Shown here in pieces: positions 1 to 64,000 of a stretch of DNA of 64,000 nt. Both the position numbers and the translations under genes were made by a program. The DNA lies in contig JAUXUK010000091.1 in the NCBI GenBank assembly GCA_030680805.1, forward strand, positions 1 to 64,000. Reading direction: 5' to 3'. The notes under the pieces are model-generated. The model was not told the origin of the DNA. It made no database searches and saw only the letters and a list, made by a program, of their open reading frames with translations. Position 1 is the stretch's first letter. Each line of letters starts with the position of its first letter. This DNA is from Sulfuritalea sp. Its GTDB lineage: Bacteria > Pseudomonadota > Gammaproteobacteria > Burkholderiales > Rhodocyclaceae.

Positions 1-2124
1 CGCTCGGAAGCCGACTGGCTGATCGGCATCAACGGCACGCGCGCCATGACGGCCTTCAATTCGATGGAAGGCGGCTTCTACAAGACACCCGTCGGGCGCG
101 TGCAGACGCCGACGCTGGCGATCATGGTCGAACGCGAAAGCCGCATTCGCGCCTTCGTCTCCCGCGACTACTGGGAAGTCGAAGGCGAATTCCAGTGCGT
201 CGCCGGCACCTATCGCGGTCGCTGGTTCGACGAGAAATTCAAAAAAGCTGACGATGAACACGCCCGCGCCGAGCGCGTCTGGGACAAGGCCAAGGCCGAC
301 GCCCTGCGCAAGAAATGCCTGGGTCAGCACGGCACGGTGGAAGAGGAAAGCAAGCCCAAGACCGAAGCCTGCCCGATGCTCTACGACCTTACCTCGCTGC
401 AGCGCGAGGCCAACGGCCGCTTCGGCTTCAGTGCCAAGAACACGCTGGGCATCGCCCAGGCGCTCTACGAAAAGCACAAGGCACTGACCTACCCGCGGAC
501 CGACAGCCGCCACCTGCCCGAGGACTACATCGGCACGGTCAAGGAAACCCTTGCGTCGATGGCCGGCACCGCCTACGCCACCTTCGCCGGCGCCATCATC
601 AAGAATGGCTGGGTGCATCCGAACAAGCGCATTTTCAACAATGCCAAGGTATCGGACCACTTCGCCATCATCCCCACCGGTGCCGCGCCGAAGAACCTTT
701 CCGAGCCGGAACAGAAGATCTACGACCTCGTCACCAAGCGCTTCCTCGGCATCTTCTACCCCGCCGCCGAGTACAACATCACCACTCGCATCACCCGCAT
801 CGAGAAGGAAGCCTTCAAGACCGAAGGCAAGGTGCTGGTAACGCCGGGCTGGCTGGCCGTGTATGGCAAGGAGGCCGTCAGCGAGGACGAAGAGAATCCC
901 AACCTGCCGCCGCTGGAAAAAAACGAGCGCATCTGGGCCAAGGACGTCGAGGTCAAGGCCAAGGCGACCCAGCCGCCGCCGCGCTTCTCGGAAGCCACGC
1001 TGCTGACCGCCATGGAAGGCGCCGGCAAGCTGATCGAGGACGAAGAACTGCGCGAAGCCATGTCCGAACGCGGACTGGGCACCCCGGCGACGCGCGCCGC
1101 CACCATCGAGGGCCTGCTGGCCGAGGAATACCTGCATCGCAACGGCCGCGAACTGCAGCCGACGGCCAAGGCCTTCTCACTCTTGTTTGCGCTGGAGCAA
1201 CTCAAGGTCGACGAAATCCGCTCGCCCGAACTCACCGGCGAATGGGAATACAAGCTCAGAGAAATGGAACATGGCCGTCTTGGCCGCGACGAGTTCATGA
1301 ACCATGTCGTGGACAAGACGCGGGAAATGGTCGAGCGGATCAAGACCGGTGAATTTGCCGATCCCGATTTCGGCACGCTGAACACCCCCTGCCCGCGCTG
1401 CGGCGCCAAGATCCACGAAGGCTACAAGCACTTCACCTGCGAAAAGTGCGACTACAAGCTGTGGAAAGTGGTCGCCAGCCGCCAGTGGGAAACCGCGGAA
1501 ATCGACGAGTTGCTGACCAAGCGCCAGATCGGTCCGCTACAGGGCTTTCGCAGCAAAATGGGACGCCCCTTCGCAGCCATGATCAAGCTCAAGGACGACC
1601 ACATGCCGGAGTTCGACTTCGGCCAGTCGGACGCCGATGCCGATGCGGAAGAAGTGGATTTCTCGACTCAGGAAACGCTCGGTGCCTGCCCGAAATGCGG
1701 CGCCCGCGTTTTCGAGCACGGCATGGCCTATGTCTGCGAAAAAGCCGTGGGCGCGGCCAAAACCTGCGATTTCCGCTCCGGCAAGATAATCCTGCAACAG
1801 GAAGTCGCGCGCGGCGACATGCAGAAGCTGCTGGCTACCGGCAAGACCGACCTGCTCAAGGGCTTCATCTCGAACAAGACGCGGCGCAAGTTTTCCGCCT
1901 ATCTGGTGCGTGATCCGAAGACCGGCAAGGTCGGCTTCGAGTTCGAGCCCAGGGCGCCGAAGGCGGGGGCCAAAGCCGCGCCAAAAGTCGGCGCTGGCGA
2001 TACGGCGGCCAAGCCCGCTGTGAAGAAGGCGGCAATAAAGAAGCCCGCCGCAAAAATACCAACGGCCAAGAAAGCGGCCGCAAAGCCCGCAGCGAAGAAG
2101 CCGGCGGCCAAGAAGGTCGGATGA
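1..2124 (+). CDS. topB: DNA topoisomerase III (type IA), 5'-truncated
   Basis: Type IA topoisomerase that relaxes and decatenates DNA through a 5'-phosphotyrosine link. The reading frame is open from base 1, so the gene begins upstream of the window and the Toprim part is missing. Visible motifs are [11 protein letters not shown] near position 96 and the active-site block LTYPRTDSR, with the catalytic Tyr codon at 490-492. Two C-terminal Cys4-type zinc ribbons follow (CPRCG...CEKC near 1390-1450 and CPKCG...C near 1690-1770). The last 50 or so residues are a Lys/Ala/Pro-rich basic tail, common in betaproteobacterial TopB and likely to bind DNA. The tail contains an in-frame copy of a dispersed repeat (VGAGDTA, 1983-2007). 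TopB rather than TopA is chosen from the active-site motifs. The stop overlaps the next start (ATGA). Confidence 0.93.
1983..2007 (+). repeat. Dispersed VGAGDTA repeat, copy in topB
   Basis: Copy of the repeat with core GTCGGCGCTGGCGACACGG preceded by a run of A; here one base differs (GAT for GAC). It is in frame and encodes K-VGAGDTA in the basic C-terminal tail of TopB. The same DNA word recurs in unrelated genes and gaps in this window. Confidence 0.8.
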
Positions 2125-2711
2125 CGAACGCGGCGCAGCTCACCCGCGCCGTTCTCGACTTCTGGTTCCTGTCGCCGGACCACCCCGGGCACGGCGCCTA
2201 CCGCCCCGAGTGGTTCCGCAAGGATGAGGCGTTCGACGCCATTATCCGAGAGCGATTCGGTGCGGATGTCGAAGCGGCATTGAACCATGCTCCCGGAACC
2301 GGTTCGGACGAAACGCTGCTGGCGCGCATCCTGCTGCTTGACCAGTTCACCCGCAACATTTTCCGCGATACGCCGCGCGCCTTTGCCGGCGACGCGCAGG
2401 CCCTGTCGGTCGCCACGACGCTGGTCGCGACAGGCTGCGACAAGAACCTGTCGCCCTTCCAGCGCTGGTTTGCCTACCTGCCCTTCGAACACAGCGAGTC
2501 GCTGCTGGAACAGGAGCGCGCAGTCGCGCTCTTCGCCGGATTGCGCCGCGAGATGCAGAATCAGGCTTTCGATAGCGCTTACGACTACGCACTGCGTCAT
2601 CGCGAAGTGGTTGCCCGCTTCGGACGCTTCCCCCATCGCAATGCCATTCTTGGCCGTGAATCAACGGCGGAAGAAACCGGATTCCTCGGGCAACCCGGCT
2701 CGTCGTTCTGA
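2121..2711 (+). CDS. DUF924 family protein
   Basis: A 196-residue protein of the DUF924 family, whose members are small all-helical TPR-like cytosolic proteins of unknown biochemical role. Family-like segments are the N-terminal [13 protein letters not shown], the central [18 protein letters not shown], the block [11 protein letters not shown] and the C-terminal [18 protein letters not shown]. Length is normal for the family. The start overlaps the topB stop (ATGA), so the two are probably translated together. No catalytic motif is visible and I assign no function. Confidence 0.85.
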
Positions 2712-2795
2712 CGTCGCGCGCCGGCACGGCGTGCCCTGAATTTGGCAAGCTTTCCGCAAATGCGGCAGGGGCCATTAAAATACGTTTTGGACCGA

Positions 2796-2816
2796 ATCGC
2801 CGAATCAATCGGCGAT
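2796..2816 (+). other. Hairpin in the icd leader
   Basis: Inverted repeat ATCGCCGA / TCGGCGAT with a 5-base loop, 45 bases before the icd start. It lies in the likely 5' untranslated region, downstream of an AT-rich stretch (2774-2782) that may hold the -10 element. No T run follows, so it is not an obvious terminator. Any regulatory role is unproven. Confidence 0.4.
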
Positions 2817-2860
2817 GCGTTGGATAAACCAGTCTACAGACCAATAACGAGGGGACAGCA

Positions 2861-5098
<2,238 letters not shown>

Positions 5099-5111
5099 GC
5101 GGATCACACGG

Positions 5112-5137
5112 CGGATCTGCGCACTCGCGCAGATCCG
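5112..5137. terminator. Strong stem-loop between icd and rhlE
   Basis: Perfect 11-bp stem CGGATCTGCGC / GCGCAGATCCG with the 4-base loop ACTC. It lies 14 bases past the icd stop and 30 bases past the rhlE stop on the other strand. There is no clear T run on either side, so it is best read as a bidirectional termination or 3'-end protecting hairpin. Confidence 0.6.
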
Positions 5138-5166
5138 TTCCGGCACGCCGGGAGAACACCCCGCTT

Positions 5167-6492
5167 TCAGCGATGGCGCTGTCCGCTGTGATGGCTGGCC
5201 GGCTTGGCGGCGCCCCCGCCACCACCTCCCGATCGGGCCGGGCGCGGAGCGCCGCTGCGGTTTCCCGCGCCGCTGCGGGTGCGTGCCTGGGCCGGCTTCT
5301 GCGCCGGCGGACGACCGGCAGAGGGCCGCGGTGTGGAATGATTGTGCTGCGGTTCGAAGCCAGGCACGATCGAGGTTTCGATCTCGCGCTTGAGCAGGCG
5401 TTCGATGTCGCGCAACTGGATGCGCTCGTCGCTGCTGACCAGGCTCAGCGCTTCGCCGCTGGCACCGGCGCGGCCGGTGCGACCGATGCGGTGGATGTAG
5501 TCCTCGGGCACATTGGGCAACTCAAAATTCACCACGCGCGGCAGCGAATCGATGTCGAGGCCGCGCGCGGCGATGTCGGTCGCCACCAGCGCCGCCAGCT
5601 TGCCGGCCTTGAAATCAGCCAGCGCGCGGGTGCGGGCGTTCTGCGACTTGTTGCCGTGCAGGGCCGCGGTGCGCACGCCGGATTGCTCCAGCTTCCTGGC
5701 CAGCGCGTCGGAGCCGTGCTTGGTGCGGCAGAACACCAGCACCTGGTGCCAGCCGTGGGCGGCGAAGAGGTGCAACAGCAGGTCGCGCTTCTTGTCCTGG
5801 TCGACCTTGATCACCGTGTGCGTGACGAGTTCGGCCGGCGCGTTGCGGCGCGCGACTTCGACCATGGCCGGGTCCTTGAGGACGGCGTGGGCCAGTTCGC
5901 GCACTTCGGCGGCGAAAGTGGCGGAGAACATCAGGTTCTGCCGGACTTTCGGCAACTTCTCGATGATGCGGCGGATGTCGCGGATGAAGCCCATGTCGAA
6001 CATGCGGTCGGCTTCGTCGAGGACGAGGGTCTGCACTTTCGACAGATCGACGGTGCGCTGGCCGAGGTGGTCGAGCAGGCGCCCGGGGGTGGCGACGAGG
6101 ATGTCGATGCCGCGGCGCATGGTCTGGATCTGCGGGTTGATGCCGACGCCGCCGAACACGGCGAGGCTGCGCAGCCCCGTGTGGGCGCCGTAGACGCGCA
6201 CGCTTTCCAGCACCTGGGCGGCAAGTTCGCGCGTGGGCACCAGCACCAGCACGCGCGGCGCGGTGTGGGTGACCTTTTGCAGCGGACTGGTCAGTGGGTT
6301 GGTCAGGCGCTGCAGGATCGGCAGCACGAAGGCCGCGGTCTTGCCGGTGCCGGTCTGGGCCAGGGCTTCGAGATCGCGGCCGGCGAGGATGTGGGGGATG
6401 GCCTGTTGCTGCACAGGGGTGGGCGTGGTGTAGCCCTGCTCGCCAATGGCGCGCAGGAGCTCGGCCGAAAGGCCGAGGTCGGTGAACTGCAT
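5167..6492 (-). CDS. rhlE: DEAD-box ATP-dependent RNA helicase, RhlE type
   Basis: Cytosolic RNA-unwinding ATPase linked to ribosome assembly and RNA turnover. Helicase motifs occur in order: Q motif around [11 protein letters not shown], motif [10 protein letters not shown], Ia [21 protein letters not shown], and [13 protein letters not shown] basic, Gly/Pro/Arg-rich C-terminal tail ends in a poly-Gly and His/Arg stretch, typical of RhlE RNA-binding tails. I chose the ATG at 6492, giving 441 residues starting MQFTDLGLS, because AGAGG lies 8 bases upstream and the Q motif begins immediately. The frame stays open further upstream without homology. Confidence 0.93.
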
Positions 6493-6698
6493 GTTGATTA
6501 CCTCTGAAGCCGACCCCCGCAATGTTGCAGGCCAATCTGGGCGGAAACTTCCATGGGGTGTAACCGTCGCGGGGACTGAGACAAGCTCTGTGTCGCCCTT
6601 CAGGCACGACCGGCAGACTGGGGCGCGGTCGTTGAGGAGGTGAAGCGGGGCGGACTGTACCACAGCGCGCCGGCAATCCCCCGAATTTCTTTCGCCGT

Positions 6699-6727
6699 TG
6701 CCTGCCCGCGAAGCGGAATTCCAGGCA
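6699..6727. repeat. REP-like hairpin, copy 1
   Basis: A 29-bp element with outer stem TGCCTG / CAGGCA and inner stem CCGC-GAA-GCGG, between the ubiT stop and rhlE. Two more copies (22755-22783 and 37862-37890) have the same 29-bp layout with paired changes in the outer stem. A partial VGAGDTA-repeat core (6739-6753) lies 11 bases away and runs into the ubiT stop codon. The rest of the 6493-6750 gap is the rhlE leader, with nothing else recognised. Confidence 0.75.
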
Positions 6728-6750
6728 TGCAAAGCGAGCCAGCGCCGACT

Positions 6751-7224
6751 TTACTGCTTGAGGAATGTCGGCCGCAGCCCCTGCCAGGACAAACGCGGCC
6801 ATTCCAGCGCATCGAGCATGTTCTTGACCCGCAGGCCGAGCTCGGTGTCGCCCTCGATCGACAGGTTGCGATTGAAGAACAGCGTATCCGGGTCCTCCTG
6901 CCGGCTGACCATCTGCAGAAAAGCCGACAGGCGCGCCGTGAAGTGCAGGTCGGGCTCTCCGACGGAAACAAAGACCGGCCGGAACGCACCGCCGCTGTAG
7001 GTGAAGTTCACCACCATGCCGGTATCGAGCACCGTCACGCGGAAACAGCGGCCTTCAAGTTCCTGCAAGGTTTCGTCCGGCAGCACGCCCAGTTTGCGCG
7101 CGGCATTCAGAGCCAGCGCCAGGTTCACCGAGTGGGGCCATTGCGGCAGCCGCGCGCCCAGCCGCGCCATCAGCGGCGGCAGGGTAAAGGCGGGAATCGT
7201 CGGCAAGCTCAAACTGTTTTTCAT
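6751..7224 (-). CDS. ubiT: UbiT, SCP2-domain accessory factor of O2-independent ubiquinone synthesis
   Basis: A 157-residue SCP2-type lipid-binding protein, thought to hold ubiquinone intermediates for the anaerobic hydroxylases UbiU and UbiV. Its central part (VVNFTYSGGAFRPVF, LHFTARLSAFLQMVSRQEDP, DTLFFNRNLSIEGDTELGL) is the SCP2 fold with the family's NRxLxIEGDTELG motif. It is called UbiT (YhbT in E. coli) because it lies 11 bases downstream of ubiV and follows ubiU on the same strand, the conserved UbiUVT grouping. The ATG at 7224 starts MKNSLSLPTIPAF. The stop codon abuts a partial dispersed-repeat core. Confidence 0.88.
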   Translation of the reverse strand: MKNSLSLPTIPAFTLPPLMARLGARLPQWPHSVNLALALNAARKLGVLPDETLQELEGRCFRVTVLDTGMVVNFTYSGGAFRPVFVSVGEPDLHFTARLSAFLQMVSRQEDPDTLFFNRNLSIEGDTELGLRVKNMLDALEWPRLSWQGLRPTFLKQ

Positions 7225-7235
7225 CGCACTACCTG

Positions 7236-8117
7236 TCAGGCGGCGACCTGCGCCGTACCCGCGCGGCCGAACCAGAAACCATTGACCAGGCCGACCGGCG
7301 CCCATTCCTCTTTGTCCGTCGCGGGTTCGCCGCGGCGCGCCCGGTCGAAGGCTTCGACAATGTCGAAAGTATGCGCCGGTTGCGGGCTGATGCGCACCGC
7401 GTCGATGCCCTGTGTGAGCAACTCCGGCATCTGCGCCAGCAGACTCTCGGTTTGCGCCGACATGGTCTGGATGCCGTTCAGGGTCAGAAAGTGCTGCCCT
7501 TCGCGGGTATTCACCAGCATGCCTTCCGGGTAGTCGAGGCACTTGAACTGGCAATCGTCCTTGTTCAGGCCATAGTGGCGCGCGGTGAAGCAGCGTGCCG
7601 AAAATGCCAGCGGCAGCTTGCCGAAGGCGAAGACTTCGGTTTCCATGCCGGCCGGGCGCGTCCGGTGCAGGGACTCGATCACGCTGCCGGACACCTCCAG
7701 CGGCGGCAGCCAGCGCTTTGCCCCTTGCGCCGCGAAGAAGGCCAGCGTCTGCTCGTTGTAGATGTTGAGATGCGGGCCGGCGACGAAGCCCAGGCCCTGG
7801 TCGCAGGCCACCTTGACCGCGCCGAGGTCGTTGGCCTCGATCATGCCGCCGGCATCGGCGATGAGGCGGCGCAGGGCCTTCAGGTCGCTTTCGGATTCGA
7901 GCAGGGCCTGCGCCGTGAGCACGACTTCCTTGCCGGCCTCGCGCAGATCCTTCGCCAGCCCGATCCAGTCGGCCGTGCGCAATTGCTGGCGGCGCGAACA
8001 GACGGCTTCGCCGATGTAAATCCGGTCGATCGCCGGATGCTGCGCGGCCTGGGCGTAGAACTCCATGACCTCGGCTTTCGGCCAGTAAAACAGCAACGGT
8101 CCCAGCGTGATTTGCAT
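7236..8117 (-). CDS. ubiV: UbiV, U32-family O2-independent ubiquinone hydroxylase subunit
   Basis: Fe-S protein that with UbiU hydroxylates the ubiquinone ring without O2. The 293-residue length matches E. coli UbiV (YhbV). The four expected cluster cysteines are visible: Cys40 in IGEAVCSRR, and three in the span [20 protein letters not shown]. The family motif [14 protein letters not shown] is present. I chose the ATG at 8117 ([10 protein letters not shown]), which gives the family length. The gene lies 11 bases before ubiT. A 165-base gap to ubiU contains a large palindromic repeat, although the pair is normally adjacent. Confidence 0.92.
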
Positions 8118-8155
8118 TGAGCTCACGCCTCCGGCGCCCAAAAGGAAAAAGCTTG

Positions 8156-8262
8156 ACCGCAGAGGCGCGGAGACGCGGAGGAAGCGCAGAGAAAAACAAA
8201 GGCGGCATGGAAAAACGACTTTCTCTGCTTCGCCTTTCTCTGCGCCTCTGCGCCTCTGCGGT
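8156..8262. repeat. GCAGAGGCG-type palindromic repeat, copy 1
   Basis: A roughly 107-bp element whose ends are exact inverted complements (ACCGCAGAGGCG ... CGCCTCTGCGGT). The arms are built from CGCAGAG / GCGGAG heptad-like words. It sits in the ubiU-ubiV intergenic region, 38 bases before the ubiV start. A second copy is at 35619-35724 in front of metK. No coding function is supported. Confidence 0.85.
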
Positions 8263-8282
8263 GAGAATTGCTTTTCATGCCG

Positions 8283-9290
8283 TTAGCGCCACGGCCGGTT
8301 GTAGGCACCAAGCGTGATCTGCGAGCCTTCCGAGACCTTGCCCAGTTCCGCCGCCCAGGCCGGCTTGACGCTGAATCTGTCCGGCGCGGCGAAGGCGGCG
8401 TCGAGCGCCTGGCGCAGGTTGCGGGTCACCTGCGCGACATAGGTCGGGCTGCGCTGGCGGCCTTCGACCTTGATCGCGGCAACGCCGATCCTGATGATCT
8501 CCGGCAGCATTTCCAGCACGTTGAGGCTGGCCGGTTCTTCCATCGCGTAGTAGGTTTCGCCGGCGACTTCGAAGCGGCCCTTGCAGATGGTCGGGTAGCC
8601 GGCGTTCTCGTTGTTGCCGTAGCGGTCGATGAGAATGCCGTTCAAGCGCACGTCCATTTCGTTGGGCTTCTTTTCCCACTGCACGAACTTGGCCGGCGAA
8701 CAGGCGCCGACCGTGTTGGGCGACTCGCCCGTGGCGTAGGACGACAGCCAGCAGCGGCCCTCGTTCATCACGCAGAGACTGCCGAAGCCGAACACTTCGA
8801 TCTCGACCTCGGTGTTGCGGATCACGTTTTCGACCTGCGCCAGCGTCAGCACGCGCGGCAGCACCGCACGCTGGATGCCGAATTTCTCGCGGCAGAAATT
8901 GACGGCTTCGTAACTGGTGGCCGAAGCCTGCACGGAGAGGTGGCGGCGCATGTCCGGGTAGGTCTGCGCAGCGTAGTCGAGCACGCCCGGATCGGCGATG
9001 ATGACGGCGTCGATACCCAGCTTGGCAGCGGTATCGACCGAGCGCGTCCAGTCGGCAAAGCGCCCGACCTGGGCGTAGGTGTTGATCGCGGCCAGCACCT
9101 TGCGCCCACGCTGATGGGCGTAACGGATGCCTTCGGCGAGGCTCTTGTCGTCGAAGTTCAGCCCGGCGAAGTTGCGCGCGTTGGTGTCGTTGCGAAAGCC
9201 GAGGTAAACGTCGTCGGCGCCGTTATCGACGGCCGCCTTGAGCGCCGCGAGGCTGCCGGCCGGACACACGAGTTGAGGTTTTGCTACCAC
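8283..9290 (-). CDS. ubiU: UbiU, U32-family O2-independent ubiquinone hydroxylase subunit
   Basis: Partner of UbiV in anaerobic ring hydroxylation of ubiquinone precursors. The 335-residue length matches E. coli UbiU (YhbU). It shows the U32 peptidase-like signature EVFGFGSLCVMNEGRCWLS and the four expected Fe-S ligands: Cys in SLCVMNEGRC (two), GACSP and TICKGRF. The N-terminus PQLVCPAGSLAALKAAVDNG is characteristic. The start is GTG at 9290, preceded by a G-rich stretch (GGGGG) 8 bases upstream. It is the first gene of ubiU-ubiV-ubiT and follows an FNR-like promoter, agreeing with the published Fnr control of ubiUV in E. coli. Confidence 0.93.
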   Translation of the reverse strand: MVAKPQLVCPAGSLAALKAAVDNGADDVYLGFRNDTNARNFAGLNFDDKSLAEGIRYAHQRGRKVLAAINTYAQVGRFADWTRSVDTAAKLGIDAVIIADPGVLDYAAQTYPDMRRHLSVQASATSYEAVNFCREKFGIQRAVLPRVLTLAQVENVIRNTEVEIEVFGFGSLCVMNEGRCWLSSYATGESPNTVGACSPAKFVQWEKKPNEMDVRLNGILIDRYGNNENAGYPTICKGRFEVAGETYYAMEEPASLNVLEMLPEIIRIGVAAIKVEGRQRSPTYVAQVTRNLRQALDAAFAAPDRFSVKPAWAAELGKVSEGSQITLGAYNRPWR

Positions 9291-9317
9291 ACACTGCCCC
9301 CATTAAAACAGACGGGC

Positions 9318-9359
9318 AGTGTAGTGGAGCCTCCGGCGGAATCAGTTGATCCGCGTCAA
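9318..9359 (-). promoter_or_regulatory. FNR-type promoter of ubiUVT
   Basis: TTGAT-CCGC-GTCAA at 9346-9359 matches the FNR/Anr consensus TTGAT-N4-ATCAA with one mismatch. On the minus strand a -10-like TACACT lies at 9318-9323. With the box centre at -41.5 the transcript would start near 9311 and the hexamer would fall at -7 to -12, the class II activator geometry. The ubiU start is about 20 bases further on. Confidence 0.72.
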
Positions 9360-9377
9360 TAAGAGCCTATCTCGGCC

Positions 9378-9956
9378 TTAGGCCAAATCTGACGCCAGCG
9401 AAGCGCGCGTCGCCTCTCCGGTGGTCACCACGCTCTGATAATGCGGATGGTCGACACCTACCGAAATGGCGACGCCGGCCTTGGCGGCAGCGGCGGCTGA
9501 TGCCGAAAGCTCGAAGCGCAGGAAATGCACGGCCGAGGTCTTTTCCGCGTTCTCGCGCTCCAGATCCTCGTCGGCGATGGCGAACACCGGGTCGAAACCA
9601 TCGACGCGGACCCAGACACGGTCCTCGACGCCTTTCAGCTTGGCCAGCATCTCGCGCCGCTGTGCTTCATCCGCATACTCGATCTGCATCGTGACCTTGA
9701 AGTTGCTGCCGGTCGGCACCAGCGGTATATAGGACTCGAGCTCGTGGCGAATGCCGTCTTCCTCGAAGATCTTTTCGACGCGCAGCATTTCCTGGATCTG
9801 GTAGCGGATCAGGAGTTCGTTCTCGAATATCAGCAGGATGTTTTCGCCGAGCTTGACGCGGCGCAGCTTCTTTTGCGCCATGACTTCTTCGCGCATGGCG
9901 GAACGGGCCCTGGCATAGGCTTCGAGGGTCATCAGGGAATCACGGGTGATGGTCAT
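9378..9956 (-). CDS. DUF3501 family protein
   Basis: A 192-residue protein of the DUF3501 family, function unknown. Recognisable segments are the N-terminal ITRDSLMTLEAYARAR, the block VKLGENILLIFENELLIRYQ and the acidic segment IRHELESYIPLVP. No Cys clusters, signal peptide or membrane segments are seen. The ATG at 9956 removes an N-terminal extension that would read through a dispersed repeat. Members commonly sit beside an Fe-S CCG-domain protein and rubrerythrin, and that is the arrangement here (125-base gap holding a repeat). A role in oxidative stress with these neighbours is inference. Confidence 0.87.
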   Translation of the reverse strand: MTITRDSLMTLEAYARARSAMREEVMAQKKLRRVKLGENILLIFENELLIRYQIQEMLRVEKIFEEDGIRHELESYIPLVPTGSNFKVTMQIEYADEAQRREMLAKLKGVEDRVWVRVDGFDPVFAIADEDLERENAEKTSAVHFLRFELSASAAAAAKAGVAISVGVDHPHYQSVVTTGEATRASLASDLA

Positions 9957-9991
9957 TGTCTGGTCCACTTTCGAAAATGCCTTTAACAAGC

Positions 9992-10058
9992 CGTCACACC
10001 GGCGAAAGCCGGTGTCCAGCATTCCTGTTCTGGATTCCGGCGTTCGCCGGAATGACGG
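9992..10058. repeat. dRS3-like paired inverted repeat, copy A
   Basis: Two 20-bp palindromes, ACACCGGCGAAAGCCGGTGT at 9996-10015 and ATTCCGGCGTTCGCCGGAAT at 10034-10053, bounded by CGTCA and TGACG. Related pairs are at 41907-41981 and 62195-62271. They resemble the neisserial dRS3 / NEMIS class of small repeats. This copy lies between the Fe-S gene and the DUF3501 gene. Confidence 0.85.
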
Positions 10059-10081
10059 TTCGACAATTGAGCCGCACCTGC

Positions 10082-11416
10082 CTAGTCCAGCCCGTAGGCG
10101 ATGCGCAACAGCGTGAGTGGATGTTGCTTTTCCTTGCGGCCGGCGGCACCCGCCTCGTTCATGCCCTGCAGGATGTGGCGGCCGGCGATGGCGCAGTCGG
10201 AACTGACGTAGTCGGGTTCGTCCTTGGCCATGGCCTTGAAAACCGGCTTGCCGATTTTCATCGACAGCGCGTAGTACTCCTCCTTGACGCCCCAGGTGCC
10301 GTCATGGCCGGCGCAACGCTCGACGGTGTTCACCGTGGCGCCGGTCATCTTGAGCATTTCTTCGGTCTTCTTGCCGACGTTCTGCACGCGCGAGTGGCAG
10401 GGGATGTGGTACGAGACGCGGCCCAAGGCCACCTTGAAGTCGGTCTTGAGCAGGCCGTCCTTGTTGCGCAGGACGAAGTATTCGAAGGGGTCGAACATTG
10501 CCTCGGACACTTCCTTGCAGCGCGCATCTTCGGGGAACAGCAGCGGAATCTCGCTCTTGAACATCAGGGTGCACGACGGCACCGGCGTCACGATGGCATA
10601 GCCGGCCTGCGCCAGATCGTGCATCAGCGGAATGTTGCGTTCCTTGTACTTCTCCACCGTTTGCAGGTCGCCCAGTTCCAGCTTGGGCATGCCGCAGCAG
10701 GTTTCACCCTGCACGATGCGGTAGGGAACCTCGTTGTGGTCGAGCAGCTTCAACAGGTCGTGGCCAAGGCCGGGTTCGTTGTAATTGACGTAGCAGGTCG
10801 AGAACACGGCGACCTTGCCCGGCGACTTGGCGCCGTCACGCACTGGATGATTGTGGCTGGCGGTCGCATTCGCGCGGAAGTTGGCGCTGTCGAAATCCGG
10901 CAGTTCGCGTTCTTTCTGCACCCCGAGCACTTTTTGCAGCACAGCGCGTGCGGGGCCGTTCTTGGTGGCGGCATTGACGAAATGCACCACCACCGGTATC
11001 GACGACAGGGTGCCGACGAGTTCGGTCGAGGTCAGCAGTTTGTCGCGGAATTTCATCTTGCCGGTCTTGTACTGGATCGCCTTGGCGCGCAGCATGGTGT
11101 GCGGGAAATCCAGGTTCCACTCGTGCGGCGGCACGTAGGGGCATTTGGTCATGTAACAGACGTCGCACAAATAGCACTGGTCGACGACTTTCCAGAATTT
11201 TTCCTTGGGCACGCCGGCGGTCTCAAGATCGCCGGCCTCATCGATGTAATCGAAGAGCAGCGGGAAGGCATTGCACAGCGACACGCAGCGGCGGCAGCCG
11301 TGGCAGATGTCGAAAATGCGTTCGAGTTCCTTCTCGCAGGAGGCTTCGTTGTAGAAGTCGGGATTCTTCCAGTCGATCGGATGACGGGTCGGTGCCTGGA
11401 GATTGCCTTCGCGCAT
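10082..11416 (-). CDS. Fe-S oxidoreductase with CCG domains (GlpC/HdrB-like)
   Basis: A 444-residue soluble protein with two N-terminal 4Fe-4S motifs ([11 protein letters not shown] and [13 protein letters not shown]). The C-terminal half carries cysteine-rich CCG-type motifs ([22 protein letters not shown]) as in GlpC and heterodisulfide reductase B. No flavin domain is present, so it is an electron-transfer partner rather than a full glycolate or glycerol-3-phosphate dehydrogenase. I chose the ATG at 11416 (MREGNLQAP). A TTG further upstream would run into the repeat at 11439. It lies between rubrerythrin and the DUF3501 gene, a recurrent grouping. A function in peroxide reduction is inferred from context. 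Confidence 0.85.
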
Positions 11417-11438
11417 GGGGTGTCCGTTCCTGCTTTTC

Positions 11439-11463
11439 AAAAAGTCGGCGCTGGCGACACGGC
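11439..11463 (+). repeat. Dispersed VGAGDTA repeat, intergenic copy
   Basis: Full match to the repeat core, preceded by a run of A, in the 81-base gap between rubrerythrin and the Fe-S gene. It lies 23 bases upstream of the Fe-S gene start and is not translated from that ATG. It shows that the element also exists outside coding sequence. Confidence 0.8.
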
Positions 11464-11497
11464 GATCAATGAGGCACGCCGTGCCGCCCGTCGGTCA

Positions 11498-11917
11498 TCA
11501 GCCGTTCAGGCTGTCCAGCGTGCGCTGGAACTTGTTGGCGTGGGAGCGCTCGGCCTTGCCCAGCGTCTCGAACCAGTCGGCGATTTCGTCGAAGCCTTCG
11601 TCGCGCGCGGTCTTGGCCATGCCCGGGTACATGTCGGTGTACTCGTGCGTCTCGCCGGCAATCGAAGCCTTCAGGTTGTCGGCGGTCGCGCCGATCGGCA
11701 GCCCGGTGGCGGGATCGCCGCAGGCTTCGAGGTACTCGAGGTGGCCGTGGGCGTGGCCGGTTTCACCTTCGGCGGTGGAGCGGAACACGGCGGAAACGTC
11801 GTTGAAGCCTTCGATGTCGGCCTTGTTTGCGAAATACAGATAGCGGCGGTTGGCCTGCGATTCGCCGGCAAACGCGGCTTTCAGGTTGCCTTCAGTCTTG
11901 GATCCCTTGAGTTGCAT
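11498..11917 (-). CDS. Rubrerythrin-family diiron protein
   Basis: A 139-residue ferritin-like four-helix protein of the rubrerythrin family, which reduces peroxides with a diiron centre. Segments [37 protein letters not shown] and [24 protein letters not shown] carry the Glu and ExxH ligands. The C-terminal rubredoxin domain of classical rubrerythrin is absent; the chain ends soon after [18 protein letters not shown] chose the ATG at 11917 because GAGGAG is placed 8 bases upstream. It is the first gene of a leftward group with the Fe-S and DUF3501 genes, and oxyR lies immediately upstream on the same strand. Confidence 0.92.
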
Positions 11918-12069
11918 AGTGATACTCCTCTGCGTTGGATGGGTAGGCGCCGCGCCGTCGCGCGGCGCCAAGTCACGGCGCTGTTGTCTTGTGGATCAAT
12001 CACGCTTCGACCTGATTGAACTTTAGTCGAGCGATCTGATTAGAGCCAATTGTATTTTTCGACAGAGGC

Positions 12070-12086
12070 GATAGCCAATGACTATC
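12070..12086. promoter_or_regulatory. Candidate OxyR/LysR site before rubrerythrin
   Basis: Inverted repeat GATAG-N7-CTATC, which contains the ATAG-N7-CTAT unit of OxyR sites. It lies between oxyR and the rubrerythrin gene. A possible minus-strand promoter (TTGGCT ... TAAAGT) starts about 20 bases downstream. Only one of the two expected OxyR half-units is present. Confidence 0.4.
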
Positions 12087-12089
12087 GTG

Positions 12090-13001
12090 TCATTTGGCCA
12101 TGCGCGTGCCGGGCAGGCGACAGTCGAGCAGGGCCTGGCGCATCACGTCGATGGCCTTGTGGCGGGGGAAACTGGACCGCCAAACGAGGCCGACGCGGCG
12201 CGTCGGGGTCGGATCGACGAAAGGTTTTACCTTGAGCAGAGGATCGTCGGCGGGGATGCCATCGACGCTGCTTGACGGCATGACGGTTACGCCCACGCCG
12301 GAAGAAACCATGTGGCGGATGGTTTCGAGCGAGCTTCCTTCCAGAATCTGCGGCGAGTTGCCACGACTGGCGCGGGTGCACAGATCAAGGACCTGGTCGC
12401 GGAAGCAGTTGCCGGCGCCCAGCATCAGCAAGGGTTCGTCGAGCAATTGTTCCGGCCGCAGCGATTTGAGCCTGGCCCAGGGATGGGAAGCCGGGACCAG
12501 GGTGCGGAAGGCTTCGTCATACACCGGCTGGGCAACGAGGCCGGGCTCCGCAATCGGCAGTGCCAGCACCAGCACGTCGAGCTCGGAGGACTTCAGGCGT
12601 TCCAGAAGGTTTTCCGTGTAGCCCTCGGCGATGAACAGGGGCATCTGCGGCGCCAGGGCCTTGACGCGGGGCACCAGTGCCGGCAGCAGCCAGGGGCCGA
12701 TGGTGTAGATGACGCCCAAGCGCAGCGGCCCGGAAAGCGGGTCCTTGCCGGCGGCGGCGACTTCGGCCACGCGCGCGGCTTCCGCCAGCGCCCGCTCGGC
12801 CTGTGCCACGACCTGGACTCCGATCGGCGTCGCGCGCACGTCGCCGGAACTGCGTTCAAACAAGGCGATGCCGAGTTCGTCTTCGAGCTTCTTGACCGCC
12901 ACCGACAGGGTCGGCTGCGACACGTTGCATTTATCCGCCGCCCGCCCGAAGTGGTGCTCGCGAGCCAAGGCGACGATGTAGCGGAGTTCGGTCAGGGTCA
13001 T
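12090..13001 (-). CDS. oxyR: OxyR-type LysR peroxide sensor
   Basis: LysR-family regulator of 303 residues. The N-terminal helix-turn-helix (HFGRAADKCNVSQPTLSVAVKKLEDELG) and the effector domain match OxyR. Both redox cysteines that form the peroxide-induced disulfide are kept in NCFRDQVLDLC, in the sequence context of E. coli Cys199/Cys208. The ATG at 13001 gives the family N-terminus MTLTELRYIVALA. The 3' end of the GNAT gene overlaps its first 71 bases in another frame. A candidate OxyR site lies just past its stop, in front of rubrerythrin. Confidence 0.9.
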   Translation of the reverse strand: MTLTELRYIVALAREHHFGRAADKCNVSQPTLSVAVKKLEDELGIALFERSSGDVRATPIGVQVVAQAERALAEAARVAEVAAAGKDPLSGPLRLGVIYTIGPWLLPALVPRVKALAPQMPLFIAEGYTENLLERLKSSELDVLVLALPIAEPGLVAQPVYDEAFRTLVPASHPWARLKSLRPEQLLDEPLLMLGAGNCFRDQVLDLCTRASRGNSPQILEGSSLETIRHMVSSGVGVTVMPSSSVDGIPADDPLLKVKPFVDPTPTRRVGLVWRSSFPRHKAIDVMRQALLDCRLPGTRMAK

Positions 13002-13563
13002 GGGTGTGGGTGATCGAGGGATAGCCCGCGCGGGCCACGGCGGATCGCTCAGGCACGGCACGCACGCTCGCGGGCAACACGCGGGAGACTATCACGACCG
13101 CGCGATCGTCGCCCGGGACGGCCTGAAAGCCACATTCCAGCGCGACTTTAAGCGCGCCGCCGTTGGAAGCCTGGATCATGCCGTGCATCCCGCGCAGGCC
13201 CGCGGCCGAGGCAATGTCGAGCAAGGCCTGCAGCAGCCGTTTGCCGATGCCGCAACCGCGATGGCGGGGGAGCACCATCAAGGCGAATTCCGCCATTCCA
13301 TTCTCTTCGACGTATTCGCTGTGGCCGATCACTTCACCATCACGACCGAGGGCGAGGACGGCAACGCGACTGCGGTGGTCGATCGCAGCCAGCCGCTGCA
13401 GGAGCGCCAGATTCGGCGCTTCGCCATGCGTGAAGTGGCGCTGATAGAGGCCGTCATGATCCATCTCTGCGAGGAAGCGCGCGACCCGGTGGCGATCGCT
13501 CGGGACCGCGGAGCGGACCGGGAAGCGCTGGAGCGGTGCCGTCCCGCGGACGCGGGGGGTCAC
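12931..13563 (-). CDS. GNAT-family N-acetyltransferase
   Basis: A 210-residue protein with a GNAT acetyl-CoA-binding core: the motif MVLPRHRGCGIGKRLLQALLDIA matches the Q/RxxGxG/A loop, preceded by the beta-strand AEFALMVL. The N-terminal region resembles acetyltransferase modules of acyl-CoA synthetase-linked GNATs. The substrate is unknown. The GTG start overlaps the upstream hydrolase stop (GTGA), which supports coupling and this start. The 3' end runs 71 bases into oxyR in another frame; the last 25 or so residues are Arg-rich and look like non-conserved tail. Confidence 0.8.
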   Translation of the reverse strand: MTPRVRGTAPLQRFPVRSAVPSDRHRVARFLAEMDHDGLYQRHFTHGEAPNLALLQRLAAIDHRSRVAVLALGRDGEVIGHSEYVEENGMAEFALMVLPRHRGCGIGKRLLQALLDIASAAGLRGMHGMIQASNGGALKVALECGFQAVPGDDRAVVIVSRVLPASVRAVPERSAVARAGYPSITHTHDPDRTPLHRRLGSRAPLRAGGG

Positions 13564-14459
13564 GCTGCTTCTCCGCTCACGAAGTCGACCGTGGCTTCGA
13601 TCACCAGCCGCTCGTCGAGCACGCGCCGATGCCCCAGTCCCGAGGTTTGCAGCAGTCGTCCGCGGGGCCAGTTGCGGGCGTGGCGCAGGCCTTCGCTGAG
13701 GGCGACCTCGCGATCATTGGCATCGTGGATGACCAGCAGAGGTTGCCCGCCGCTTGCGCTTTCGGCCTCGAATTCACTCCAGCTCACCCCGAAGCGCTGC
13801 TCGATCCGGCGCTGGGTGGCGGCGCGCAAGGCTTCCGGCCAGCGCAGGGCGGCGGCAATCCGGCGGGTGTGGTCGATCAGGCTGGCGGGCGGCGCGATCA
13901 GGACGCCGCGCATTACTTCCGGGCGCCGCGCCAGGGCGATGGCCGCCATGGCGCCGCCCACCGAATGGCCGACGACAGCGCGGACCGGACCGAGATGATC
14001 GAGAAGCGCATTGAGCCCGTGCAGGATGTGGGGCAGCGATGATTCTTCGCCCCCGGTCATGCCGTGGCCCGGAGCGTCATAGGCAATGACCGAGAAACCG
14101 CGCTCGAGCAGCGGCTCGATGAAGCTGCGCAGCTGCGTGCCGCGGCCGCCCCAGCCATGCACCAGAACCACCGCCGGATCCTTCGCGCGACCCCAGCGCC
14201 AGGCAATCAGGCGCCCCGAGACAAAAGGTACGGGCAGCAGGGTGGCCTCCTCGAGCATCGCCAGCTCCTCGTCCGAAAATGCCTGGCGCGGCGGGGTCAG
14301 CAGCAAGCGGGCCGCGCGACTGATCGCGCGGCGCGGAGAAACCTCCCAAAGCGCGCGAAACATTGCACGCCGCCACCACAGCGCCGCAGAGAAGCGCGCG
14401 GTACGAACGGTCGTGCTATTTGTCAGCCAAAAAAAAGCGGGCTTTAGATTGAGTTCCAT
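13560..14459 (-). CDS. Alpha/beta hydrolase
   Basis: A 299-residue alpha/beta-fold hydrolase. Catalytic elements are visible: oxyanion loop VHGWGG, nucleophile elbow GHSVGG (Ser), an acid in IHDANDREV, and His in SGLGHRRVLDE. The basic N-terminal 60 residues precede the hydrolase domain. The substrate cannot be told; an esterase or lipase-like acylhydrolase is most likely. Its start lies two bases after the TetR stop on the same strand, and its stop overlaps the GNAT start. The order TetR-hydrolase-GNAT suggests one operon repressed by the TetR protein. Confidence 0.85.
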   Translation of the reverse strand: MELNLKPAFFWLTNSTTVRTARFSAALWWRRAMFRALWEVSPRRAISRAARLLLTPPRQAFSDEELAMLEEATLLPVPFVSGRLIAWRWGRAKDPAVVLVHGWGGRGTQLRSFIEPLLERGFSVIAYDAPGHGMTGGEESSLPHILHGLNALLDHLGPVRAVVGHSVGGAMAAIALARRPEVMRGVLIAPPASLIDHTRRIAAALRWPEALRAATQRRIEQRFGVSWSEFEAESASGGQPLLVIHDANDREVALSEGLRHARNWPRGRLLQTSGLGHRRVLDERLVIEATVDFVSGEAA

Positions 14460-14461
14460 GG

Positions 14462-15067
14462 CTATACCCCTTCATGAGTAGCTGCGTTGTCGCGGACCAG
14501 TCGATCGAAAGCGACGAGCGCCCGGCGGTCCGCGTCCGGGTCGTTGAACAGGCGACGGATCTGCTGGGTCACCTGGTAAATCCCGTTCAATTCAAAGACA
14601 AACTGCTCGACATCGGTGTCGGCGCGCAATTCGCCGGTTTCCACCGCTATTGTCACCGTCTCGGCCAGAGTGCGGCGCAAGGCCAACAGACCGTTCTTGA
14701 CTTCATCGCGCAGCGGACCCGGTTGATCATCGAATTCGGCAGCGGCCGCATTGATCACACAGCCTCCGGGCAAATTGCATGTTCTGGTCCAACTGAGCCA
14801 GTTCGTCACAATGGCGCGCAGCCGGGCCAAGCCGCGGGGCAGGCGCAAGGCCGGCCGGATCACTATTTCGGCAAAGCGCTGCTGCGATTCGCGCAGGACG
14901 GCGAGCTGCAACTCCTCCTTCGAGCCGAAATGCGCGAACAGTCCGCTCTTGGACATGTGAGTGCGCTCGGCCAGCACGCCAATGCTCAAGCTCCCGACGC
15001 CAATGCAACTGGCCATCGAGAGTGCCTCGTCGAGGATTGCTTGCCGTGTGTGTTCGCCCTTGCCCAT
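14462..15067 (-). CDS. TetR-family regulator with self-operator
   Basis: A 201-residue TetR repressor. The N-terminal HTH is clear (TRQAILDEALSMASCIGVG, then AERTHMSKSGLFAHFGSKEELQ). The C-terminal ligand domain contains GGCVINAAAAEFDD, as seen in one TetR subgroup. The ATG at 15067 is the only start that gives a normal N-terminus (MGKGEHTRQ), and no Shine-Dalgarno precedes it. The sigma70-like promoter predicts transcription starting at or within a base of this ATG, so the mRNA may be leaderless. It probably represses itself and the downstream hydrolase and GNAT genes. Confidence 0.9.
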   Translation of the reverse strand: MGKGEHTRQAILDEALSMASCIGVGSLSIGVLAERTHMSKSGLFAHFGSKEELQLAVLRESQQRFAEIVIRPALRLPRGLARLRAIVTNWLSWTRTCNLPGGCVINAAAAEFDDQPGPLRDEVKNGLLALRRTLAETVTIAVETGELRADTDVEQFVFELNGIYQVTQQIRRLFNDPDADRRALVAFDRLVRDNAATHEGV

Positions 15068-15073
15068 GACCGC

Positions 15074-15102
15074 TTTATAGAACGATCGTTCGTTTGTGTC
15101 AA
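15074..15102 (-). promoter_or_regulatory. TetR-gene promoter with operator in the spacer
   Basis: Minus-strand -35 TTGACA (15097-15102) and -10 TATAAA (15074-15079) are separated by exactly 17 bases. The spacer holds the perfect 12-bp palindrome GAACGATCGTTC (15080-15091). A bound repressor would cover the promoter. The predicted transcript start falls on the ATG of the TetR gene. The promoter of the divergent kinase gene may be affected too. Confidence 0.8.
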
Positions 15103-15155
15103 CCCCTGCGTCAAAGAACTCCCGTAGCACCGTAGGCCGAAGGACGGGGGTGATA

Positions 15156-16676
15156 ATGGCCCCCATGCCCGACGCCCTGCCACCCCTGATCGCCGCGCTG
15201 CTCGATCCGAGCCGCTACCCTCATCCGGCCGCGCGGGTCGACCTGATCGAAACCCATGCGTCGTGGCTGCTGCTGGCCGGCGAGTTCGCCTACAAGATCA
15301 AGAAAGCCATCACGCTCCCCTTCCTCGATTACGGCACGCTGGCGCGCCGCGAGGCGTTCTGCCGCGCCGAACTGGTGCTCAACCACCGCCTCGCCCCCGA
15401 GCTGTATCTCGACGTGGTCCCCATCGGGGGCACCCCCGGGCAACCCCAGCCGGGCGCAATGCCGGCGATCGAATGGGCAGTGCGCATGCGCCGCTTTGAC
15501 GAAAGCGGCCGGCTCGACCATGTCGCCGCACGCGGGGACCTGCTGCCCGCCCATCTTTCCCAACTCGCCGCTACGCTCGCGGTTTTTTGGCAGGCGGCGG
15601 CCGTGGCCGCCCCCGACACGCGCTTTGGTGCGCCGGATCAAGTGCTGGCGGCGGCTCGGGAAAATTTTGTCGAGCTGCGCCAGCTCCTGCCGCCTGCCGA
15701 TCAGCCACGGGTCGAGGAACTCGCGCGCTGGACCGAGGATGAATTCGTCCGCCGCGCCGCCGACTTCGCCGCGCGCAAGGCCGGCGGTTTCGTGCGCGAA
15801 GGCCACGGCGACCTGCATCTGGGAAACCTGGTGCTGATCGACGGCCAGGTAACGCCCTTCGACTGCATCGAGTTCAACGAGGATTTCCGCTGGAACGATC
15901 CCGCCAGCGAGATCGCCTTCGTCTGGATCGACCTGCTTGACCACCGCCAGCCGGGCCTTGCCGCATGGTTTCTGAACGCCTGGCTGGAGCGCAGCGGCGA
16001 TTTTCAGGCACTGGCCGTGCTGCGTTTTTATGCCGTGTACCGCGCCGTGGTGCGCGCCAAGATCGCGGGTCTGCGTGCGAAGCAGGAAGCCTCCGGGGCC
16101 GCTCGCGCCGAACTCGACGCGGCACGCGGATACCTGCAACTGGCTGCGCAAATCGCCGTACCGCCAGCGCCGACTCTGGTCATCACCTGCGGCCTGTCCG
16201 GTTCGGGCAAGACCACCGCCAGTTCGGCGCGCCTGCTGGGTCCGCCGCCGCAGGGCGCCGGCACCCTCTTGCGCCTGCGCTCCGACGTCGAGCGCAAGCG
16301 CCTGTTCGGACTGGCGCCGCGGCAAAACAGCGGATCACCACTCGACGGTGGCATCTACACGGCAGAGGCGACGACGCGGACCTATGCGCGGCTGCACGCC
16401 CTGGCCAGCGATCTGCTGGCCGCCGGCTGGCCGGTGATCGTCGATGCGGCGTTCTTGCTGCGTGAGGAACGCACGACGTTTCGCGCCCTCGCGGCCGCGC
16501 ACGGCGCCGGCTTTGGCATCCTCGCCACCGACGCACCGGCCGAGGAATTGCGCCGCCGCATCAAGGCGCGCAGCGGCGACGCCTCCGAGGCAACGCTCGA
16601 CGTGCTGGAAAAACAGTTGGCGTGGTTCGAGCCGCTGGATGACGCCGAACATGCCTGCGCCATCACAGCACGTTGA
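15156..16676 (+). CDS. Fused APH-like kinase and P-loop ATPase
   Basis: A 506-residue two-domain protein. The N-terminal aminoglycoside-phosphotransferase-like domain has the catalytic/Mg motifs HGDLHLGNLVLIDG and FDCIEFNEDFRWNDPASE. The C-terminal P-loop domain has Walker A GLSGSGKTTAS and resembles gluconokinase or zeta-toxin-like kinases. Such fusions are widespread and mostly uncharacterised; antibiotic resistance should not be assumed. I chose ATG 15156 because GGGGG lies 6 bases upstream; ATG 15165 is a close alternative. An upstream start at 15096 would overlap the TetR promoter. The linker between domains (VPPAPT) falls on a weak dispersed-repeat match. Confidence 0.82.
   Translation: MAPMPDALPPLIAALLDPSRYPHPAARVDLIETHASWLLLAGEFAYKIKKAITLPFLDYGTLARREAFCRAELVLNHRLAPELYLDVVPIGGTPGQPQPGAMPAIEWAVRMRRFDESGRLDHVAARGDLLPAHLSQLAATLAVFWQAAAVAAPDTRFGAPDQVLAAARENFVELRQLLPPADQPRVEELARWTEDEFVRRAADFAARKAGGFVREGHGDLHLGNLVLIDGQVTPFDCIEFNEDFRWNDPASEIAFVWIDLLDHRQPGLAAWFLNAWLERSGDFQALAVLRFYAVYRAVVRAKIAGLRAKQEASGAARAELDAARGYLQLAAQIAVPPAPTLVITCGLSGSGKTTASSARLLGPPPQGAGTLLRLRSDVERKRLFGLAPRQNSGSPLDGGIYTAEATTRTYARLHALASDLLAAGWPVIVDAAFLLREERTTFRALAAAHGAGFGILATDAPAEELRRRIKARSGDASEATLDVLEKQLAWFEPLDDAEHACAITAR
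16154..16175 (-). repeat. Possible VGAGDTA-repeat copy in the kinase linker
   Basis: Twenty of 22 bases match the reverse complement of the repeat core. It is read in a different frame here (I-A-V-P-P-A-P-T), between the two domains of the kinase/ATPase. With two mismatches in GC-rich coding DNA, chance is possible. Confidence 0.4.
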
Positions 16677-16757
16677 AGCGCGCGCCACGACAGAGACTTG
16701 AATCGGCACGCCGATCAGGCTAGTCTTCGCTCCAAAGCCACTCTTGGCGGAGAACTC

Positions 16758-17351
16758 ATGAAGGCCAGACCCGCGATACTCACACTGATCGCAGCACTGT
16801 TGGTAACCCTTTCCAGCGCCAGCGACGCCGGTCGCGGCGGCAGTCGCTCGTCGTCGTCGTCATCGTCGAAAGCCTCTTCCGGTTCCTCGCCTGCGGCGGC
16901 CAAGGCGGCCGACAAGGAAGTGCCTGCCGCGCCGGCCAGCAAGGGCATCAGCGTCAATCTGTCCTCGGGAGGGGGCTCATCTTCGGGGAGCGGTTCTTCG
17001 GCGGCCGCGGTAGCAACGGGCGCGGCCGTGGGTGCGGCGGCGGGGTCGGTTGCAGGATCGGCAGCAGCGGCCAAGACCCCGGAAGAAGACCAGGAAAAGC
17101 AGGCAGACAAGCAGGGGAAGCAGTTGGAGCTGGCGAAGATTGCCGACGACAAGATCAAGGCGGAGAAAGAGCGGAAACGCCTGGAGATGGAGCGGTTGGC
17201 CGGTGAGTCCGAAGAAGATCGCAAGCAGGAGGCGCTGCGCCTGGCTCAGGAAAAGAAGAAGAAGGAACAATCGCGCCAGCAAGCGCAAGTCGAGCGCGGC
17301 TGCGTGATCAAGTCGGTCATGACCGACGCAGAAATTGCGAAATGCAGATAG
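16758..17351 (+). CDS. Secreted Ser/Ala-rich protein of unknown function
   Basis: A 197-residue protein that I do not recognise. A signal peptide covers about residues 1-24 (hydrophobic ILTLIAALLVTLSSASDA). A low-complexity Ser/Gly/Ala region (about 25-110) follows, including a poly-Ser run and an Ala/Gly-rich stretch. Residues 115-180 are highly charged Lys/Glu/Gln-rich and probably coiled coil. The end has two cysteines (RGCVIKSV and AKCR) that could pair. GGCGGAG lies 6 bases before the ATG. The gene is convergent with the next one, and nothing nearby suggests a role. Confidence 0.7.
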   Translation: MKARPAILTLIAALLVTLSSASDAGRGGSRSSSSSSSKASSGSSPAAAKAADKEVPAAPASKGISVNLSSGGGSSSGSGSSAAAVATGAAVGAAAGSVAGSAAAAKTPEEDQEKQADKQGKQLELAKIADDKIKAEKERKRLEMERLAGESEEDRKQEALRLAQEKKKKEQSRQQAQVERGCVIKSVMTDAEIAKCR

Positions 17352-17381
17352 GCCCTGCGGGGTTCGATCGAACGCATCCCG

Positions 17382-17969
17382 TCAGGATTTCTTCCTTTCA
17401 GCATCACCATATTGCTGGCGCAATCGGTCCAAGCCGAGGCGGAACGCCTCAGCGTCGCCATATTCGAAAAACTGCGGGTACCTCCCGTGCGCGGCATGGA
17501 TTCTTCGCGCATGCTTGATCGGACACCAGTATTGTTCCGTGCGCGCAGCGACTTCGCGCACATACGCAGCAACGCCGTTGCCGTATGAGCAATAGAAGCA
17601 GTTGAATTTTTCGATGATGTTCAGGTAGGGCAGGTCGACCCGGTCGAATACCAGATAGTCGGCACGGCGCACCTTCGGAATCCGATAGATCGGGAAACAA
17701 ACGGCCTGGAACAGCGTGACGAACACGTCCATCAGCAGAAACGGAATCCAGCCGGCGTAGATGAGCGGCGCGGTCAGCGCCACCAGCGGCCGCGTGCGGC
17801 GCAGAAAGCCGAACAGACCGATCTTGTAGCGCCTCTGCTGGCGCAGAAACTCCCCGGCGAGCTGGGCCCTCTTCTGCCCGAGCTCATCGCGCGCCTTGCG
17901 GTACTCTTCTTCGAGTTCATCCTGCAGCGTCCGGATGCGCGCCAGAAGTTCGTCAATGGTAGTGGGCAT
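17382..17969 (-). CDS. Conserved hypothetical membrane-associated protein
   Basis: A 195-residue protein of unknown function. It starts with a charged, probably coiled-coil segment (residues 1-45, ELLARIRTLQDELEEEYRKA). A hydrophobic region around residues 60-95 could form one or two membrane segments (PLVALTAPLIYAGWIPFLLM, DVFVTLFQAVCFPIY). After it comes a striking Cys/Tyr-rich motif FNCFYCSYGNGVAAYVREV and then ARTEQYWCPIKHARR; the three cysteines and His might bind metal. The motif looks conserved rather than random, but I cannot assign a family function. It is transcribed alone, convergent with the Ser-rich gene. Confidence 0.7.
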   Translation of the reverse strand: MPTTIDELLARIRTLQDELEEEYRKARDELGQKRAQLAGEFLRQQRRYKIGLFGFLRRTRPLVALTAPLIYAGWIPFLLMDVFVTLFQAVCFPIYRIPKVRRADYLVFDRVDLPYLNIIEKFNCFYCSYGNGVAAYVREVAARTEQYWCPIKHARRIHAAHGRYPQFFEYGDAEAFRLGLDRLRQQYGDAERKKS

Positions 17970-18016
17970 GGTTTCCTCGTTGACTGATCAAGCGACCGCA
18001 CGCGGCACAAAAGACA

Positions 18017-18042
18017 ACGGGCGCCCCACTCGGAACGCCCGT
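18017..18042 (-). terminator. Terminator after livK
   Basis: Stem ACGGGCG / CGCCCGT with a 12-base loop. In the minus-strand transcript it is followed by TGTCTTTTG, a U-rich tract. It lies 35 bases past the livK stop and fits a Rho-independent terminator of the long leftward unit. A second small hairpin (TTGCCC-TTGC-GGGCAA, 18056-18071) lies between it and livK. Confidence 0.65.
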
Positions 18043-18076
18043 CGGCGACTACATTTTGCCCTTGCGGGCAAGCGAA

Positions 18077-19255
18077 TTACTGGGTCAGATAATCCGTAAC
18101 CGCAACCCAGCGGCCATTCTGGATCTGTCCGACCTTGGACTTTTCGTTGCCCAGATGCTGCGTCGGCGTGAACTTGTATTCGGGGCTGCCGAACATGTCG
18201 CGCGAGAAGGTGGTGCTCTCGAGGACCTTGATGAAGTTGTCGGTGGTCAGGTTCGGCCCCGTCTTCTTCGCGGTCTGCACGAACATGTCCATCGCCACGT
18301 AGCCGTAAGCGGAGAACAGGCCCGGATCCTCGTTGAACTTCGTCTTGTAGGAAGCAAACCAGTCGCGCACGTTCTTCGACGAGTCGTCGGCATAGGGCAC
18401 GGCCACCTGGTGGAACGCATAGAGTCCGTCCATCGCCTTGCCGCCCAGCTTGTGGATCAGGTCGGTATAGGCCGCCGAAGAACCCACGAAGTTCGGGTTC
18501 CAGCCCATCTTGCGCGCCGTGCCGATGGTGCCGATGGTCTCGCGGATGATGGTGCCGAGCACGACCGTGTCGCAATCCGCCGCCTTCATCTTCGACACCT
18601 GCGCCGAGAAATCGGTGGCGCCGCGCTTGAAGGAGGTCTTCTCGGCGAACGCCATGTTGATGTCCTTGAGGCCGTCTTCCGCGCCCTTCAGCACTTCGGT
18701 GCCGAAGTCGTCATCCTGATAGATGACGCAGAATTTCTTCGCGCCGCGCTCCTTGACCATCCAGGGAATTCCCTTGCGCATCTGGGTGTAATAGGGAGCG
18801 GCGAAGGAAAACTTGAGCTTGTGCAGCGGCTCGTACATTTCACGCGCGGCCGTCAGCGGGAACAGGTTCATCACGCCCTTGTCGAACAGGGTCGGGAAGG
18901 TGGCCAGATTGACCGCCGTGCCGATGGTGCCGACCATGGCGAAGAGCTTGTCCTGCTGCACCATTTTCTGGGCGGCAAGCAGGCCTTTCTTCGGATCGTA
19001 GCCGGAATCCTCGGCGATGAACTTGAGCTTGCGGCCATTGATGCCGCCCTGGTCGTTGACCTCATCGACCCGCATCTGCATGCCGTAACGCAGCGCCTTG
19101 CCGAAACCGGCCAGCGGCCCGGACAGGTCCTGGATGGTGCCGATCACGATTTCATTCTTGCTGACGCCCATCTGCCCGGCGGCCATCGCCGTGGCGCCAG
19201 CGCCGACTCCTGCGACCGCGATCAGTGCCGCGGCCAGTTTGGTGTAACCCTTCAT
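18077..19255 (-). CDS. livK: Branched-chain amino acid-type ABC transporter, substrate-binding protein
   Basis: A 392-residue periplasmic binding protein of the Leu/Ile/Val receptor family. The signal peptide covers residues 1 to about 26, ending AMAAG. The mature start QMGVSKNEIVIGTIQDLSGPLAGFGKA and the block GGINGRKLKFIAEDSGYDPKKGL are typical of the family. It is the last gene of a leftward unit with livHMGF and an acyl-CoA ligase. The linked CoA ligase and beta-oxidation genes suggest a carboxylic acid substrate rather than amino acids; this is inference. The signal peptide contains VGAGATA, which overlaps a dispersed-repeat match. Confidence 0.88.
   Translation of the reverse strand: MKGYTKLAAALIAVAGVGAGATAMAAGQMGVSKNEIVIGTIQDLSGPLAGFGKALRYGMQMRVDEVNDQGGINGRKLKFIAEDSGYDPKKGLLAAQKMVQQDKLFAMVGTIGTAVNLATFPTLFDKGVMNLFPLTAAREMYEPLHKLKFSFAAPYYTQMRKGIPWMVKERGAKKFCVIYQDDDFGTEVLKGAEDGLKDINMAFAEKTSFKRGATDFSAQVSKMKAADCDTVVLGTIIRETIGTIGTARKMGWNPNFVGSSAAYTDLIHKLGGKAMDGLYAFHQVAVPYADDSSKNVRDWFASYKTKFNEDPGLFSAYGYVAMDMFVQTAKKTGPNLTTDNFIKVLESTTFSRDMFGSPEYKFTPTQHLGNEKSKVGQIQNGRWVAVTDYLTQ
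19187..19208 (-). repeat. VGAGDTA-repeat copy in the livK signal peptide
   Basis: Twenty-one of 22 bases match the reverse-complement repeat core. It is in frame and encodes VGAGATA at about residues 17-23 of the LivK signal peptide. The one mismatch changes Asp to Ala, which keeps the segment uncharged. Confidence 0.6.
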
Positions 19256-19300
19256 TGCGCTCTCCTCCGTTTGCCGGTTAAAACGAAAGCCGTAATCAAC

Positions 19301-21169
19301 CTAGCCGCGATACATCGACTCGATCAACTCGGCATATTTCTGACTGACTAGCTTACGCTTTAGTTTCATGGTCGGGGTCAACTCCTCGTCCTCGGCGCCC
19401 AGCTTTTTTTCGATCAGGCGAAATTTCTTGATCTGCTCGACGCGGGCGAACTGCTTGTTAACCCGCTCGATCTCGCCCTCGATCAGCTTCTGCACCTCCG
19501 CCGAGCGTGTCAGGCTGACGTAGTTGGAGAAGGGCACGTCGTTATCCTGGGCGAACTTCTCGACGTTCTCCTGATCGATCATGATCAGGCAGACCAGGTA
19601 GGGCCGCTTGTCGCCGATGACCACCGCGTCGGTGACGTAGGGCGAGAACTTGATCTGGTTTTCCAGTTCGGAGGGCGTGATGTTCTTGCCGCCGGCGGTG
19701 ATAATGATGTCCTTGAGGCGGTCGGAGATCCGGTAGAAACCCTCGTCATCGACGGTGCCGACGTCGCCGGTATGCAGCCAGCCCTCGGCATCGATGGTCT
19801 CGGCGGTCTTTTCCGGCTGGTTGAGGTAACCCATGAAGACGTTGGGGCCGCGCACCTGGATCTCGCCCTCGGCCGACAACCTGAGCTCGTTGAGCTTGCC
19901 CGGTACGCCGATCGAACCCGGCTTGATGCGCTCGATCGGCATCGCCGTCGAGCCGCCCCCGGTTTCCGTCATGCCCCACACCTCGAGCATGGGCACCCCG
20001 AGCGCCATGTACCAGCGCACCAGGTCGGGCGAGATCGGCGCGGCGCCGGTAATCAGCATGCGGCTGCGATGGATGCCGATCAGCGTCCTGACATTGTTCA
20101 GCACCAGCACGCGGGCCAGCCAGTGGGCGAAATTCAGCGCGCCGCTGATCGGCTGCCGCGCTTCATAACGCCGCACCTTCTCCAGGCCGATACCGATGGC
20201 CAGGTTGTAGGCCCAGCGCTCGAAGGCGTTGGATTCCTTGAGCGCAATGCTGACACCCGAGTAGAACTTTTCCCAGACCCGCGGTACGGCGACAAACACC
20301 GTCGGCGCGATTTCGCGCACGTTTTCGGGAATCGTTTCCGGGTTTTCGACGAAATTCAGCTTGGTGCCGGTGTAAATCGAGTAGTAGGCGCCCCCGGTGC
20401 GCTCGGCGACGTGGCACAGCGGCAGGAAGCTCATGCGTTCGTCGTTTTCGTTCTGTGCAATCACCATGTTGAAACTGCGAATGGTTTGCAGGATATTTCG
20501 ATGCGACAGCATGGCGCCCTTGGGCTTGCCGGTGGTGCCCGACGTGTAGATCAGGATCGCCAGCTCCTCGGGCCGGCGCGAACTTACGCGCGCGCGCCAC
20601 TCGGCGTCGGCCTCGGCGGCGCCGAGGCGAGCCAGGCGGGTGCGCCCCAGTTCGCGCAGCGCCGCGAAACTGATCACCTGTTCGTCATGCAGGTCGCGCA
20701 GCCCGTCCATGTCCCAGACCACGATCTTGCGCAGGGCCGGCAGGCGCTCGCGCACTTCGAGGGCCTTGTCGAGTTGCTCGTCATCCTCGACGAACAGGAT
20801 CACCGAGTTCGAGTCCTGGGTCAGGTATTCGACCTGGCTCGCCGCATCGGTCGGATAGATGCCGGAACTGATGCCGCCGCAGGACAGCACCGCGAGGTCC
20901 GAGAACAGCCATTCCTGCCGCGTATTGCCAAGTATCGAGGTGGTTTCGCCCACCGCAAAGCCGAGTTCGAGCAGGCCCATGCCCGCTTCGTGCACGATCT
21001 CGCCGACCTCGCGCCACGACAGGCTCTGCCACAGGCCGTATTTCTTCTGGCGGAACAGCGTCATCTCGCCGCGCTTGGCGACGCCGTTCCAGAACATCTC
21101 CGGCAGATTGTCGCCGGCCACGACGATGTCGTGCTCGGCCCAGTAGCGTTTGCCGTCAAGCTGCCACAT
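19301..21169 (-). CDS. Long-chain acyl-CoA synthetase (AMP-forming)
   Basis: A 622-residue ANL-superfamily ligase that activates a carboxylic acid to its CoA thioester via acyl-AMP. Motifs seen are the AMP/P-loop YTSGTTGKPKGAMLSHRN, EVWGMTETGGGSTAMP, the A8 hinge TGDVGTVDDEGFYRISDRLKD and ITAGGKNITPSELENQIK. It is closest to the FadD15-like long-chain group. It lies 3 bases from livF and before livK, so it probably activates what the Liv-type transporter brings in. The real substrate (fatty, aromatic or alicyclic acid) cannot be told from sequence. Confidence 0.9.
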   Translation of the reverse strand: MWQLDGKRYWAEHDIVVAGDNLPEMFWNGVAKRGEMTLFRQKKYGLWQSLSWREVGEIVHEAGMGLLELGFAVGETTSILGNTRQEWLFSDLAVLSCGGISSGIYPTDAASQVEYLTQDSNSVILFVEDDEQLDKALEVRERLPALRKIVVWDMDGLRDLHDEQVISFAALRELGRTRLARLGAAEADAEWRARVSSRRPEELAILIYTSGTTGKPKGAMLSHRNILQTIRSFNMVIAQNENDERMSFLPLCHVAERTGGAYYSIYTGTKLNFVENPETIPENVREIAPTVFVAVPRVWEKFYSGVSIALKESNAFERWAYNLAIGIGLEKVRRYEARQPISGALNFAHWLARVLVLNNVRTLIGIHRSRMLITGAAPISPDLVRWYMALGVPMLEVWGMTETGGGSTAMPIERIKPGSIGVPGKLNELRLSAEGEIQVRGPNVFMGYLNQPEKTAETIDAEGWLHTGDVGTVDDEGFYRISDRLKDIIITAGGKNITPSELENQIKFSPYVTDAVVIGDKRPYLVCLIMIDQENVEKFAQDNDVPFSNYVSLTRSAEVQKLIEGEIERVNKQFARVEQIKKFRLIEKKLGAEDEELTPTMKLKRKLVSQKYAELIESMYRG

Positions 21170-21172
21170 GGT

Positions 21173-21953
21173 TTATCTCCATTGCTTTTTCTTCTTCCAG
21201 CGACGGCCTTCACGCACACCCTCTTCCTTGACACCCAGGTAGAACTCCTTGATGTCGTCCTTTTCACGCAGCGCGGCGCAGGTGTCGTGCATGACGATGC
21301 GGCCGATTTCCAGCACGTAGCCGTAGTCGGCGTATTGCAGGGCGATGTGGGCGTTCTGTTCGACCACCAGCAGCGTCACGCCGCGTTCGCGATTGATGCG
21401 CACGATGATCTCGAAGATTTCCCTGGTCAGCTTGGGCGACAGGCCGAGGCTGGGTTCATCGAGCAGCATCATGGTCGGCTTCGCCAGCAGCGCACGGCTG
21501 ATCGCCAGCATCTGCTGCTGGCCTCCTGAAAGCTGGCCCGCCGGCTGGCTGGCCCGCTCCTTGAGAATCGGAAAATAGCCGAAGACGTCCTCGATGTCTT
21601 TCGCCACGGCATCCTTGTCGGACGCAGGCCGCGTATAGGCGCCCATCAACAGGTTCTCGCGCACCGTCAGCAGGGGAAATATCTCGCGGCCTTCCGGTAC
21701 ATGCACCAAGCCCTGCCGCACGATCCACGCCGGATCGCGGCCTTCGAGCTTGTCCTGGCGGAAGACGATGCTGCCTTTCTGCGGATCGAGAATTCCCGAT
21801 ATGGTTTTCAGGATCGTGGTCTTGCCCGCGCCGTTGGAGCCGAGCACGGTGACGATGGAACCGGGGGCCACCGCCAGCGAAACGCCGCGAATGGCCTTGA
21901 CCGCGCCATAGGACGCTTCGACGTTGTTGAGCTGCAGAACCGGCAGCGCTGTT

Positions 21954-21961
<8 letters not shown>
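21173..21961 (-). CDS. livF: Branched-chain-type ABC transporter ATPase
   Basis: A 262-residue LivF-type ATPase on the cytosolic side of the importer. Walker A is GSNGAGKTT, the signature is LSGGQQQMLAISRALLAKP, and Walker B is MMLLDEPSLGLSP. The ATG at 21961 (MSETALPVLQLNNVE) overlaps the livG stop by 8 bases, as is common in liv operons; a start 15 bases upstream is possible but extends into livG. The C-terminus carries an extra Lys/Arg-rich tail (EEGVREGRRWKKKKQW). Confidence 0.9.
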
Positions 21962-22730
<769 letters not shown>

Positions 22731-22739
22731 GCGCCGCTC

Positions 22740-22754
22740 CAAAAAGTCGGCGCT
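22740..22754 (+). repeat. Partial VGAGDTA-repeat core before livG
   Basis: Run of A followed by GTCGGCGCT, the 5' half of the repeat core, directly joined to REP-like copy 2. It lies 10 bases before the livG start, next to the GGAG ribosome-binding site. The rest of the 22731-23007 gap contains C/G-rich inverted repeats and no gene. Confidence 0.6.
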
Positions 22755-22783
22755 TGCCGGCCCGCGAAGCGGTATCCCCGGCA
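22755..22783. repeat. REP-like hairpin, copy 2
   Basis: A 29-bp element with outer stem TGCCGG / CCGGCA and inner CCGC-GAA-GCGG, in the livM-livG gap. It has the same layout as the copies at 6699 and 37862, with compensatory outer-stem changes. Confidence 0.75.
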
Positions 22784-22984
22784 GACAGAGTCCGACACGG
22801 CGGCCAGGTGGCCCTGAGCCGCACAGCGGCGAACCAAGGTCACCCCCTTTTTTGGGCGAGGACGGGAATTCGCGGAGCACTGCTCCGCGCCGTCCGAGCC
22901 GGCTGGCTGTGCAAAGCCGGCCGTGGGACAGGGGGCTGGGGGGAAAGCCCACCACCGGCCTCGGCGCGCCTGCGCGCCCGAGAG

Positions 22985-23016
22985 ATGAAATGAGAAAGCG
23001 CGCTTTCTCATTTCAT
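22985..23016. repeat. Perfect 32-bp palindrome at the livM 3' end
   Basis: Half-site ATGAAATGAGAAAGCG is followed directly by its exact reverse complement. It overlaps the livM stop codon (23008-23010) and the last two codons. In RNA it would fold as a 14- to 16-bp stem between livM and livG. No U tract follows, so a mRNA processing or stability role is more likely than termination. Confidence 0.8.
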
Positions 23017-24084
23017 TCTCTCCGATTTCATGTAGCTCTTCTGCCGCTTGAACATCCCCTTGCGATAGAAGGGAAATATCTGAAGGAAGGTGCGGAATTT
23101 CAGCCAGCGTCCGTACAGGCCCAGTGGTTCGAAGAGCACGATGGCGATCAGGATGATGCCGAAAATCGTCGGCTGCAATCCGGTCTGCTGGCCGAGCGCG
23201 GGCGGTAACCAGTCTTTACCGGTCACGATCAGCTGTTGCACCGCGAACCAGAAGGCCGGGCCGAAAATCGCGCCCTGAATCGAGCCGAGGCCGCCGATCA
23301 CCACCATCATCAGCAGTTCGATCGACTGCAGGAAGCCGAACTGGTCGGGCGTGATGAAGCGGATCTTGTGCGCGTACAGTGCTCCGGCGATGCCGGCCAG
23401 GGCAGCCGACAGGGCAAAGGCAATGGTCTTGTAGTGGGCCAGGTTGATGCCCATGCTCTGCGCCGACACCTCGGAATCACGGATCGCGACGAAGGCGCGG
23501 CCGGTCGGACTGCGCAGCAGGTTGAGCGCGCCCAGCACGCAGAGCACCGCAATGCCGGTGACCAGGTAGTAGAAGTTGGTGCCGTTGTCGAAGTCGATGC
23601 CGGCGATGACCAGCTTGCCCAGTTGCAGACCGGCGTTGCCGCCGGTGATGTGCTCGGCGCGCACCACCACTTCTTCAAGAATGAAACCGAAGGCCAGCGT
23701 GGCGATCGACAGGTACATGCCTTTGACGCGCAAGGCCGGCAGGCCGATCATGATCCCGGTAATCCCCGCCACCAGCGCCGCCATGGGCAGCGAAATAATG
23801 AAGGGCCAGCCCATACCCTGCAAATAGGCCTCTGTATAGGCGCCCATGGCGAGGAAGCCGGCATGCCCCAGCGATATCTGTCCGGTGAACCCGGCCAACA
23901 GCATCAGGCCGAGGCAGACGATGGCGTAAATGCCGATGAACGTGACCTGCGACAACGTGTATTCGGACAGCAGCCAGGGCGCGGCCACCAGGGCCAGCGC
24001 CAGGGCGGCGTACCAGAAAATCTGGCCGCCATGCTTGAACATCGAAATGTCCTGTTCGTAGCGGGTCTTGAAAATGAAGTGCAT
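23008..24084 (-). CDS. livM: Branched-chain-type ABC transporter permease
   Basis: A 358-residue inner-membrane permease with about 8-10 hydrophobic segments. The LivM signatures GQISLGHAGFLAMGAYT and the cytoplasmic loop RSPTGRAFVAIRDSEVSAQSMGIN are present, the latter being the ATPase contact site. The N-terminus has a 30-residue polar lead before the first membrane segment. The C-terminus is a basic tail (FYRKGMFKRQKSYMKSER) ending in the large palindrome. The 159-base gap to livH is longer than usual. Confidence 0.9.
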   Translation of the reverse strand: MHFIFKTRYEQDISMFKHGGQIFWYAALALALVAAPWLLSEYTLSQVTFIGIYAIVCLGLMLLAGFTGQISLGHAGFLAMGAYTEAYLQGMGWPFIISLPMAALVAGITGIMIGLPALRVKGMYLSIATLAFGFILEEVVVRAEHITGGNAGLQLGKLVIAGIDFDNGTNFYYLVTGIAVLCVLGALNLLRSPTGRAFVAIRDSEVSAQSMGINLAHYKTIAFALSAALAGIAGALYAHKIRFITPDQFGFLQSIELLMMVVIGGLGSIQGAIFGPAFWFAVQQLIVTGKDWLPPALGQQTGLQPTIFGIILIAIVLFEPLGLYGRWLKFRTFLQIFPFYRKGMFKRQKSYMKSERMK

Positions 24085-24152
24085 GGCGGTTAGCGCGAAT
24101 TACTTTGGTCAACGCGCCGGGTAATAGCCGAGCGTAGCGAGCCAGATAGAAG

Positions 24153-24170
24153 CCTCCCCGCGAGGGGAGG
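24153..24170. repeat. G/C-rich hairpin between livH and livM
   Basis: Palindrome CCTCCCCGCGAGGGGAGG, followed by further G-rich words (GGGAGGGGAGGG). Similar C-rich hairpins lie at 39893-39913 and 56577-56594. The gap 24085-24243 holds no gene. Confidence 0.6.
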
Positions 24171-24243
24171 ACGGGAGGGGAGGGCCTTTAATTCGCTTTT
24201 CGCGTGTTTCATCATCGGCGGGTGGATTCTCGCAGTCATGGCG

Positions 24244-25134
24244 TTACACCTTCTTGGTCAGGTTGTCGCCGAAGAGGCCATTGGGCTTGACCACCAGCAT
24301 GATCAGCACGACGACGTAGGCCGCGATGTCCTTGAAACCTTCCGGCAGATAGAAGCCGGAAAGCGACTCGACGATACCGATTACCAGGCCGCCCACCAGT
24401 GCGCCGGGAATGCTGCCGAAGCCACCGACCACCGCCGCCGGAAAGGCCTTGAGGCCGACGAAGCCCATGTTGGCATGGACGAAGGTGATCGGCGCCAGCA
24501 ACAGGCCGGCCACCCCGCAGATTGCCGCCGACAGGCCCCAGATCAGCATGTTCACGCGGCGCACCGGAATGCCCATGTAGAACGCGGCCAGCTGGTTCTG
24601 CGAGGTTGCCTGCATGGCGATCCCGAGCTTGGTGTAGCGGAAGAAAGCAAACAGCAAGGCAACCAGCGCGACCGTCGCCAGGATGATGACCAAGTGCTCG
24701 ACCGACATCACCAGCCCCTTGCCTTCGCCGCCGAGCCAGATCACCTCGTCCTTGAAGGGCACCGGCAGGGTATGGGTCTCGGTACCCCAATAGGGAATCA
24801 TGGTCACCAGCCCGCGCGCCAGGTAGCCGATGCCGATGGTCATCATCACCACGGTAAACGCCGGCTGGCCGAGCAGGGGACGCAGCACCACGCGTTCGAC
24901 GCCCATGCCGACCAAAGCCATGGCGGCGACCGTGGCCAGAAATGCCAGCCAGAAAGGGAAGCCGATGATCGTCATGGCGGCAAGGCCAATGAAGCCGCCC
25001 ACCATCATCAAATCGCCCTGGGCGAAATTGACGGTTTCGGTCGCCTTGTAGATCAGCACGAAGCCGAGGGCGAGCAGCGCGTAGATGCAGCCGATGGCGG
25101 CACCGCTGACGATCAATTGCAGGAACTGCAACAC
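24244..25134 (-). CDS. livH: Branched-chain-type ABC transporter permease
   Basis: A 296-residue inner-membrane permease with about 8 membrane segments. The LivH motifs AIGCIYALLALGFVLIYKATETVNFAQGD and the ATPase-contact loop RYTKLGIAMQATSQNQLAAFYMGI are present. It is the first transporter gene, 64 bases after fadJ on the same strand, so transport and beta-oxidation genes appear to share one transcript. Confidence 0.92.
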   Translation of the reverse strand: MLQFLQLIVSGAAIGCIYALLALGFVLIYKATETVNFAQGDLMMVGGFIGLAAMTIIGFPFWLAFLATVAAMALVGMGVERVVLRPLLGQPAFTVVMMTIGIGYLARGLVTMIPYWGTETHTLPVPFKDEVIWLGGEGKGLVMSVEHLVIILATVALVALLFAFFRYTKLGIAMQATSQNQLAAFYMGIPVRRVNMLIWGLSAAICGVAGLLLAPITFVHANMGFVGLKAFPAAVVGGFGSIPGALVGGLVIGIVESLSGFYLPEGFKDIAAYVVVLIMLVVKPNGLFGDNLTKKV

Positions 25135-25198
25135 CCGATATCTCCTCCGGGGAAAACTGCTGTTTATTTGCTCTTTGCGAGTCTTGTTGGATTATGCA

Positions 25199-27370
25199 TC
25201 AAGCGGGATAGAAGCGTTCCCCCTTGGTCGCCATGTTGCGCAACAATTTTGGTGCGGTGAAGCGCGGGCCATGCTGTTCCGCCAGGCGGTCGAGCGCCGC
25301 CACGGCCTGCGCCGGGCCGAGCGTATGCAGCCAGCCGATCGGGCCGCCGCGAAAGGGCGGGTAGCCCCAGCCGAGAATGGCGCCGACATCGGCGTCGATC
25401 GGTGCGCGCAGTACCTTTTCTTCGAGGCAGCGCACGGTTTCCACCGATTGCACCATGATCAGGCGCTCGACGATCTCGTCGAGCGTCAAGATCGCCGCAT
25501 CACCAGCACCAGCGCTCTGCGTCCCTGCGGGAAGTTTTTGCGGGAACTGCTCGGCGAGCCCCGGCCACAGATGCTTTTGCCCGCCCACCGGATAGTCGTA
25601 GAAACCGGCACCGGACTTGCGTCCGAGCCGACCGAGCGTCGCCACCATCTTCGCCGCGACGCGATCCGCGGCACGCTCGACATAGGCGCTGCCGAGATCG
25701 GCGCGGGTCTGCTGCGCGATCTTGTGCACCAGTTCGATCGACACTTCGTCGGCCAGCGCCAGCGGGCCGACCGGCATGCCGGCGATCAGGCCCGCCTTGT
25801 CGATCAGCGCCGGCGGCACGCCCTCTTCGAGCAGCGCCATGCCTTCGGAAACATAGGTGCCGAACACGCGACTGGTGTAGAAGCCGCGCGAATCATTGAC
25901 CACGATCGGCGTCTTGCCGATGGCCCGCACATAGTCCATCGAGCGCGCCAGCGTGGCGTCCGAGGTGGCCTTGCCGACGATGATTTCCACCAGCGGCATC
26001 TTTTCTGCCGGCGAGAAGAAATGCAGGCCGATGAAGTTGGCCGGGCGCACGCTGGCTTCGGCCAGGCCGGTGATCGGCAGGGTCGAGGTGTTGGAGGCGA
26101 AGATTGCGTCCGCCGCAATCACGGCTTCCGTTTTCTTCGTAACGTCCGCCTTGATCTCGCGTTTCTCGAACACGGCCTCGATGACCAACTCGCAGCCCTT
26201 GAGGTCGGCATAGTCGGCGGTCGGATGGATGCGGGCCAGCAAGACTTCCATGGCGTCGGCCGTCATGCGGCCCCGTTGAGCCTGCTTGGTCCACTGCTTG
26301 CGGGCGTAGTCCTTGCCCTTGTCCGCCGCCTCTTGCGTGGTGTCGAGCAACACGATGTCAATGCCGGCCGTCGCGGTCGACATCGCGATGCCGGCGCCCA
26401 TCATGCCGGCGCCGAGCATGCCGATCTTGGTGTACTTCTGCTGCGGAACGCCGGCAGGGCGCGAGGCCAGCTTGTTCGCCTCGTTCATGCCGAAGAACAA
26501 ACTGCGGATCATGTTCTTCGACACCGGCGACATCACCAGATTGGTGAAGTAGCGTGCCTCGATGGCGAGCCCGGTATCGAGGTTGGTCGACAATCCTTCA
26601 TACACGCAGGAAAGGATGTGGCGCGGCGCGGGGTAGTTGTCGTAGGTCTTCTCGCGCAGCATGGCGTTGGCCGCCATCAGCATCTGCATGCCGCCCGGCG
26701 TGTTGGGGCCACCGCCGGGAATCTTGAAACCCTTGCTATCCCAAGGCTGCAGAGGCTTGGTACCGGCAGCAAGCGCATCCGCCACCCAAGCTCGTGCCGC
26801 CTTGCGCTCCTCGCCGACCGCTGCCACGGCGTGGATCAAGCCGATCTTTTGCGCCTCGGCTACCTTGATGCGCTTGCCTTCCATGAGCAGCGGCGCGGCG
26901 GCCATCATGCCGACCAGGCGCGGCACGCGCTGCGTACCGCCCGCTCCGGGCAGCAGGCCCAGCGTGACTTCGGGAAAACCGAAGCGGGCCTTGGGATTGT
27001 CGGCCGCGACGCGGTAGTGACAACCAAGCGCGATTTCCATGCCGCCGCCCAGTGCGCTGCCGTTGAGCGCCGCGGCAACCGGCTTGCCGCCGAGTTCGAT
27101 GGCGCGCATGAGCTTGTGCGTGCCGCTGATCGCGGCATGGAAGGCCGCCGCATCGGTCGCCGCGCCGAGTTCCGCAAGGTCGCCGCCGGCGATGAAATCC
27201 TTTTTTGCCGAGGCGATGACAATACCTTTCACCGCCGGATCGGCCAGCGCCTTCTGCATGGTCTCGGCGTAGGCACCCAGGGACTTGGCATTGAGGATGT
27301 TCTGCGACTTGTCCGGGTAGTCGAATTCGACGGTGGCGATGCCGTCTGCGTCTATGGAGTAATTCAGCAT
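25199..27370 (-). CDS. fadJ: Fatty acid oxidation bifunctional enzyme (enoyl-CoA hydratase / 3-hydroxyacyl-CoA dehydrogenase)
   Basis: A 723-residue two-enzyme protein of beta-oxidation. The N-terminal crotonase domain has the oxyanion segment GSALGGGMEIALG and catalytic GFPEVTLGLLPGAGGT. The C-terminal dehydrogenase has the NAD motif GMLGAGMMGAGIA and HFFSPAEKMPLVEI. I chose the ATG at 27370, one base past the fadA stop and preceded by GAGCGAG. The linker before the last helical domain contains AGAGDAA, at the place where the second fadB of this window carries the VGAGDTA repeat; the DNA match is weak. Confidence 0.92.
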   Translation of the reverse strand: MLNYSIDADGIATVEFDYPDKSQNILNAKSLGAYAETMQKALADPAVKGIVIASAKKDFIAGGDLAELGAATDAAAFHAAISGTHKLMRAIELGGKPVAAALNGSALGGGMEIALGCHYRVAADNPKARFGFPEVTLGLLPGAGGTQRVPRLVGMMAAAPLLMEGKRIKVAEAQKIGLIHAVAAVGEERKAARAWVADALAAGTKPLQPWDSKGFKIPGGGPNTPGGMQMLMAANAMLREKTYDNYPAPRHILSCVYEGLSTNLDTGLAIEARYFTNLVMSPVSKNMIRSLFFGMNEANKLASRPAGVPQQKYTKIGMLGAGMMGAGIAMSTATAGIDIVLLDTTQEAADKGKDYARKQWTKQAQRGRMTADAMEVLLARIHPTADYADLKGCELVIEAVFEKREIKADVTKKTEAVIAADAIFASNTSTLPITGLAEASVRPANFIGLHFFSPAEKMPLVEIIVGKATSDATLARSMDYVRAIGKTPIVVNDSRGFYTSRVFGTYVSEGMALLEEGVPPALIDKAGLIAGMPVGPLALADEVSIELVHKIAQQTRADLGSAYVERAADRVAAKMVATLGRLGRKSGAGFYDYPVGGQKHLWPGLAEQFPQKLPAGTQSAGAGDAAILTLDEIVERLIMVQSVETVRCLEEKVLRAPIDADVGAILGWGYPPFRGGPIGWLHTLGPAQAVAALDRLAEQHGPRFTAPKLLRNMATKGERFYPA

Positions 27371-27371
27371 G

Positions 27372-28580
27372 TCAGACTCGCTCAATGATGGTTGCCGTGC
27401 CCATTCCCGCGCCGACGCAGAGCGTGGCGAGGCCGGTGGACAGGTTGCGGCGCTCGAGTTCGTCGAGCAGCGTGCCGAGGATCATGGCGCCGGTGGCACC
27501 CAGCGGATGGCCCATGGCGATGGCGCCGCCATTGACGTTCATCCTGTCGTGCGACACGTCGAGCACCTGCATGAAGCGCAGCACCACCGCGGCAAAAGCT
27601 TCGTTGAGCTCGAACAGGTCGATGTCGCCCACCTTCATGCCGGCGCGCTTGAGCGCCTTCTCCGCGGCATACGAAGGACCGGTGAGCATGATCGACGGCT
27701 CCGAGCCGATCGAGGCGAAGGAGCGGATCCTTGCGCGCGGCTTCAAGCCCAGCGCCGCACCCATTTCCTTCGTGCCGAACAGCACGGCGGCCGCGCCATC
27801 GACGATGCCGGAGCTGTTGCCGGCGTGATGCACGTGGTTGATGCGCTCCACTTCCGGATAGCGCTGCAGCATCACGCTGTTGAAGCCATACTGCTCGCCC
27901 TGCTCCTGAAACGCGGGTTTGAGCAGCGCCAGCGATTCCAGCGTCGATTCCGGCCGCATGTATTCGTCGCGGTCGAGCATGACCAGGCCGTTGATGTCCT
28001 TCACCGGCACGATGGACTTCGCGAAGCGCCCCTCGTCCCAAGCCCGCTTGGCGCGGCGCTGGGATTCAGCGGCATAGCTATCCACGTCGTTGCGCGAGAA
28101 GCCCCATTTCGTCGCGATCAGGTCGGCGGAGATTCCCTGCGGCACGAAGCCGGTTTTCGCCGCCACCTGCGGATCGATCGGCCAGGCGCCGCCGGAAGAG
28201 AACATCGGCACGCGCGACATCGACTCGACGCCGCCGCCCACCACGAGATCGGCCTGCCCGGACATGATCTGCGCCGCCGCCTGGTTGCAGGCCTCGAGGC
28301 CCGAGGCGCAAAAGCGGCTGACGGTGACGCCGGGGGCGCTGGTCGCATAGTCGGCGTACAAGGCGGCGACACGCGCGATGTCGGCTCCCTGCTCGCCCAC
28401 CGGCTCGACGCAACCGAGCACCACGTCATCGACCTTCGAGGTGTCGAGCTTGTTGCGGTCGCGCAAGGCGCGCAAGGCGGTGGCCGCCAGATAGATCGGC
28501 GTCGCCTGGTTCAGCGCGCCACCCTGCTTGCCCTTGCCGCGCGGCGTGCGCACGGCGTCGAAGATGAAGGCTTCGGTCAT
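27372..28580 (-). CDS. fadA: Acetyl-CoA C-acyltransferase (thiolase)
   Basis: A 402-residue thiolase performing the last step of beta-oxidation. The acyl-binding Cys lies in RFCASGLEACNQAA. The His motif NGGAIAMGHPLGATGA and the C-terminal Cys motif CVGAGMGTATIIE are intact. The start overlaps the acyl-CoA dehydrogenase stop (TAATG), and the stop lies one base before the fadJ start, so the three are translationally coupled. Confidence 0.93.
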   Translation of the reverse strand: MTEAFIFDAVRTPRGKGKQGGALNQATPIYLAATALRALRDRNKLDTSKVDDVVLGCVEPVGEQGADIARVAALYADYATSAPGVTVSRFCASGLEACNQAAAQIMSGQADLVVGGGVESMSRVPMFSSGGAWPIDPQVAAKTGFVPQGISADLIATKWGFSRNDVDSYAAESQRRAKRAWDEGRFAKSIVPVKDINGLVMLDRDEYMRPESTLESLALLKPAFQEQGEQYGFNSVMLQRYPEVERINHVHHAGNSSGIVDGAAAVLFGTKEMGAALGLKPRARIRSFASIGSEPSIMLTGPSYAAEKALKRAGMKVGDIDLFELNEAFAAVVLRFMQVLDVSHDRMNVNGGAIAMGHPLGATGAMILGTLLDELERRNLSTGLATLCVGAGMGTATIIERV

Positions 28581-29722
28581 TACAGACTCCTGCTGATGAG
28601 TTCTTTCATGATTTCATTGGTGCCGCCGTAGATCCTTTGCACGCGGGCATCGGCCCAGGCGCGGGTGATCGGGTATTCCCACATGTAGCCGTAGCCCCCG
28701 TGCAACTGCACGCATTCGTCCATGACCTTGAACTGCAGGTCCGAGCACCAGTACTTGGCCATCGAGGCCGTCGCCGGGTCGAGCTTGTTTTCCAGCAGCA
28801 GGTCGATGCAGCGGTCGACGAAGACGCGGCCGATCTGCACCTCGGTCTTGAGTTCGGCGAGCTTGAAGCGCGTGTTCTGGAACTTCATGACTTCCTGGCC
28901 GAAGGCCTTGCGCTCGCGCGTGTAGGCGACGGTCCAGTCGATCGCCGCTTCGGCCGAGGCCATTGCGATGACGGCGATCTGCAACCGCTCCCAGGGCAGT
29001 TCCTGCATCAGGTAGACGAAGCCGTTGCCCTCTTCGCCCAGTAGATTTTCCGCAGGCACGCGGACATTGTCGAAGAACAGCTCGCAGGTGTCCTGCGCCT
29101 TCATGCCGGCCTTGTGCAGCGGCTTGGCCTTGGTGAAGCCGGGCATCGAGGTATCGACGATCAACAGGCTGGTGCCCTTGGCGCCCTTGGCCGGATCGGT
29201 CTTGGCGACGACAATGACGAGGTCGCAGAGGTAGCCGTTGGTGATGAAGATCTTCGAGCCGTTCAGCACATAGTGGTCGCCGTCACGCACGGCGGTGGTG
29301 CGCACGCCCTGCAGGTCGGAGCCCGCTGCCGGCTCGGTCATGGCGATGGCCCCGATCATCTCGCCGCTGGCCATCTTCGGCAGGTACTTCTGCTTGAGCT
29401 GCTCGCTGCCGTAATGCAGCAGGTAGGGCGCGACGATCTCGGAATGCAGCCCCCAGCCAAGGCCCGTGGCGTTGATGCGCGCCGCCTCTTCCATTACGAT
29501 CACCGAGAAGCGCTTGTCCACGCCGACGCCGCCGTATTCCTCGGGCATGGTCGCGCAAAGGAAGCCGGCAGCGCCGGCCTTGTTCCAGATGTCGCGATCG
29601 ACGTGGGTCTGCTCCTCCCAGCGCGCGTGGTGGGGCGCGACTTCCTGCTCCATGAAACGGCGAACGGTGTCGCGAAAAGCTTCGTGGTCCTCTTCAAACA
29701 GGGTGCGCGGTATCGACATCAT
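28580..29722 (-). CDS. Acyl-CoA dehydrogenase
   Basis: A 380-residue FAD enzyme for the first step of beta-oxidation. Conserved signatures are AIAMTEPAAGSDLQG and the C-terminal LHGGYGYMWEYPITRAWADARVQRIYGGTNEIMKE, which lines the FAD and the active site. It opens the long leftward unit acd-fadA-fadJ-livHMGF-ligase-livK. It is directly downstream of a promoter whose spacer holds a palindromic operator. Chain-length preference cannot be judged from sequence. Confidence 0.92.
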   Translation of the reverse strand: MMSIPRTLFEEDHEAFRDTVRRFMEQEVAPHHARWEEQTHVDRDIWNKAGAAGFLCATMPEEYGGVGVDKRFSVIVMEEAARINATGLGWGLHSEIVAPYLLHYGSEQLKQKYLPKMASGEMIGAIAMTEPAAGSDLQGVRTTAVRDGDHYVLNGSKIFITNGYLCDLVIVVAKTDPAKGAKGTSLLIVDTSMPGFTKAKPLHKAGMKAQDTCELFFDNVRVPAENLLGEEGNGFVYLMQELPWERLQIAVIAMASAEAAIDWTVAYTRERKAFGQEVMKFQNTRFKLAELKTEVQIGRVFVDRCIDLLLENKLDPATASMAKYWCSDLQFKVMDECVQLHGGYGYMWEYPITRAWADARVQRIYGGTNEIMKELISRSL

Positions 29723-29755
29723 GGCGGGCTCTCCGGTTGCAGCAGAAGGGTCGCC

Positions 29756-29806
29756 ATGCTACCAAGCAAGCGCTTGGTTGACAAGCCGACGGTGCGGGAG
29801 AAAAAT
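29756..29806. promoter_or_regulatory. Divergent promoters sharing one operator
   Basis: The leftward promoter is TTGTCA (29779-29784) - 17 bases - TAGCAT (29756-29761). The rightward promoter is TTGACA (29778-29783) - 17 bases - AAAAAT (29801-29806). Their -35 elements overlap. The imperfect palindrome CAAGCAAGCGCTTGGTTG (29763-29780, core CAAGCGCTTG) fills the leftward spacer and touches the rightward -35. A TetR repressor, probably the one at 32255-32866, could shut off both directions. Confidence 0.68.
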
Positions 29807-29854
29807 GCCCAGCTATCTTCCCGTACCTGCCGTCACGCAAGAAAAGGATTCGCC

Positions 29855-31507
29855 ATGATCCCGACCCCGCCCGTCCTCAGTGTCACGCATGAAGTCCTCA
29901 ATCAGGCTCATGCACTGCAGAACTACAACGCCTATGCCAAAAACCTGCCGCTGCAAGAGGCCGTGGCGCAGCAGGGTGCCGGCTGGGCGCAGGACTGGTT
30001 GACAGCGCGCGGCGCCGAAGTGGGCAGCGCGGAATGGATCGAGCATGGCCGCCTGGCCAACGTCAACCCGCCGCAACTGAGGCTGTTCGACCGCTACGGC
30101 AACCGCCGCGACGAGGTCGAGTTCCATCCTTCCTGGCACGAATGCCTCGGCTGGCTCAAGCGCCACGGCTGCGACACCGGGCCCTGGGCCGATCCCAAGC
30201 CGGGCGCGCACGTCGCCCGCGCCGCCGCCTACGTCATGTTCGCCGAGATCGAGGACGGTTCGTTGTGCCCGACCACCATGACCTACGGCGCCGTGCCGGT
30301 ACTGCGCCACGTGCCCAACATTGCCCGCGACTGGATGCCGAAACTGCTCTCGCGCGAATACGACAAGCGCTTCATTCCGGCGGCGCAAAAGAAGGGCGTG
30401 CTGATCGGCATGGGCCTCACCGAGAAGCAGGGCGGGTCCGACGTGCGCGCCAACACCACGCGCGCCGAACCGATGGGCGACGGCAGCTGGCGCATCACCG
30501 GCCACAAGTGGTTTCTTTCGGCGCCGATGTGCGACGCTTTCCTCGTCACCGCGCAATCGGCCAAGGGACTGTCCTGCTTCTTCGTGCCGCGCTGGACGCC
30601 GGACGGACGACTCAACGAACTGCGCATCCAGCGCTTCAAGGACAAGCTGGGTGACCGCTCCAATGCCGGCACCGAAGCCGAGTTCTGGGGCTCGCAGGGC
30701 TGGCTGGTCGGGGAGGAAGGACGCGGCATCCCGACCGTACTCGAGATGGGCGTCTATACGCGGCTCGACTGCGCCATCGGCAGCACCGGCATCATGCGCG
30801 GCGCGCTGTCGCAGGCGATGCACCATGCCGGCCTGCGCTCGGCCTTCGGCAAGCTGCTGCGCGACCAGCCGCTGATGATGAACGTGCTGGCCGACATGGC
30901 GCTCGAAACCGAAGCGGCGACAGCGCTGTCGATGCGCCTGGCGCGCGCCTTCGATGCGCATGAAGACGAGGCGGAAAACCTGCTGCGCCGCATCCTCACG
31001 CCAGTGGCGAAGTACTGGATCTGCAAGCGCTGTCCGACCCTGGTGGCCGAGGCGATGGAGGTGCATGGCGGCAACGGCTACGTCGATGAAGGTCCGATGC
31101 CGCGCCTGTTCCGCCAGAGCCCGCTCAATTCCATCTGGGAAGGTTCCGGCAACGTCATGTGCCTCGACACCTTGCGCGCCATGGGACGGCATCCGAAGAG
31201 CGTCGAGGTACTGGCAGCGGAGATCGCGCCGGCGCTGGGAAAGAACCGCGCCTTCGACAGCTTCGTCGCCAAGCTGAAGGACGGGCTCAGCAACCCGCAA
31301 GACATCGAAATCCGCTCGCGCGAACTGACGCAGGGCATTGCGCTGGCGATGCAGGGCGCGCTGCTGTTGCGCCACGCCCCGGCCAGCACCAGCGAAGCCT
31401 TCTGCGCCTCGCGGCTGACGCCCAGCCACTGGGGCACCACCTTCGGCACGCTGCCACCTTCCACCGACTTCGCGGCGATCCTCCAGCGTGCTTGGCCGCG
31501 TTCATGA
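29855..31507 (+). CDS. AidB-like acyl-CoA dehydrogenase
   Basis: A 550-residue member of the AidB branch of acyl-CoA dehydrogenases, close to E. coli AidB in length. Signatures include IGMGLTEKQGGSDVRANTTRA, LSAPMCDAFLVTAQ and the C-terminal HGGNGYVDEGPMPRLFRQSPLNSIWEGSGNVMCLD. AidB of E. coli is linked to alkylation response, but here the gene heads an operon with an enoyl-CoA hydratase and a TetR gene, divergent from beta-oxidation genes. A catabolic dehydrogenase role is therefore at least as likely. AAAAGGATT precedes the ATG. The stop overlaps the next start (ATGA). Confidence 0.88.
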   Translation: MIPTPPVLSVTHEVLNQAHALQNYNAYAKNLPLQEAVAQQGAGWAQDWLTARGAEVGSAEWIEHGRLANVNPPQLRLFDRYGNRRDEVEFHPSWHECLGWLKRHGCDTGPWADPKPGAHVARAAAYVMFAEIEDGSLCPTTMTYGAVPVLRHVPNIARDWMPKLLSREYDKRFIPAAQKKGVLIGMGLTEKQGGSDVRANTTRAEPMGDGSWRITGHKWFLSAPMCDAFLVTAQSAKGLSCFFVPRWTPDGRLNELRIQRFKDKLGDRSNAGTEAEFWGSQGWLVGEEGRGIPTVLEMGVYTRLDCAIGSTGIMRGALSQAMHHAGLRSAFGKLLRDQPLMMNVLADMALETEAATALSMRLARAFDAHEDEAENLLRRILTPVAKYWICKRCPTLVAEAMEVHGGNGYVDEGPMPRLFRQSPLNSIWEGSGNVMCLDTLRAMGRHPKSVEVLAAEIAPALGKNRAFDSFVAKLKDGLSNPQDIEIRSRELTQGIALAMQGALLLRHAPASTSEAFCASRLTPSHWGTTFGTLPPSTDFAAILQRAWPRS

Positions 31508-32274
31508 GCCTGCTGATCGAAAAGCGTGGCGCGGTCACCACAGTGACGATCAACCGTCCTGCCGCGCGCAATGCCATCGACCGTGCCACGGCGACGGCGC
31601 TGGCGGACGCCTTCCGCGCCTTCGACGCCGATCCCGATGCCGCCGTAGCGGTGCTGTGCGGTGCGCAAGGACACTTCTGCGCCGGAGCCGACCTCAAGTC
31701 CTTTGCCGCCAATCCGGATGAATGGCAACTGAGCGAGGAAGGCGACGCACCGCTGGGCCCGACCCGGATGCTGCTGTCGAAACCGGTCATCGCCGCCGTC
31801 TCCGGCTATGCGGTTGCCGGCGGACTCGAACTCGCGCTCTGGTGCGACCTGCGGGTGGTCGAAAAATCCGCCAGCCTCGGCGTGTTCTGCCGGCGCTGGG
31901 GCGTGCCGCTGATCGATGGCGGCACGATTCGCCTCTCGCGGCTGATTGGCCACTCGCGCGCGCTCGATCTGATCCTTACCGGCCGGGCAGTCGGCGCCGA
32001 CGAAGCGCTGGCCATCGGGCTGGTCAATCGCGTGGTGGAAGACGGCGAAGCGCGTGCAGCAGCCGAAGCGCTCGCCGCGCAGATTGCCGCCTTTCCGCAG
32101 ACCTGCATGCGCCATGACCGCCTGTCGAGCTACGAACAATGGGGACTTCCACTAACAGAAGCATTGAAGAACGAGTGTCGCCATGGCCGAATCTCGCTGG
32201 ACAGCGGCGATGCACAGTCCGGTGCCGACCGGTTTCGGGGAGGTGAAGGGCGCCATGGCCGCTTCGAAGAGTAA
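31504..32274 (+). CDS. Enoyl-CoA hydratase/isomerase family protein
   Basis: A 256-residue crotonase-family enzyme. The oxyanion-hole segments are GHFCAGADLKSFAA and SGYAVAGGLELALWCDLRVV. At the next catalytic position the sequence reads RRWGVPLIDGGTIRLSRLIG, as in several hydratases acting on short or branched acyl-CoAs. It overlaps the aidB-like stop by 4 bases and the TetR start by 20 bases. The reaction is hydration of an enoyl-CoA; the substrate is unknown. Confidence 0.9.
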   Translation: MSLLIEKRGAVTTVTINRPAARNAIDRATATALADAFRAFDADPDAAVAVLCGAQGHFCAGADLKSFAANPDEWQLSEEGDAPLGPTRMLLSKPVIAAVSGYAVAGGLELALWCDLRVVEKSASLGVFCRRWGVPLIDGGTIRLSRLIGHSRALDLILTGRAVGADEALAIGLVNRVVEDGEARAAAEALAAQIAAFPQTCMRHDRLSSYEQWGLPLTEALKNECRHGRISLDSGDAQSGADRFRGGEGRHGRFEE

Positions 32275-32866
32275 AATTGTCGCCACGCCGGAGGAGCCCA
32301 ATCGCCGCGGCGACATCGTGCGCGCCGCCGGGCGGCTGTTTCATGAAAAAGGCTATTCGGCGACCACCATCCGCGACATCGCCAATGCCGTAGGAATGCG
32401 CTCCGGGTCGCCCTTCTACCACTTCAAAACCAAGCACGACATGCTGCGTGCAGTGGTCATGGAAGGCATCGACGCAATCAGCCGCACTGTGTCGCAAGCG
32501 CTTGATCCGAAACTTTCGCCGCGCGCCCGATTCGAGGCCATGCTGCGCGCCCATCTGCGCCAGTTGCTGGGAGAAGAAGGCCGCGACTTCGCCGCCACCC
32601 TTCTTCATGAGAGCCGCCATCTCGATCCCGAAGCGCAAGCCGAGGTCGTGAGCTTGACGGATCGCTACGAAGCCATGTGGCAACAAGCCTTGAAAGATAT
32701 GAAACGGGCCGGCCTGCTGGACGACGACAGCCCGGTCGCGCGGCTATTCCTGATGGGAGCGCTGAACTGGACAGTGCAGTGGTATCGGCCGGACGGGTCG
32801 AAGAACATCGATCAGTTGGCGCGCCAGTTGGCTGAATTCGTGATCGGCAAGCCCGGGCACGCGTAG
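32255..32866 (+). CDS. TetR-family regulator
   Basis: A 203-residue TetR repressor with HTH GRLFHEKGYSATTIRDIANAVGMRSGSPFYHFKTKHDML. The start at 32255 (MAASKSKIV) has AGGTGAAGG 4-12 bases upstream; earlier in-frame starts would extend into the hydratase gene without homology. It ends the rightward operon. It is the natural candidate to bind the palindrome between the divergent promoters at 29.76-29.78 kb, with an acyl-CoA as likely effector. This is inference from position. Confidence 0.88.
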   Translation: MAASKSKIVATPEEPNRRGDIVRAAGRLFHEKGYSATTIRDIANAVGMRSGSPFYHFKTKHDMLRAVVMEGIDAISRTVSQALDPKLSPRARFEAMLRAHLRQLLGEEGRDFAATLLHESRHLDPEAQAEVVSLTDRYEAMWQQALKDMKRAGLLDDDSPVARLFLMGALNWTVQWYRPDGSKNIDQLARQLAEFVIGKPGHA

Positions 32867-32919
32867 CGAAATTTCTTTGCTCGGTCGCGCCGCCCGACAT
32901 TTCACCGGCTGAATCCGAT

Positions 32920-33570
32920 TCAGGAATTCTTCTTCGGGTAACCGACGGTCTGCGCCAGCAACACCTGCTGATCGTGCGTCAGGCCAAGCGCATCGGAGAT
33001 CGCCGCGCGGTCGATCCAGGCGCGGATCACCGTGGCCAGGCCTGCGCCGGCGGCGAACAGATACACGTTCTGCGCGATCGCACCGGCCGCGGCCGAAGCG
33101 AACGATTCGCGCTGCGCCACCGGAACCAGACCCATCCGGCCATGGTCGGCGACATAGACCAGATCGAGCGGCGCCTCATCGACAAAATCCTGGTAGCCGG
33201 TGACGCCTCTCAGATCGCTCGCCGCCACCAGGTGCAATGCGTGAGTCGCGGCGTCATAGCGGTAGGCGCCGAACGATAGCGCGACGAAGACGTCGATCTC
33301 CTGGGCATTCAAGGCCGAAGGCGCGGTGCGTCCGCCGTCGTCCCGGTTGATTCCACAGGCGGCCCAAAGCAAATTCGACAGCACAGGCAGCGGCAATGGT
33401 TTGCGTGCAAAGTCACGCGACGACTGGCGCCGACCCAGCGCTTCCATCAGCGGGAGTCCGCCTTGCTTGACCGGCGGCGGCAGCGCGATCGATTTTGTCG
33501 AGCGACCCGTGGCTGGCTTCGGCCGCAAGGCGCCCATCATGCCGAGCGCAAGTTTGGTCAAGGTAGTCAT
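32920..33570 (-). CDS. SagB/ThcOx-type nitroreductase
   Basis: A 216-residue FMN-dependent nitroreductase-fold protein. The segments LMEALGRRQSSRDFARKPLP, LSNLLWAACGINRDDGGRTAPSALNAQE and AIAQNVYLFAAGAGLATVIRAW are typical of the SagB-like subgroup. There is no peptide-modification cluster nearby, so it is probably a stand-alone redox enzyme of unknown substrate. The basic, hydrophobic N-terminus (TKLALGMMGAL) might be a short signal or anchor. A strong ribosome-binding site (GAGGAGAGGG) precedes the ATG. Confidence 0.85.
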   Translation of the reverse strand: MTTLTKLALGMMGALRPKPATGRSTKSIALPPPVKQGGLPLMEALGRRQSSRDFARKPLPLPVLSNLLWAACGINRDDGGRTAPSALNAQEIDVFVALSFGAYRYDAATHALHLVAASDLRGVTGYQDFVDEAPLDLVYVADHGRMGLVPVAQRESFASAAAGAIAQNVYLFAAGAGLATVIRAWIDRAAISDALGLTHDQQVLLAQTVGYPKKNS

Positions 33571-33865
33571 TGTTTCCCTCTCCTCATTTCCGATGCCGAC
33601 ATGCTGCCACCGCGCAAGGAAACCTGGTCAACAAAAAAATCCGGCGAGATCGCTCAGGCCGGAATTCGAAAGCCCCACATTGCGTGGGGAGGGAGGAGAG
33701 GATTGCGGGCCGGTCGCATACCAAACCGCCCTGCATTGGGGAAAAGAATACGGTAGCCGGACGGGGCATGGAATACCGGCAAGCTCGTATTTTGACTACC
33801 CGGTTTCGGGTAGTAGCGAAGCAGAAGTCCGATCGCGGGATTGCGATACCACCACGCAGGCAGGC
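33571..33865. other. Intergenic region without a recognisable gene
   Basis: The 295-base gap between the SagB-like gene start and the NlpC/P60 gene end. It contains a small inverted repeat, CCCCAC-ATTGC-GTGGGG (33673-33689), and an AT-richer stretch near 33620-33650 that may belong to the SagB-gene promoter. I see no ORF with homology, no tRNA and no full repeat copy. Confidence 0.5.
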
Positions 33866-34411
33866 TCAGTCGAAATACGTCCGGCCTTCCTCGAAACGCG
33901 CCGCGAACCAGCCGTTCCTGAGGCTCTCGGTACGCACCTTGCCGCGACTGCTGGGGGCATGCACGAAGCGGTCGTCGCCGATGTAGATGCCGACGTGCGA
34001 ATAGGATTTGTTGCGCGTATTGAAGAAGACCAGGTCGCCGGGCCGCAACTGATCTGCCGCCACCGGCTTGCCCAGCCGAGCCAGATCAGCCGCCGAGCCG
34101 GCAAGCTGCATGTCGGCCGACTTCTGGTAGACATAGCTGACCATGCCGCTGCAGTCCAGTCCGGCTTCCGGGTTTTTGCCGCCGAAACGGTAGCCGGTTT
34201 CGATCAGCCCGAGCGCAAACAGCACGACATCGTTGGCTTTGCCGTTGATGCTCGCCGTATCGCCAGCGCCGACTTCCTGGGTTTCTCCGCCGGTTCTCGA
34301 CAAAACCACCGGCGCCGGCGATTGCGAACCATAGGACAGCACGCCGCAGGCGCCCAGCACCAGTGTTGAACTGGCGAGCAGGGCCGCGAGCGAATGGCGG
34401 GGAGCAGGCAT
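33866..34411 (-). CDS. NlpC/P60 cell-wall endopeptidase, lipoprotein
   Basis: A 181-residue C40-family peptidase that probably cleaves peptidoglycan stem peptides at the periplasmic face. A lipoprotein signal ends in the lipobox LGAC (Cys22). The catalytic Cys is in GLDCSGMVSYVY and the His in SYSHVGIYIGDDRFVHAPS. Between the lipobox and the catalytic domain lies a linker holding an in-frame dispersed repeat (EVGAGDTASIN). Members of this size resemble E. coli Spr/MepS. It is divergent from the alcohol dehydrogenase gene, 59 bases apart. Confidence 0.9.
   Translation of the reverse strand: MPAPRHSLAALLASSTLVLGACGVLSYGSQSPAPVVLSRTGGETQEVGAGDTASINGKANDVVLFALGLIETGYRFGGKNPEAGLDCSGMVSYVYQKSADMQLAGSAADLARLGKPVAADQLRPGDLVFFNTRNKSYSHVGIYIGDDRFVHAPSSRGKVRTESLRNGWFAARFEEGRTYFD
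34253..34275 (-). repeat. VGAGDTA repeat in the NlpC/P60 linker
   Basis: Reverse-complement copy of the repeat core with one change (GAT for GAC). In frame it encodes VGAGDTA between the lipid-anchor region and the catalytic domain. Confidence 0.8.
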
Positions 34412-34470
34412 GGCCCCAAATCTAATCCGTTACACTGATGCGAATTAACCCAAGCAAGGCAGAAAACCTC

Positions 34471-35601
34471 ATGCAAATCCGCGCCGCCGTCCTCAGCCAG
34501 ATGGAACTGCCACGCCCCTATGCGCAGACGCGACCGATTGCGATCGAGACCGTGAACCTCGCCGGCCCCGGCCCCAATGAAGTCCTGGTCCGCATTACCG
34601 GCGCCGGCCTGTGCCACTCCGACCTGTCGATCGTCAATGGCGACCGTCCGCGCCCGATGCCGATGGCGCTCGGCCACGAAGCCGCCGGGATCGTCGAGGA
34701 AACCGGCCCCGGCGTGACCGACCTGGTGCGCGGCGATTCCGTGGCGCTGGTCTTCGTTCCCAGTTGCGGCCATTGCCTGCCCTGCCTCGAAGGCCGCCCC
34801 GCCCTGTGCGAGCCGGGCGCGGTCGCCAACACCGCCGGCACCATGGTCGGCGGCCACCGTCATCTGTCGCGGGCCGACGGCACCGCGGTGAATCATCAAG
34901 TCGGTGTTTCCTGCTTCGCCGAATATGCAGTGTGCAATCGCGGCAGCCTGGTCAAGGTGATCCCCGACCTGCCGCCGGACGTGGCCGCGATCTTCGGTTG
35001 CGCGGTGCTGACCGGCGTCGGTGCGGCGATCAATTCGGCACAGATCAAGCTCGGGCAGACGGTGGCAGTGATCGGCCTCGGTGGCGTCGGCCTCTCCGCC
35101 GTGCTCGGCGCGCTCGCCGCCGGCGCACGCGAAGTGATCGCCATCGATACCCTGCCCTCGAAACTCGAAACCGCGCTGGCGCTCGGCGCGACGCGCGCCT
35201 TCCGTGCCGACGACCCCGACCTCGTCGCCCAGATCAAGGCCGCGACCCGGGGCGGCGTGGATGTCGCCATCGAGGCGGCGAGCGCGGTGGCGGCACTCGA
35301 CCTCGCCTACAAGATGACCCGGCGCGGCGGCACCACCGTCACCTGCAGCCTGCCACCGCCGTCGCACACCTTCAACGTGCCGGCCGTGAATCTGGTCGCT
35401 GAGGAGCGCACGCTGAAAGGCTGCTACCTCGGCTCGGCCGTGCCGGCGCGCGACATTCCGCACTACATCGACTTGTACAAGGCCGGCCGCCTTCCGGTGG
35501 ACAAGCTGATCACGCATCGCCTGAAGCTCGACCAGATCAACGAGGGCTTCGACCGCCTGGCCTCCGGCGAGGCCGTGCGCCAAGTGATCTTGTTTGACTG
35601 A
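34471..35601 (+). CDS. Zinc-dependent alcohol dehydrogenase
   Basis: A 376-residue medium-chain dehydrogenase. Catalytic zinc ligands are in GLCHSDLS and GHEAAGIVEE; structural zinc cysteines are in CGHCLPCLEGRPALC; the NAD(P) motif is GLGGVGLS. It resembles the class III-like / Rxyl_3153-type group of alcohol dehydrogenases. The substrate is uncertain. AAGG lies about 14 bases upstream of the ATG, a weak site. No operon partner is obvious; a palindromic repeat follows it. Confidence 0.88.
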   Translation: MQIRAAVLSQMELPRPYAQTRPIAIETVNLAGPGPNEVLVRITGAGLCHSDLSIVNGDRPRPMPMALGHEAAGIVEETGPGVTDLVRGDSVALVFVPSCGHCLPCLEGRPALCEPGAVANTAGTMVGGHRHLSRADGTAVNHQVGVSCFAEYAVCNRGSLVKVIPDLPPDVAAIFGCAVLTGVGAAINSAQIKLGQTVAVIGLGGVGLSAVLGALAAGAREVIAIDTLPSKLETALALGATRAFRADDPDLVAQIKAATRGGVDVAIEAASAVAALDLAYKMTRRGGTTVTCSLPPPSHTFNVPAVNLVAEERTLKGCYLGSAVPARDIPHYIDLYKAGRLPVDKLITHRLKLDQINEGFDRLASGEAVRQVILFD

Positions 35602-35618
35602 CTGATGGAAAAAGCTTT

Positions 35619-35724
35619 ACCGCGGAGGCGCAGAGGCGCAGAGAAAGGCGTCGCAGAGAAAACCTTTCATTGGCGAAACATTGCTTTTCTCTGCGTTACC
35701 TCTGCGCCTCCGCGCCTCTGCGGT
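35619..35724. repeat. GCAGAGGCG-type palindromic repeat, copy 2
   Basis: A roughly 106-bp inverted repeat ending ACCGCGGAGGCGCAGAGG and its near complement ending GCCTCTGCGGT. It fills nearly all of the gap between the alcohol dehydrogenase and metK. Its right end reads GGTGAGG, which lies 8 bases before the metK ATG and looks like the metK ribosome-binding site. Confidence 0.85.
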
Positions 35725-35735
35725 GAGGTTTTGTC

Positions 35736-36914
35736 ATGAACGCACGATCCTATCTATTCACCTCCGAATCCGTTTCGGAGGGCCATCCGGACAAGCTTGC
35801 CGACCAGATTTCGGACGCGATCCTCGATGCCTTTCTGGCCCGCGAAGCGACGGCCAAGGTCGCCTGCGAAACCCTCGTCGCCGACAACCTGATCGTCATT
35901 GCCGGCGAGTTCAGGACTTCCGACGAGGCCTTGTTCCAGGATGTCCGCAGCCGCGCCGCCGAGATCGCCCGCCAGGTGCTGCGCGATGCCGGCTACCGGG
36001 ATGCCGCGACCGGCATCGACCCCGAGCACTGCGAGGTCCAGGTGCGTTTCAACCACCAGTCGATCCAGATCAACAAGGGCGTGGTTCATGCCGACGGCAC
36101 GCTCGGCGCCGGCGACCAGGGTCTGATGTTCGGCTATGCCTGCGACGAAACGCCGGACCTGATGCCCTACCCGATCTGGCTGGCGCATCGCCTCGTCAAG
36201 CGCCAGGCGGAACTCAGGAAATCCGGCGCCCTGCCCTGGCTGCGCCCCGATGCCAAGAGCCAGGTGACGGTACTCTACGAAGGCCACAAGGTGGCCGGCA
36301 TCGCCGACGTGGTGGTCTCGACGCAGATCCAAAGCGGCCTCGATCCGGCGTGGGTGACGCGGGAAGTCACGCGCGAAATCATCGATCCGCTGCTGCCGCA
36401 GAAGCTGCGCACGGCGGACTTCCGCCTCTGGGTCAATCCGGCCGGCCCCTTCGAGATCGGCGGACCCAACGGCGACACCGGTCTCACCGGGCGCAAGATC
36501 ATCGTCGATACCTACGGCGGCTCCTGCCCGCATGGCGGCGGCGCCTTCTCCGGCAAGGACCCGAGCAAGGTCGATCGCTCGGCGGCCTACATGGCGCGCT
36601 ACATCGCCAAGAACATCGTCGCCGCCGGCATCGCCCGGCGCTGCCTGATACAGATTGCCTACGCCATCGGCGTCGCCGACCCGGTATCGGTGATGATCGA
36701 TACGCAAGGCACGGGCACGGTATCCTACGAAGTGTTGGAAGCAGCGGTAAGGAAAGTCTTCCGCCTGACGCCGAGCGGCATCATCGCCATGCTCGACCTG
36801 GCGCGGCCGATCTACCGCCAGACAGCCGCCTACGGCCACTTCGGCCGCGGCGATATCGAGCTGAGCTGGGAACGGACGGATCAGACGGCGGCGCTGAAGG
36901 CAGCGCTGGCCTGA
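35736..36914 (+). CDS. metK: S-adenosylmethionine synthetase
   Basis: A 392-residue enzyme making S-adenosylmethionine from ATP and methionine. Motifs are [20 protein letters not shown] at the N-terminus, [16 protein letters not shown], and the P-loop-like [19 protein letters not shown]. Length is standard. The leader contains the large palindromic repeat and no SAM riboswitch that I can recognise. The ribosome-binding site appears to come from the repeat end. Confidence 0.97.
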
Positions 36915-36934
36915 GAACGATCGGGGAGAACAAA

Positions 36935-37441
36935 ATGTCGAAGTTTCTTGTATCCGCCGCCGCCGCGCTGCTGCTGTCAGCCTGCAGCAGCACCCATACC
37001 GTCAGCGTCCAGACCGGCGCCGCCGGCACGCTGATCGAAGCAAAGCAGGTCGCTGCTCTGGTCTATGCGCAGGCACCCGACTCGGAAATCGACAAGCTGC
37101 TTTATTCCGGAGGCGATCTCACCCGCGCCATCAAGCGCCTGCGCGACCGCTATCCGCAACTCAAGCCGTGGCTCGACCAGGGAGTCATCGGCAACACCAG
37201 CAGTGGTTTCGTCGCGCTGCGCGAGCCCGCCCGGCGGGAGCAGGTGCGCGAGCTCTTGCGGGCCGAGAACCGCGACCGGGCGCTACTGCACAATCGCGCT
37301 TCCGAGGCGGTGGGGCACGGCGGGGAAAGTCTGGACATCTGGCTGCCCTACGCGTCGCATTCCTTCGGCAAGGAGTGGATAACGCAGGGGCAAGCAGGAT
37401 GGTGGTGGCTGAACGAACAGCGGCAGTGGGTGCAGAAGTAG
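36935..37441 (+). CDS. DUF1318 (YdbL-like) lipoprotein
   Basis: A 168-residue protein with a lipoprotein signal (lipobox LSAC, Cys17). The C-terminal half carries the DUF1318 pattern GVIGNTSSGFVALREP followed by VRELLRAENRDRALLHNRAS. DUF1318 proteins are periplasmic, often encoded beside AsmA-like YdbH and YnbE, but those are absent here. The role is unknown, probably envelope maintenance. GGGGAGA lies 6 bases before the ATG, and metK ends 20 bases upstream. Confidence 0.78.
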   Translation: MSKFLVSAAAALLLSACSSTHTVSVQTGAAGTLIEAKQVAALVYAQAPDSEIDKLLYSGGDLTRAIKRLRDRYPQLKPWLDQGVIGNTSSGFVALREPARREQVRELLRAENRDRALLHNRASEAVGHGGESLDIWLPYASHSFGKEWITQGQAGWWWLNEQRQWVQK

Positions 37442-37477
37442 GATCGCGCACCTGCCGTTCGGGTTGGCTGGAATGCG

Positions 37478-37912
37478 CTAAGTCGCGGACGGTACCTCGC
37501 GCTTGCTGCCGTCATCGTTGATCGCGACGTAGGTGAACTGCGCTTCGGTCACCTTGACCACCACCGGATTGGCCGGATGGCGCTCGGCAAAGACTTGTAT
37601 GTCCACGGTGATCGAGGTGCGGCCGACTTTCACGATTTCAGCGTAGAAGCTGACGATGTCGCCGACCGAGATCGGCTGCTTGAACAGGAAGGAGTTCACC
37701 GCCACGGTGGCGATGCGGCCGCGCGCGCGGCGCATGGCGGGAATTGCCGCGGCGACGTCGCATTGCGCCATGACCCAGCCGCCGAAGATGTCGCCGTTGC
37801 CGTTCATGTCGGCCGGCATCGGCATCACGCGCAGCACCGGCTCGCGTCCGTCTGCCTTGCATACCGGGGATTCCGCTTCGCGGACCGGTATCTTCACTCC
37901 TTCGTGGCCCAT
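37478..37912 (-). CDS. YciA-like acyl-CoA thioesterase
   Basis: A 144-residue hotdog-fold thioesterase hydrolysing acyl-CoA. The family block MPADMNGNGDIFGGWVMAQCD includes the catalytic Asp, and FLFKQPISVGDIVSFYAEIVKVGRTSI follows. Members normally start close to the block LRVMPMPAD. Here about 27 residues precede it, and most are encoded by a REP-like hairpin (37862-37890). The ATG overlaps the stop of a fadB-like relic (TGATG), so the gene was once coupled to a beta-oxidation gene. A shorter internal start at the ATG of MPMPAD cannot be excluded. Confidence 0.86.
   Translation of the reverse strand: MGHEGVKIPVREAESPVCKADGREPVLRVMPMPADMNGNGDIFGGWVMAQCDVAAAIPAMRRARGRIATVAVNSFLFKQPISVGDIVSFYAEIVKVGRTSITVDIQVFAERHPANPVVVKVTEAQFTYVAINDDGSKREVPSAT
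37862..37890. repeat. REP-like hairpin, copy 3, inside a coding region
   Basis: A 29-bp element with outer stem TACCGG / CCGGTA and the same inner stem as copies 1 and 2. It is read in frame as part of the N-terminal extension of the thioesterase. Confidence 0.72.
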
Positions 37913-37974
37913 CAGCGTTTTCCGTTCTCGAGATAGTTCATCGGCCCGCCAGTATACGGCGCAAAGCCGGTGCC
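37912..37974 (-). pseudogene. Relic of a fadB-like gene, 3' end only
   Basis: The minus strand encodes VGTGFAPYTGGPMNYLENGK followed by Arg and a stop. This is the conserved C-terminus of the fatty-oxidation complex alpha subunit; the intact fadB 2 kb away ends GTGFAPYTGGPMNYMANK. Bases 37934-37974 match 39945-39985 at 37 of 41 positions, and all four differences are third-codon changes. Nothing upstream of this stretch resembles fadB. The relic stop overlaps the thioesterase start. Confidence 0.8.
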
Positions 37975-38054
37975 CACTTCTTCAGGCGAGCAAGAATCGG
38001 GTGGCGCGGCCCGAGCGCATCCCCGATACTGTGTCCCTCGCCCGGAATCCGCAC

Positions 38055-38948
38055 ATGACCACCGCCAGCCTTGCCCGCCTTCTGAGTCTCTCCGCCATCT
38101 GGGGCGCATCCTTCATGTTCATCCGCGTCGGCGCACCGGCGCTCGGCCCCGTCGCGCTGATGGAGGCACGCGTGCTGCTTGCGGCTTTTTTCCTCGCCGC
38201 TGTCGCCCGGCTGCTGTGCCGGCCACTGCACTGGAAAGCGCACTGGCGCCACTACCTGTTCATCGGCCTGTTCAATTCGGCGCTGCCCTTCCTGCTCTTC
38301 GGCTACGCCGCACTCACGTTGTCGGCGGCGATGCTGTCGATCCTCAACGCCACCTCGCCGCTGTGGGGGGCGCTGATCGCCGCCGCCTGGCAACGGGCGC
38401 CCCTGGACGGGCGTACGCTTGCCGGCCTGGCGCTCGGCATCACCGGCGTGGGCCTGCTGGTCGGCTTCGACCGCGTTGTCCTGCAGCCCGGCGCGGGGTT
38501 CGCCATTGCCGCATCGCTGGCGGCGGCGCTCTGCTATGCCGTAGCGAGCAACTACGCAAAGTCGGCAAGGACGGTCGAACCCTTCGCCAACGCCCATGGC
38601 AGCATGTGGGCCGCCAGCCTGCTGATCGCCCCGGTGCTGTTGGCCTTTCCACCCGCGGCGGCGCCGACGGCGGGCATCGTCGCCATCGTCGCGGCCCTCG
38701 GCGTGGTCTGCACTGGCGTCGCCTACCTGCTCTACTTCCGCCTCATCGACGACATCGGCGCCGCGCCGGCCCTGACCGTGACCTTCCTCATTCCGCTGTT
38801 CGGCACCTTCTTCGGCTGGCTCGTCCTCGATGAGCCCGTCGGCTGGCACACCCTGGCCGGCGGCGCCGTGGTGATCGCGGGGACCGCACTGGTCACCGGT
38901 TTTTCACCGCGCCTGCTGACTCTGCGCAAAGAGGCGGCCAATGCCTGA
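38055..38948 (+). CDS. DMT-superfamily (EamA) transporter
   Basis: A 297-residue inner-membrane exporter with two EamA repeats and about 10 membrane segments. The N-terminal repeat has the typical SAIWGASFMFIRVG and the second contains GVVCTGVAYLLYFRLIDDIGA. The substrate (amino acids or metabolites) is unknown. The start ATG has only a weak upstream site. Its last codons overlap the start of the AraC-Ogt gene, so the two form a cassette that sits between the fadB relic and the intact fadB. Confidence 0.88.
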   Translation: MTTASLARLLSLSAIWGASFMFIRVGAPALGPVALMEARVLLAAFFLAAVARLLCRPLHWKAHWRHYLFIGLFNSALPFLLFGYAALTLSAAMLSILNATSPLWGALIAAAWQRAPLDGRTLAGLALGITGVGLLVGFDRVVLQPGAGFAIAASLAAALCYAVASNYAKSARTVEPFANAHGSMWAASLLIAPVLLAFPPAAAPTAGIVAIVAALGVVCTGVAYLLYFRLIDDIGAAPALTVTFLIPLFGTFFGWLVLDEPVGWHTLAGGAVVIAGTALVTGFSPRLLTLRKEAANA

Positions 38949-39816
38949 GCCGACGCTGGCATCGTCGCTGGTGGAGCGCGGCGGCGAATGGCGGCACCAG
39001 TACGCAGCGGTCGCGCGAGCCATCGCCTTCATTCGCGCCAACGCCGCACGGCAACCTTCCCTGGCCGAGATCGCGGGCGCGGCAGGCGTCAGCGAATTCC
39101 ACCTGCAGCGCCTGTTTTCTGCCTGGGCCGGTCTGTCGCCGAAGCGTTTCCTGCAATACCTGACCAAGGAGCGTGCGCGCCAGGCGCTGCGCGCGTCGGC
39201 TGATGTACTGGATGCCGCGCTGGAGACCGGTCTCTCCGGCCCCGGCCGGCTGCATGACCTGATGGTGAGCTGCGAGGCGCTGACGCCGGGCGAAATCCGC
39301 GCCCAGGGAGCGGGCGTGGAACTGCATCATGGCTACGCCCTCACGCCGCTGGGCGACGCATTGCTCGGCTGGACGGCACGGGGCGTTTGCCATCTCGCCT
39401 TCTGCGACGATGACCACGCGGCGAAGCTTGAAATCCTGCACAAGGACTGGCCCGCTGCCCGCTTCGTCCGCGATGACGAGGCCGCCCGAGCGCTGGCGGC
39501 TCGTATCCTCCCCGTCGCGCCGACGCCGGGAAAACTGCACCTGCTGCTGCGTGGAACAAATTTTCAGATCAAGGTCTGGGAAGCCCTGCTGAAAATCCCG
39601 CCGGCGTCGCTGGTTTCCTATGGCCAGCTTGCCGGCCATCTGGGCCGGCCGCAGGCGGCGCGCGCCGTGGGCTCGGCGGTCGCCGCCAACAGCATCGCCT
39701 GGCTGATCCCCTGCCATCGCGTGATCCGCGACAACGGGGACAGCTCCAGCTACCGTTGGGGCATCGAGCGCAAGCTGGCGCTGCGCGCCTGGGAACTGGG
39801 TCGATCCGTCGCCTAG
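38941..39816 (+). CDS. AraC-Ogt fusion: Ada-like methylated-DNA-protein cysteine methyltransferase
   Basis: A 291-residue protein with an N-terminal AraC-type HTH (PSLAEIAGAAGVSEFHLQRLFSAWAGLSPKRFLQYL). The C-terminal O6-methylguanine methyltransferase domain has its active-site Cys in LIPCHRVIRDNG. Compared with E. coli Ada, the N-terminal Cys4 zinc domain that repairs methylphosphotriesters and switches on transcription is missing. It should therefore repair O6-methylguanine, but its regulatory trigger must differ. The ATG lies inside the DMT gene's last codons (8-base overlap). Confidence 0.9.
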   Translation: MPEPTLASSLVERGGEWRHQYAAVARAIAFIRANAARQPSLAEIAGAAGVSEFHLQRLFSAWAGLSPKRFLQYLTKERARQALRASADVLDAALETGLSGPGRLHDLMVSCEALTPGEIRAQGAGVELHHGYALTPLGDALLGWTARGVCHLAFCDDDHAAKLEILHKDWPAARFVRDDEAARALAARILPVAPTPGKLHLLLRGTNFQIKVWEALLKIPPASLVSYGQLAGHLGRPQAARAVGSAVAANSIAWLIPCHRVIRDNGDSSSYRWGIERKLALRAWELGRSVA

Positions 39817-39892
39817 CCGCGGCGCCCGCCGGGCCGCCCCAAGGGCGCCGCCGTGTTCGCATGGAGGCGGCAACGCCGCCAAACCGCCGTCA

Positions 39893-39913
39893 CCCCCTTG
39901 CCTGGCAAGGGGG
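39893..39913. terminator. Hairpin between ada-like gene and fadB
   Basis: CCCCCTTG / CAAGGGGG stem with loop CCTGG, followed by another G-run, 16 bases past the fadB stop in a convergent gap. It lacks a T run. It could terminate either direction or belong to the G-rich hairpin family also seen at 24153 and 56577. Confidence 0.45.
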
Positions 39914-39928
39914 CGGGGGGAATGCCGT

Positions 39929-41869
39929 TTATTTGTTCGCCATGTAGTTCATCGGGCCGCCGGTGTAGGGCGCAAAGCCGGTGCCGAAGATCACGCCGGC
40001 GTCGGCCAGTTCGGCATCCGCGACAATGCCATCGCGCACCAGCCGTTGCGTGGCGTCGAGCAAGGGCTTGATCAGACGGTGCGCGAGGCCCTCCGGCGCC
40101 GTGTCGCCAGCGCCGACTTTTTCCGCCTTGCCATCGACCCAGGTGTAGAAACCCTTGCCGGATTTCTTGCCGAGGTTCTTGCCTTCCACCAGCTCGACCA
40201 GCTTCTTTGGCGGATTCGCTTCGCCCACCAGTTGCCGGCCGGCCGCCACGGCGACGTCGAGGCCCACCGTATCGGCCAGTTCGATCGGTCCCATCGGCAT
40301 GCCGAAGGCGACCATGGCCGCATCGATGGTTTCCGGCGCGATGCCTTCATCGACGCAGCGCATGGCTTCGTTCATGTAGGGTGCCAGCACGGCATTGACC
40401 AGGAACCCCGGCGCGTCCTTCACCGGCAGCGGCAGCTTGTCTATCCTGCGCACGAAGGCCGCGGCCTTCTGCGCTGCTTCCGGCGCGGTGCCGGCGCCGG
40501 CCACTACTTCGACCAGCGGCATCATCGCCACCGGATTGAAGAAGTGGATGCCGACCAGGCGCGACGGATCCTTGAACTTCGCCGCGATGTCGGACAGCTT
40601 GAGCGACGAGGTGTTCGAGGCCAGCAAGGCCTCCGGTTTGGCCCGCGCTTCGATGTCGGCGAACAGCGCCTGCTTCGCCTCGAGGTTCTCGAAAATCGCC
40701 TCGATGATGACATCGGCCTGACGCACGCCGTCGCCTTTCGGATCGGCGATCAGGCGATCAAGTGCAAAGCGCGCCAGCTTCTTGTCGCGCAGCTTCCTCT
40801 CGAAGAACTTCGCGGCGCGGCCGACCGCCGGCGCGATGCGTTCCACCGACTGGTCCTGCAGCGTCACCGTCATGCCGCGCAGCACGCACCAGGCCGCGAT
40901 GTCGCCGCCCATGACGCCGGCGCCGACCACGTGTACGTGGCGCGGCGCAAAACTGGAAGCATCCTTGCCGAAACCCTTGAGCCGGTCCTGCAAGAAGAAC
41001 ACGCGGATCAGGTTGCGCGTGGTCGGGTGCGTCACCAGCGCGTTGAGTGAGGTCGGCTCGCCGGCAGGCACGGCCAGCGTGTTGCCGCCATGGTTCTGCC
41101 ACTGGTCGATGATGGCGAAAGGCGCAGGGTAGTGTTCCTGACGTGCGCGCTTCGCTACCTGCTTGCGGGCGCCGCTGGCGACAAAACTTTTCAGCGGCCC
41201 GTTCATTAGCTTCTGCATGAAAGGCAATCGGGTCTGCCGCATCGGGCTGCCCGAAAGCACCAACATGCGCGCGGCGTTATCCATGATGCGCGGCGGCACG
41301 CATTCGTCGGCGAGGCCCATTTTCTTCGCGCGTTTGGCATCGATATTCTTGCCGGACAGCATCATGTCCAGCGCCGCCGCCGGTCCGACGATTTGCGGCA
41401 GGCGCAACATGCCGCCCCAGCCGGGGACAATGCCGAGCATGACTTCGGGCAGAGCGAACTTGGTGCCCGGCTCGTCGACCGCGATGCGATAGCGGCAGGC
41501 CAGCGCCAACTCGGTGCCGCCGCCCATGCAGTGGCCGCGCACCAGCGCCAGCGTCGGGTAGCTGACTCTGGCTAAGCGGTTGTACAAGTCCCAGCCGCGC
41601 TTGACTAGGGCGAGCGCCTTCTCCGGGGTGTCGGACGCGACGAATTCCTCGATGTTGGCGCCGGCGATGAAGCCGGCCTCCTTCGCCGACTTGAAGATCA
41701 GGCCCTTGGGCGGATTCCTCTCGCATTCGTCGAGGATCAGGCCGAGTTCCGTCATCACTTCGGCGCCCAGCGTGTTGGTCGAGGAATTCGCGGTATCGAG
41801 GATGGCCCAGGCCACGCCCTCGTTTTGGTCGCTTGTCTCGCGTTCGAGTTTCCAGTGTTGTAGTTGCAT
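39929..41869 (-). CDS. fadB: Fatty acid oxidation complex alpha subunit (second copy)
   Basis: A 646-residue bifunctional enoyl-CoA hydratase / 3-hydroxyacyl-CoA dehydrogenase. The hydratase part has RGHCMGGGTELALACRYRI and ALPEVMLGIVPGWGG. The NAD site is VVGAGVMGGDIAAW, and the dehydrogenase signature is HFFNPVAMMPLVEVVAG. Shorter than the other copy (723 residues) and clearly a different paralogue. The region between the dehydrogenase and its C-terminal helical domain carries an in-frame VGAGDTA repeat (40097-40121). It is the last gene of psrA-fadE-thiolase-fadB. Confidence 0.92.
   Translation of the reverse strand: MQLQHWKLERETSDQNEGVAWAILDTANSSTNTLGAEVMTELGLILDECERNPPKGLIFKSAKEAGFIAGANIEEFVASDTPEKALALVKRGWDLYNRLARVSYPTLALVRGHCMGGGTELALACRYRIAVDEPGTKFALPEVMLGIVPGWGGMLRLPQIVGPAAALDMMLSGKNIDAKRAKKMGLADECVPPRIMDNAARMLVLSGSPMRQTRLPFMQKLMNGPLKSFVASGARKQVAKRARQEHYPAPFAIIDQWQNHGGNTLAVPAGEPTSLNALVTHPTTRNLIRVFFLQDRLKGFGKDASSFAPRHVHVVGAGVMGGDIAAWCVLRGMTVTLQDQSVERIAPAVGRAAKFFERKLRDKKLARFALDRLIADPKGDGVRQADVIIEAIFENLEAKQALFADIEARAKPEALLASNTSSLKLSDIAAKFKDPSRLVGIHFFNPVAMMPLVEVVAGAGTAPEAAQKAAAFVRRIDKLPLPVKDAPGFLVNAVLAPYMNEAMRCVDEGIAPETIDAAMVAFGMPMGPIELADTVGLDVAVAAGRQLVGEANPPKKLVELVEGKNLGKKSGKGFYTWVDGKAEKVGAGDTAPEGLAHRLIKPLLDATQRLVRDGIVADAELADAGVIFGTGFAPYTGGPMNYMANK
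40097..40121 (-). repeat. VGAGDTA repeat in fadB
   Basis: Exact copy of the repeat core on the minus strand, in frame ([12 protein letters not shown]). It lies in a surface linker after the conserved KGFYTWVDGK segment. Confidence 0.85.
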
Positions 41870-41906
41870 TATGAAAAGCCTTCCAGATTGACCCTGCAGT
41901 TCAACT

Positions 41907-41981
41907 CGTCATTCCGGCGAAAGCCGGAATCCAGAAACCGCGCCCGAAACTCCCTGGATTCCGGCTTTCGCCGGAATGACG
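41907..41981. repeat. dRS3-like paired inverted repeat, copy B
   Basis: ATTCCGGCGAAAGCCGGAAT (41911-41930) and ATTCCGGCTTTCGCCGGAAT (41958-41977), bounded by CGTC and TGACG. It occupies most of the 135-base gap between the thiolase and fadB within the operon. Confidence 0.88.
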
Positions 41982-42004
41982 GACGAAAATGGTCTGCCCG
42001 GTCA

Positions 42005-43294
42005 TCAAACAGCCTCCACCAGTACCGCGCCGCCCTGGCCGCCGCCGATGCAGATGGTGGCGATGCCGCGCTGCTTCTTCTCGCGCCGCAGGATGTTGAG
42101 CAGGTGCAGCACGATGCGCGCACCCGAGGCGCCGACCGGATGGCCCAGCGCGATGGCGCCGCCGTCGACGTTCAACTTGGCTTGATCGAGCGTGCCGAGC
42201 GGGGCGTCGAGCCCGAGCTCTTCCTTGCAGTAAGCCGGGTCTTGCCAGGCCTTGATGCAGCCCATCACTTGCGCGGCGAAGGCTTCGTTGATTTCCCAGG
42301 CATCGAGGTCGTTGAGGCCGAGGCCGTGGCGCTGCAGGATCGGAGTCGCGGCATGCACCGGGCCGAGGCCCATCTGCGCCGGGTCGAGACCGGCCCACTG
42401 CGTGTCGGTGATTTTTCCGATCGGCTGCAGCTGGTACTTCTCCACCGCCTCGGCGGAGGCCAGCAGCAACCAGGCCGCGCCATCGGTAATCTGCGAGCTG
42501 TTGCCCGGCGTGATCTTGCCGTAGGTGCGATCGAAGAAGGGCTTGAGCTTGGCCAGTCCCGCGAGGTTCGAGTCGTGGCGCACACCATCGTCCGCCGCAT
42601 AGACCTTGCCGGAGGCATCGATCAGCGGCACGATTTCGTCGAAGCGGCCGGCTTTCTGCGCCGCCGACACCTTCTTGTGGCTCTCCACCGAAAAGGCGTC
42701 CATCTGCTGGCGCGAGATGCCGAATTTCCAGGCAAGGTTTTCTGCCGTCTGGCCCATCATCAAGTTGACCACCGGGTCGGTGAGGCCCTTGACGATGCCG
42801 ATCACCGGCGTCAGCAGCATCGCCGGGCGCAGCTTGGCGAACATGCCGAGCCGGGCGCCGAGCGTGCGCGCCTGCGCCATCAGCGAGAACCACATGACCA
42901 TCTTGTCCGAGTACAGCAAGTGCGTGCGCGACAGCGCATCGACGCCGCCGGCCATGACCAGTTGCGAACGGCCGTTCTGGATGTTGGCGATTGCCGAATC
43001 GATGGCCTGCATGCCCGACGCGCAGTTGCGCATCACCGTCCAGCCCGGCACCTTGTTGCCGCAGCCCAGACGCAGCGCAATGACGCGCCCGATGTTCACT
43101 TCGTCCACGCTGGGACCGGCGCAACCGACGATCACCTCGTCGAGCTGATCCGGCGCAAACGGTTGTCGCGCCAGCAGGGCGCGGCCCGAGATCGTGGCAA
43201 GGTCGGAGGCCGAGAAGGGGCCGGGGACGTTGCGCGATTTGAGGAATGGCGAACGCGCGCCATCGACGATATAGACGGGAGCGAAGGCGGCCAT
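42005..43294 (-). CDS. Acetyl-CoA C-acyltransferase (FadI-like thiolase)
   Basis: A 429-residue thiolase. The acyl-Cys is in RNCASGMQAIDSA, the His motif is DGGAIALGHPVGASGARI, and the C-terminal Cys is in CIGGGQGGAVLVE. It is slightly longer than the other thiolase here and closer to the FadI branch. It starts 2 bases past the fadE stop. A repeat separates it from fadB, which may alter fadB expression. Confidence 0.92.
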   Translation of the reverse strand: MAAFAPVYIVDGARSPFLKSRNVPGPFSASDLATISGRALLARQPFAPDQLDEVIVGCAGPSVDEVNIGRVIALRLGCGNKVPGWTVMRNCASGMQAIDSAIANIQNGRSQLVMAGGVDALSRTHLLYSDKMVMWFSLMAQARTLGARLGMFAKLRPAMLLTPVIGIVKGLTDPVVNLMMGQTAENLAWKFGISRQQMDAFSVESHKKVSAAQKAGRFDEIVPLIDASGKVYAADDGVRHDSNLAGLAKLKPFFDRTYGKITPGNSSQITDGAAWLLLASAEAVEKYQLQPIGKITDTQWAGLDPAQMGLGPVHAATPILQRHGLGLNDLDAWEINEAFAAQVMGCIKAWQDPAYCKEELGLDAPLGTLDQAKLNVDGGAIALGHPVGASGARIVLHLLNILRREKKQRGIATICIGGGQGGAVLVEAV

Positions 43295-43296
43295 CT

Positions 43297-45651
43297 CTAT
43301 GCCACCTTGCGCAGGGTTGGCGGCACGCCGGCCTGTTCGACGGCGAAGTCCTGCGGAAAATCATCGACGGCGATGGCCTTGTCGCGCAGCTGGTCGCGCC
43401 GCTGCAGCACCGCATGTTCCTCGGCCGTGATGACGCCGGCTTCTCGCGCGTGGGCGGCCATCGTCGCCGTGTCGCCAGCGCCGACTTTTCCTTCCTTGCG
43501 CGCGGCGCGGATGCGGGCTTCGATCGGCTCGGCGGCCAGCGTGGCCTCCAAAGCCAGTTCGATGACGCCGACCGCATCGTTCATTGCCGTCACCGGATCG
43601 TGCGGAATGTACATGCCGGCGGTCAGCCGGTCGCGCGTGGCCGAGGGTTCGATCAGCAGTTGTGCCACCTCGTGGCCGAGCTGGTCGGACGGCACCTCGT
43701 AGGGCCGGCCGAGCGGGAAGACGTACCAGTGCAACAGTGCGGCGATGAAGCGGTTCGGGTAATTCGAGATGACGCCCTCGAAGGCATTCTGCATCTTGAA
43801 CATGGCATCCCAGATCGCCCAGTGCAGCAGCGGCGCATCCTCCGCTTGACGGCCCTCGGCCTCGTAGCGCTTGAGCGTGGCGGAACACAGATACATCAGG
43901 GAAAGAATGTCGCCCAGGCGCGCCGAGAGTTTTTCCTTGCGCTTCAGGTCGCCGCCCATGACGAACATCGACACATCGGAGATGAAGGCGAAGGCCGCCG
44001 AAAAGCGCGTCAGCTGCTGGTAATAGCGACGGGTTTCAGGGGCGACGCCAGCCGGTGCCGGTCCGAAGTTCGATCCCGTCAGACCCATGCTCCAGGCGCG
44101 GAAGCCGCGACTCCAGATGAACCACAAATGCGCGGCGAAGGCCTTGTCGAAATCGCGCAAGCCCTTGGCGCCATCCGTCTCGCGGGCTGCTTCCATTTCC
44201 TTCAGTACATACGGATGGCAGCGGATCGCGCCCTGACCGAAGATGATCAGGCTGCGGGTCAGGATGTTCGCGCCCTCGACCGTGATGGCGACCGGCACCT
44301 GCTGGTAGGCGCGGCCCATGAAGTTGTTGGGGCCAAGGCAGATGCCCTTGCCGCCGAGGATGTCCATCGCGTCATTCACCACCTGGCGGGTGCGCTCGGT
44401 GACGTGGTACTTGACGATGGCCGAGACCACCGAGGGCTTTTCGCCGAGGTCGATGGCGCCGGCGGTCATGGTGCGCGCCGCATCCATCATGTAGGTGTTG
44501 CCGCCCATCCGCGCCAGCGGTTCCTCGATGCCCTCGAACCTGCCGATGGCGGTCTTGAACTGGGCTCGAACGCGGGCATAGCCGCCGGTAGCGCGCACCG
44601 CCAACTTGGACATGCCGGTATTGCTGGATGGCAGCGAGATCGAACGCCCGGCCGCCAGGCATTCCATGAGCATGCGCCAACCCTGGCCGGCCATGGCGGG
44701 GCCGCCGATGATCCAGTCGAGCGGCATGAAGACGTCCTTGCCCGAGTTCGGTCCGTTCTGGAACACGGCATTGAGCGGGAAATGGCGGCGGCCGATGTTG
44801 ACCCCGGGATGATCGGTCGGCACCAGCGCGCAGGTGATGCCCAAATCCGCATTTTTGTCACCTCCGTCGCCGAGCAGATGCTCGGGATCCTGCAGGCGGA
44901 AGGCCAGCCCGAGGATGGTGCAGATCGGGCCCAAGGTTATGTAGCGCTTGTCCCAGGTAACGCGCATGCCGACCACTTCCCTGCCTTGCCACATGCCCTT
45001 GCAGACGATGCCAATGTCGGGGATCGAGGCCGCGTCGGAACCGGCGTGGGGGTTGGTCAAGGCAAAGGCCGGAATCTCCAGCCCCTTCGCCAACCGCGGC
45101 AGGTAGTAATTCTTCTGTTCCTCGGTGCCGTAATGCAGCAGCAGTTCGGCCGGGCCGAGCGAATTCGGCACCATCACCGACACCGCCGCCGCCGAACAGC
45201 GCGTCGACAATTTCTGCACCACGGTGGAGTGCGCGTAGGCAGAGAATTCGAGGCCGCCGTAGCGCTTGGGGATGATCATGCCGAGGAAGCCCTTCTCCTT
45301 GACGTAGACCCATGCGTCGGGTGCAAGATCGTGGTGGATCTGCGTGGTGTCCCAGTCGCTGACCATGGCGCAGAGCGCTTCGCATTCGTTGTCGAGGAAG
45401 GCTTGTTCGACGGCCGTCAGTTTCGGCTGCGGATAATCGAGCAGCGTCTGCCAGTTCGGCCGGCCCGAGAACAACTCGCCTTCCCACCAGACGGTGCCGG
45501 CTTCCAGCGCTTCCTTTTCGGTTTGCGACATGGCCGGCAGCAGCTTCTTGTAGATGGCGAAGATCGGCCCCGTCAGCAATGCGCGGCGCAAAGGCGGCAG
45601 CAGAAGTACGGCGGCAATGGAGGCAACAAGTAGTATCAGGAACCAGGTCAT
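43297..45651 (-). CDS. fadE: FadE-type acyl-CoA dehydrogenase
   Basis: A 784-residue acyl-CoA dehydrogenase of the large FadE class. An N-terminal hydrophobic segment (FLILLVASIAAVLLLPPL) probably anchors it to the membrane. The dehydrogenase core includes YGGLEFSAYAHSTVVQKLSTR, PAFALTNPHAGSDAASIPDIG and DILGGKGICLGPNNFMGRAYQ. The FadE-specific C-terminal domain follows and includes an in-frame VGAGDTA repeat (43465-43489). It lies 18 bases after psrA on the same strand. Confidence 0.94.
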   Translation of the reverse strand: MTWFLILLVASIAAVLLLPPLRRALLTGPIFAIYKKLLPAMSQTEKEALEAGTVWWEGELFSGRPNWQTLLDYPQPKLTAVEQAFLDNECEALCAMVSDWDTTQIHHDLAPDAWVYVKEKGFLGMIIPKRYGGLEFSAYAHSTVVQKLSTRCSAAAVSVMVPNSLGPAELLLHYGTEEQKNYYLPRLAKGLEIPAFALTNPHAGSDAASIPDIGIVCKGMWQGREVVGMRVTWDKRYITLGPICTILGLAFRLQDPEHLLGDGGDKNADLGITCALVPTDHPGVNIGRRHFPLNAVFQNGPNSGKDVFMPLDWIIGGPAMAGQGWRMLMECLAAGRSISLPSSNTGMSKLAVRATGGYARVRAQFKTAIGRFEGIEEPLARMGGNTYMMDAARTMTAGAIDLGEKPSVVSAIVKYHVTERTRQVVNDAMDILGGKGICLGPNNFMGRAYQQVPVAITVEGANILTRSLIIFGQGAIRCHPYVLKEMEAARETDGAKGLRDFDKAFAAHLWFIWSRGFRAWSMGLTGSNFGPAPAGVAPETRRYYQQLTRFSAAFAFISDVSMFVMGGDLKRKEKLSARLGDILSLMYLCSATLKRYEAEGRQAEDAPLLHWAIWDAMFKMQNAFEGVISNYPNRFIAALLHWYVFPLGRPYEVPSDQLGHEVAQLLIEPSATRDRLTAGMYIPHDPVTAMNDAVGVIELALEATLAAEPIEARIRAARKEGKVGAGDTATMAAHAREAGVITAEEHAVLQRRDQLRDKAIAVDDFPQDFAVEQAGVPPTLRKVA
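43465..43489 (-). repeat. VGAGDTA repeat in fadE
   Basis: Exact copy of the repeat core on the minus strand, in frame ([14 protein letters not shown]) about 55 residues from the FadE C-terminus. Confidence 0.85.
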
Positions 45652-45669
45652 GGAATTCTCCTTGGGTGC

Positions 45670-46341
45670 TTATGCAGCGCGCCTCGCGCGCGGCTTGCTT
45701 GCGGGTTTGGCCTGAATTTCAGGCAGTGGCGCGCGCAGGCCGCCGATGAGAAAGCTCATCAGCCGCACATACAGCGCCTCGGGATCGGAATCTTCGATGG
45801 GGCCCAGCATGCGCAAGGCATCGGTGCCGGAAATGGCGTAGGACAGCGCGCCCATCATGAAATGGAAGCGCCAGAGGAACTCTTCCTGCGGCACGTCGGG
45901 CAGCGCCTTGAAGAAAGCGGCCTTGAATCGCGCGATGACTTCGGCGTACTCCTCGGCGAGGAAGCTGCGAACGAAATCGGTCGGCTCGGTGTAGGTGCGG
46001 CCCAGCAGGCGCATAAAAGTCTGCCCGCCGTTCCTGTCGGCGGCCATGCGGATCGCCACGCCGAAGAAGGCCTCGACGATCTGCCGCGGCTTCAGCGGCG
46101 CGCCCCTGGCCTCGAGCTCGAATGCATCCAGCGCGGCGATGCGCTGCTCGTTGAGCCAGGTCAGGCGGCGGCGGAAGACCGCCTCGATCAGCGCTTCTTT
46201 CGAGCCGAAGTGATAGTTGACCGCGGCGAGATTGGCCTTCGCCTCGGTGGTGATCATGCGCAGCGTGGTGCCATCCAGGCCGTGCTGCACCAGCAGTTTT
46301 TCTGCAGCGTCGAGAATGCGGGAGCGGGTGTCGGATTCCAT
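45670..46341 (-). CDS. psrA: PsrA-type TetR regulator of fatty acid oxidation
   Basis: A 223-residue TetR-family regulator. The HTH region LRMITTEAKANLAAVNYHFGSKEALIEAVFRRRL is very close to Pseudomonas PsrA. PsrA is known to repress fad genes and itself and to release DNA on binding long-chain acyl ligands. Here it heads the operon with fadE, a thiolase and fadB. Its own promoter contains an AT-rich palindrome. The C-terminus is a basic Lys/Arg/Ala/Pro tail. Confidence 0.87.
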   Translation of the reverse strand: MESDTRSRILDAAEKLLVQHGLDGTTLRMITTEAKANLAAVNYHFGSKEALIEAVFRRRLTWLNEQRIAALDAFELEARGAPLKPRQIVEAFFGVAIRMAADRNGGQTFMRLLGRTYTEPTDFVRSFLAEEYAEVIARFKAAFFKALPDVPQEEFLWRFHFMMGALSYAISGTDALRMLGPIEDSDPEALYVRLMSFLIGGLRAPLPEIQAKPASKPRARRAA

Positions 46342-46368
46342 GGCAGGCAGGCCCTGAACAAACGGCAG

Positions 46369-46397
46369 TTTAAAACAGATGTTTTAATTCTGCGCAA
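46369..46397 (-). promoter_or_regulatory. psrA promoter with palindromic operator
   Basis: Minus-strand -35 TTGCGC (46392-46397) - 17 bases - -10 TTTAAA (46369-46374). The inverted repeat TTAAAACA-GA-TGTTTTAA (46370-46387) covers the -10 and most of the spacer, 29 bases before the psrA ATG. It resembles the A/T-rich AAAC...GTTT dyads bound by PsrA. It predicts self-repression of the whole psrA-fadE-thiolase-fadB unit. Confidence 0.72.
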
Positions 46398-46509
46398 TGA
46401 ACCCGGAAATGTCAAGCCCGCGCGGTTCGCCGCCACTCACGCAAGGCGTGGCGGCCTTTGCCCTTCCGCCACGTGTCGCGCCGTCAAGCCCTGGTCGCCA
46501 CCGCCCGGT

Positions 46510-47001
46510 TCAAGGCCGGGAACGCCGCCCGCCGTCGAGCTTGCGCCACTGCCCGGGACGCTTGGCCTTGTCCACGGCGGCCTTGGGCTTGGGCACCAGC
46601 ATGTTTCTGCCCGGACCCTTGAGGAAAGTCCGGTGCGCGAGGATCGCGGCCGTGAGTTGTTCCGTCGTCACCGGGATGGCTGCGGCTTCCCCCTTGGGCG
46701 CATAGCCGGCGAGCTGCTCCCGGATGACAGACAGGCGCGCTTCGGTTTCCAGTTTCTTGCGCGGCAGGCCTGCCATGATCTGCAGCGCCGCGGGCGTCAG
46801 CCGGAAACGACCCGTCTCCTCAGCGATCAAGCCTTGGGTCGAGAGCCGAAGAAACGCCGCCGCCAAGTCCACATCCAGCGGGATCGAACCGTGGATCAGG
46901 TCGGTGGCGGCCATGATTTCGGCAAGTTCGGCCGGCCGTCGCTTTGACGCCAGGGCTGCAGCGAGCAGGAGGAGTACATCCACATCGTGGATCGGGTGCA
47001 T
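46510..47001 (-). CDS. Hypothetical protein, possible winged helix
   Basis: A 163-residue protein that I do not recognise. The first 85 residues look like a helical/winged-helix module (LAAAFLRLSTQGLIAEETGRFRLTPAALQIM). Residues 86-135 are charged, and the C-terminus is a basic Lys/Arg-rich tail (KPKAAVDKAKRPGQWRKL). No Cys ligands, signal peptide or membrane segment is seen. The ATG at 47001 has AAAGG upstream. It is the last gene of the FNR-box operon, 60 bases after the hemerythrin-like gene, and could be a regulator or accessory factor. Confidence 0.65.
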   Translation of the reverse strand: MHPIHDVDVLLLLAAALASKRRPAELAEIMAATDLIHGSIPLDVDLAAAFLRLSTQGLIAEETGRFRLTPAALQIMAGLPRKKLETEARLSVIREQLAGYAPKGEAAAIPVTTEQLTAAILAHRTFLKGPGRNMLVPKPKAAVDKAKRPGQWRKLDGGRRSRP

Positions 47002-47061
47002 GGAATGGCCTTTGAATGATGAGGGACAGGAGCCGGTGGGCAAAGATGCCCGGCGCGAACG

Positions 47062-47463
47062 TCAGGCCGGCGAACCGTCGATGCAGGCGCGATATCTCTT
47101 GCCGAAGCCCACTATATGCCCAACCCACCACAGGGACAGAAATCTCTGGAGTTCAAGTTTGTCGAAGTTCTCCGTGGTGGCAATGTCGGCCGCCAGATAG
47201 TCGAACTCGTCGCTCTCGTCCTTGTGCTCGTCGAGCGTGGGGCAGCCGCAGCGGGCGAGCAGGTCCGCCTCGCTGGCGAAGTGCTCGCGCGCAAGGGCCG
47301 TCAGTGCGTCGAAGATTTCCTGGAATTTCAGGTCGCTCTCCGGACTGGTGTCGACGACGTGGTCGGCCATGGCATGGCATTGCGCCAGGATGTCCCGGTG
47401 TTGCTGGTCGAGGGTTTCATTCCCCGTTTCGTAGCCCTGATTCCATGGCACGCGATTCGGCAC
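47062..47463 (-). CDS. Hemerythrin-like protein with altered metal ligands
   Basis: A 133-residue bacteriohemerythrin-type four-helix protein. Canonical features present are VPWNQGYETGNETLDQQH at the start, the HxxxE pair in EHFASEADLL, and the first His in LDEHKDES. Two of the usual seven diiron ligands are changed: the second His of HxxxH is Ser (HKDES), and the Asp of the final HIxxxD is Gly (GHIVGFG). Two extra cysteines (RCGCP) lie near the site. O2 binding of the normal kind is therefore doubtful; altered metal, NO or Fe-S sensing are possible. GTG start at 47463, with CAGGAG upstream. Confidence 0.85.
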   Translation of the reverse strand: MPNRVPWNQGYETGNETLDQQHRDILAQCHAMADHVVDTSPESDLKFQEIFDALTALAREHFASEADLLARCGCPTLDEHKDESDEFDYLAADIATTENFDKLELQRFLSLWWVGHIVGFGKRYRACIDGSPA

Positions 47464-47480
47464 TGTCGATCTCCTGTCCG

Positions 47481-47909
47481 TCAGAATCCGAGCGACTCGA
47501 CGACAACGACGAGGTCGGCGAAGCTGGCGGCTTCCAGTTTGGCCTTGAGCGCCGCCTTGTCCAGGCCTTCGCATTCGAAGCGGCTCAGGCCGACTTCGAA
47601 GGCCAGTTCTTCGATCTCCAGCGCCGACATGAAGCCGATGTTGCAGATGTGGGCGACGCACTGGCGTTCGGGCTCGGTGAGCTCGATACCGTGGCGGCGG
47701 CGGATTTCGAGATAGCGTTCGGCCGTGCGATTGAGTACGCCGCTGATCTCCATGGTGTTCTTCTGGCCGTCGGTGAGGACGGCGAGCGGCGGGCCGAAGA
47801 AAACCGGTGTCTTGCCGACGTTCCGCGTCTTTTCTTCCCGCGTCAGGGCGGGGGCGACCCAGGTGGGGTCGCCCCGGACCGGATTCGGCTTTTCGGGCAA
47901 ATCCGACAT
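47481..47909 (-). CDS. Uncharacterised 142-residue protein of the FNR-box operon
   Basis: I do not recognise a family. The N-terminal 45 residues are Pro-rich and polar (EKPNPVRGDPTWVAPALTRE). The rest is mostly helical and acidic, with a motif ERQCVAHICNIGFMSALEIEEL that holds two cysteines and a His, and a third Cys in SRFECEG. No signal peptide or heme site is visible, so it is presumably cytosolic. It starts 10 bases after the cytochrome stop and ends 17 bases before the hemerythrin-like start. A role in maturation or electron transfer for the adjoining complex is guesswork. Confidence 0.72.
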   Translation of the reverse strand: MSDLPEKPNPVRGDPTWVAPALTREEKTRNVGKTPVFFGPPLAVLTDGQKNTMEISGVLNRTAERYLEIRRRHGIELTEPERQCVAHICNIGFMSALEIEELAFEVGLSRFECEGLDKAALKAKLEAASFADLVVVVESLGF

Positions 47910-47919
47910 CAGCGCGCCA

Positions 47920-48726
47920 TCAGTGCGCGATTGGATGCAGCTTCTCGTGCTTGGCGTCCTTCATGCCCCTCGGCAGTTGGGGCGCGGGCTCGGGTTGAAG
48001 CTGGACGAAGCCGCGGTTCCGTTTGCCATCCTGCACGTTGTGCGGGTTGTGGCACTCGGTGCAGGTGAACCAGCGCTTCTTGCCGGTGCTGGTGAACTCG
48101 CCGATGCGCTTGCCGTGAATGCCGTCGCGCCAGTCGCGCATCTTGTCGCCGTGGCACTTGCCGCAGAGCAGTTGCGGCTGGTCGATGCTGACCGGGTCGC
48201 CGAAGTTGTCGACCAGCTTGTCGCGCTTGGTGGTGTGATGGCAATCGAGGCACCAGATGCGGCCGCGACCGTGTTGCAGGTCCTTGGCGTCGGGCAGCAG
48301 GCCTTCCATGGTCGGGATCGGTATCGGCTTCTTGTCCTTCGGCAACTTCGGCGGACTGAACGCCGGCCCGACGCCGTTATGGCAGGCGGTGCCGCACATC
48401 GGCAGGATCGGCAGATGCGCGGAACGCGGCTTGACGAGCGCATGTCCCTCGGGGAGTTTCTCCAGCCCCGGCATCTTGCCCATCGGCACGGTACCGTCGA
48501 AAGGATCGCCCCACCAGAGTACTGCGCCGGTGGTCGGGGAACACTTGACGTTGGGCCAGCCGGGCTTGATGTCGCGCTTGGTGACTTCCGACGCGCCCTT
48601 GCGGCTTTCGAAGCAGCTCGTGTCCTGTGGCGCCTGCTCCGCCGCCTTTTGTTCCTGCGCCAAGGCAGTGGTCATCATGCCGCAGCAGAAGGCGAGAACC
48701 ATCGTGTGGAATGCCAGTTTTTTCAT
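47920..48726 (-). CDS. Periplasmic multiheme cytochrome c with one CX3CH site
   Basis: A 268-residue exported c-type cytochrome. The signal peptide covers about residues 1-23 (AFHTMVLAFCCGMMTTALA). Three standard heme sites are CLDCH, CGKCH and CTECH, and an unusual fourth is CGTACH (CX3CH). Many spare His residues (CHHTTK, HGDKM, CHNPHN) fit bis-His ligation, so a tetraheme electron carrier is likely. An alternative start lies three codons upstream (48735). It starts 10 bases after the NrfD-type gene and probably takes electrons from it or the ferredoxin subunit. Confidence 0.86.
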   Translation of the reverse strand: MKKLAFHTMVLAFCCGMMTTALAQEQKAAEQAPQDTSCFESRKGASEVTKRDIKPGWPNVKCSPTTGAVLWWGDPFDGTVPMGKMPGLEKLPEGHALVKPRSAHLPILPMCGTACHNGVGPAFSPPKLPKDKKPIPIPTMEGLLPDAKDLQHGRGRIWCLDCHHTTKRDKLVDNFGDPVSIDQPQLLCGKCHGDKMRDWRDGIHGKRIGEFTSTGKKRWFTCTECHNPHNVQDGKRNRGFVQLQPEPAPQLPRGMKDAKHEKLHPIAH

Positions 48727-48736
48727 GATCGTCATC

Positions 48737-49960
48737 TCACTTCGCAGCGGCGGACAGGCCACCGTACTTGATGTCGCCCAGAAGAATGCCGATGGCGCCC
48801 TTGAGCAGGATGGTCAGGATGAAGAAGCCGAAGGCCCAGATGCCGAGCGTCATCAGGACCTCGACGAAGCTCGGGTAGTACTCGGTCACTTCGCCGATCG
48901 GGCTCGGAATGAAGCCGGGCACGATCAGGCCCATGCCCTTTTCGATCCAGATGCCCGCAAACGCCATGACGCACGGAATCGGCAGCAGCTTCATGTCGTT
49001 GCGGAAGCGCGGGATCAGGAACAGGATGAAGGCGCCGATCATCAGCACCACGGCGCTCCAGAACCACGGCACGAGTTTTGTGAGGCCATGCAGTCCGAAC
49101 ATCAGGTAGTAGAGGCCGTTGGCGTGCTCGGTGCGGGCGTAGAGTTCGACCACGACTTCCGACAGGGTCAGAAAGATGGCAAGGCCCAGGCACCAGGTGA
49201 CGATGGTGGTCAGCAGCTTGATCGCACTGTCGTCGACCCAGAACTTTGTGTTCTTGCGGACGATCATGAAGATGAGGATGATCAGCGCCGGGCCGGCGGC
49301 GAACGCCGTCGTGATGAAGCGGATCGGCATCATGCTGTGGAACCACATCGGACGCGAGGGCATGGTCGAGATCAGGAAAGCCGTGACGGTATGGATCGAC
49401 AGCGCCCAGACGATCGCGACATACACCACCGGCAGGAACCATTTATTGTTGCTCGGGTTGCCGGTGTACTTGCACCACAGGTAGTAGAAGCCGCAGACGA
49501 TGTTGAGGATCAGGTAGCCGTTGAGCACCATCACGTCCCAGCCCAGCATCGAGGAGAAGCTGTAGATGCCCCATGGCGGGATCATGTGCCAGAGGCGATC
49601 GGGACGGCCCATGTGGGCGAACACGAACATCATCACCATGATCACGGCGGTGATCGCCAGCATCTCGCCCAGCACGGCAACCTTGTGCATGCCCTCGTGG
49701 TGATAGGCGTAGGCCGGGAAGACGATGGTCACCGCCCCGGCGGCCACGCCGACCAGAAAGACGAGGTTGGCGAAGTACAGACCGTCGTGGATCTGGCTGG
49801 TCATGCCGGTGACGATCAGGCCGTCGGTGTTTTGCAGGTAGAAGACATACATCATGCCGGCGATGAGCACCGCGAGGGAACCCATCCAGGCGTAGAACTT
49901 CGTGCCGCCCTTGAGGACGTAACGGGTGTAGTCGGCAGCGAAACTGGTCAGTTGTTGCAC
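48737..49960 (-). CDS. NrfD/PsrC-type integral membrane quinol oxidoreductase subunit
   Basis: A 407-residue membrane protein with about ten hydrophobic segments. The family pattern includes YAWMGSLAVLIAGMMYVFYL, WGIYSFSSMLGWDVMVLNGYL and FITTAFAAGPALIILIFMIV. NrfD-type subunits exchange electrons between the quinone pool and a periplasmic ferredoxin subunit. GTG start at 49960, with GAGGAG upstream. It is 10 bases from both the ferredoxin gene and the cytochrome gene. No molybdopterin or other catalytic subunit is encoded beside it. Confidence 0.9.
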   Translation of the reverse strand: MQQLTSFAADYTRYVLKGGTKFYAWMGSLAVLIAGMMYVFYLQNTDGLIVTGMTSQIHDGLYFANLVFLVGVAAGAVTIVFPAYAYHHEGMHKVAVLGEMLAITAVIMVMMFVFAHMGRPDRLWHMIPPWGIYSFSSMLGWDVMVLNGYLILNIVCGFYYLWCKYTGNPSNNKWFLPVVYVAIVWALSIHTVTAFLISTMPSRPMWFHSMMPIRFITTAFAAGPALIILIFMIVRKNTKFWVDDSAIKLLTTIVTWCLGLAIFLTLSEVVVELYARTEHANGLYYLMFGLHGLTKLVPWFWSAVVLMIGAFILFLIPRFRNDMKLLPIPCVMAFAGIWIEKGMGLIVPGFIPSPIGEVTEYYPSFVEVLMTLGIWAFGFFILTILLKGAIGILLGDIKYGGLSAAAK

Positions 49961-49970
49961 GGCTCGCTCC

Positions 49971-51077
49971 TCAATCGTAGAAGTAGAAGAATTTCGGGAA
50001 GGTGTTGAGCTCGGCCTTGAGGCGGAACACGTTCTTCCGCTCGAGGATCTTGCTCACTTCGCTTTCCGGGTCGAGCAGGTTGCCGAACTTGCGGGCGCCG
50101 ACCGGGCAGACCTCGACACAGGCCGGGTAGCGGTCGTGGCGGGTGCGTTGCAGGCACCAGTGGCACTTCTCGACCACGCCGCGCATGCGCGGCCGGTTGC
50201 CCAGGTAATGCGTCACCGGGTTCATTTCTTCCTTCGGCAGCACCGGGTTGGTGACGTTGATGCGGCGCGCCCAGTAGGGGCAGGCGCCCATGCACATGCG
50301 GCAGCCGATGCACCAGTTGTAGTCGATCACCACCGGGCCGTCGGCCTCGCGGTAGGTCGTGCGCACCGGGCAGACCTTGACGCAGGGCGGCTTCTCGCAC
50401 TGCATGCAGGCAATCGGCATGTAGTTGGCGTCTTCCTCCGGCACTTTCTCGGGGTTGTAGTGGTATTGCCCTTCGAGCACCTGGCCGGCCGGCGTATAGG
50501 CGTTGCCGCCGACCTGGATGCCGAGACCCTCGGGGTAGCCCTGGTTCATCTTTTCTTTTTCGAACTTGCCGCGCTCCATGCGCAGCACCTGGATCCACTC
50601 GATCTTCTCGCCGGGGCGGCCCTTGCCGCGCGACTGGTTGTTTTCCTCGACGCAGGCATGGACGCAGCGGCGGCAGCCGATGCACTTGCGGATGTTCAGG
50701 GCGTAGCCCATGAGCACGCCCGGCTGGGGCCCGGTGATATCGACGGTGACCTTCTTGCCGTACTCGGCCGAGTGGCGCCTTTCAAGCCGGGCACGCGCTT
50801 CGGCTTTTTCCGCGTCGGTCATCAGGCGATAGTTCTTCTGGAAATGCTCGGCCCATTCGACGGCGGCCTTGGCATCACCGGACTGAGCCATCAGTGCCGC
50901 GGTGCCCATCAGCGACGACATGCTGAGGGCGCCGCCCGCTTTCAGAAAGCCGCGACGCGAGGTCGTCGGTCCCGGTGCGGAAGGACCGGCCGGCGCAGGC
51001 TGCGGCTGGCATTGGGAAGGCTTCTCCTGATTCGGATCGACCGAGGGGCTCTCGTTAGGGGTCACAATTGGCTCCAT
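49971..51077 (-). CDS. Tat-exported ferredoxin-like subunit with four 4Fe-4S sites
   Basis: A 368-residue NrfC/DsrO/TtrB-type electron-transfer protein. A twin-arginine signal (TTSRRGFLKAGGALS) lies at about residues 38-52, after a Pro/Gln-rich N-terminal stretch. Sixteen cysteines form four cluster motifs: CIGCRRCVHAC, CMQCEKPPCVKVCP, CIGCRMCMGACP and CHWC...CVEVCP. It should sit at the periplasmic face on the NrfD-type partner. First gene of the operon, 135 bases downstream of the predicted FNR-dependent transcript start. An internal start closer to the Tat motif is possible, as no good ribosome-binding site precedes the ATG. Confidence 0.9.
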   Translation of the reverse strand: MEPIVTPNESPSVDPNQEKPSQCQPQPAPAGPSAPGPTTSRRGFLKAGGALSMSSLMGTAALMAQSGDAKAAVEWAEHFQKNYRLMTDAEKAEARARLERRHSAEYGKKVTVDITGPQPGVLMGYALNIRKCIGCRRCVHACVEENNQSRGKGRPGEKIEWIQVLRMERGKFEKEKMNQGYPEGLGIQVGGNAYTPAGQVLEGQYHYNPEKVPEEDANYMPIACMQCEKPPCVKVCPVRTTYREADGPVVIDYNWCIGCRMCMGACPYWARRINVTNPVLPKEEMNPVTHYLGNRPRMRGVVEKCHWCLQRTRHDRYPACVEVCPVGARKFGNLLDPESEVSKILERKNVFRLKAELNTFPKFFYFYD

Positions 51078-51457
51078 TAAGGGGACATGATTCTTCAGTG
51101 CAAGTCACAGCGGCCGGCCTCCGGATGAGGCTGCTGTCACTCGGGAATTGTGGTGCGATCGAAAATGCAGACTTCGATCATGCAATGCCGTGGTTATTGC
51201 CCAAAAAGCTGGTTCGTAGATATATCAGCCGCCGCGCGTTTTTGAATTGATCATGATCAAAAGCTCGCAAGCTAGCAGGCTTATTTGTATGCATCAACAA
51301 AACTGAGGCGCACAGCAGACGAGTTGATTCCGAACGTCGCCAGTCCGCTGGGGCCCGAAATACCTCGCCGACAAAGGGACTTGGGACTTGCGCTCACCTG
51401 GCAGGCGGCGCGCGCCACCGGAAATCGGCGCCGCACTAAGTTGTTAGAATCAAGCGC
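51078..51457. other. Divergent regulatory region without genes
   Basis: The 380-base gap between the ferredoxin gene and the Atm1-type transporter. It holds the FNR box and promoter (51219-51260), an AT-rich stretch around 51270-51300 that may serve the rightward transporter, and a small repeat-like GGAAATCGGCGCCGC near 51420. No ORF with homology was seen. Confidence 0.55.
51219..51260 (-). promoter_or_regulatory. FNR-type promoter of the ferredoxin-NrfD-cytochrome operon
   Basis: TTGAT-CATG-ATCAA (51247-51260) is a perfect FNR/Anr/Dnr consensus palindrome. On the minus strand TATATC (51219-51224) fits a -10. If the box is centred at -41.5, transcription starts near 51212 and the hexamer falls at -7 to -12, the class II activator arrangement. 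The leader to the first ATG would be about 135 bases. Confidence 0.82.
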
Positions 51458-53305
51458 ATGATGCGCCGCGCCCCACCTGCCATGGCCCTGCCGGGCCCGA
51501 TCCCCGATACCCGCCACGACTGGCAGACCATCAAGACCCTGCTACCCTACCTGTGGGCATGGAAGGGTCGCGTTGTCTTCGCGCTGACCTGCTTGTTGCT
51601 GGCGAAAGTGACGAGTGTCAGCGTCCCGCTGGTATTCAAGGACATCATCGATACCTTCACCCAGCCCGGCGCCGGCAAGCTGGAGCAAGCCGCGCTGCTG
51701 GTGCCGCTGGGCCTGCTGGCCGCCTACGGCGCGCTGCGCTTTGCGACGGTGCTATTCACCGAGCTGCGCGAAATCTTCTTCGCCCGCGTGACGCAACGCG
51801 CGGTGCGCACCATCACGCTGCAGGTCTTCGAGCACCTGCACGCACTCTCGCTGCGCTTCCACCTCGACCGCCAGACCGGGGGCCTGACGCGCGACATCGA
51901 GCGCGGCACGCGCGCGATCGGCTCGCTGATCAGCTACACGCTGTATTCGATCCTGCCCACGCTGGTGGAGATCGCGCTGGTGCTGGGCATCCTCGGCTTC
52001 CGCTACGACAAGGATTTCATGCTGATCACGCTGGTCACGCTGGTGCTCTATGTGAGCTTCACCATCGTCGTCACCAACTGGCGCACGGTGCTGCGACGCG
52101 AGGTCAACGAACTTGATTCGGCGGCCAACATCCGCGCCGTGGACAGCCTGATCAATTTCGAGACGGTCAAGTACTTCAACAACGAGCGCTGGGAACACGA
52201 CCGCTACGACGAGCAGATGCAGAAATGGGAAGTGGCGCAGATCAGGAGCCAGATCTCGCTGTCCTGGCTCAATCTCGGCCAGTCGCTGATCATCGCCGCC
52301 GCAGTGACGCTGATGATGTGGCGAGCCGCGGTCGGCGTGGCGGACGGCAGCATGACGGTGGGCGACATCGTGCTGGTGAATGCCTTCCTGATCCAACTCT
52401 ACATGCCGCTCAACCACCTCGGTGTGCTCTACCGCGAGATCCGCCAGTCGCTGACCGACATCGAGCGCATGTTTTCGCTGCTCGGCAAAAACCGCGAGAT
52501 CGAGGATGCGCCCGATGCGCGACCGCTGTTCCCTGCGGGTCCCGATGGAATAACCGGTGGCCCCTGCGAGGTCGAATTCGCGCAGGTCGGCTTCGCCTAC
52601 GAAGCCAACCGGCAGATCCTGTTCGACGTTAATTTCAAAGTCGGCGCCGGCAAGACGGTGGCCGTGGTGGGCCACAGCGGCTCGGGCAAATCGACCTTGG
52701 CGCGACTGCTGTTCCGCTTCTACGACACCACGACCGGCTCGGTGAAGATCAACGGCTCGGACCTGCGCGCCCTGCAGCAGACTTCGGTGCGTGCCGCGAT
52801 CGGCATCGTGCCGCAGGACACCGTGCTGTTCAACGACACGATCTTCTACAACATCCAGTACGGCCGGCCCAAAGCGCCGCGCGAGGAAGTGATCGCCGCA
52901 GCCAAGGCCGCGCACATCCATGACTTCATCGAGAAACTCCCGGACGGCTACGACACGCGCGTCGGCGAGCGCGGCCTGAAACTGTCCGGCGGCGAGAAGC
53001 AGCGCGTCGCCATCGCCCGGGCTCTGCTGAAGAATCCTCCGATCCTGATTTTCGACGAGGCCACCTCGGCGCTCGACTCCAAGACCGAAAAGGCCATCCA
53101 GGCGGAACTGGAACAAGTTGCGCTTGGCCGCACAACGCTTATCATTGCCCACCGGCTGTCGACGGTAATGAATGCCGACGAGATTCTGGTGCTCGATGCC
53201 GGGCACATCGTCGAGCGCGGCGCCCATCGCGCGCTGCTCGAACGCAACGGCCTGTATGCCCAGATGTGGGCCTTGCAGCAGCAGGAGCACTTGACTGAAG
53301 TCTGA
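51458..53305 (+). CDS. Atm1/HMT1-type ABC exporter (half-transporter)
   Basis: A 615-residue fused membrane-ATPase protein. The N-terminal domain has six predicted membrane segments (residues 30-320). The ATPase has Walker A GHSGSGKST, signature LSGGEKQRVAIARALLKNP and Walker B ILIFDEATSALD. The segment NFETVKYFNNERWEHDRYDE is characteristic of the Atm1/AtmA family, which exports glutathione-linked sulfur or metal species. ATG 51458 is adopted; ATG 51482 is an alternative. It is 22 bases upstream of gltI, perhaps by chance of packing. Confidence 0.9.
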   Translation: MMRRAPPAMALPGPIPDTRHDWQTIKTLLPYLWAWKGRVVFALTCLLLAKVTSVSVPLVFKDIIDTFTQPGAGKLEQAALLVPLGLLAAYGALRFATVLFTELREIFFARVTQRAVRTITLQVFEHLHALSLRFHLDRQTGGLTRDIERGTRAIGSLISYTLYSILPTLVEIALVLGILGFRYDKDFMLITLVTLVLYVSFTIVVTNWRTVLRREVNELDSAANIRAVDSLINFETVKYFNNERWEHDRYDEQMQKWEVAQIRSQISLSWLNLGQSLIIAAAVTLMMWRAAVGVADGSMTVGDIVLVNAFLIQLYMPLNHLGVLYREIRQSLTDIERMFSLLGKNREIEDAPDARPLFPAGPDGITGGPCEVEFAQVGFAYEANRQILFDVNFKVGAGKTVAVVGHSGSGKSTLARLLFRFYDTTTGSVKINGSDLRALQQTSVRAAIGIVPQDTVLFNDTIFYNIQYGRPKAPREEVIAAAKAAHIHDFIEKLPDGYDTRVGERGLKLSGGEKQRVAIARALLKNPPILIFDEATSALDSKTEKAIQAELEQVALGRTTLIIAHRLSTVMNADEILVLDAGHIVERGAHRALLERNGLYAQMWALQQQEHLTEV

Positions 53306-53327
53306 CCGATAATTTCAGGAGACCGCC

Positions 53328-54236
53328 ATGATTCGTCGCGCCACCGTTGTTGCCTTCATCGCCCTCACGACCCTTTCCCTGCCCGCCCTCGCCCAGGACG
53401 CCGGCACGCTCAAGAAGATCAAGGACAGCGGCGCCGCCACCATGGGTGTGCGCGAATCCTCCGGCGGCCTCTCCTTCACGGTCGGCGACGGCAAGTTTGC
53501 CGGGTTCCACGTCGAACTGTGCCAGCGCGCGCTGGCCGACGTGCAGAAGCAGCTCGGCATGGCCAGGCTGGAGATCAAGTACCAGCCGGTGACCTCGCAA
53601 AACCGCATCCCGCTGATGCAGAACGGCACGATCGACATCGAGTGCGGCTCGACCACCAACAATGCCGCGCGCCAGAAGGATGTTTCCTTCGCCGCCACCA
53701 CCTTCGTCGAGGAAGTCCGCATTGCGGTCAAGGCCAATTCCGGCATCACCACGATCGGCCAGCTCAACGGCAAGAACGTCGCCACCACCACCGGCACCAC
53801 CTCCGTGCAGCACCTGCGCAAACACGAACGCGCCACCGGCGTGGACTTCAAGGAGGTGTTTGGCAAGGATCATGCCGACAGCTTCCTGTTGCTGGAGTCT
53901 GGCCGCGCCGACGCCTTTGTCATGGACGGCCAGATCCTCGCCGGCAACATCGCCAAGTCGAAGAACCCCGCGGATTTCAAGATCGTCGGCGAAGTGCTTT
54001 CGGTCGAGCCGATTTCCATCATGCTGCGCAAGGACGATCCGGCCTTCAAGAAGGCGGTGGACAGCAGCCTCGCAGCGATGGTGAAGTCCGGCGAGATGGC
54101 CAGGATCTACGACAAGTGGTTCATGCAGCCGATCCCGCCGACCAACACGCGCATCGGCCTGCCGGCTTCGGATGCCACCAAGGCGGCCTGGGCCAACCCG
54201 AACGACAAGCCGATGGAAGATTACGCCAAGAAGTAA
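53328..54236 (+). CDS. gltI: Glutamate/aspartate-type ABC transporter, binding protein
   Basis: A 302-residue periplasmic binding protein of family 3. The signal peptide covers residues 1-22 (to ALA|QDAG). The segments FAGFHVELCQRALADVQKQ, YQPVTSQNRIPLMQNGTIDIECGSTTNN and FVMDGQILAGNIAKSKNP match GltI. CAGGAG lies 8 bases before the ATG. A Rho-independent terminator follows it before gltJ. Confidence 0.92.
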   Translation: MIRRATVVAFIALTTLSLPALAQDAGTLKKIKDSGAATMGVRESSGGLSFTVGDGKFAGFHVELCQRALADVQKQLGMARLEIKYQPVTSQNRIPLMQNGTIDIECGSTTNNAARQKDVSFAATTFVEEVRIAVKANSGITTIGQLNGKNVATTTGTTSVQHLRKHERATGVDFKEVFGKDHADSFLLLESGRADAFVMDGQILAGNIAKSKNPADFKIVGEVLSVEPISIMLRKDDPAFKKAVDSSLAAMVKSGEMARIYDKWFMQPIPPTNTRIGLPASDATKAAWANPNDKPMEDYAKK

Positions 54237-54259
54237 GGCGGGCTAAGCCACAGAGGGCA

Positions 54260-54294
54260 AAAGCGCGGCGGCAACACGGCCGCGCTTTCTTTTT
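54260..54294 (+). terminator. Rho-independent terminator between gltI and gltJ
   Basis: Perfect 10-bp stem AAAGCGCGGC / GCCGCGCTTT with a 9-base loop, then CTTTTT. It lies 23 bases after the gltI stop. It would let the binding protein be made in excess over GltJKL. Confidence 0.85.
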
Positions 54295-54324
54295 CCGGCG
54301 GAAACGGAGTCGAAGGGAACGGGC

Positions 54325-55071
54325 TTGGCTACTTGGGACTGGCAGGTCTTCTGCAAGGAAACCACCAGCGGCGAGATGTCGGCGACTTGCTTTGGCAAGG
54401 GCGGCGACATCACCTACCTCGACTGGCTGCTTTCGGCCTGGGGCTGGACGCTCTCGGTGTCGGTCCTGGCGCTGCTGGTGGCACTGTTCTTCGGATCGCT
54501 GATGGGCATCCTGCGCACCACGCCGCACCGCGGGCTGGTGCTGCTGGGCAATGCCTGGACCGAGCTGTTCCGCAACATTCCGCTGCTGGTGCAGATCTTC
54601 CTCTGGTACCACGTCGTACCCTCGTTGTTTCCGGTCCTGCGCGGCGTGCCGAGCTTCATCCTGGTGGTGATGGGCCTGGGCCTGTTCACCTCGGCGCGCA
54701 TTTCCGAGCAGGTCCGCGCCGGCATCCAGGCCCTGGCCGGGGGGCAGCGCATGGCTGGCCTGGCGATGGGATTCACCCTGCCGCAGACCTACCGCCACGT
54801 GCTGCTGCCGATGGCCTACCGCATCATCATCCCGCCGCTCACCAGCGAATCGATGAACATCATCAAGAATTCCTCGGTGGCTTTCGCGGTCAGCATTTCC
54901 GAGCTCACCCTGTTCGCCCTGCAGGCACAGGAAGAGACCTCGCGCGGCGTCGAGGTCTACCTGGCGGTGACCGGGCTGTACTTCATCTCCGCCTTCGCCA
55001 TCAACCGCGTCGCGCTGTTCATCGAGAACCGCGTGCGCGTCCCCGGCATGATCGGCGGGGGAGGCCACTGA
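54325..55071 (+). CDS. gltJ: Glutamate/aspartate-type ABC transporter permease
   Basis: A 248-residue permease of the HisMQ family with about five membrane segments and the EAA-like loop RAGIQALAGGQRMAGLAMGF. The N-terminus MATWDWQVFCKE matches GltJ, so I accept the TTG at 54325, preceded by GAAGGGA. The stop overlaps the gltK start (TGATG). Confidence 0.9.
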   Translation: MATWDWQVFCKETTSGEMSATCFGKGGDITYLDWLLSAWGWTLSVSVLALLVALFFGSLMGILRTTPHRGLVLLGNAWTELFRNIPLLVQIFLWYHVVPSLFPVLRGVPSFILVVMGLGLFTSARISEQVRAGIQALAGGQRMAGLAMGFTLPQTYRHVLLPMAYRIIIPPLTSESMNIIKNSSVAFAVSISELTLFALQAQEETSRGVEVYLAVTGLYFISAFAINRVALFIENRVRVPGMIGGGGH

Positions 55072-55739
55072 TGCTGGCCCTCGACTTTTCCTTCTTCACG
55101 CCGGAGCTCATCTCCGGCTACATCGTCAAGGGCTTCATCTTCTCGATACAGCTGACGGTCGTCGCCATGGTCGGCGGCATCGTCCTCGGCACCCTGCTGG
55201 CGCTGATGCGGCTTTCCGGCAAGCCCTGGCTGGTGATGCCGGCGGCGGCCTACGTCAACACCATGCGCAGCATTCCGCTGGTGATGGTGATCCTCTGGTT
55301 CTTCCTGCTCATCCCGCTGGTGCTCGGGCGCCCGCTCGGGGCGGAAACCTCGGCCATCATCACCTTCACCCTGTTCGAGGCGGCGTACTACTCGGAAATC
55401 ATGCGCGCCGGCATTCAGAGCATTTCGCGCGGGCAGGTCGCCGCGGGCTACGCGCTGGGCATGAGCTACCGGCAGACCATGGGCCTGATCGTCCTGCCGC
55501 AGGCCTTCCGCAACATGCTGCCGGTACTGCTGACGCAAACCATCATCCTGTTCCAGGATACCTCGCTGGTATATGCCATCGGCGCCTACGACCTGCTCAA
55601 GGGCTTCGAGATCGCCGGCAAGAATTTCAACCGCCCGGTCGAGACCTACCTGGTCGCCGCCGTGCTCTATTTCATCATCAGCTTCAGTTTGTCCATGCTC
55701 GTAAGAAAGCTGCAGCAGCGCATCGCCATCGTCCGCTGA
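55071..55739 (+). CDS. gltK: Glutamate/aspartate-type ABC transporter permease
   Basis: A 222-residue HisMQ-family permease, partner of GltJ. The cytoplasmic loop RAGIQSISRGQVAAGYALGM contacts the ATPase, and YVNTMRSIPLVMVILWFF is typical. It is translationally coupled to gltJ and lies 12 bases before gltL. Confidence 0.92.
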   Translation: MLALDFSFFTPELISGYIVKGFIFSIQLTVVAMVGGIVLGTLLALMRLSGKPWLVMPAAAYVNTMRSIPLVMVILWFFLLIPLVLGRPLGAETSAIITFTLFEAAYYSEIMRAGIQSISRGQVAAGYALGMSYRQTMGLIVLPQAFRNMLPVLLTQTIILFQDTSLVYAIGAYDLLKGFEIAGKNFNRPVETYLVAAVLYFIISFSLSMLVRKLQQRIAIVR

Positions 55740-55751
55740 AGGAGAACCCTC

Positions 55752-56486
55752 GTGTCCATGATCGAAATGAAGAACATCAGCAAATGGTACGGCGCCTTCC
55801 AGGTGCTGACCGACTGCACGACGCAGGTGGAGAAGGGCGAGGTCATCGTCGTTTGCGGCCCTTCAGGCTCGGGCAAATCGACCCTGATCAAATGCGTCAA
55901 TGGCCTCGAGCCCTTCCAGCAGGGTGAGGTTTTCGTCAACGGCACCTCCGTCGGCGACCCCGCGACCAACCTGCCGAAGCTGCGCTCGCACGTCGGCATG
56001 GTGTTCCAGCACTTCGAGCTGTTTCCGCACATGACCATTACCGAAAACCTGTCGATCGCCCAGATCAAGGTGCTGGGGCGGAGCAGGGACGAGGCCGCCG
56101 AACGCGGCCTGAAACTGCTCGACCGTGTCGGCCTCAAGGAGCAGGCCCACAAGCATCCGGGCCAGCTCTCCGGTGGCCAGCAGCAGCGCGTGGCGATCGC
56201 GCGGGCGCTGTCCATGGATCCGATCTGCATGCTGTTCGACGAGCCGACCTCGGCGCTCGACCCGGAAATGGTCAACGAAGTGCTCGACGTCATGGTCGAA
56301 CTGGCGCAGGAAGGCATGACCATGATGTGCGTCTCGCACGAAATGGGTTTCGCGCGCAAGGTCGCCCATCGCGTGATCTTCATGGACCAGGGCAAAATCG
56401 TCGAAGACGCGCCCAAGGAAGAATTCTTCGGCACCCCGCGCTCGGAGCGCGCCCAGCAGTTCCTGTCGAAAATCCTGTCGCACTGA
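55752..56486 (+). CDS. gltL: Glutamate/aspartate-type ABC transporter ATPase
   Basis: A 244-residue polar amino acid ATPase. Walker A GPSGSGKST, signature LSGGQQQRVAIARALSMDP and Walker B MLFDEPTSALDPEM are intact. The GTG at 55752 has AAGGAGA at the right distance; the ATG two codons later is the alternative. Confidence 0.93.
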   Translation: MSMIEMKNISKWYGAFQVLTDCTTQVEKGEVIVVCGPSGSGKSTLIKCVNGLEPFQQGEVFVNGTSVGDPATNLPKLRSHVGMVFQHFELFPHMTITENLSIAQIKVLGRSRDEAAERGLKLLDRVGLKEQAHKHPGQLSGGQQQRVAIARALSMDPICMLFDEPTSALDPEMVNEVLDVMVELAQEGMTMMCVSHEMGFARKVAHRVIFMDQGKIVEDAPKEEFFGTPRSERAQQFLSKILSH

Positions 56487-56576
56487 AGGCTCGGCGGTAC
56501 TAACGCTCATGGCCGCGAGAGCGGCCCGCCGATGATGAGACACGCGAAAGGCGAATTTGAGGCCCCCCACCCCCAT

Positions 56577-56594
56577 CCCCGCCCCAGGGCGGGG
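56577..56594. repeat. C/G-rich hairpin after gltL
   Basis: CCCCGCCC-CA-GGGCGGGG in the 180-base gap between gltL and the thioredoxin-fold gene, with C-runs before it. It has no T run. It belongs with the similar hairpins at 24153 and 39893. Confidence 0.5.
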
Positions 56595-56666
56595 CTACTG
56601 GTCAGCTCGCTTCGCTCGACGATCCCCCGTCCCTCCGAACGAGCTATTTCACAGTAAACTCGCATC

Positions 56667-57155
56667 ATGATTTCGCGGATCATCCCGGTCTGGCTCGGCA
56701 CGGCACTCTGGCTTCTGGGGAACTCTCCGGCTGCAGCCCAGAGCCATGCCTCGAGCACCCTGGTTGAAGCCACCGACCTGGCGGCCGATGCCCGCCTTGC
56801 GGCCGCCAGGGGAGTGCCGCTGGTGGTGCTTTACAGCCGCGACGACTGCAGCTGGTGTGAAAAAGTGCGGCGCGAACATCTCGGGCCGCTTTCCCGCGAC
56901 CCGGCGGCGCCGGCTTTGGTGCGCGAACTGCACATGGATCGCGCCACGCCCCTGGTCGATTTCGCCGGGCGCCGTACCACCAGCGCCGACTTTTCAAAAC
57001 AGATGCAGGCGCGTTTTGCACCCACCGTGATGTTCCACGGCGGCAAAGGCGGGCAGCTCGTCGAAGCCATCGTCGGCTTTCGCCTGGCCGATTTCTATGC
57101 GGCCTACCTCGAGCGCGCCCTCGAGGAAAGCCAGGCCAGGCTCAAGCAGCCGTGA
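56667..57155 (+). CDS. Periplasmic thioredoxin-fold protein (SoxW-like)
   Basis: A 162-residue exported thioredoxin-like protein. The signal peptide runs to about residue 24 (SPAAAQS). The active site is CSWC in SRDDCSWCEKVRREHL, and the cis-Pro is in RFAPTVMF. It is similar to SoxW and to thioredoxin-related proteins that reduce periplasmic disulfides or serve cytochrome and sulfur-protein maturation. No sox genes are nearby, so the partner is unknown. The gene is monocistronic. Confidence 0.85.
   Translation: MISRIIPVWLGTALWLLGNSPAAAQSHASSTLVEATDLAADARLAAARGVPLVVLYSRDDCSWCEKVRREHLGPLSRDPAAPALVRELHMDRATPLVDFAGRRTTSADFSKQMQARFAPTVMFHGGKGGQLVEAIVGFRLADFYAAYLERALEESQARLKQP
56970..56994 (-). 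repeat. Possible VGAGDTA-repeat copy in the thioredoxin-fold gene
   Basis: Twenty-two of 25 bases match the reverse-complement repeat. It is read in another frame (RRTTSADF), in a segment that resembles the normal family sequence before the cis-Pro. Chance resemblance is likely. Confidence 0.3.
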
Positions 57156-57256
57156 TCGTGAACCGGCCGATCAGCGTTGAAAGTCGTCGCGGCCGCGCCT
57201 TACATCCATCCGATCCTGGTCTCAACGCGGGGTACGATCCCTACTGAAATGGGCTC

Positions 57257-58447
57257 TTAGTCCGAGTACTGTCGTCCGGCGTAACGCGTGACGCCGATCA
57301 GAATCCGGACCACGGCATAGGCCGCATGACTGGCGAGGCGGATCAGCCACGAGCGGCGGCGTTGATCCTCGGCCCGGCACTCCCTGGCCTCTCCCGCGAT
57401 GGCGGCTTCGAGGTCGGCTTTCAGTTGCCCGGCAAACCCGGCGTCGCGCACCACCACATTCGCTTCGCGCGACAGGAGCAGGCTGAAGGGATCGATGTTC
57501 GAGGAACCGACGGTGGCCCAGTCACTGTCGATCACCGCCACCTTGGCATGCAGAAAAGCCTTGTCGTATTCGAAGACACGCACACCCGCCGCCAGCATGC
57601 GGTCGTAGAGCGACTGCGTCGCATAGTGCTGCAAGACATGCTCGACGCGGCCCTGCAGCAGCAGCTTGACGCTCACGCCGCGCTTCGCCGCCGCCAGCAA
57701 AGCATTGCGGAAGCGACGACCCGGAAGAAAATAGGCGTTGGAGATCAGGATCTCGCGGCGGGCGGAACGAATGGCTGCCAGATACGCGTGCTCGATGTCG
57801 CGGCGATGACGCAGGTTGTCGCGGATCAGCAAGGCAGCTTTTGTCGTACCTTGCACGATGGGCGCCACCGGCAGGTCGACCGGCGCCGGCGGTCGCCGGC
57901 CAAGACTCGCCCAGCGCACCAGCCGCCAGACATGGCGCATGGTGGCGTGGATGCGCTCCACTAACGGCCCCTCGACGCGCACCGCAAAATCGAATCGTGC
58001 TGATTCGGATCTACCGTCGTCGAAATCATCCAGCACGTTGATGCCGCCGACGAAGGCGCTGCTGCCATCGAAGACCGAAAGTTTGCGATGCAGCCGGCGC
58101 AATCGATGACGCCTGAAGCGGGTATTTCCCGCCTCGGGGCGATAGGTCATGACCTCCACGCCACTGGCCGTCAGCGACGCCCCGAGGCCCGCCGCAAACT
58201 CGCGCGCACCAAAGCCGTCCACCAGCACGCGTACGGCGACGCCCCGTTGCGCGGCGCGGGCCAGCGCCGCCGCTACCAGGCGGCCGGTCGTATCGTCGGC
58301 GAAAATGTAGGTCTCAAGATGCACCTCGTGTGCCGCTGCCTCGATCGCGGCAATCAGCGCGGGAAAATACTCGCCGCCAGACTTGAGCAACTGCAGCCGG
58401 TTGCCCGCAAGGAAGTTATGCGAGGCATCCACCCGGACGGCGCTCAC
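57257..58447 (-). CDS. clsB: Cardiolipin synthase B-type phospholipase D
   Basis: A 396-residue PLD-superfamily enzyme that joins phospholipids to make cardiolipin. Two HKD motifs are seen: LHRKLSVFDGSSAFVGG (about residue 120) and LHAKVAVIDSDWATVGSSN (about 300). A C-terminal hydrophobic segment (HAAYAVVRILIGV) may contact the membrane. The GTG start overlaps the upstream EEP stop (GTGA), and the pair matches the E. coli ybhP-clsB (ybhO) arrangement. Confidence 0.9.
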   Translation of the reverse strand: MSAVRVDASHNFLAGNRLQLLKSGGEYFPALIAAIEAAAHEVHLETYIFADDTTGRLVAAALARAAQRGVAVRVLVDGFGAREFAAGLGASLTASGVEVMTYRPEAGNTRFRRHRLRRLHRKLSVFDGSSAFVGGINVLDDFDDGRSESARFDFAVRVEGPLVERIHATMRHVWRLVRWASLGRRPPAPVDLPVAPIVQGTTKAALLIRDNLRHRRDIEHAYLAAIRSARREILISNAYFLPGRRFRNALLAAAKRGVSVKLLLQGRVEHVLQHYATQSLYDRMLAAGVRVFEYDKAFLHAKVAVIDSDWATVGSSNIDPFSLLLSREANVVVRDAGFAGQLKADLEAAIAGEARECRAEDQRRRSWLIRLASHAAYAVVRILIGVTRYAGRQYSD

Positions 58448-59208
58448 GAGATGCCGATTCCGACATTAAGCGCGGCTGAAAGCGCGGCGTGATCGGAGAT
58501 GGTCGACCACGGTCGCCCGGCATGAACCTGCGTCGTGACCACCTGACAGCCACGCTGGTAAATGCGATCGAGGCGAAACAGCGGCAGCGCGGCGGGATAG
58601 CTGCGCGAAGGGCGCTGGCCCGCGCCGGCGAAAACCTCAACCAGCCCGAGGCGCTCCGCCAGCAGATCATGGGCATGATTGCGCCAGTCGTTGAAGTCGC
58701 CCGCGATCAAGAGCGGCGCGCCGGCCGGCACCAGTTCTTCGATGCGACTGGCGAGCGCATCCATCTGCCACCGCCGCGAGCGCGCGAACAGGGACAGATG
58801 CACGCAGACGCAATGCAGCGGCTGCGCCAGCGATGGCAGTTCGACCGCGCAGTGCAGCAGGCCGCGCTTCTCGAAGCGCAGGTGCGTCACGTCCTGATTG
58901 TGTTCGTGCAGGATGGGAAAGCGCGAAAGAATGGCGTTGCCATGGTGACCGTGGTCATACACCATGTTGCAGCCGTAAGAGTGGTTTGCCCAAACGTCCT
59001 CGGCGAGGAATTCGTGTTGCGGCAGCGTCGGCCAGTCCGGATGCCTCTCGACGTGCCCCAGATGCAGTCCCTGCACTTCCTGCAGGAAAACAATATCGGC
59101 CGACAGCTCGCGCAGGCGGTCGCGCAGCTCATGCACCATCATGCGGCGATTGAACTGTGAAAATCCCTTGTGGATGTTCCAGGTGGCGATGGAGAGCGGA
59201 AACGTCAT
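58444..59208 (-). CDS. Endonuclease/exonuclease/phosphatase-family protein (YbhP-like)
   Basis: A 254-residue EEP-fold hydrolase. Motifs are IATWNIHKGF at the start, FLQEVQG (Glu for metal binding), HLSLFARSRRWQ, AGDFNDWRNH and the C-terminal SDHAALSA. It probably acts on a phosphodiester in lipid or nucleic acid metabolism. It is translationally coupled to clsB, as YbhP is in E. coli, which suggests a link to phospholipid metabolism. Confidence 0.87.
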   Translation of the reverse strand: MTFPLSIATWNIHKGFSQFNRRMMVHELRDRLRELSADIVFLQEVQGLHLGHVERHPDWPTLPQHEFLAEDVWANHSYGCNMVYDHGHHGNAILSRFPILHEHNQDVTHLRFEKRGLLHCAVELPSLAQPLHCVCVHLSLFARSRRWQMDALASRIEELVPAGAPLLIAGDFNDWRNHAHDLLAERLGLVEVFAGAGQRPSRSYPAALPLFRLDRIYQRGCQVVTTQVHAGRPWSTISDHAALSAALNVGIGIS

Positions 59209-59257
59209 GCTGGCGAAGTGGCGATGGAGAGTATCCCGGTGAGCCTGGCGACTGCCC

Positions 59258-60970
59258 TTAGTGGCTCAACTTGGCGTAAGCCGCCAGCAGCCGCTGGTGA
59301 AGATCGCAGCCTTTGAGCCCCATGCCCGGCGTCTTGAGGCCAAAGAAGCGTTGCTCGCGCCGCAGCATGGCTTCGGCACTTGCCACGGTATCCGCGCCAT
59401 ACAAGTGTTGCAGCGCGCTGCGGTGCGCATCGACACTGCCCAGTTCCATCAGGGTCTCGACGCAGCGATAGACGCGACGGCGCGCGGGATCGAGCTGCTC
59501 GAAGTGGCGCACCCATTCGCAGCCTTCGCGAATCGCTTCGTCGTCGCCGATGGCGAGCGCCAGCAGGGTTTTCAATTCACCCACCCGCAGATCGCTCCAT
59601 AGCGAGCCCTCGTCGGCGGCGAGGCCGATCAGCGCGGCGACGGGTCGCGCATCCTGCAGGTCGAGTTCGGTCAGCGTGTCCAGCAGGTCGGCGCATTCCT
59701 CGTCGTCGAGTTCCGGCAGGTGCAGGATCGCCTCACGGATGGCGTTGCCGACGCTGTTGTTCTCCCACTCCAGGTCGTCGAGCGGATAGATTTCCGACAT
59801 GCCCGGCACCAGGATGCGGCAGGCGTAAACGCCGAGGTGCGTGAAGTCGGCGACGTAGATGTCGTGACCGGAACGATGGATGCGATCCACCAGCCATTGA
59901 TAGTCCTCGGCCGTGGTGTTGCTGAAGTTCCAATCGACGAAGTCGAAATCGGGGGTGTCGCCGAGGAAATTCCAGCTGATGATGCCGCTCGAATCGACGA
60001 AGTGGATCTCGATGTTGGGCGAAGCGGCGATTTCATCCAGGTCGAAGCCCGGTTCCGGGAAGCCGGCCAGCGCATCGAGGCCGCGGCCCTGCAGCAGTTC
60101 GGTCAGCGCGCGCTCGAGGGCGATCTCGAAACGCGGGTGGGCGCCGAAGCTGGAGAAACAACCCTGGTCTTCAGGATGGAGCAGGGTGACATTCATCACC
60201 GGGTATTCGCCGCCGAGCGACGCGTCCTTGACCAGGATGCCAAAGCCGGCCTCGCGCAGGCCCTTGATGCCGGCGGCGATGCGCGGATAGCGCGCAATCA
60301 CCTCTTCCGGCACGTCGGGCAGGCACAGCCCTTCGCTGATGATGCGAAACTTGATGTGGCGCTCGAAGATCTCCGACAGGGCCTGGGTGCGCGCCTCCAT
60401 CTCGGTATTGCCGGCCGACATGCCGTTGCTGACGTACAGGTTGCCGATGATGTTGACCGGGAACCAGACCGTCTCGCCATCGCGCTGGCGAACGTAGGGC
60501 AGGGCGCAGATGCCGCGTTCGGCGTCGCCGGAATTCAGGTCCACCAGGGCGTTGGCATCGATCGAGCCATCGGGGTTGTAAAGTTCGCGCAACTCGGGTG
60601 TCAGCAACTGCTCCGGCCATTCGCCGTTGGCGCCGGGCTGAAACCATTTTTCGCGCGGGTAGTGGGCGAAGTTGCGATTGGCAAACTGGTCGCCCAGGTA
60701 GTAGTGGGTCCAGAAGTAGTTGCAGGACAGCCGCTCGAAAAATTCGCCCAGCGCGCTCGCCAGCGCTGCCAGCCGCGATGCGCCCTTGCCGTTGGTGAAC
60801 AGCAGCGGACAATCGCGGTCGCGCACATGCACCGACCAGGCGCCATCCACCGGATTCAGCCATGAACGCTCCTCGACATGGAAGCCCAGCGCTGCCAGCT
60901 TGCCCTGCATGGTGGCGATGGACGACTCGAGGGAAGCGTCCTTGCCGGCGATGAAGCTTTCAGTTTGCAT
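59258..60970 (-). CDS. ycaO: YcaO-type ATP-dependent cyclodehydratase homologue
   Basis: A 570-residue protein aligned in length with E. coli YcaO (586 residues). YcaO is an ATP-binding protein reported to assist RimO in beta-methylthiolation of ribosomal protein S12. Features are GKGASRLAALASALGEFFERLSCNYFW near the N-terminus, NGMSAGNTEMEARTQALSEIFERHIK (ATP-site Glu-rich helix) and the C-terminal helical repeat region. No precursor peptide, McbB/C-like partner or RimO gene is visible nearby, so the housekeeping role is most likely. Confidence 0.92.
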   Translation of the reverse strand: MQTESFIAGKDASLESSIATMQGKLAALGFHVEERSWLNPVDGAWSVHVRDRDCPLLFTNGKGASRLAALASALGEFFERLSCNYFWTHYYLGDQFANRNFAHYPREKWFQPGANGEWPEQLLTPELRELYNPDGSIDANALVDLNSGDAERGICALPYVRQRDGETVWFPVNIIGNLYVSNGMSAGNTEMEARTQALSEIFERHIKFRIISEGLCLPDVPEEVIARYPRIAAGIKGLREAGFGILVKDASLGGEYPVMNVTLLHPEDQGCFSSFGAHPRFEIALERALTELLQGRGLDALAGFPEPGFDLDEIAASPNIEIHFVDSSGIISWNFLGDTPDFDFVDWNFSNTTAEDYQWLVDRIHRSGHDIYVADFTHLGVYACRILVPGMSEIYPLDDLEWENNSVGNAIREAILHLPELDDEECADLLDTLTELDLQDARPVAALIGLAADEGSLWSDLRVGELKTLLALAIGDDEAIREGCEWVRHFEQLDPARRRVYRCVETLMELGSVDAHRSALQHLYGADTVASAEAMLRREQRFFGLKTPGMGLKGCDLHQRLLAAYAKLSH

Positions 60971-61021
60971 GGGAATGTCCGTCTGATGCTGCTGATGGAA
61001 CTGCGAGGCGGAGGCCCCAAG

Positions 61022-61046
61022 AAAAGTCGGCGCTCACGACACGGCG
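61022..61046 (+). repeat. VGAGDTA repeat overlapping the nadA stop
   Basis: Copy with two changes from the core (CTCAC for CTGGC). In the nadA frame these changes create the TGA stop, so the repeat supplies the last residues (AVS) and the stop codon of nadA. Confidence 0.75.
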
Positions 61047-62131
61047 AGCATGCGCTCCAAAGCGATCTTTGCCAACGCGGCTTCGTGCGGCGGCACCTTG
61101 ATCTGATTTACCACGCGACCCTCGACCAGGTTTTCCAGCGTCCACGCCAGATGCTGCGGATCGATGCGCTGCATGGTCGAGCACATGCAGATGGTGCTGG
61201 CCATGAACTGCACGATCTTGCCTTCGTGCTTCACTTCTTCGGCCAGCCGTTCGACCAGGTTGAGTTCGGTGCCGACCAGCCAGCGCGTGTTGGGCGGCGC
61301 GGCCTTCACCGTCTGCAGGATGGTCTCGGTGCTGCCGATATGGTCGGACTGCTTGCAGACTTCGAAACTGCATTCCGGATGCGAGATGACCAGGCCGTCG
61401 GGATACTGGTTGCGGAACTTGATGATGTCCTTCGGCTGGAACATCTGATGCACCGAACAGTAGCCGTGCCAGAGGATGATCTTCGCCTTCTGAATCTGTT
61501 CCCGCGTCAGGCCGCCCTGTTCGAGGTCGGGATTCCAGATCACCATCTCGTCCAGCGGGATGCCCATCTTGTAGCCGCTCCAGCGCCCCAGGTGCTGGTC
61601 GGGGAAGAACAGCACTTTCTCGCGCTGGGCGAACGACCATTGCAGAATCTTCGTGGCGTTGGACGAGGTGCAGACGATGCCGCCGTGTTCGCCGCAGAAG
61701 GCCTTGAGGTCGGCCGCCGAATTGATGTAGGTGACCGGCGTCACTTTCTGGTCGGGATCGAGCACCGCGGAGAGTTCACGCCACGCCCGCTCGACTTTGG
61801 CCAGGCTGGCCATGTCGGCCATCGAACAACCGGCGGCGAGGTCGGGCAGGATCGAGACCTGTTCGGGGCGCGAAAGGATATCGGCCACCTCGGCCATGAA
61901 ATGCACGCCGCAGAAAACGATGTTCTCGGCATCGGACTGCGAGGCCAGGCGCGACAGCTTCAGCGAATCGCCGGTGATGTCGGCATGGGCATAGACGTCG
62001 GCGCGCTGGTAGTGGTGGCAGAGCAGCACCACCTTGTCGCCGAGCCTGGCCCGGGCGGCGCGGATGCGCTCGCCGGCATCGTTGTCGGCCAACGCGTTGA
62101 AACGGTCGAATGAGATGGTGGCGGTTTGCAT
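61034..62131 (-). CDS. nadA: Quinolinate synthase
   Basis: A 365-residue [4Fe-4S] enzyme of NAD synthesis, condensing iminoaspartate with dihydroxyacetone phosphate. N-terminal LCHHYQRADVYAHADITGDS and the three cluster cysteines in GIVCTSSNA, SHPECSFEVC and STICMCSTMQR are present. I chose the ATG at 62131 (MQTATISFDRFN), with AGGAAACG upstream. The upstream frame would read through a dispersed repeat. The 3' end lies in a copy of the VGAGDTA repeat. nadB and nadC are not in the window. Confidence 0.96.
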   Translation of the reverse strand: MQTATISFDRFNALADNDAGERIRAARARLGDKVVLLCHHYQRADVYAHADITGDSLKLSRLASQSDAENIVFCGVHFMAEVADILSRPEQVSILPDLAAGCSMADMASLAKVERAWRELSAVLDPDQKVTPVTYINSAADLKAFCGEHGGIVCTSSNATKILQWSFAQREKVLFFPDQHLGRWSGYKMGIPLDEMVIWNPDLEQGGLTREQIQKAKIILWHGYCSVHQMFQPKDIIKFRNQYPDGLVISHPECSFEVCKQSDHIGSTETILQTVKAAPPNTRWLVGTELNLVERLAEEVKHEGKIVQFMASTICMCSTMQRIDPQHLAWTLENLVEGRVVNQIKVPPHEAALAKIALERMLAVS

Positions 62132-62194
62132 GGTGGTATCCGTTTCCTGCTGGTGCCGTGTTGAACGCCAAGAGTCGGCTATGAGGCAAGGTTT

Positions 62195-62271
62195 CGTCAT
62201 TCCCGCGAAAGCGGGAATCCAGGGGCGTTCGCGGATAAAAACACTGGGTTCCCGCTTTCGCGGGAACGACG
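62195..62271. repeat. dRS3-like paired inverted repeat, copy C
   Basis: ATTCCCGCGAAAGCGGGAAT (62199-62218) and GTTCCCGCTTTCGCGGGAAC (62248-62267), bounded by CGTC and CGACGG. It lies 64 bases upstream of the nadA start. Confidence 0.88.
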
Positions 62272-62313
62272 GGAATCGCTTTATCAATGTTCCTTCATGA
62301 ATTCATCACCAAA

Positions 62314-62766
62314 CTAGCTTTGGTTCCAGGGCAGGCCAGCGGCACGCCAACCGCCGCTGCGATTGCGCTGGCCGTTGGCGTCCTTGTTGCCCTCGAAGCC
62401 TTCGAGGATGTTGTAGCAATCGGGAAACCCGGCCTCGGTGGCGGCCTTTGCCGCCGCGCTGGAGCGCTGGCCCGACCGGCACAGAAATATCAACAGGGAC
62501 TCGGTGACCACGCTGTGCTTCAATATCTGGACGAAATGCGCATTGAGCTGTTTGGCAGGATAGTCCTGCCATTCGATCTCGACGGCGCCCGGAACGCGGC
62601 CCACCCAGTCCAGTTCGGCCTTGGTGCGCACATCGACCAGCCGCGCCGCCGGCGCGAGCTGCAGCAGTTCATGCGCTTCCGCCGGCGTCAGCGCGCCTTC
62701 GTAAGGCAGCTTGAGTTCCCTGGCGCGCGATTGCGCCAGCTGGAGAATTTGGGTAAGGCGGCCCAC
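62314..62766 (-). CDS. Rhodanese-domain sulfurtransferase
   Basis: A 150-residue single-domain rhodanese. The segment RLVDVRTKAELDWVGRVPGAVEIEWQDY precedes the active-site loop CRSGQRS. A C-terminal block NKDANGQRNRSGGWRAAGLPW is shared by one bacterial rhodanese subgroup. GTG start at 62766. It moves sulfane sulfur to an unknown acceptor. Its start lies 85 bases from the divergent metal transporter. Confidence 0.9.
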   Translation of the reverse strand: MGRLTQILQLAQSRARELKLPYEGALTPAEAHELLQLAPAARLVDVRTKAELDWVGRVPGAVEIEWQDYPAKQLNAHFVQILKHSVVTESLLIFLCRSGQRSSAAAKAATEAGFPDCYNILEGFEGNKDANGQRNRSGGWRAAGLPWNQS

Positions 62767-62851
62767 GGCAAGGCGTCAGAAGTGGCGGGATAGAATGCAG
62801 GGGATGCGAGTATAGCTTTCCCCAATCCCGCGCGAAACCCACCCGGACAAG

Positions 62852-64000
62852 ATGGCCGACACCCCTGCCGAAAATCCCCAGTCGAAGGACCATGAGCGCT
62901 TTGCCGAAGGCCAGCGTATCACCTGGGTCAGCGTTGCCGTCAACGTCGTGCTGACCGCGATGCAGCTGGTGGTGGGCTTCATCGCCCACTCGCAAGCTCT
63001 GATCGCCGATGCCATGCACACGCTGTCGGACATCGTGGCCGACGCCTTCGTGCTGTTCGCCAACCGCAAGGGGGCCGAAGCCGCCGACGAAGATCATCCC
63101 TACGGCCATGGCCGCTTCGAAACCGCGGCGTCGCTGGTGCTCGGCCTGTTGCTGGCAGGCACCGGCGCCGGGATCCTGATTACCGCCAGCGGTCGCCTGC
63201 AGGACCTCGGCAGTGCGCCGTCGGTGGGCGTGGCCGCGATGTGGGCGGCCATCTTCACCCTGGCGGCGAAGGAAAGCCTGTTCCGCTACATGCTGGCAAA
63301 AGCCGAACGCCTGCGTTCGCCGATGCTGGTGGCGAATGCCTGGCACGCCCGCGCCGACGCGCTGTCGTCCCTCGTCGTGGCCGCGGGCATCGCGGGCGCC
63401 TTGATCGGCTTCAGCTTTGCCGACGCCGTTGCCGCCATCATCGTCGGCGCGATGATCGTGCGCGCGGGCTTCAAGTTCGCTTGGGCCGCGATTCGCGAGC
63501 TGATCGACACCGGCCTTTCGGCCGAAGAAGTCGCCGCCATTCGCCACACGATCGCCAGCACGGCCGGCGTGCTGAGCATGCATGAGCTGCGCACCCGACG
63601 CATGGCGCACCAGGTGCTGGTCGACACCCACGTGCAGGTGAATCCGCGCATCAGCGTATCCGAAGGCCACCGCGTTGCCGAATCGGTGCGCCAACGCGTG
63701 CTGGACGCTCACCCGGAAGTGCTCGACGTGCTGGTTCATGTTGATGCCGAGAACGACTTGCTCGGCAATGCCGCCGTCCAGTTGCCGGAGCGGGCGGTCC
63801 TGCTCGCCCATCTGCGCGAGCTGCTCGGCGCCGATTCGCCCGAGCTTGAACAAACCACCCTGCATTACCTGGGCAACCGCGTCGAGGCGGAGGTTTTTCT
63901 GCCTTCCGGCCATGTCGATGCGCTTGCGATAGCTGCCATCCGGCAACGCGTGGAGGCCGCGCTACCCGGCGATCCCTGGTTCGCCGCAATCCACCTCAAC
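62852..64000 (+). CDS. Cation diffusion facilitator (CDF) metal transporter, 3'-truncated
   Basis: The frame stays open to the window end (383 codons seen). CDF features are ALIADAMHTLSDIVADAFVL in the second membrane segment, HPYGHGRFET in the following loop and NAWHARADALSSL in the fifth segment, giving the expected Asp/His metal-binding pairs. The cytoplasmic C-terminal domain starts near residue 210 and is longer than in E. coli FieF (300 residues in all), with a second copy-like module after about residue 285. It exports divalent metal (Zn, Fe, Mn or Co) against protons. Confidence 0.9.
   Translation, partial: MADTPAENPQSKDHERFAEGQRITWVSVAVNVVLTAMQLVVGFIAHSQALIADAMHTLSDIVADAFVLFANRKGAEAADEDHPYGHGRFETAASLVLGLLLAGTGAGILITASGRLQDLGSAPSVGVAAMWAAIFTLAAKESLFRYMLAKAERLRSPMLVANAWHARADALSSLVVAAGIAGALIGFSFADAVAAIIVGAMIVRAGFKFAWAAIRELIDTGLSAEEVAAIRHTIASTAGVLSMHELRTRRMAHQVLVDTHVQVNPRISVSEGHRVAESVRQRVLDAHPEVLDVLVHVDAENDLLGNAAVQLPERAVLLAHLRELLGADSPELEQTTLHYLGNRVEAEVFLPSGHVDALAIAAIRQRVEAALPGDPWFAAIHLN

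Follow-up and report, generated by a model that had tools for sequence, protein, structure and literature searches.

A dispersed 26-bp repeat of Sulfuritalea-like Rhodocyclaceae as a candidate DNA uptake sequence

The repeat in the window and in two genomes

The window, the whole 64-kb stretch of Sulfuritalea sp. DNA that was analysed, includes topB, livK-type, fadB, fadE and nadA genes and, within and between genes, the sites of a short repeat that a preliminary description of this DNA had reported as a word entering proteins in frame as VGAGDTA. The sites are listed here with strand, supporting evidence and, where given, the score in the position matrix used below.

1983..2008, + strand: 26-bp site close to the 3′ end of topB, read in sense frame 1 as KVGAGDTA; 41.7 bits, topoisomerase gene at 46-2124 by Pfam
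6692..6752, − strand: site apparently split by a 38-bp hairpin into left half AAAGTCGGCGCTGGC and right half AACGGCGA; seen in the sequence, with identical layout in L175
11440..11465, + strand: 26-bp site with perfect core, intergenic between the genes called at 10085-11416 (−) and 11501-11917 (−)
16153..16178, − strand: 26-bp site in antisense frame 2 of a gene with an AAA_33 domain (15096-16676, +); 34.6 bits, Pfam
19186..19211, − strand: 26-bp site reading VGAGATA in the N-terminal part of a livK-type periplasmic binding protein; 31.5 bits, PF13458
22742..22767, + strand: degraded site upstream of livG, followed by the hairpin word GCGAAGCGG, outside called genes; 23.1 bits
34252..34277, − strand: 26-bp site reading EVGAGDTA in the NlpC/P60 protein; 37.9 bits, PF00877
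40096..40121, − strand: 26-bp site reading KVGAGDTA near the C-terminus of fadB; 40.8 bits, Pfam
43464..43489, − strand: 26-bp site reading KVGAGDTA near the C-terminus of fadE; 43.6 bits, orthologue alignment
52636..52661, + strand: weak site reading KVGAGKTV in an ABC transporter, which may be partly ordinary coding sequence; 24.6 bits, PF00005
56969..56994, − strand: 26-bp site in antisense frame 1 of a + strand ORF without a Pfam family; 37.8 bits
61022..61047, + strand: 26-bp site overlapping the 3′ end of nadA (61034-62287, minus strand); 36.8 bits, PF02445

The word GTCGGCGCTGGCGACACGG matched the window 11 times at three or fewer mismatches, against a mean of 0.16 in shuffled sequences, none of 100 of which reached 11, and the dispersed repeat thus exists as reported. 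Two of the 11 matches, at 40909 in the NAD-binding domain of fadB and at 52640 in the ABC transporter, can be ordinary protein sequence. The in-frame copies reported in topB, the NlpC/P60 gene, fadB, fadE and livK were all recovered in genes backed by Pfam, and the non-coding copy placed at 11439 has an exact core at 11440 between called genes. Two further copies listed as non-coding are present with qualifications, the one at 61022 overlapping the nadA 3′ end and the one before livG being degraded, and the copy placed at 6739 at the ubiT stop appears to be part of a single site split by the 38-bp hairpin. The sites at 16153 and 56969, both antisense in a called gene, had not been listed before.

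The block RAAAGTCGGCGCTGGCGAnACGGCGA of 26 bp is the whole unit, since conservation falls off on either side and the flanks are unconserved. Counting the first G of the core as 0, position 14 of the word is nearly free and positions 8 and 13 are mildly variable. By eye, GTCG..CGAC are the only palindromic arms of the consensus and a long palindrome is absent. The genome of the window (3.14 Mb, 86% complete) contains 402 copies of a 23-base version at up to three mismatches and no copy of the reversed word; a count at the level expected from composition, which would have spoken against the earlier proposal, was not seen. Strands are balanced, with 197 forward and 205 reverse copies in this genome and 28/34 for exact copies in G002, a congeneric single-contig genome of 3.80 Mb. 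Two samples were scanned with a position matrix at 14 bits or more, namely 464 kb of the window's genome (20 stretches picked independently of sites, plus the window) and 400 kb of G002, and yielded 87 and 78 sites respectively, against none in the reversed text of either sample. The density is about 1 per 5 kb, which extrapolates to ~590 sites in the window's genome and ~740 in G002. Among these 165 sites 126 score at least 30 bits and 11 score below 20 bits; some weak ones resemble ordinary coding sequence. The most over-represented 12-mer of the 464-kb sample is AAAGTCGGCGCT, found 47 times with 0.27 expected. Copies at 0, 1, 2 and 3 mismatches number 14, 25, 18 and 14 in that sample and 6, 27, 22 and 16 in the G002 sample, with the peak at one mismatch. 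The repeat is real, genome-wide and a feature of the DNA.

Placement, codons and origin of the sites

Frames were assigned by non-overlapping gene calls for the 165 sites of the two genomes and checked with Pfam in the window; an earlier frame table based on single-site scores was set aside, as it scored shadow frames as coding (11440, 22742 and 61022 in the window). Genes hold 103 of the sites, while 59 are intergenic and 3 lie at gene edges (62/165), compared with about 10% non-coding DNA. The coding sites use four frames that give four unrelated peptides, sense KVGAGDTA (44), antisense AVSPAPTF (28), antisense RRVASADF (19) and sense KSALATRR (12). The two arginine-rich frames hold none of the 103, making six-frame use uneven (chi-square 85, 5 degrees of freedom), although the codon statistics of the gene caller may disfavour these two frames and a cruder assignment gave them 10 of 120 coding sites. 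The statement that copies lie nearly always in the same frame is accurate for the coding copies noted at the time but not across the sampled genomes, where that frame accounts for 44 of 103. Orientation showed no significant preference (56 sense, 47 antisense, p 0.43), and no clear bias towards gene ends was found among the 103 coding sites. Spacing is more even than random in the window's genome (coefficient of variation 0.67 against 0.90±0.09 for random placement) and weakly even in G002 (0.79 against 0.90±0.08). Replichore bias was not significant in 16 stretches with clear skew (15/23 and 14/14, Fisher p 0.46), nor when further negative-skew stretches were added (p 0.16). A replichore-biased motif of the Chi or KOPS kind was rejected on the full listing of exact G002 copies and 20 spaced stretches, which gave no significant bias, and terminator pairs were rejected with 2 inverted close pairs among 345 sites.

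The block in FadE begins, in 17 genes, with lysine AAA seven times, lysine AAG once and arginine AGA nine times; as all nine arginine codons are AGA, the residue changes while the A-stretch mostly persists. In ComM the block is read in another frame, and in 18 genes 17 of 17 threonines are ACT. Where residues are identical, codon identity in FadE is 0.80 at the site and 0.70 elsewhere, and in ComM 0.78 and 0.67 with G017 and G022 excluded or 0.78 and 0.66 with both included, the pairs being non-independent in either gene. These codon patterns indicate that the sites are held at the DNA level. The earlier view that the copies share DNA and are not a protein convergence is supported.

Orthologue alignments bear on how the sites arose. 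Two genus rows of FadE do not reach the place; the other 17 all have the block, with degraded DNA in G022 and G025. It is missing from all 11 outgroup rows, of which 8 have equal length, 2 are longer and 1 is shorter by one residue. The ComM block occurs in 19 of 21 covering genus rows and in 0 of 6 outgroup rows, 5 of equal length and 1 longer by one residue. In both proteins most outgroup orthologues carry other residues at the same aligned place; outgroup orthologues with the residues of the block, which would have spoken against the earlier proposal, were not seen in either protein. Samples of five further genera were searched for orthologues at the 103 coding sites, and 30 alignments, covering 22 of the sites, were accepted. 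The length difference was 0 in 16 of them; 14 differed, including 3 that were shorter by 7 or 12 residues and 1 longer by 8, and none of the 30 was shorter by 8 or 9. In the subset of 11 sites of at least 30 bits, 8 of 18 outgroup alignments had no length difference. Length differed in 14/30 alignments at sites against 20% of 2045 control windows, and was shorter by at least 7 residues in 3/30 against 1.8% of controls; length differences being commoner at the sites, these seem to prefer variable linkers. The greater abundance of copies in variable places and outside genes agrees with the preliminary description. Some site peptides were also found in outgroup orthologues. A smaller protein comparison, in which 6 of 14 alignments were gapped at the site, is superseded by the set of 30. 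DNA comparisons across genomes numbered 465, with the site present in both for 368, intermediate for 18 and absent for 79, one of the latter having a 26-nt gap in the relative; as many of them are gapped and of low identity and FadE pairs recur among them, the protein alignments were relied on. An insertion element is not supported by the FadE, ComM and 30 outgroup alignments, and neither is the resemblance to Rickettsia palindromic elements (RPEs) proposed earlier, there being no long palindrome and site-less orthologues showing mostly other residues and not a gap of matching size. The alignments argue that, at alignable places, the sites evolve by point mutation in place and not by insertion.

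Small hairpins are nested in some sites. Of the 78 G002 sites, 7 have by eye a small hairpin element inside them, always placed after AGT and bounded by TTATGC (TCATGC in one case) and GCGGTATCC (GCGGCATCC in one case); the left half of one of these seven sites is degraded. Different hairpins divide sites in further genomes and, in the window, at 6692-6752. At two places (L183 13738 and fadB 40096) the site is continuous in the genome of the window and interrupted in the orthologue of a relative.

Distribution, erosion and foreign DNA

A 19-base core was searched at up to 2 mismatches in 61 genomes, 31 of the genus and 30 from outside (6 of the family and 24 of the order). All 31 genus genomes carried it in 23-571 copies, with 23 in G017, 96 in G022, 156 in G025 and 227 to 571 in the other 28, whereas the 30 genomes outside held 0-3 copies each. 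Samples of 141-188 kb from four other genera of the family gave 0, 1, 1 and 2 matrix sites, and 400 kb of a fifth (G034) gave none; one sampled repeat-free genus of the family has 64% GC. Among named genomes the exact 23-mer was found in at least 80 loci, deposited as Sulfuritalea, Sulfurisoma, Rugosibacter, Rhodocyclales and under a few other names, and the genus is called Sulfuritalea-like here because of these record names. The A-stretch differs between species, position −2 being A at 0.80 and G at 0.07 in the window's genome against A at 0.38 and G at 0.41 in G002, a difference that resembles the beginnings of a dialect. Another dialect in G017 or in other genera was sought by 12-mer counts in samples of 141-400 kb (G017, G034, G031, G032, G033 and G035), which gave no similar motif. 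Some of these six samples show other over-represented repeats.

Three lineages, G017, G022 and G025, have reduced sets. In a ComM tree G017 nests within the genus with 84/98 support, the tree having full support on 4 of 24 inner branches and including the columns of the site itself. From this position the near-absence of the repeat in G017, whose genome is 99% complete, is probably a loss, and the ComM sites of G017 and G022 have decayed in place. The mismatch spectrum of G022 at 0 to 3 (7, 25, 47, 80) rises throughout, unlike the two sample spectra given above with their maximum at one mismatch, which suggests erosion.

One of 20 G002 stretches, a conjugative one of 20 kb, is site-free. Its GC content is 55%, compared with 60-66% for the remaining 19, and TraU, TraN and HipA genes lie on it. 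This is a single case, and to find one of 20 stretches empty is in itself not unlikely. Matches were found in 83 viral-contig stretches, of which 80 were examined, a few of them sharing a contig; 40 of the 80 contain at least two sites, with a maximum of six. Excluding the retrieving site, their density is 0.87 sites per 10 kb against 1.58 in named host loci, and some of the site-bearing stretches encode, by eye, phage-like proteins. By eye, L323 resembles instead an array of integron cassettes, each unit of which has a site.

A putative uptake sequence and its alternatives

We consider it likely that the repeat is a DNA uptake sequence of Sulfuritalea-like Rhodocyclaceae, unrelated to the USS of Pasteurellaceae and the DUS of Neisseriaceae. 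As a putative uptake sequence, which is the best explanation of the genomic evidence, it would be the third such system after these two. In competent cells the type IV pilus would carry a DNA receptor that binds the word in free DNA, and DNA bearing it would be taken up and recombined more often. This bias would slowly rewrite near-matches into the word wherever protein or regulation tolerates it (molecular drive), and lineages losing the bias would lose the word through mutation.

ComEC and a ComP_DUS-family pilin were each found in 30 of the 31 genus genomes, and the pilin also in 25 of 30 outside. ComEC, ComM and the ComP_DUS-family pilin are all common outside the genus, ComEC and ComP_DUS without separating carriers from non-carriers. 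The pilin families searched, whose matches are mixed paralogues, do not separate them either and singled out no receptor. In competence, DNA binding in the periplasm is usually the task of ComEA. At the TIGR00426 cut-off this protein was found in 0 of 31 genus genomes and, among six other genera of the family, in G034 alone; sub-threshold matches in the genus lie in frames of ~550-940 residues, which we take to be probably Tex. With another ComEA model, applied to 23 genus genomes, matches over the cut-off in shorter frames occurred in G017 only, where there were three. Either the work of ComEA may be done by another periplasmic protein or the machinery may differ. Loss of a competence gene was considered as the cause of the reduction in G017 and none was found among the families searched; no examined gene loss explains it, as G017 keeps ComEC, ComM and the ComP_DUS-family pilin. 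A fuller reading, in which the word serves as a DNA address throughout the genome, written into place one base at a time in a single genus and its phages and read by a machinery other than the known ComEA-dependent transformation route, with small hairpin elements inserting there, is offered tentatively and is, taken whole, rather doubtful.

Alternatively, a DNA-binding protein inside the cell, such as a nucleoid organiser or a segregation or replication factor, might bind the word, which selection on chromosome function would then maintain. The genome-wide occurrence of the word, its rather even spacing in the genome of the window, the constraint on synonymous positions and the length of 26 bp would suit such a protein, as would the absence of ComEA over cut-off from the genus. 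Hundreds of copies, many of them within coding genes, and the lack of significant replichore bias fit it less well, as do sites in phage-like contigs and their absence from the conjugative stretch (a single case), and near-loss in a genome 99% complete is hardly compatible with an essential chromosome function; we judge this explanation unlikely. A mini-element of RPE or REP type, mobile now or formerly, inserted in frame and then kept, could account for dispersed copies in unrelated genes, and small hairpin elements do lie inside some sites. The 3 of 30 outgroup alignments shorter by 7 or 12 residues, in variable linkers, could be read the same way, but none of the 30 is shorter by 8 or 9 and 16 are of equal length (8/18 at 30 bits or more), a long palindrome is lacking and rare codons are conserved among species. 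Insertion is thus largely refuted at the places examined, and very improbable as a general account. That the word is a by-product of composition, codon use or the protein motif VGAGDTA deserves practically no credence: it is GC-rich, and some weak matches (52636 and others whose peptides also occur in outgroups) resemble ordinary coding sequence, but reversed controls gave 0 against 87 and 78 sites at 14 bits, the word is absent from other genera of the family, including one sampled with 64% GC, and it is read in four frames as four unrelated peptides with 62 of 165 sites outside or at the edges of genes.

The putative uptake sequence may be set beside known repeats. RPEs are larger inserted palindromes, dispersed and read in frame inside unrelated proteins; the Rhodocyclaceae word is likewise a dispersed in-frame repeat but differs in having no word-sized insertion and no long palindrome. 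REP or RAYT-type repeats are short dispersed hairpin repeats, and the word is similarly short and dispersed, with REP-like hairpins inside some sites, but its 26 bp are not a long hairpin and most copies are coding (103/165). USS uses preferred reading frames, as the word does, and has an A-rich start, a shared trait that may mean nothing; the two sequences are unrelated. According to the available text of PMC7811141, USS rises by point mutation, is rarer in new and constrained coding sequence, is distributed relatively evenly and accumulates by biased uptake, and the Rhodocyclaceae word resembles it in its many copies, point-mutation origin, scarcity in coding sequence and relatively even spread. 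The density of ~1 per 5 kb is lower than that of H. influenzae USS, for which the same text gives a spacing of ~1 kb. Accumulation of uptake sequences in temperate Pasteurellaceae phages is reported in the accessible part of PMC6776037, and sites borne by phage are seen here too. Orientation preference and gene-end bias have been reported for uptake sequences (PMC2346458, available part), unlike the Rhodocyclaceae word, which has no clear gene-end bias or significant orientation preference. The USS receptor, too, is given as only predicted in the text seen of PMC12616744. For Neisseriaceae DUS, PMC3630211 describes, in its consulted portion, over-represented 10-mers, a CTG core, dialects, motif-free relatives in the same family and frequent inverted pairs. 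The Rhodocyclaceae genus shares species-level variants, relatives without the motif in the family and ComP_DUS-family pilins; the differences are that no sequence is visibly shared, that inverted pairs number 2 here and that ComEA is not over cut-off. DUS distribution can mark conjugative elements (PMC7371117, in the portion available). In the text available of PMC7811141, Pasteurellaceae and Neisseriaceae are the only families to which a strong sequence preference in DNA uptake is assigned. Among the matches listed, by titles and the starts of abstracts in sources that leave subscription literature mostly outside, no published description was found of the repeat, its peptide or an uptake sequence in Rhodocyclaceae, which agrees with the preliminary description.

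If the uptake reading is true, the Rhodocyclaceae word would be a third, unrelated system, open to independent tests of the origin of uptake specificity, its spread by molecular drive and its loss, and there would be a new receptor to find. The 31 sampled genomes of the genus span rich, reduced and nearly empty sets and so lend themselves to comparative tests. The word may also give a tool, its sites marking long-resident DNA and phages and their absence marking recent arrivals.

Competence genes in the genus

ComEC was present in 30 of the 31 genomes searched in the Sulfuritalea-like genus and a ComP_DUS-family pilin likewise in 30 of 31, and none of the 31 exceeded the TIGR00426 cut-off for ComEA. 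The comM frame of the window's genome stops at 397 codons, as against about 580-600 in many relatives, and this early end is either an assembly error or real.

L190 (C36, window's genome), 8779-9972: comM frame, 397 codons

Other repeats and a site-bearing array

The CTCTGCGCCTCTGCGGT-type repeat ranks as 12-mer group no. 2 by over-representation in the 464-kb sample of the window's genome, and a REP-like hairpin repeat occurs with its relatives in several copies. G034, which belongs to another genus in the family, carries a very abundant repeat of its own, CCTGTGGGAGCGGCGG, in its sample (loci L231-L250). In a viral-contig collection, an array looks like integron cassettes, each unit carrying one 26-bp site and, by eye, attC-like ends (GCCTAAC..GTTAGGC).

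Window, 8145-8262 and 35608-35735: CTCTGCGCCTCTGCGGT-type repeat
Window, 10028-10058, 41907-41982 and 62195-62272: copies of the REP-like hairpin TGGATTCCGGC..GCCGGAATGACG and of its relatives
L323 (viral-contig collection), 781-2300: array of ~316-bp units

Hairpin elements within 26-bp sites

Some 26-bp sites are interrupted by a hairpin.

Window, 6692-6752: hairpin-interrupted site
G002, L192 10644, L193 3410, L194 5114 and 17234: hairpin-interrupted sites
G002, L200 12064, L205 2842, L207 17216: further hairpin-interrupted sites

These small hairpins of G002 hold an invariable position in the site, and the element ends are almost constant. Because two orthologues of interrupted sites exist without the insert, the 26-bp sites seem to be insertion targets of small hairpin elements.
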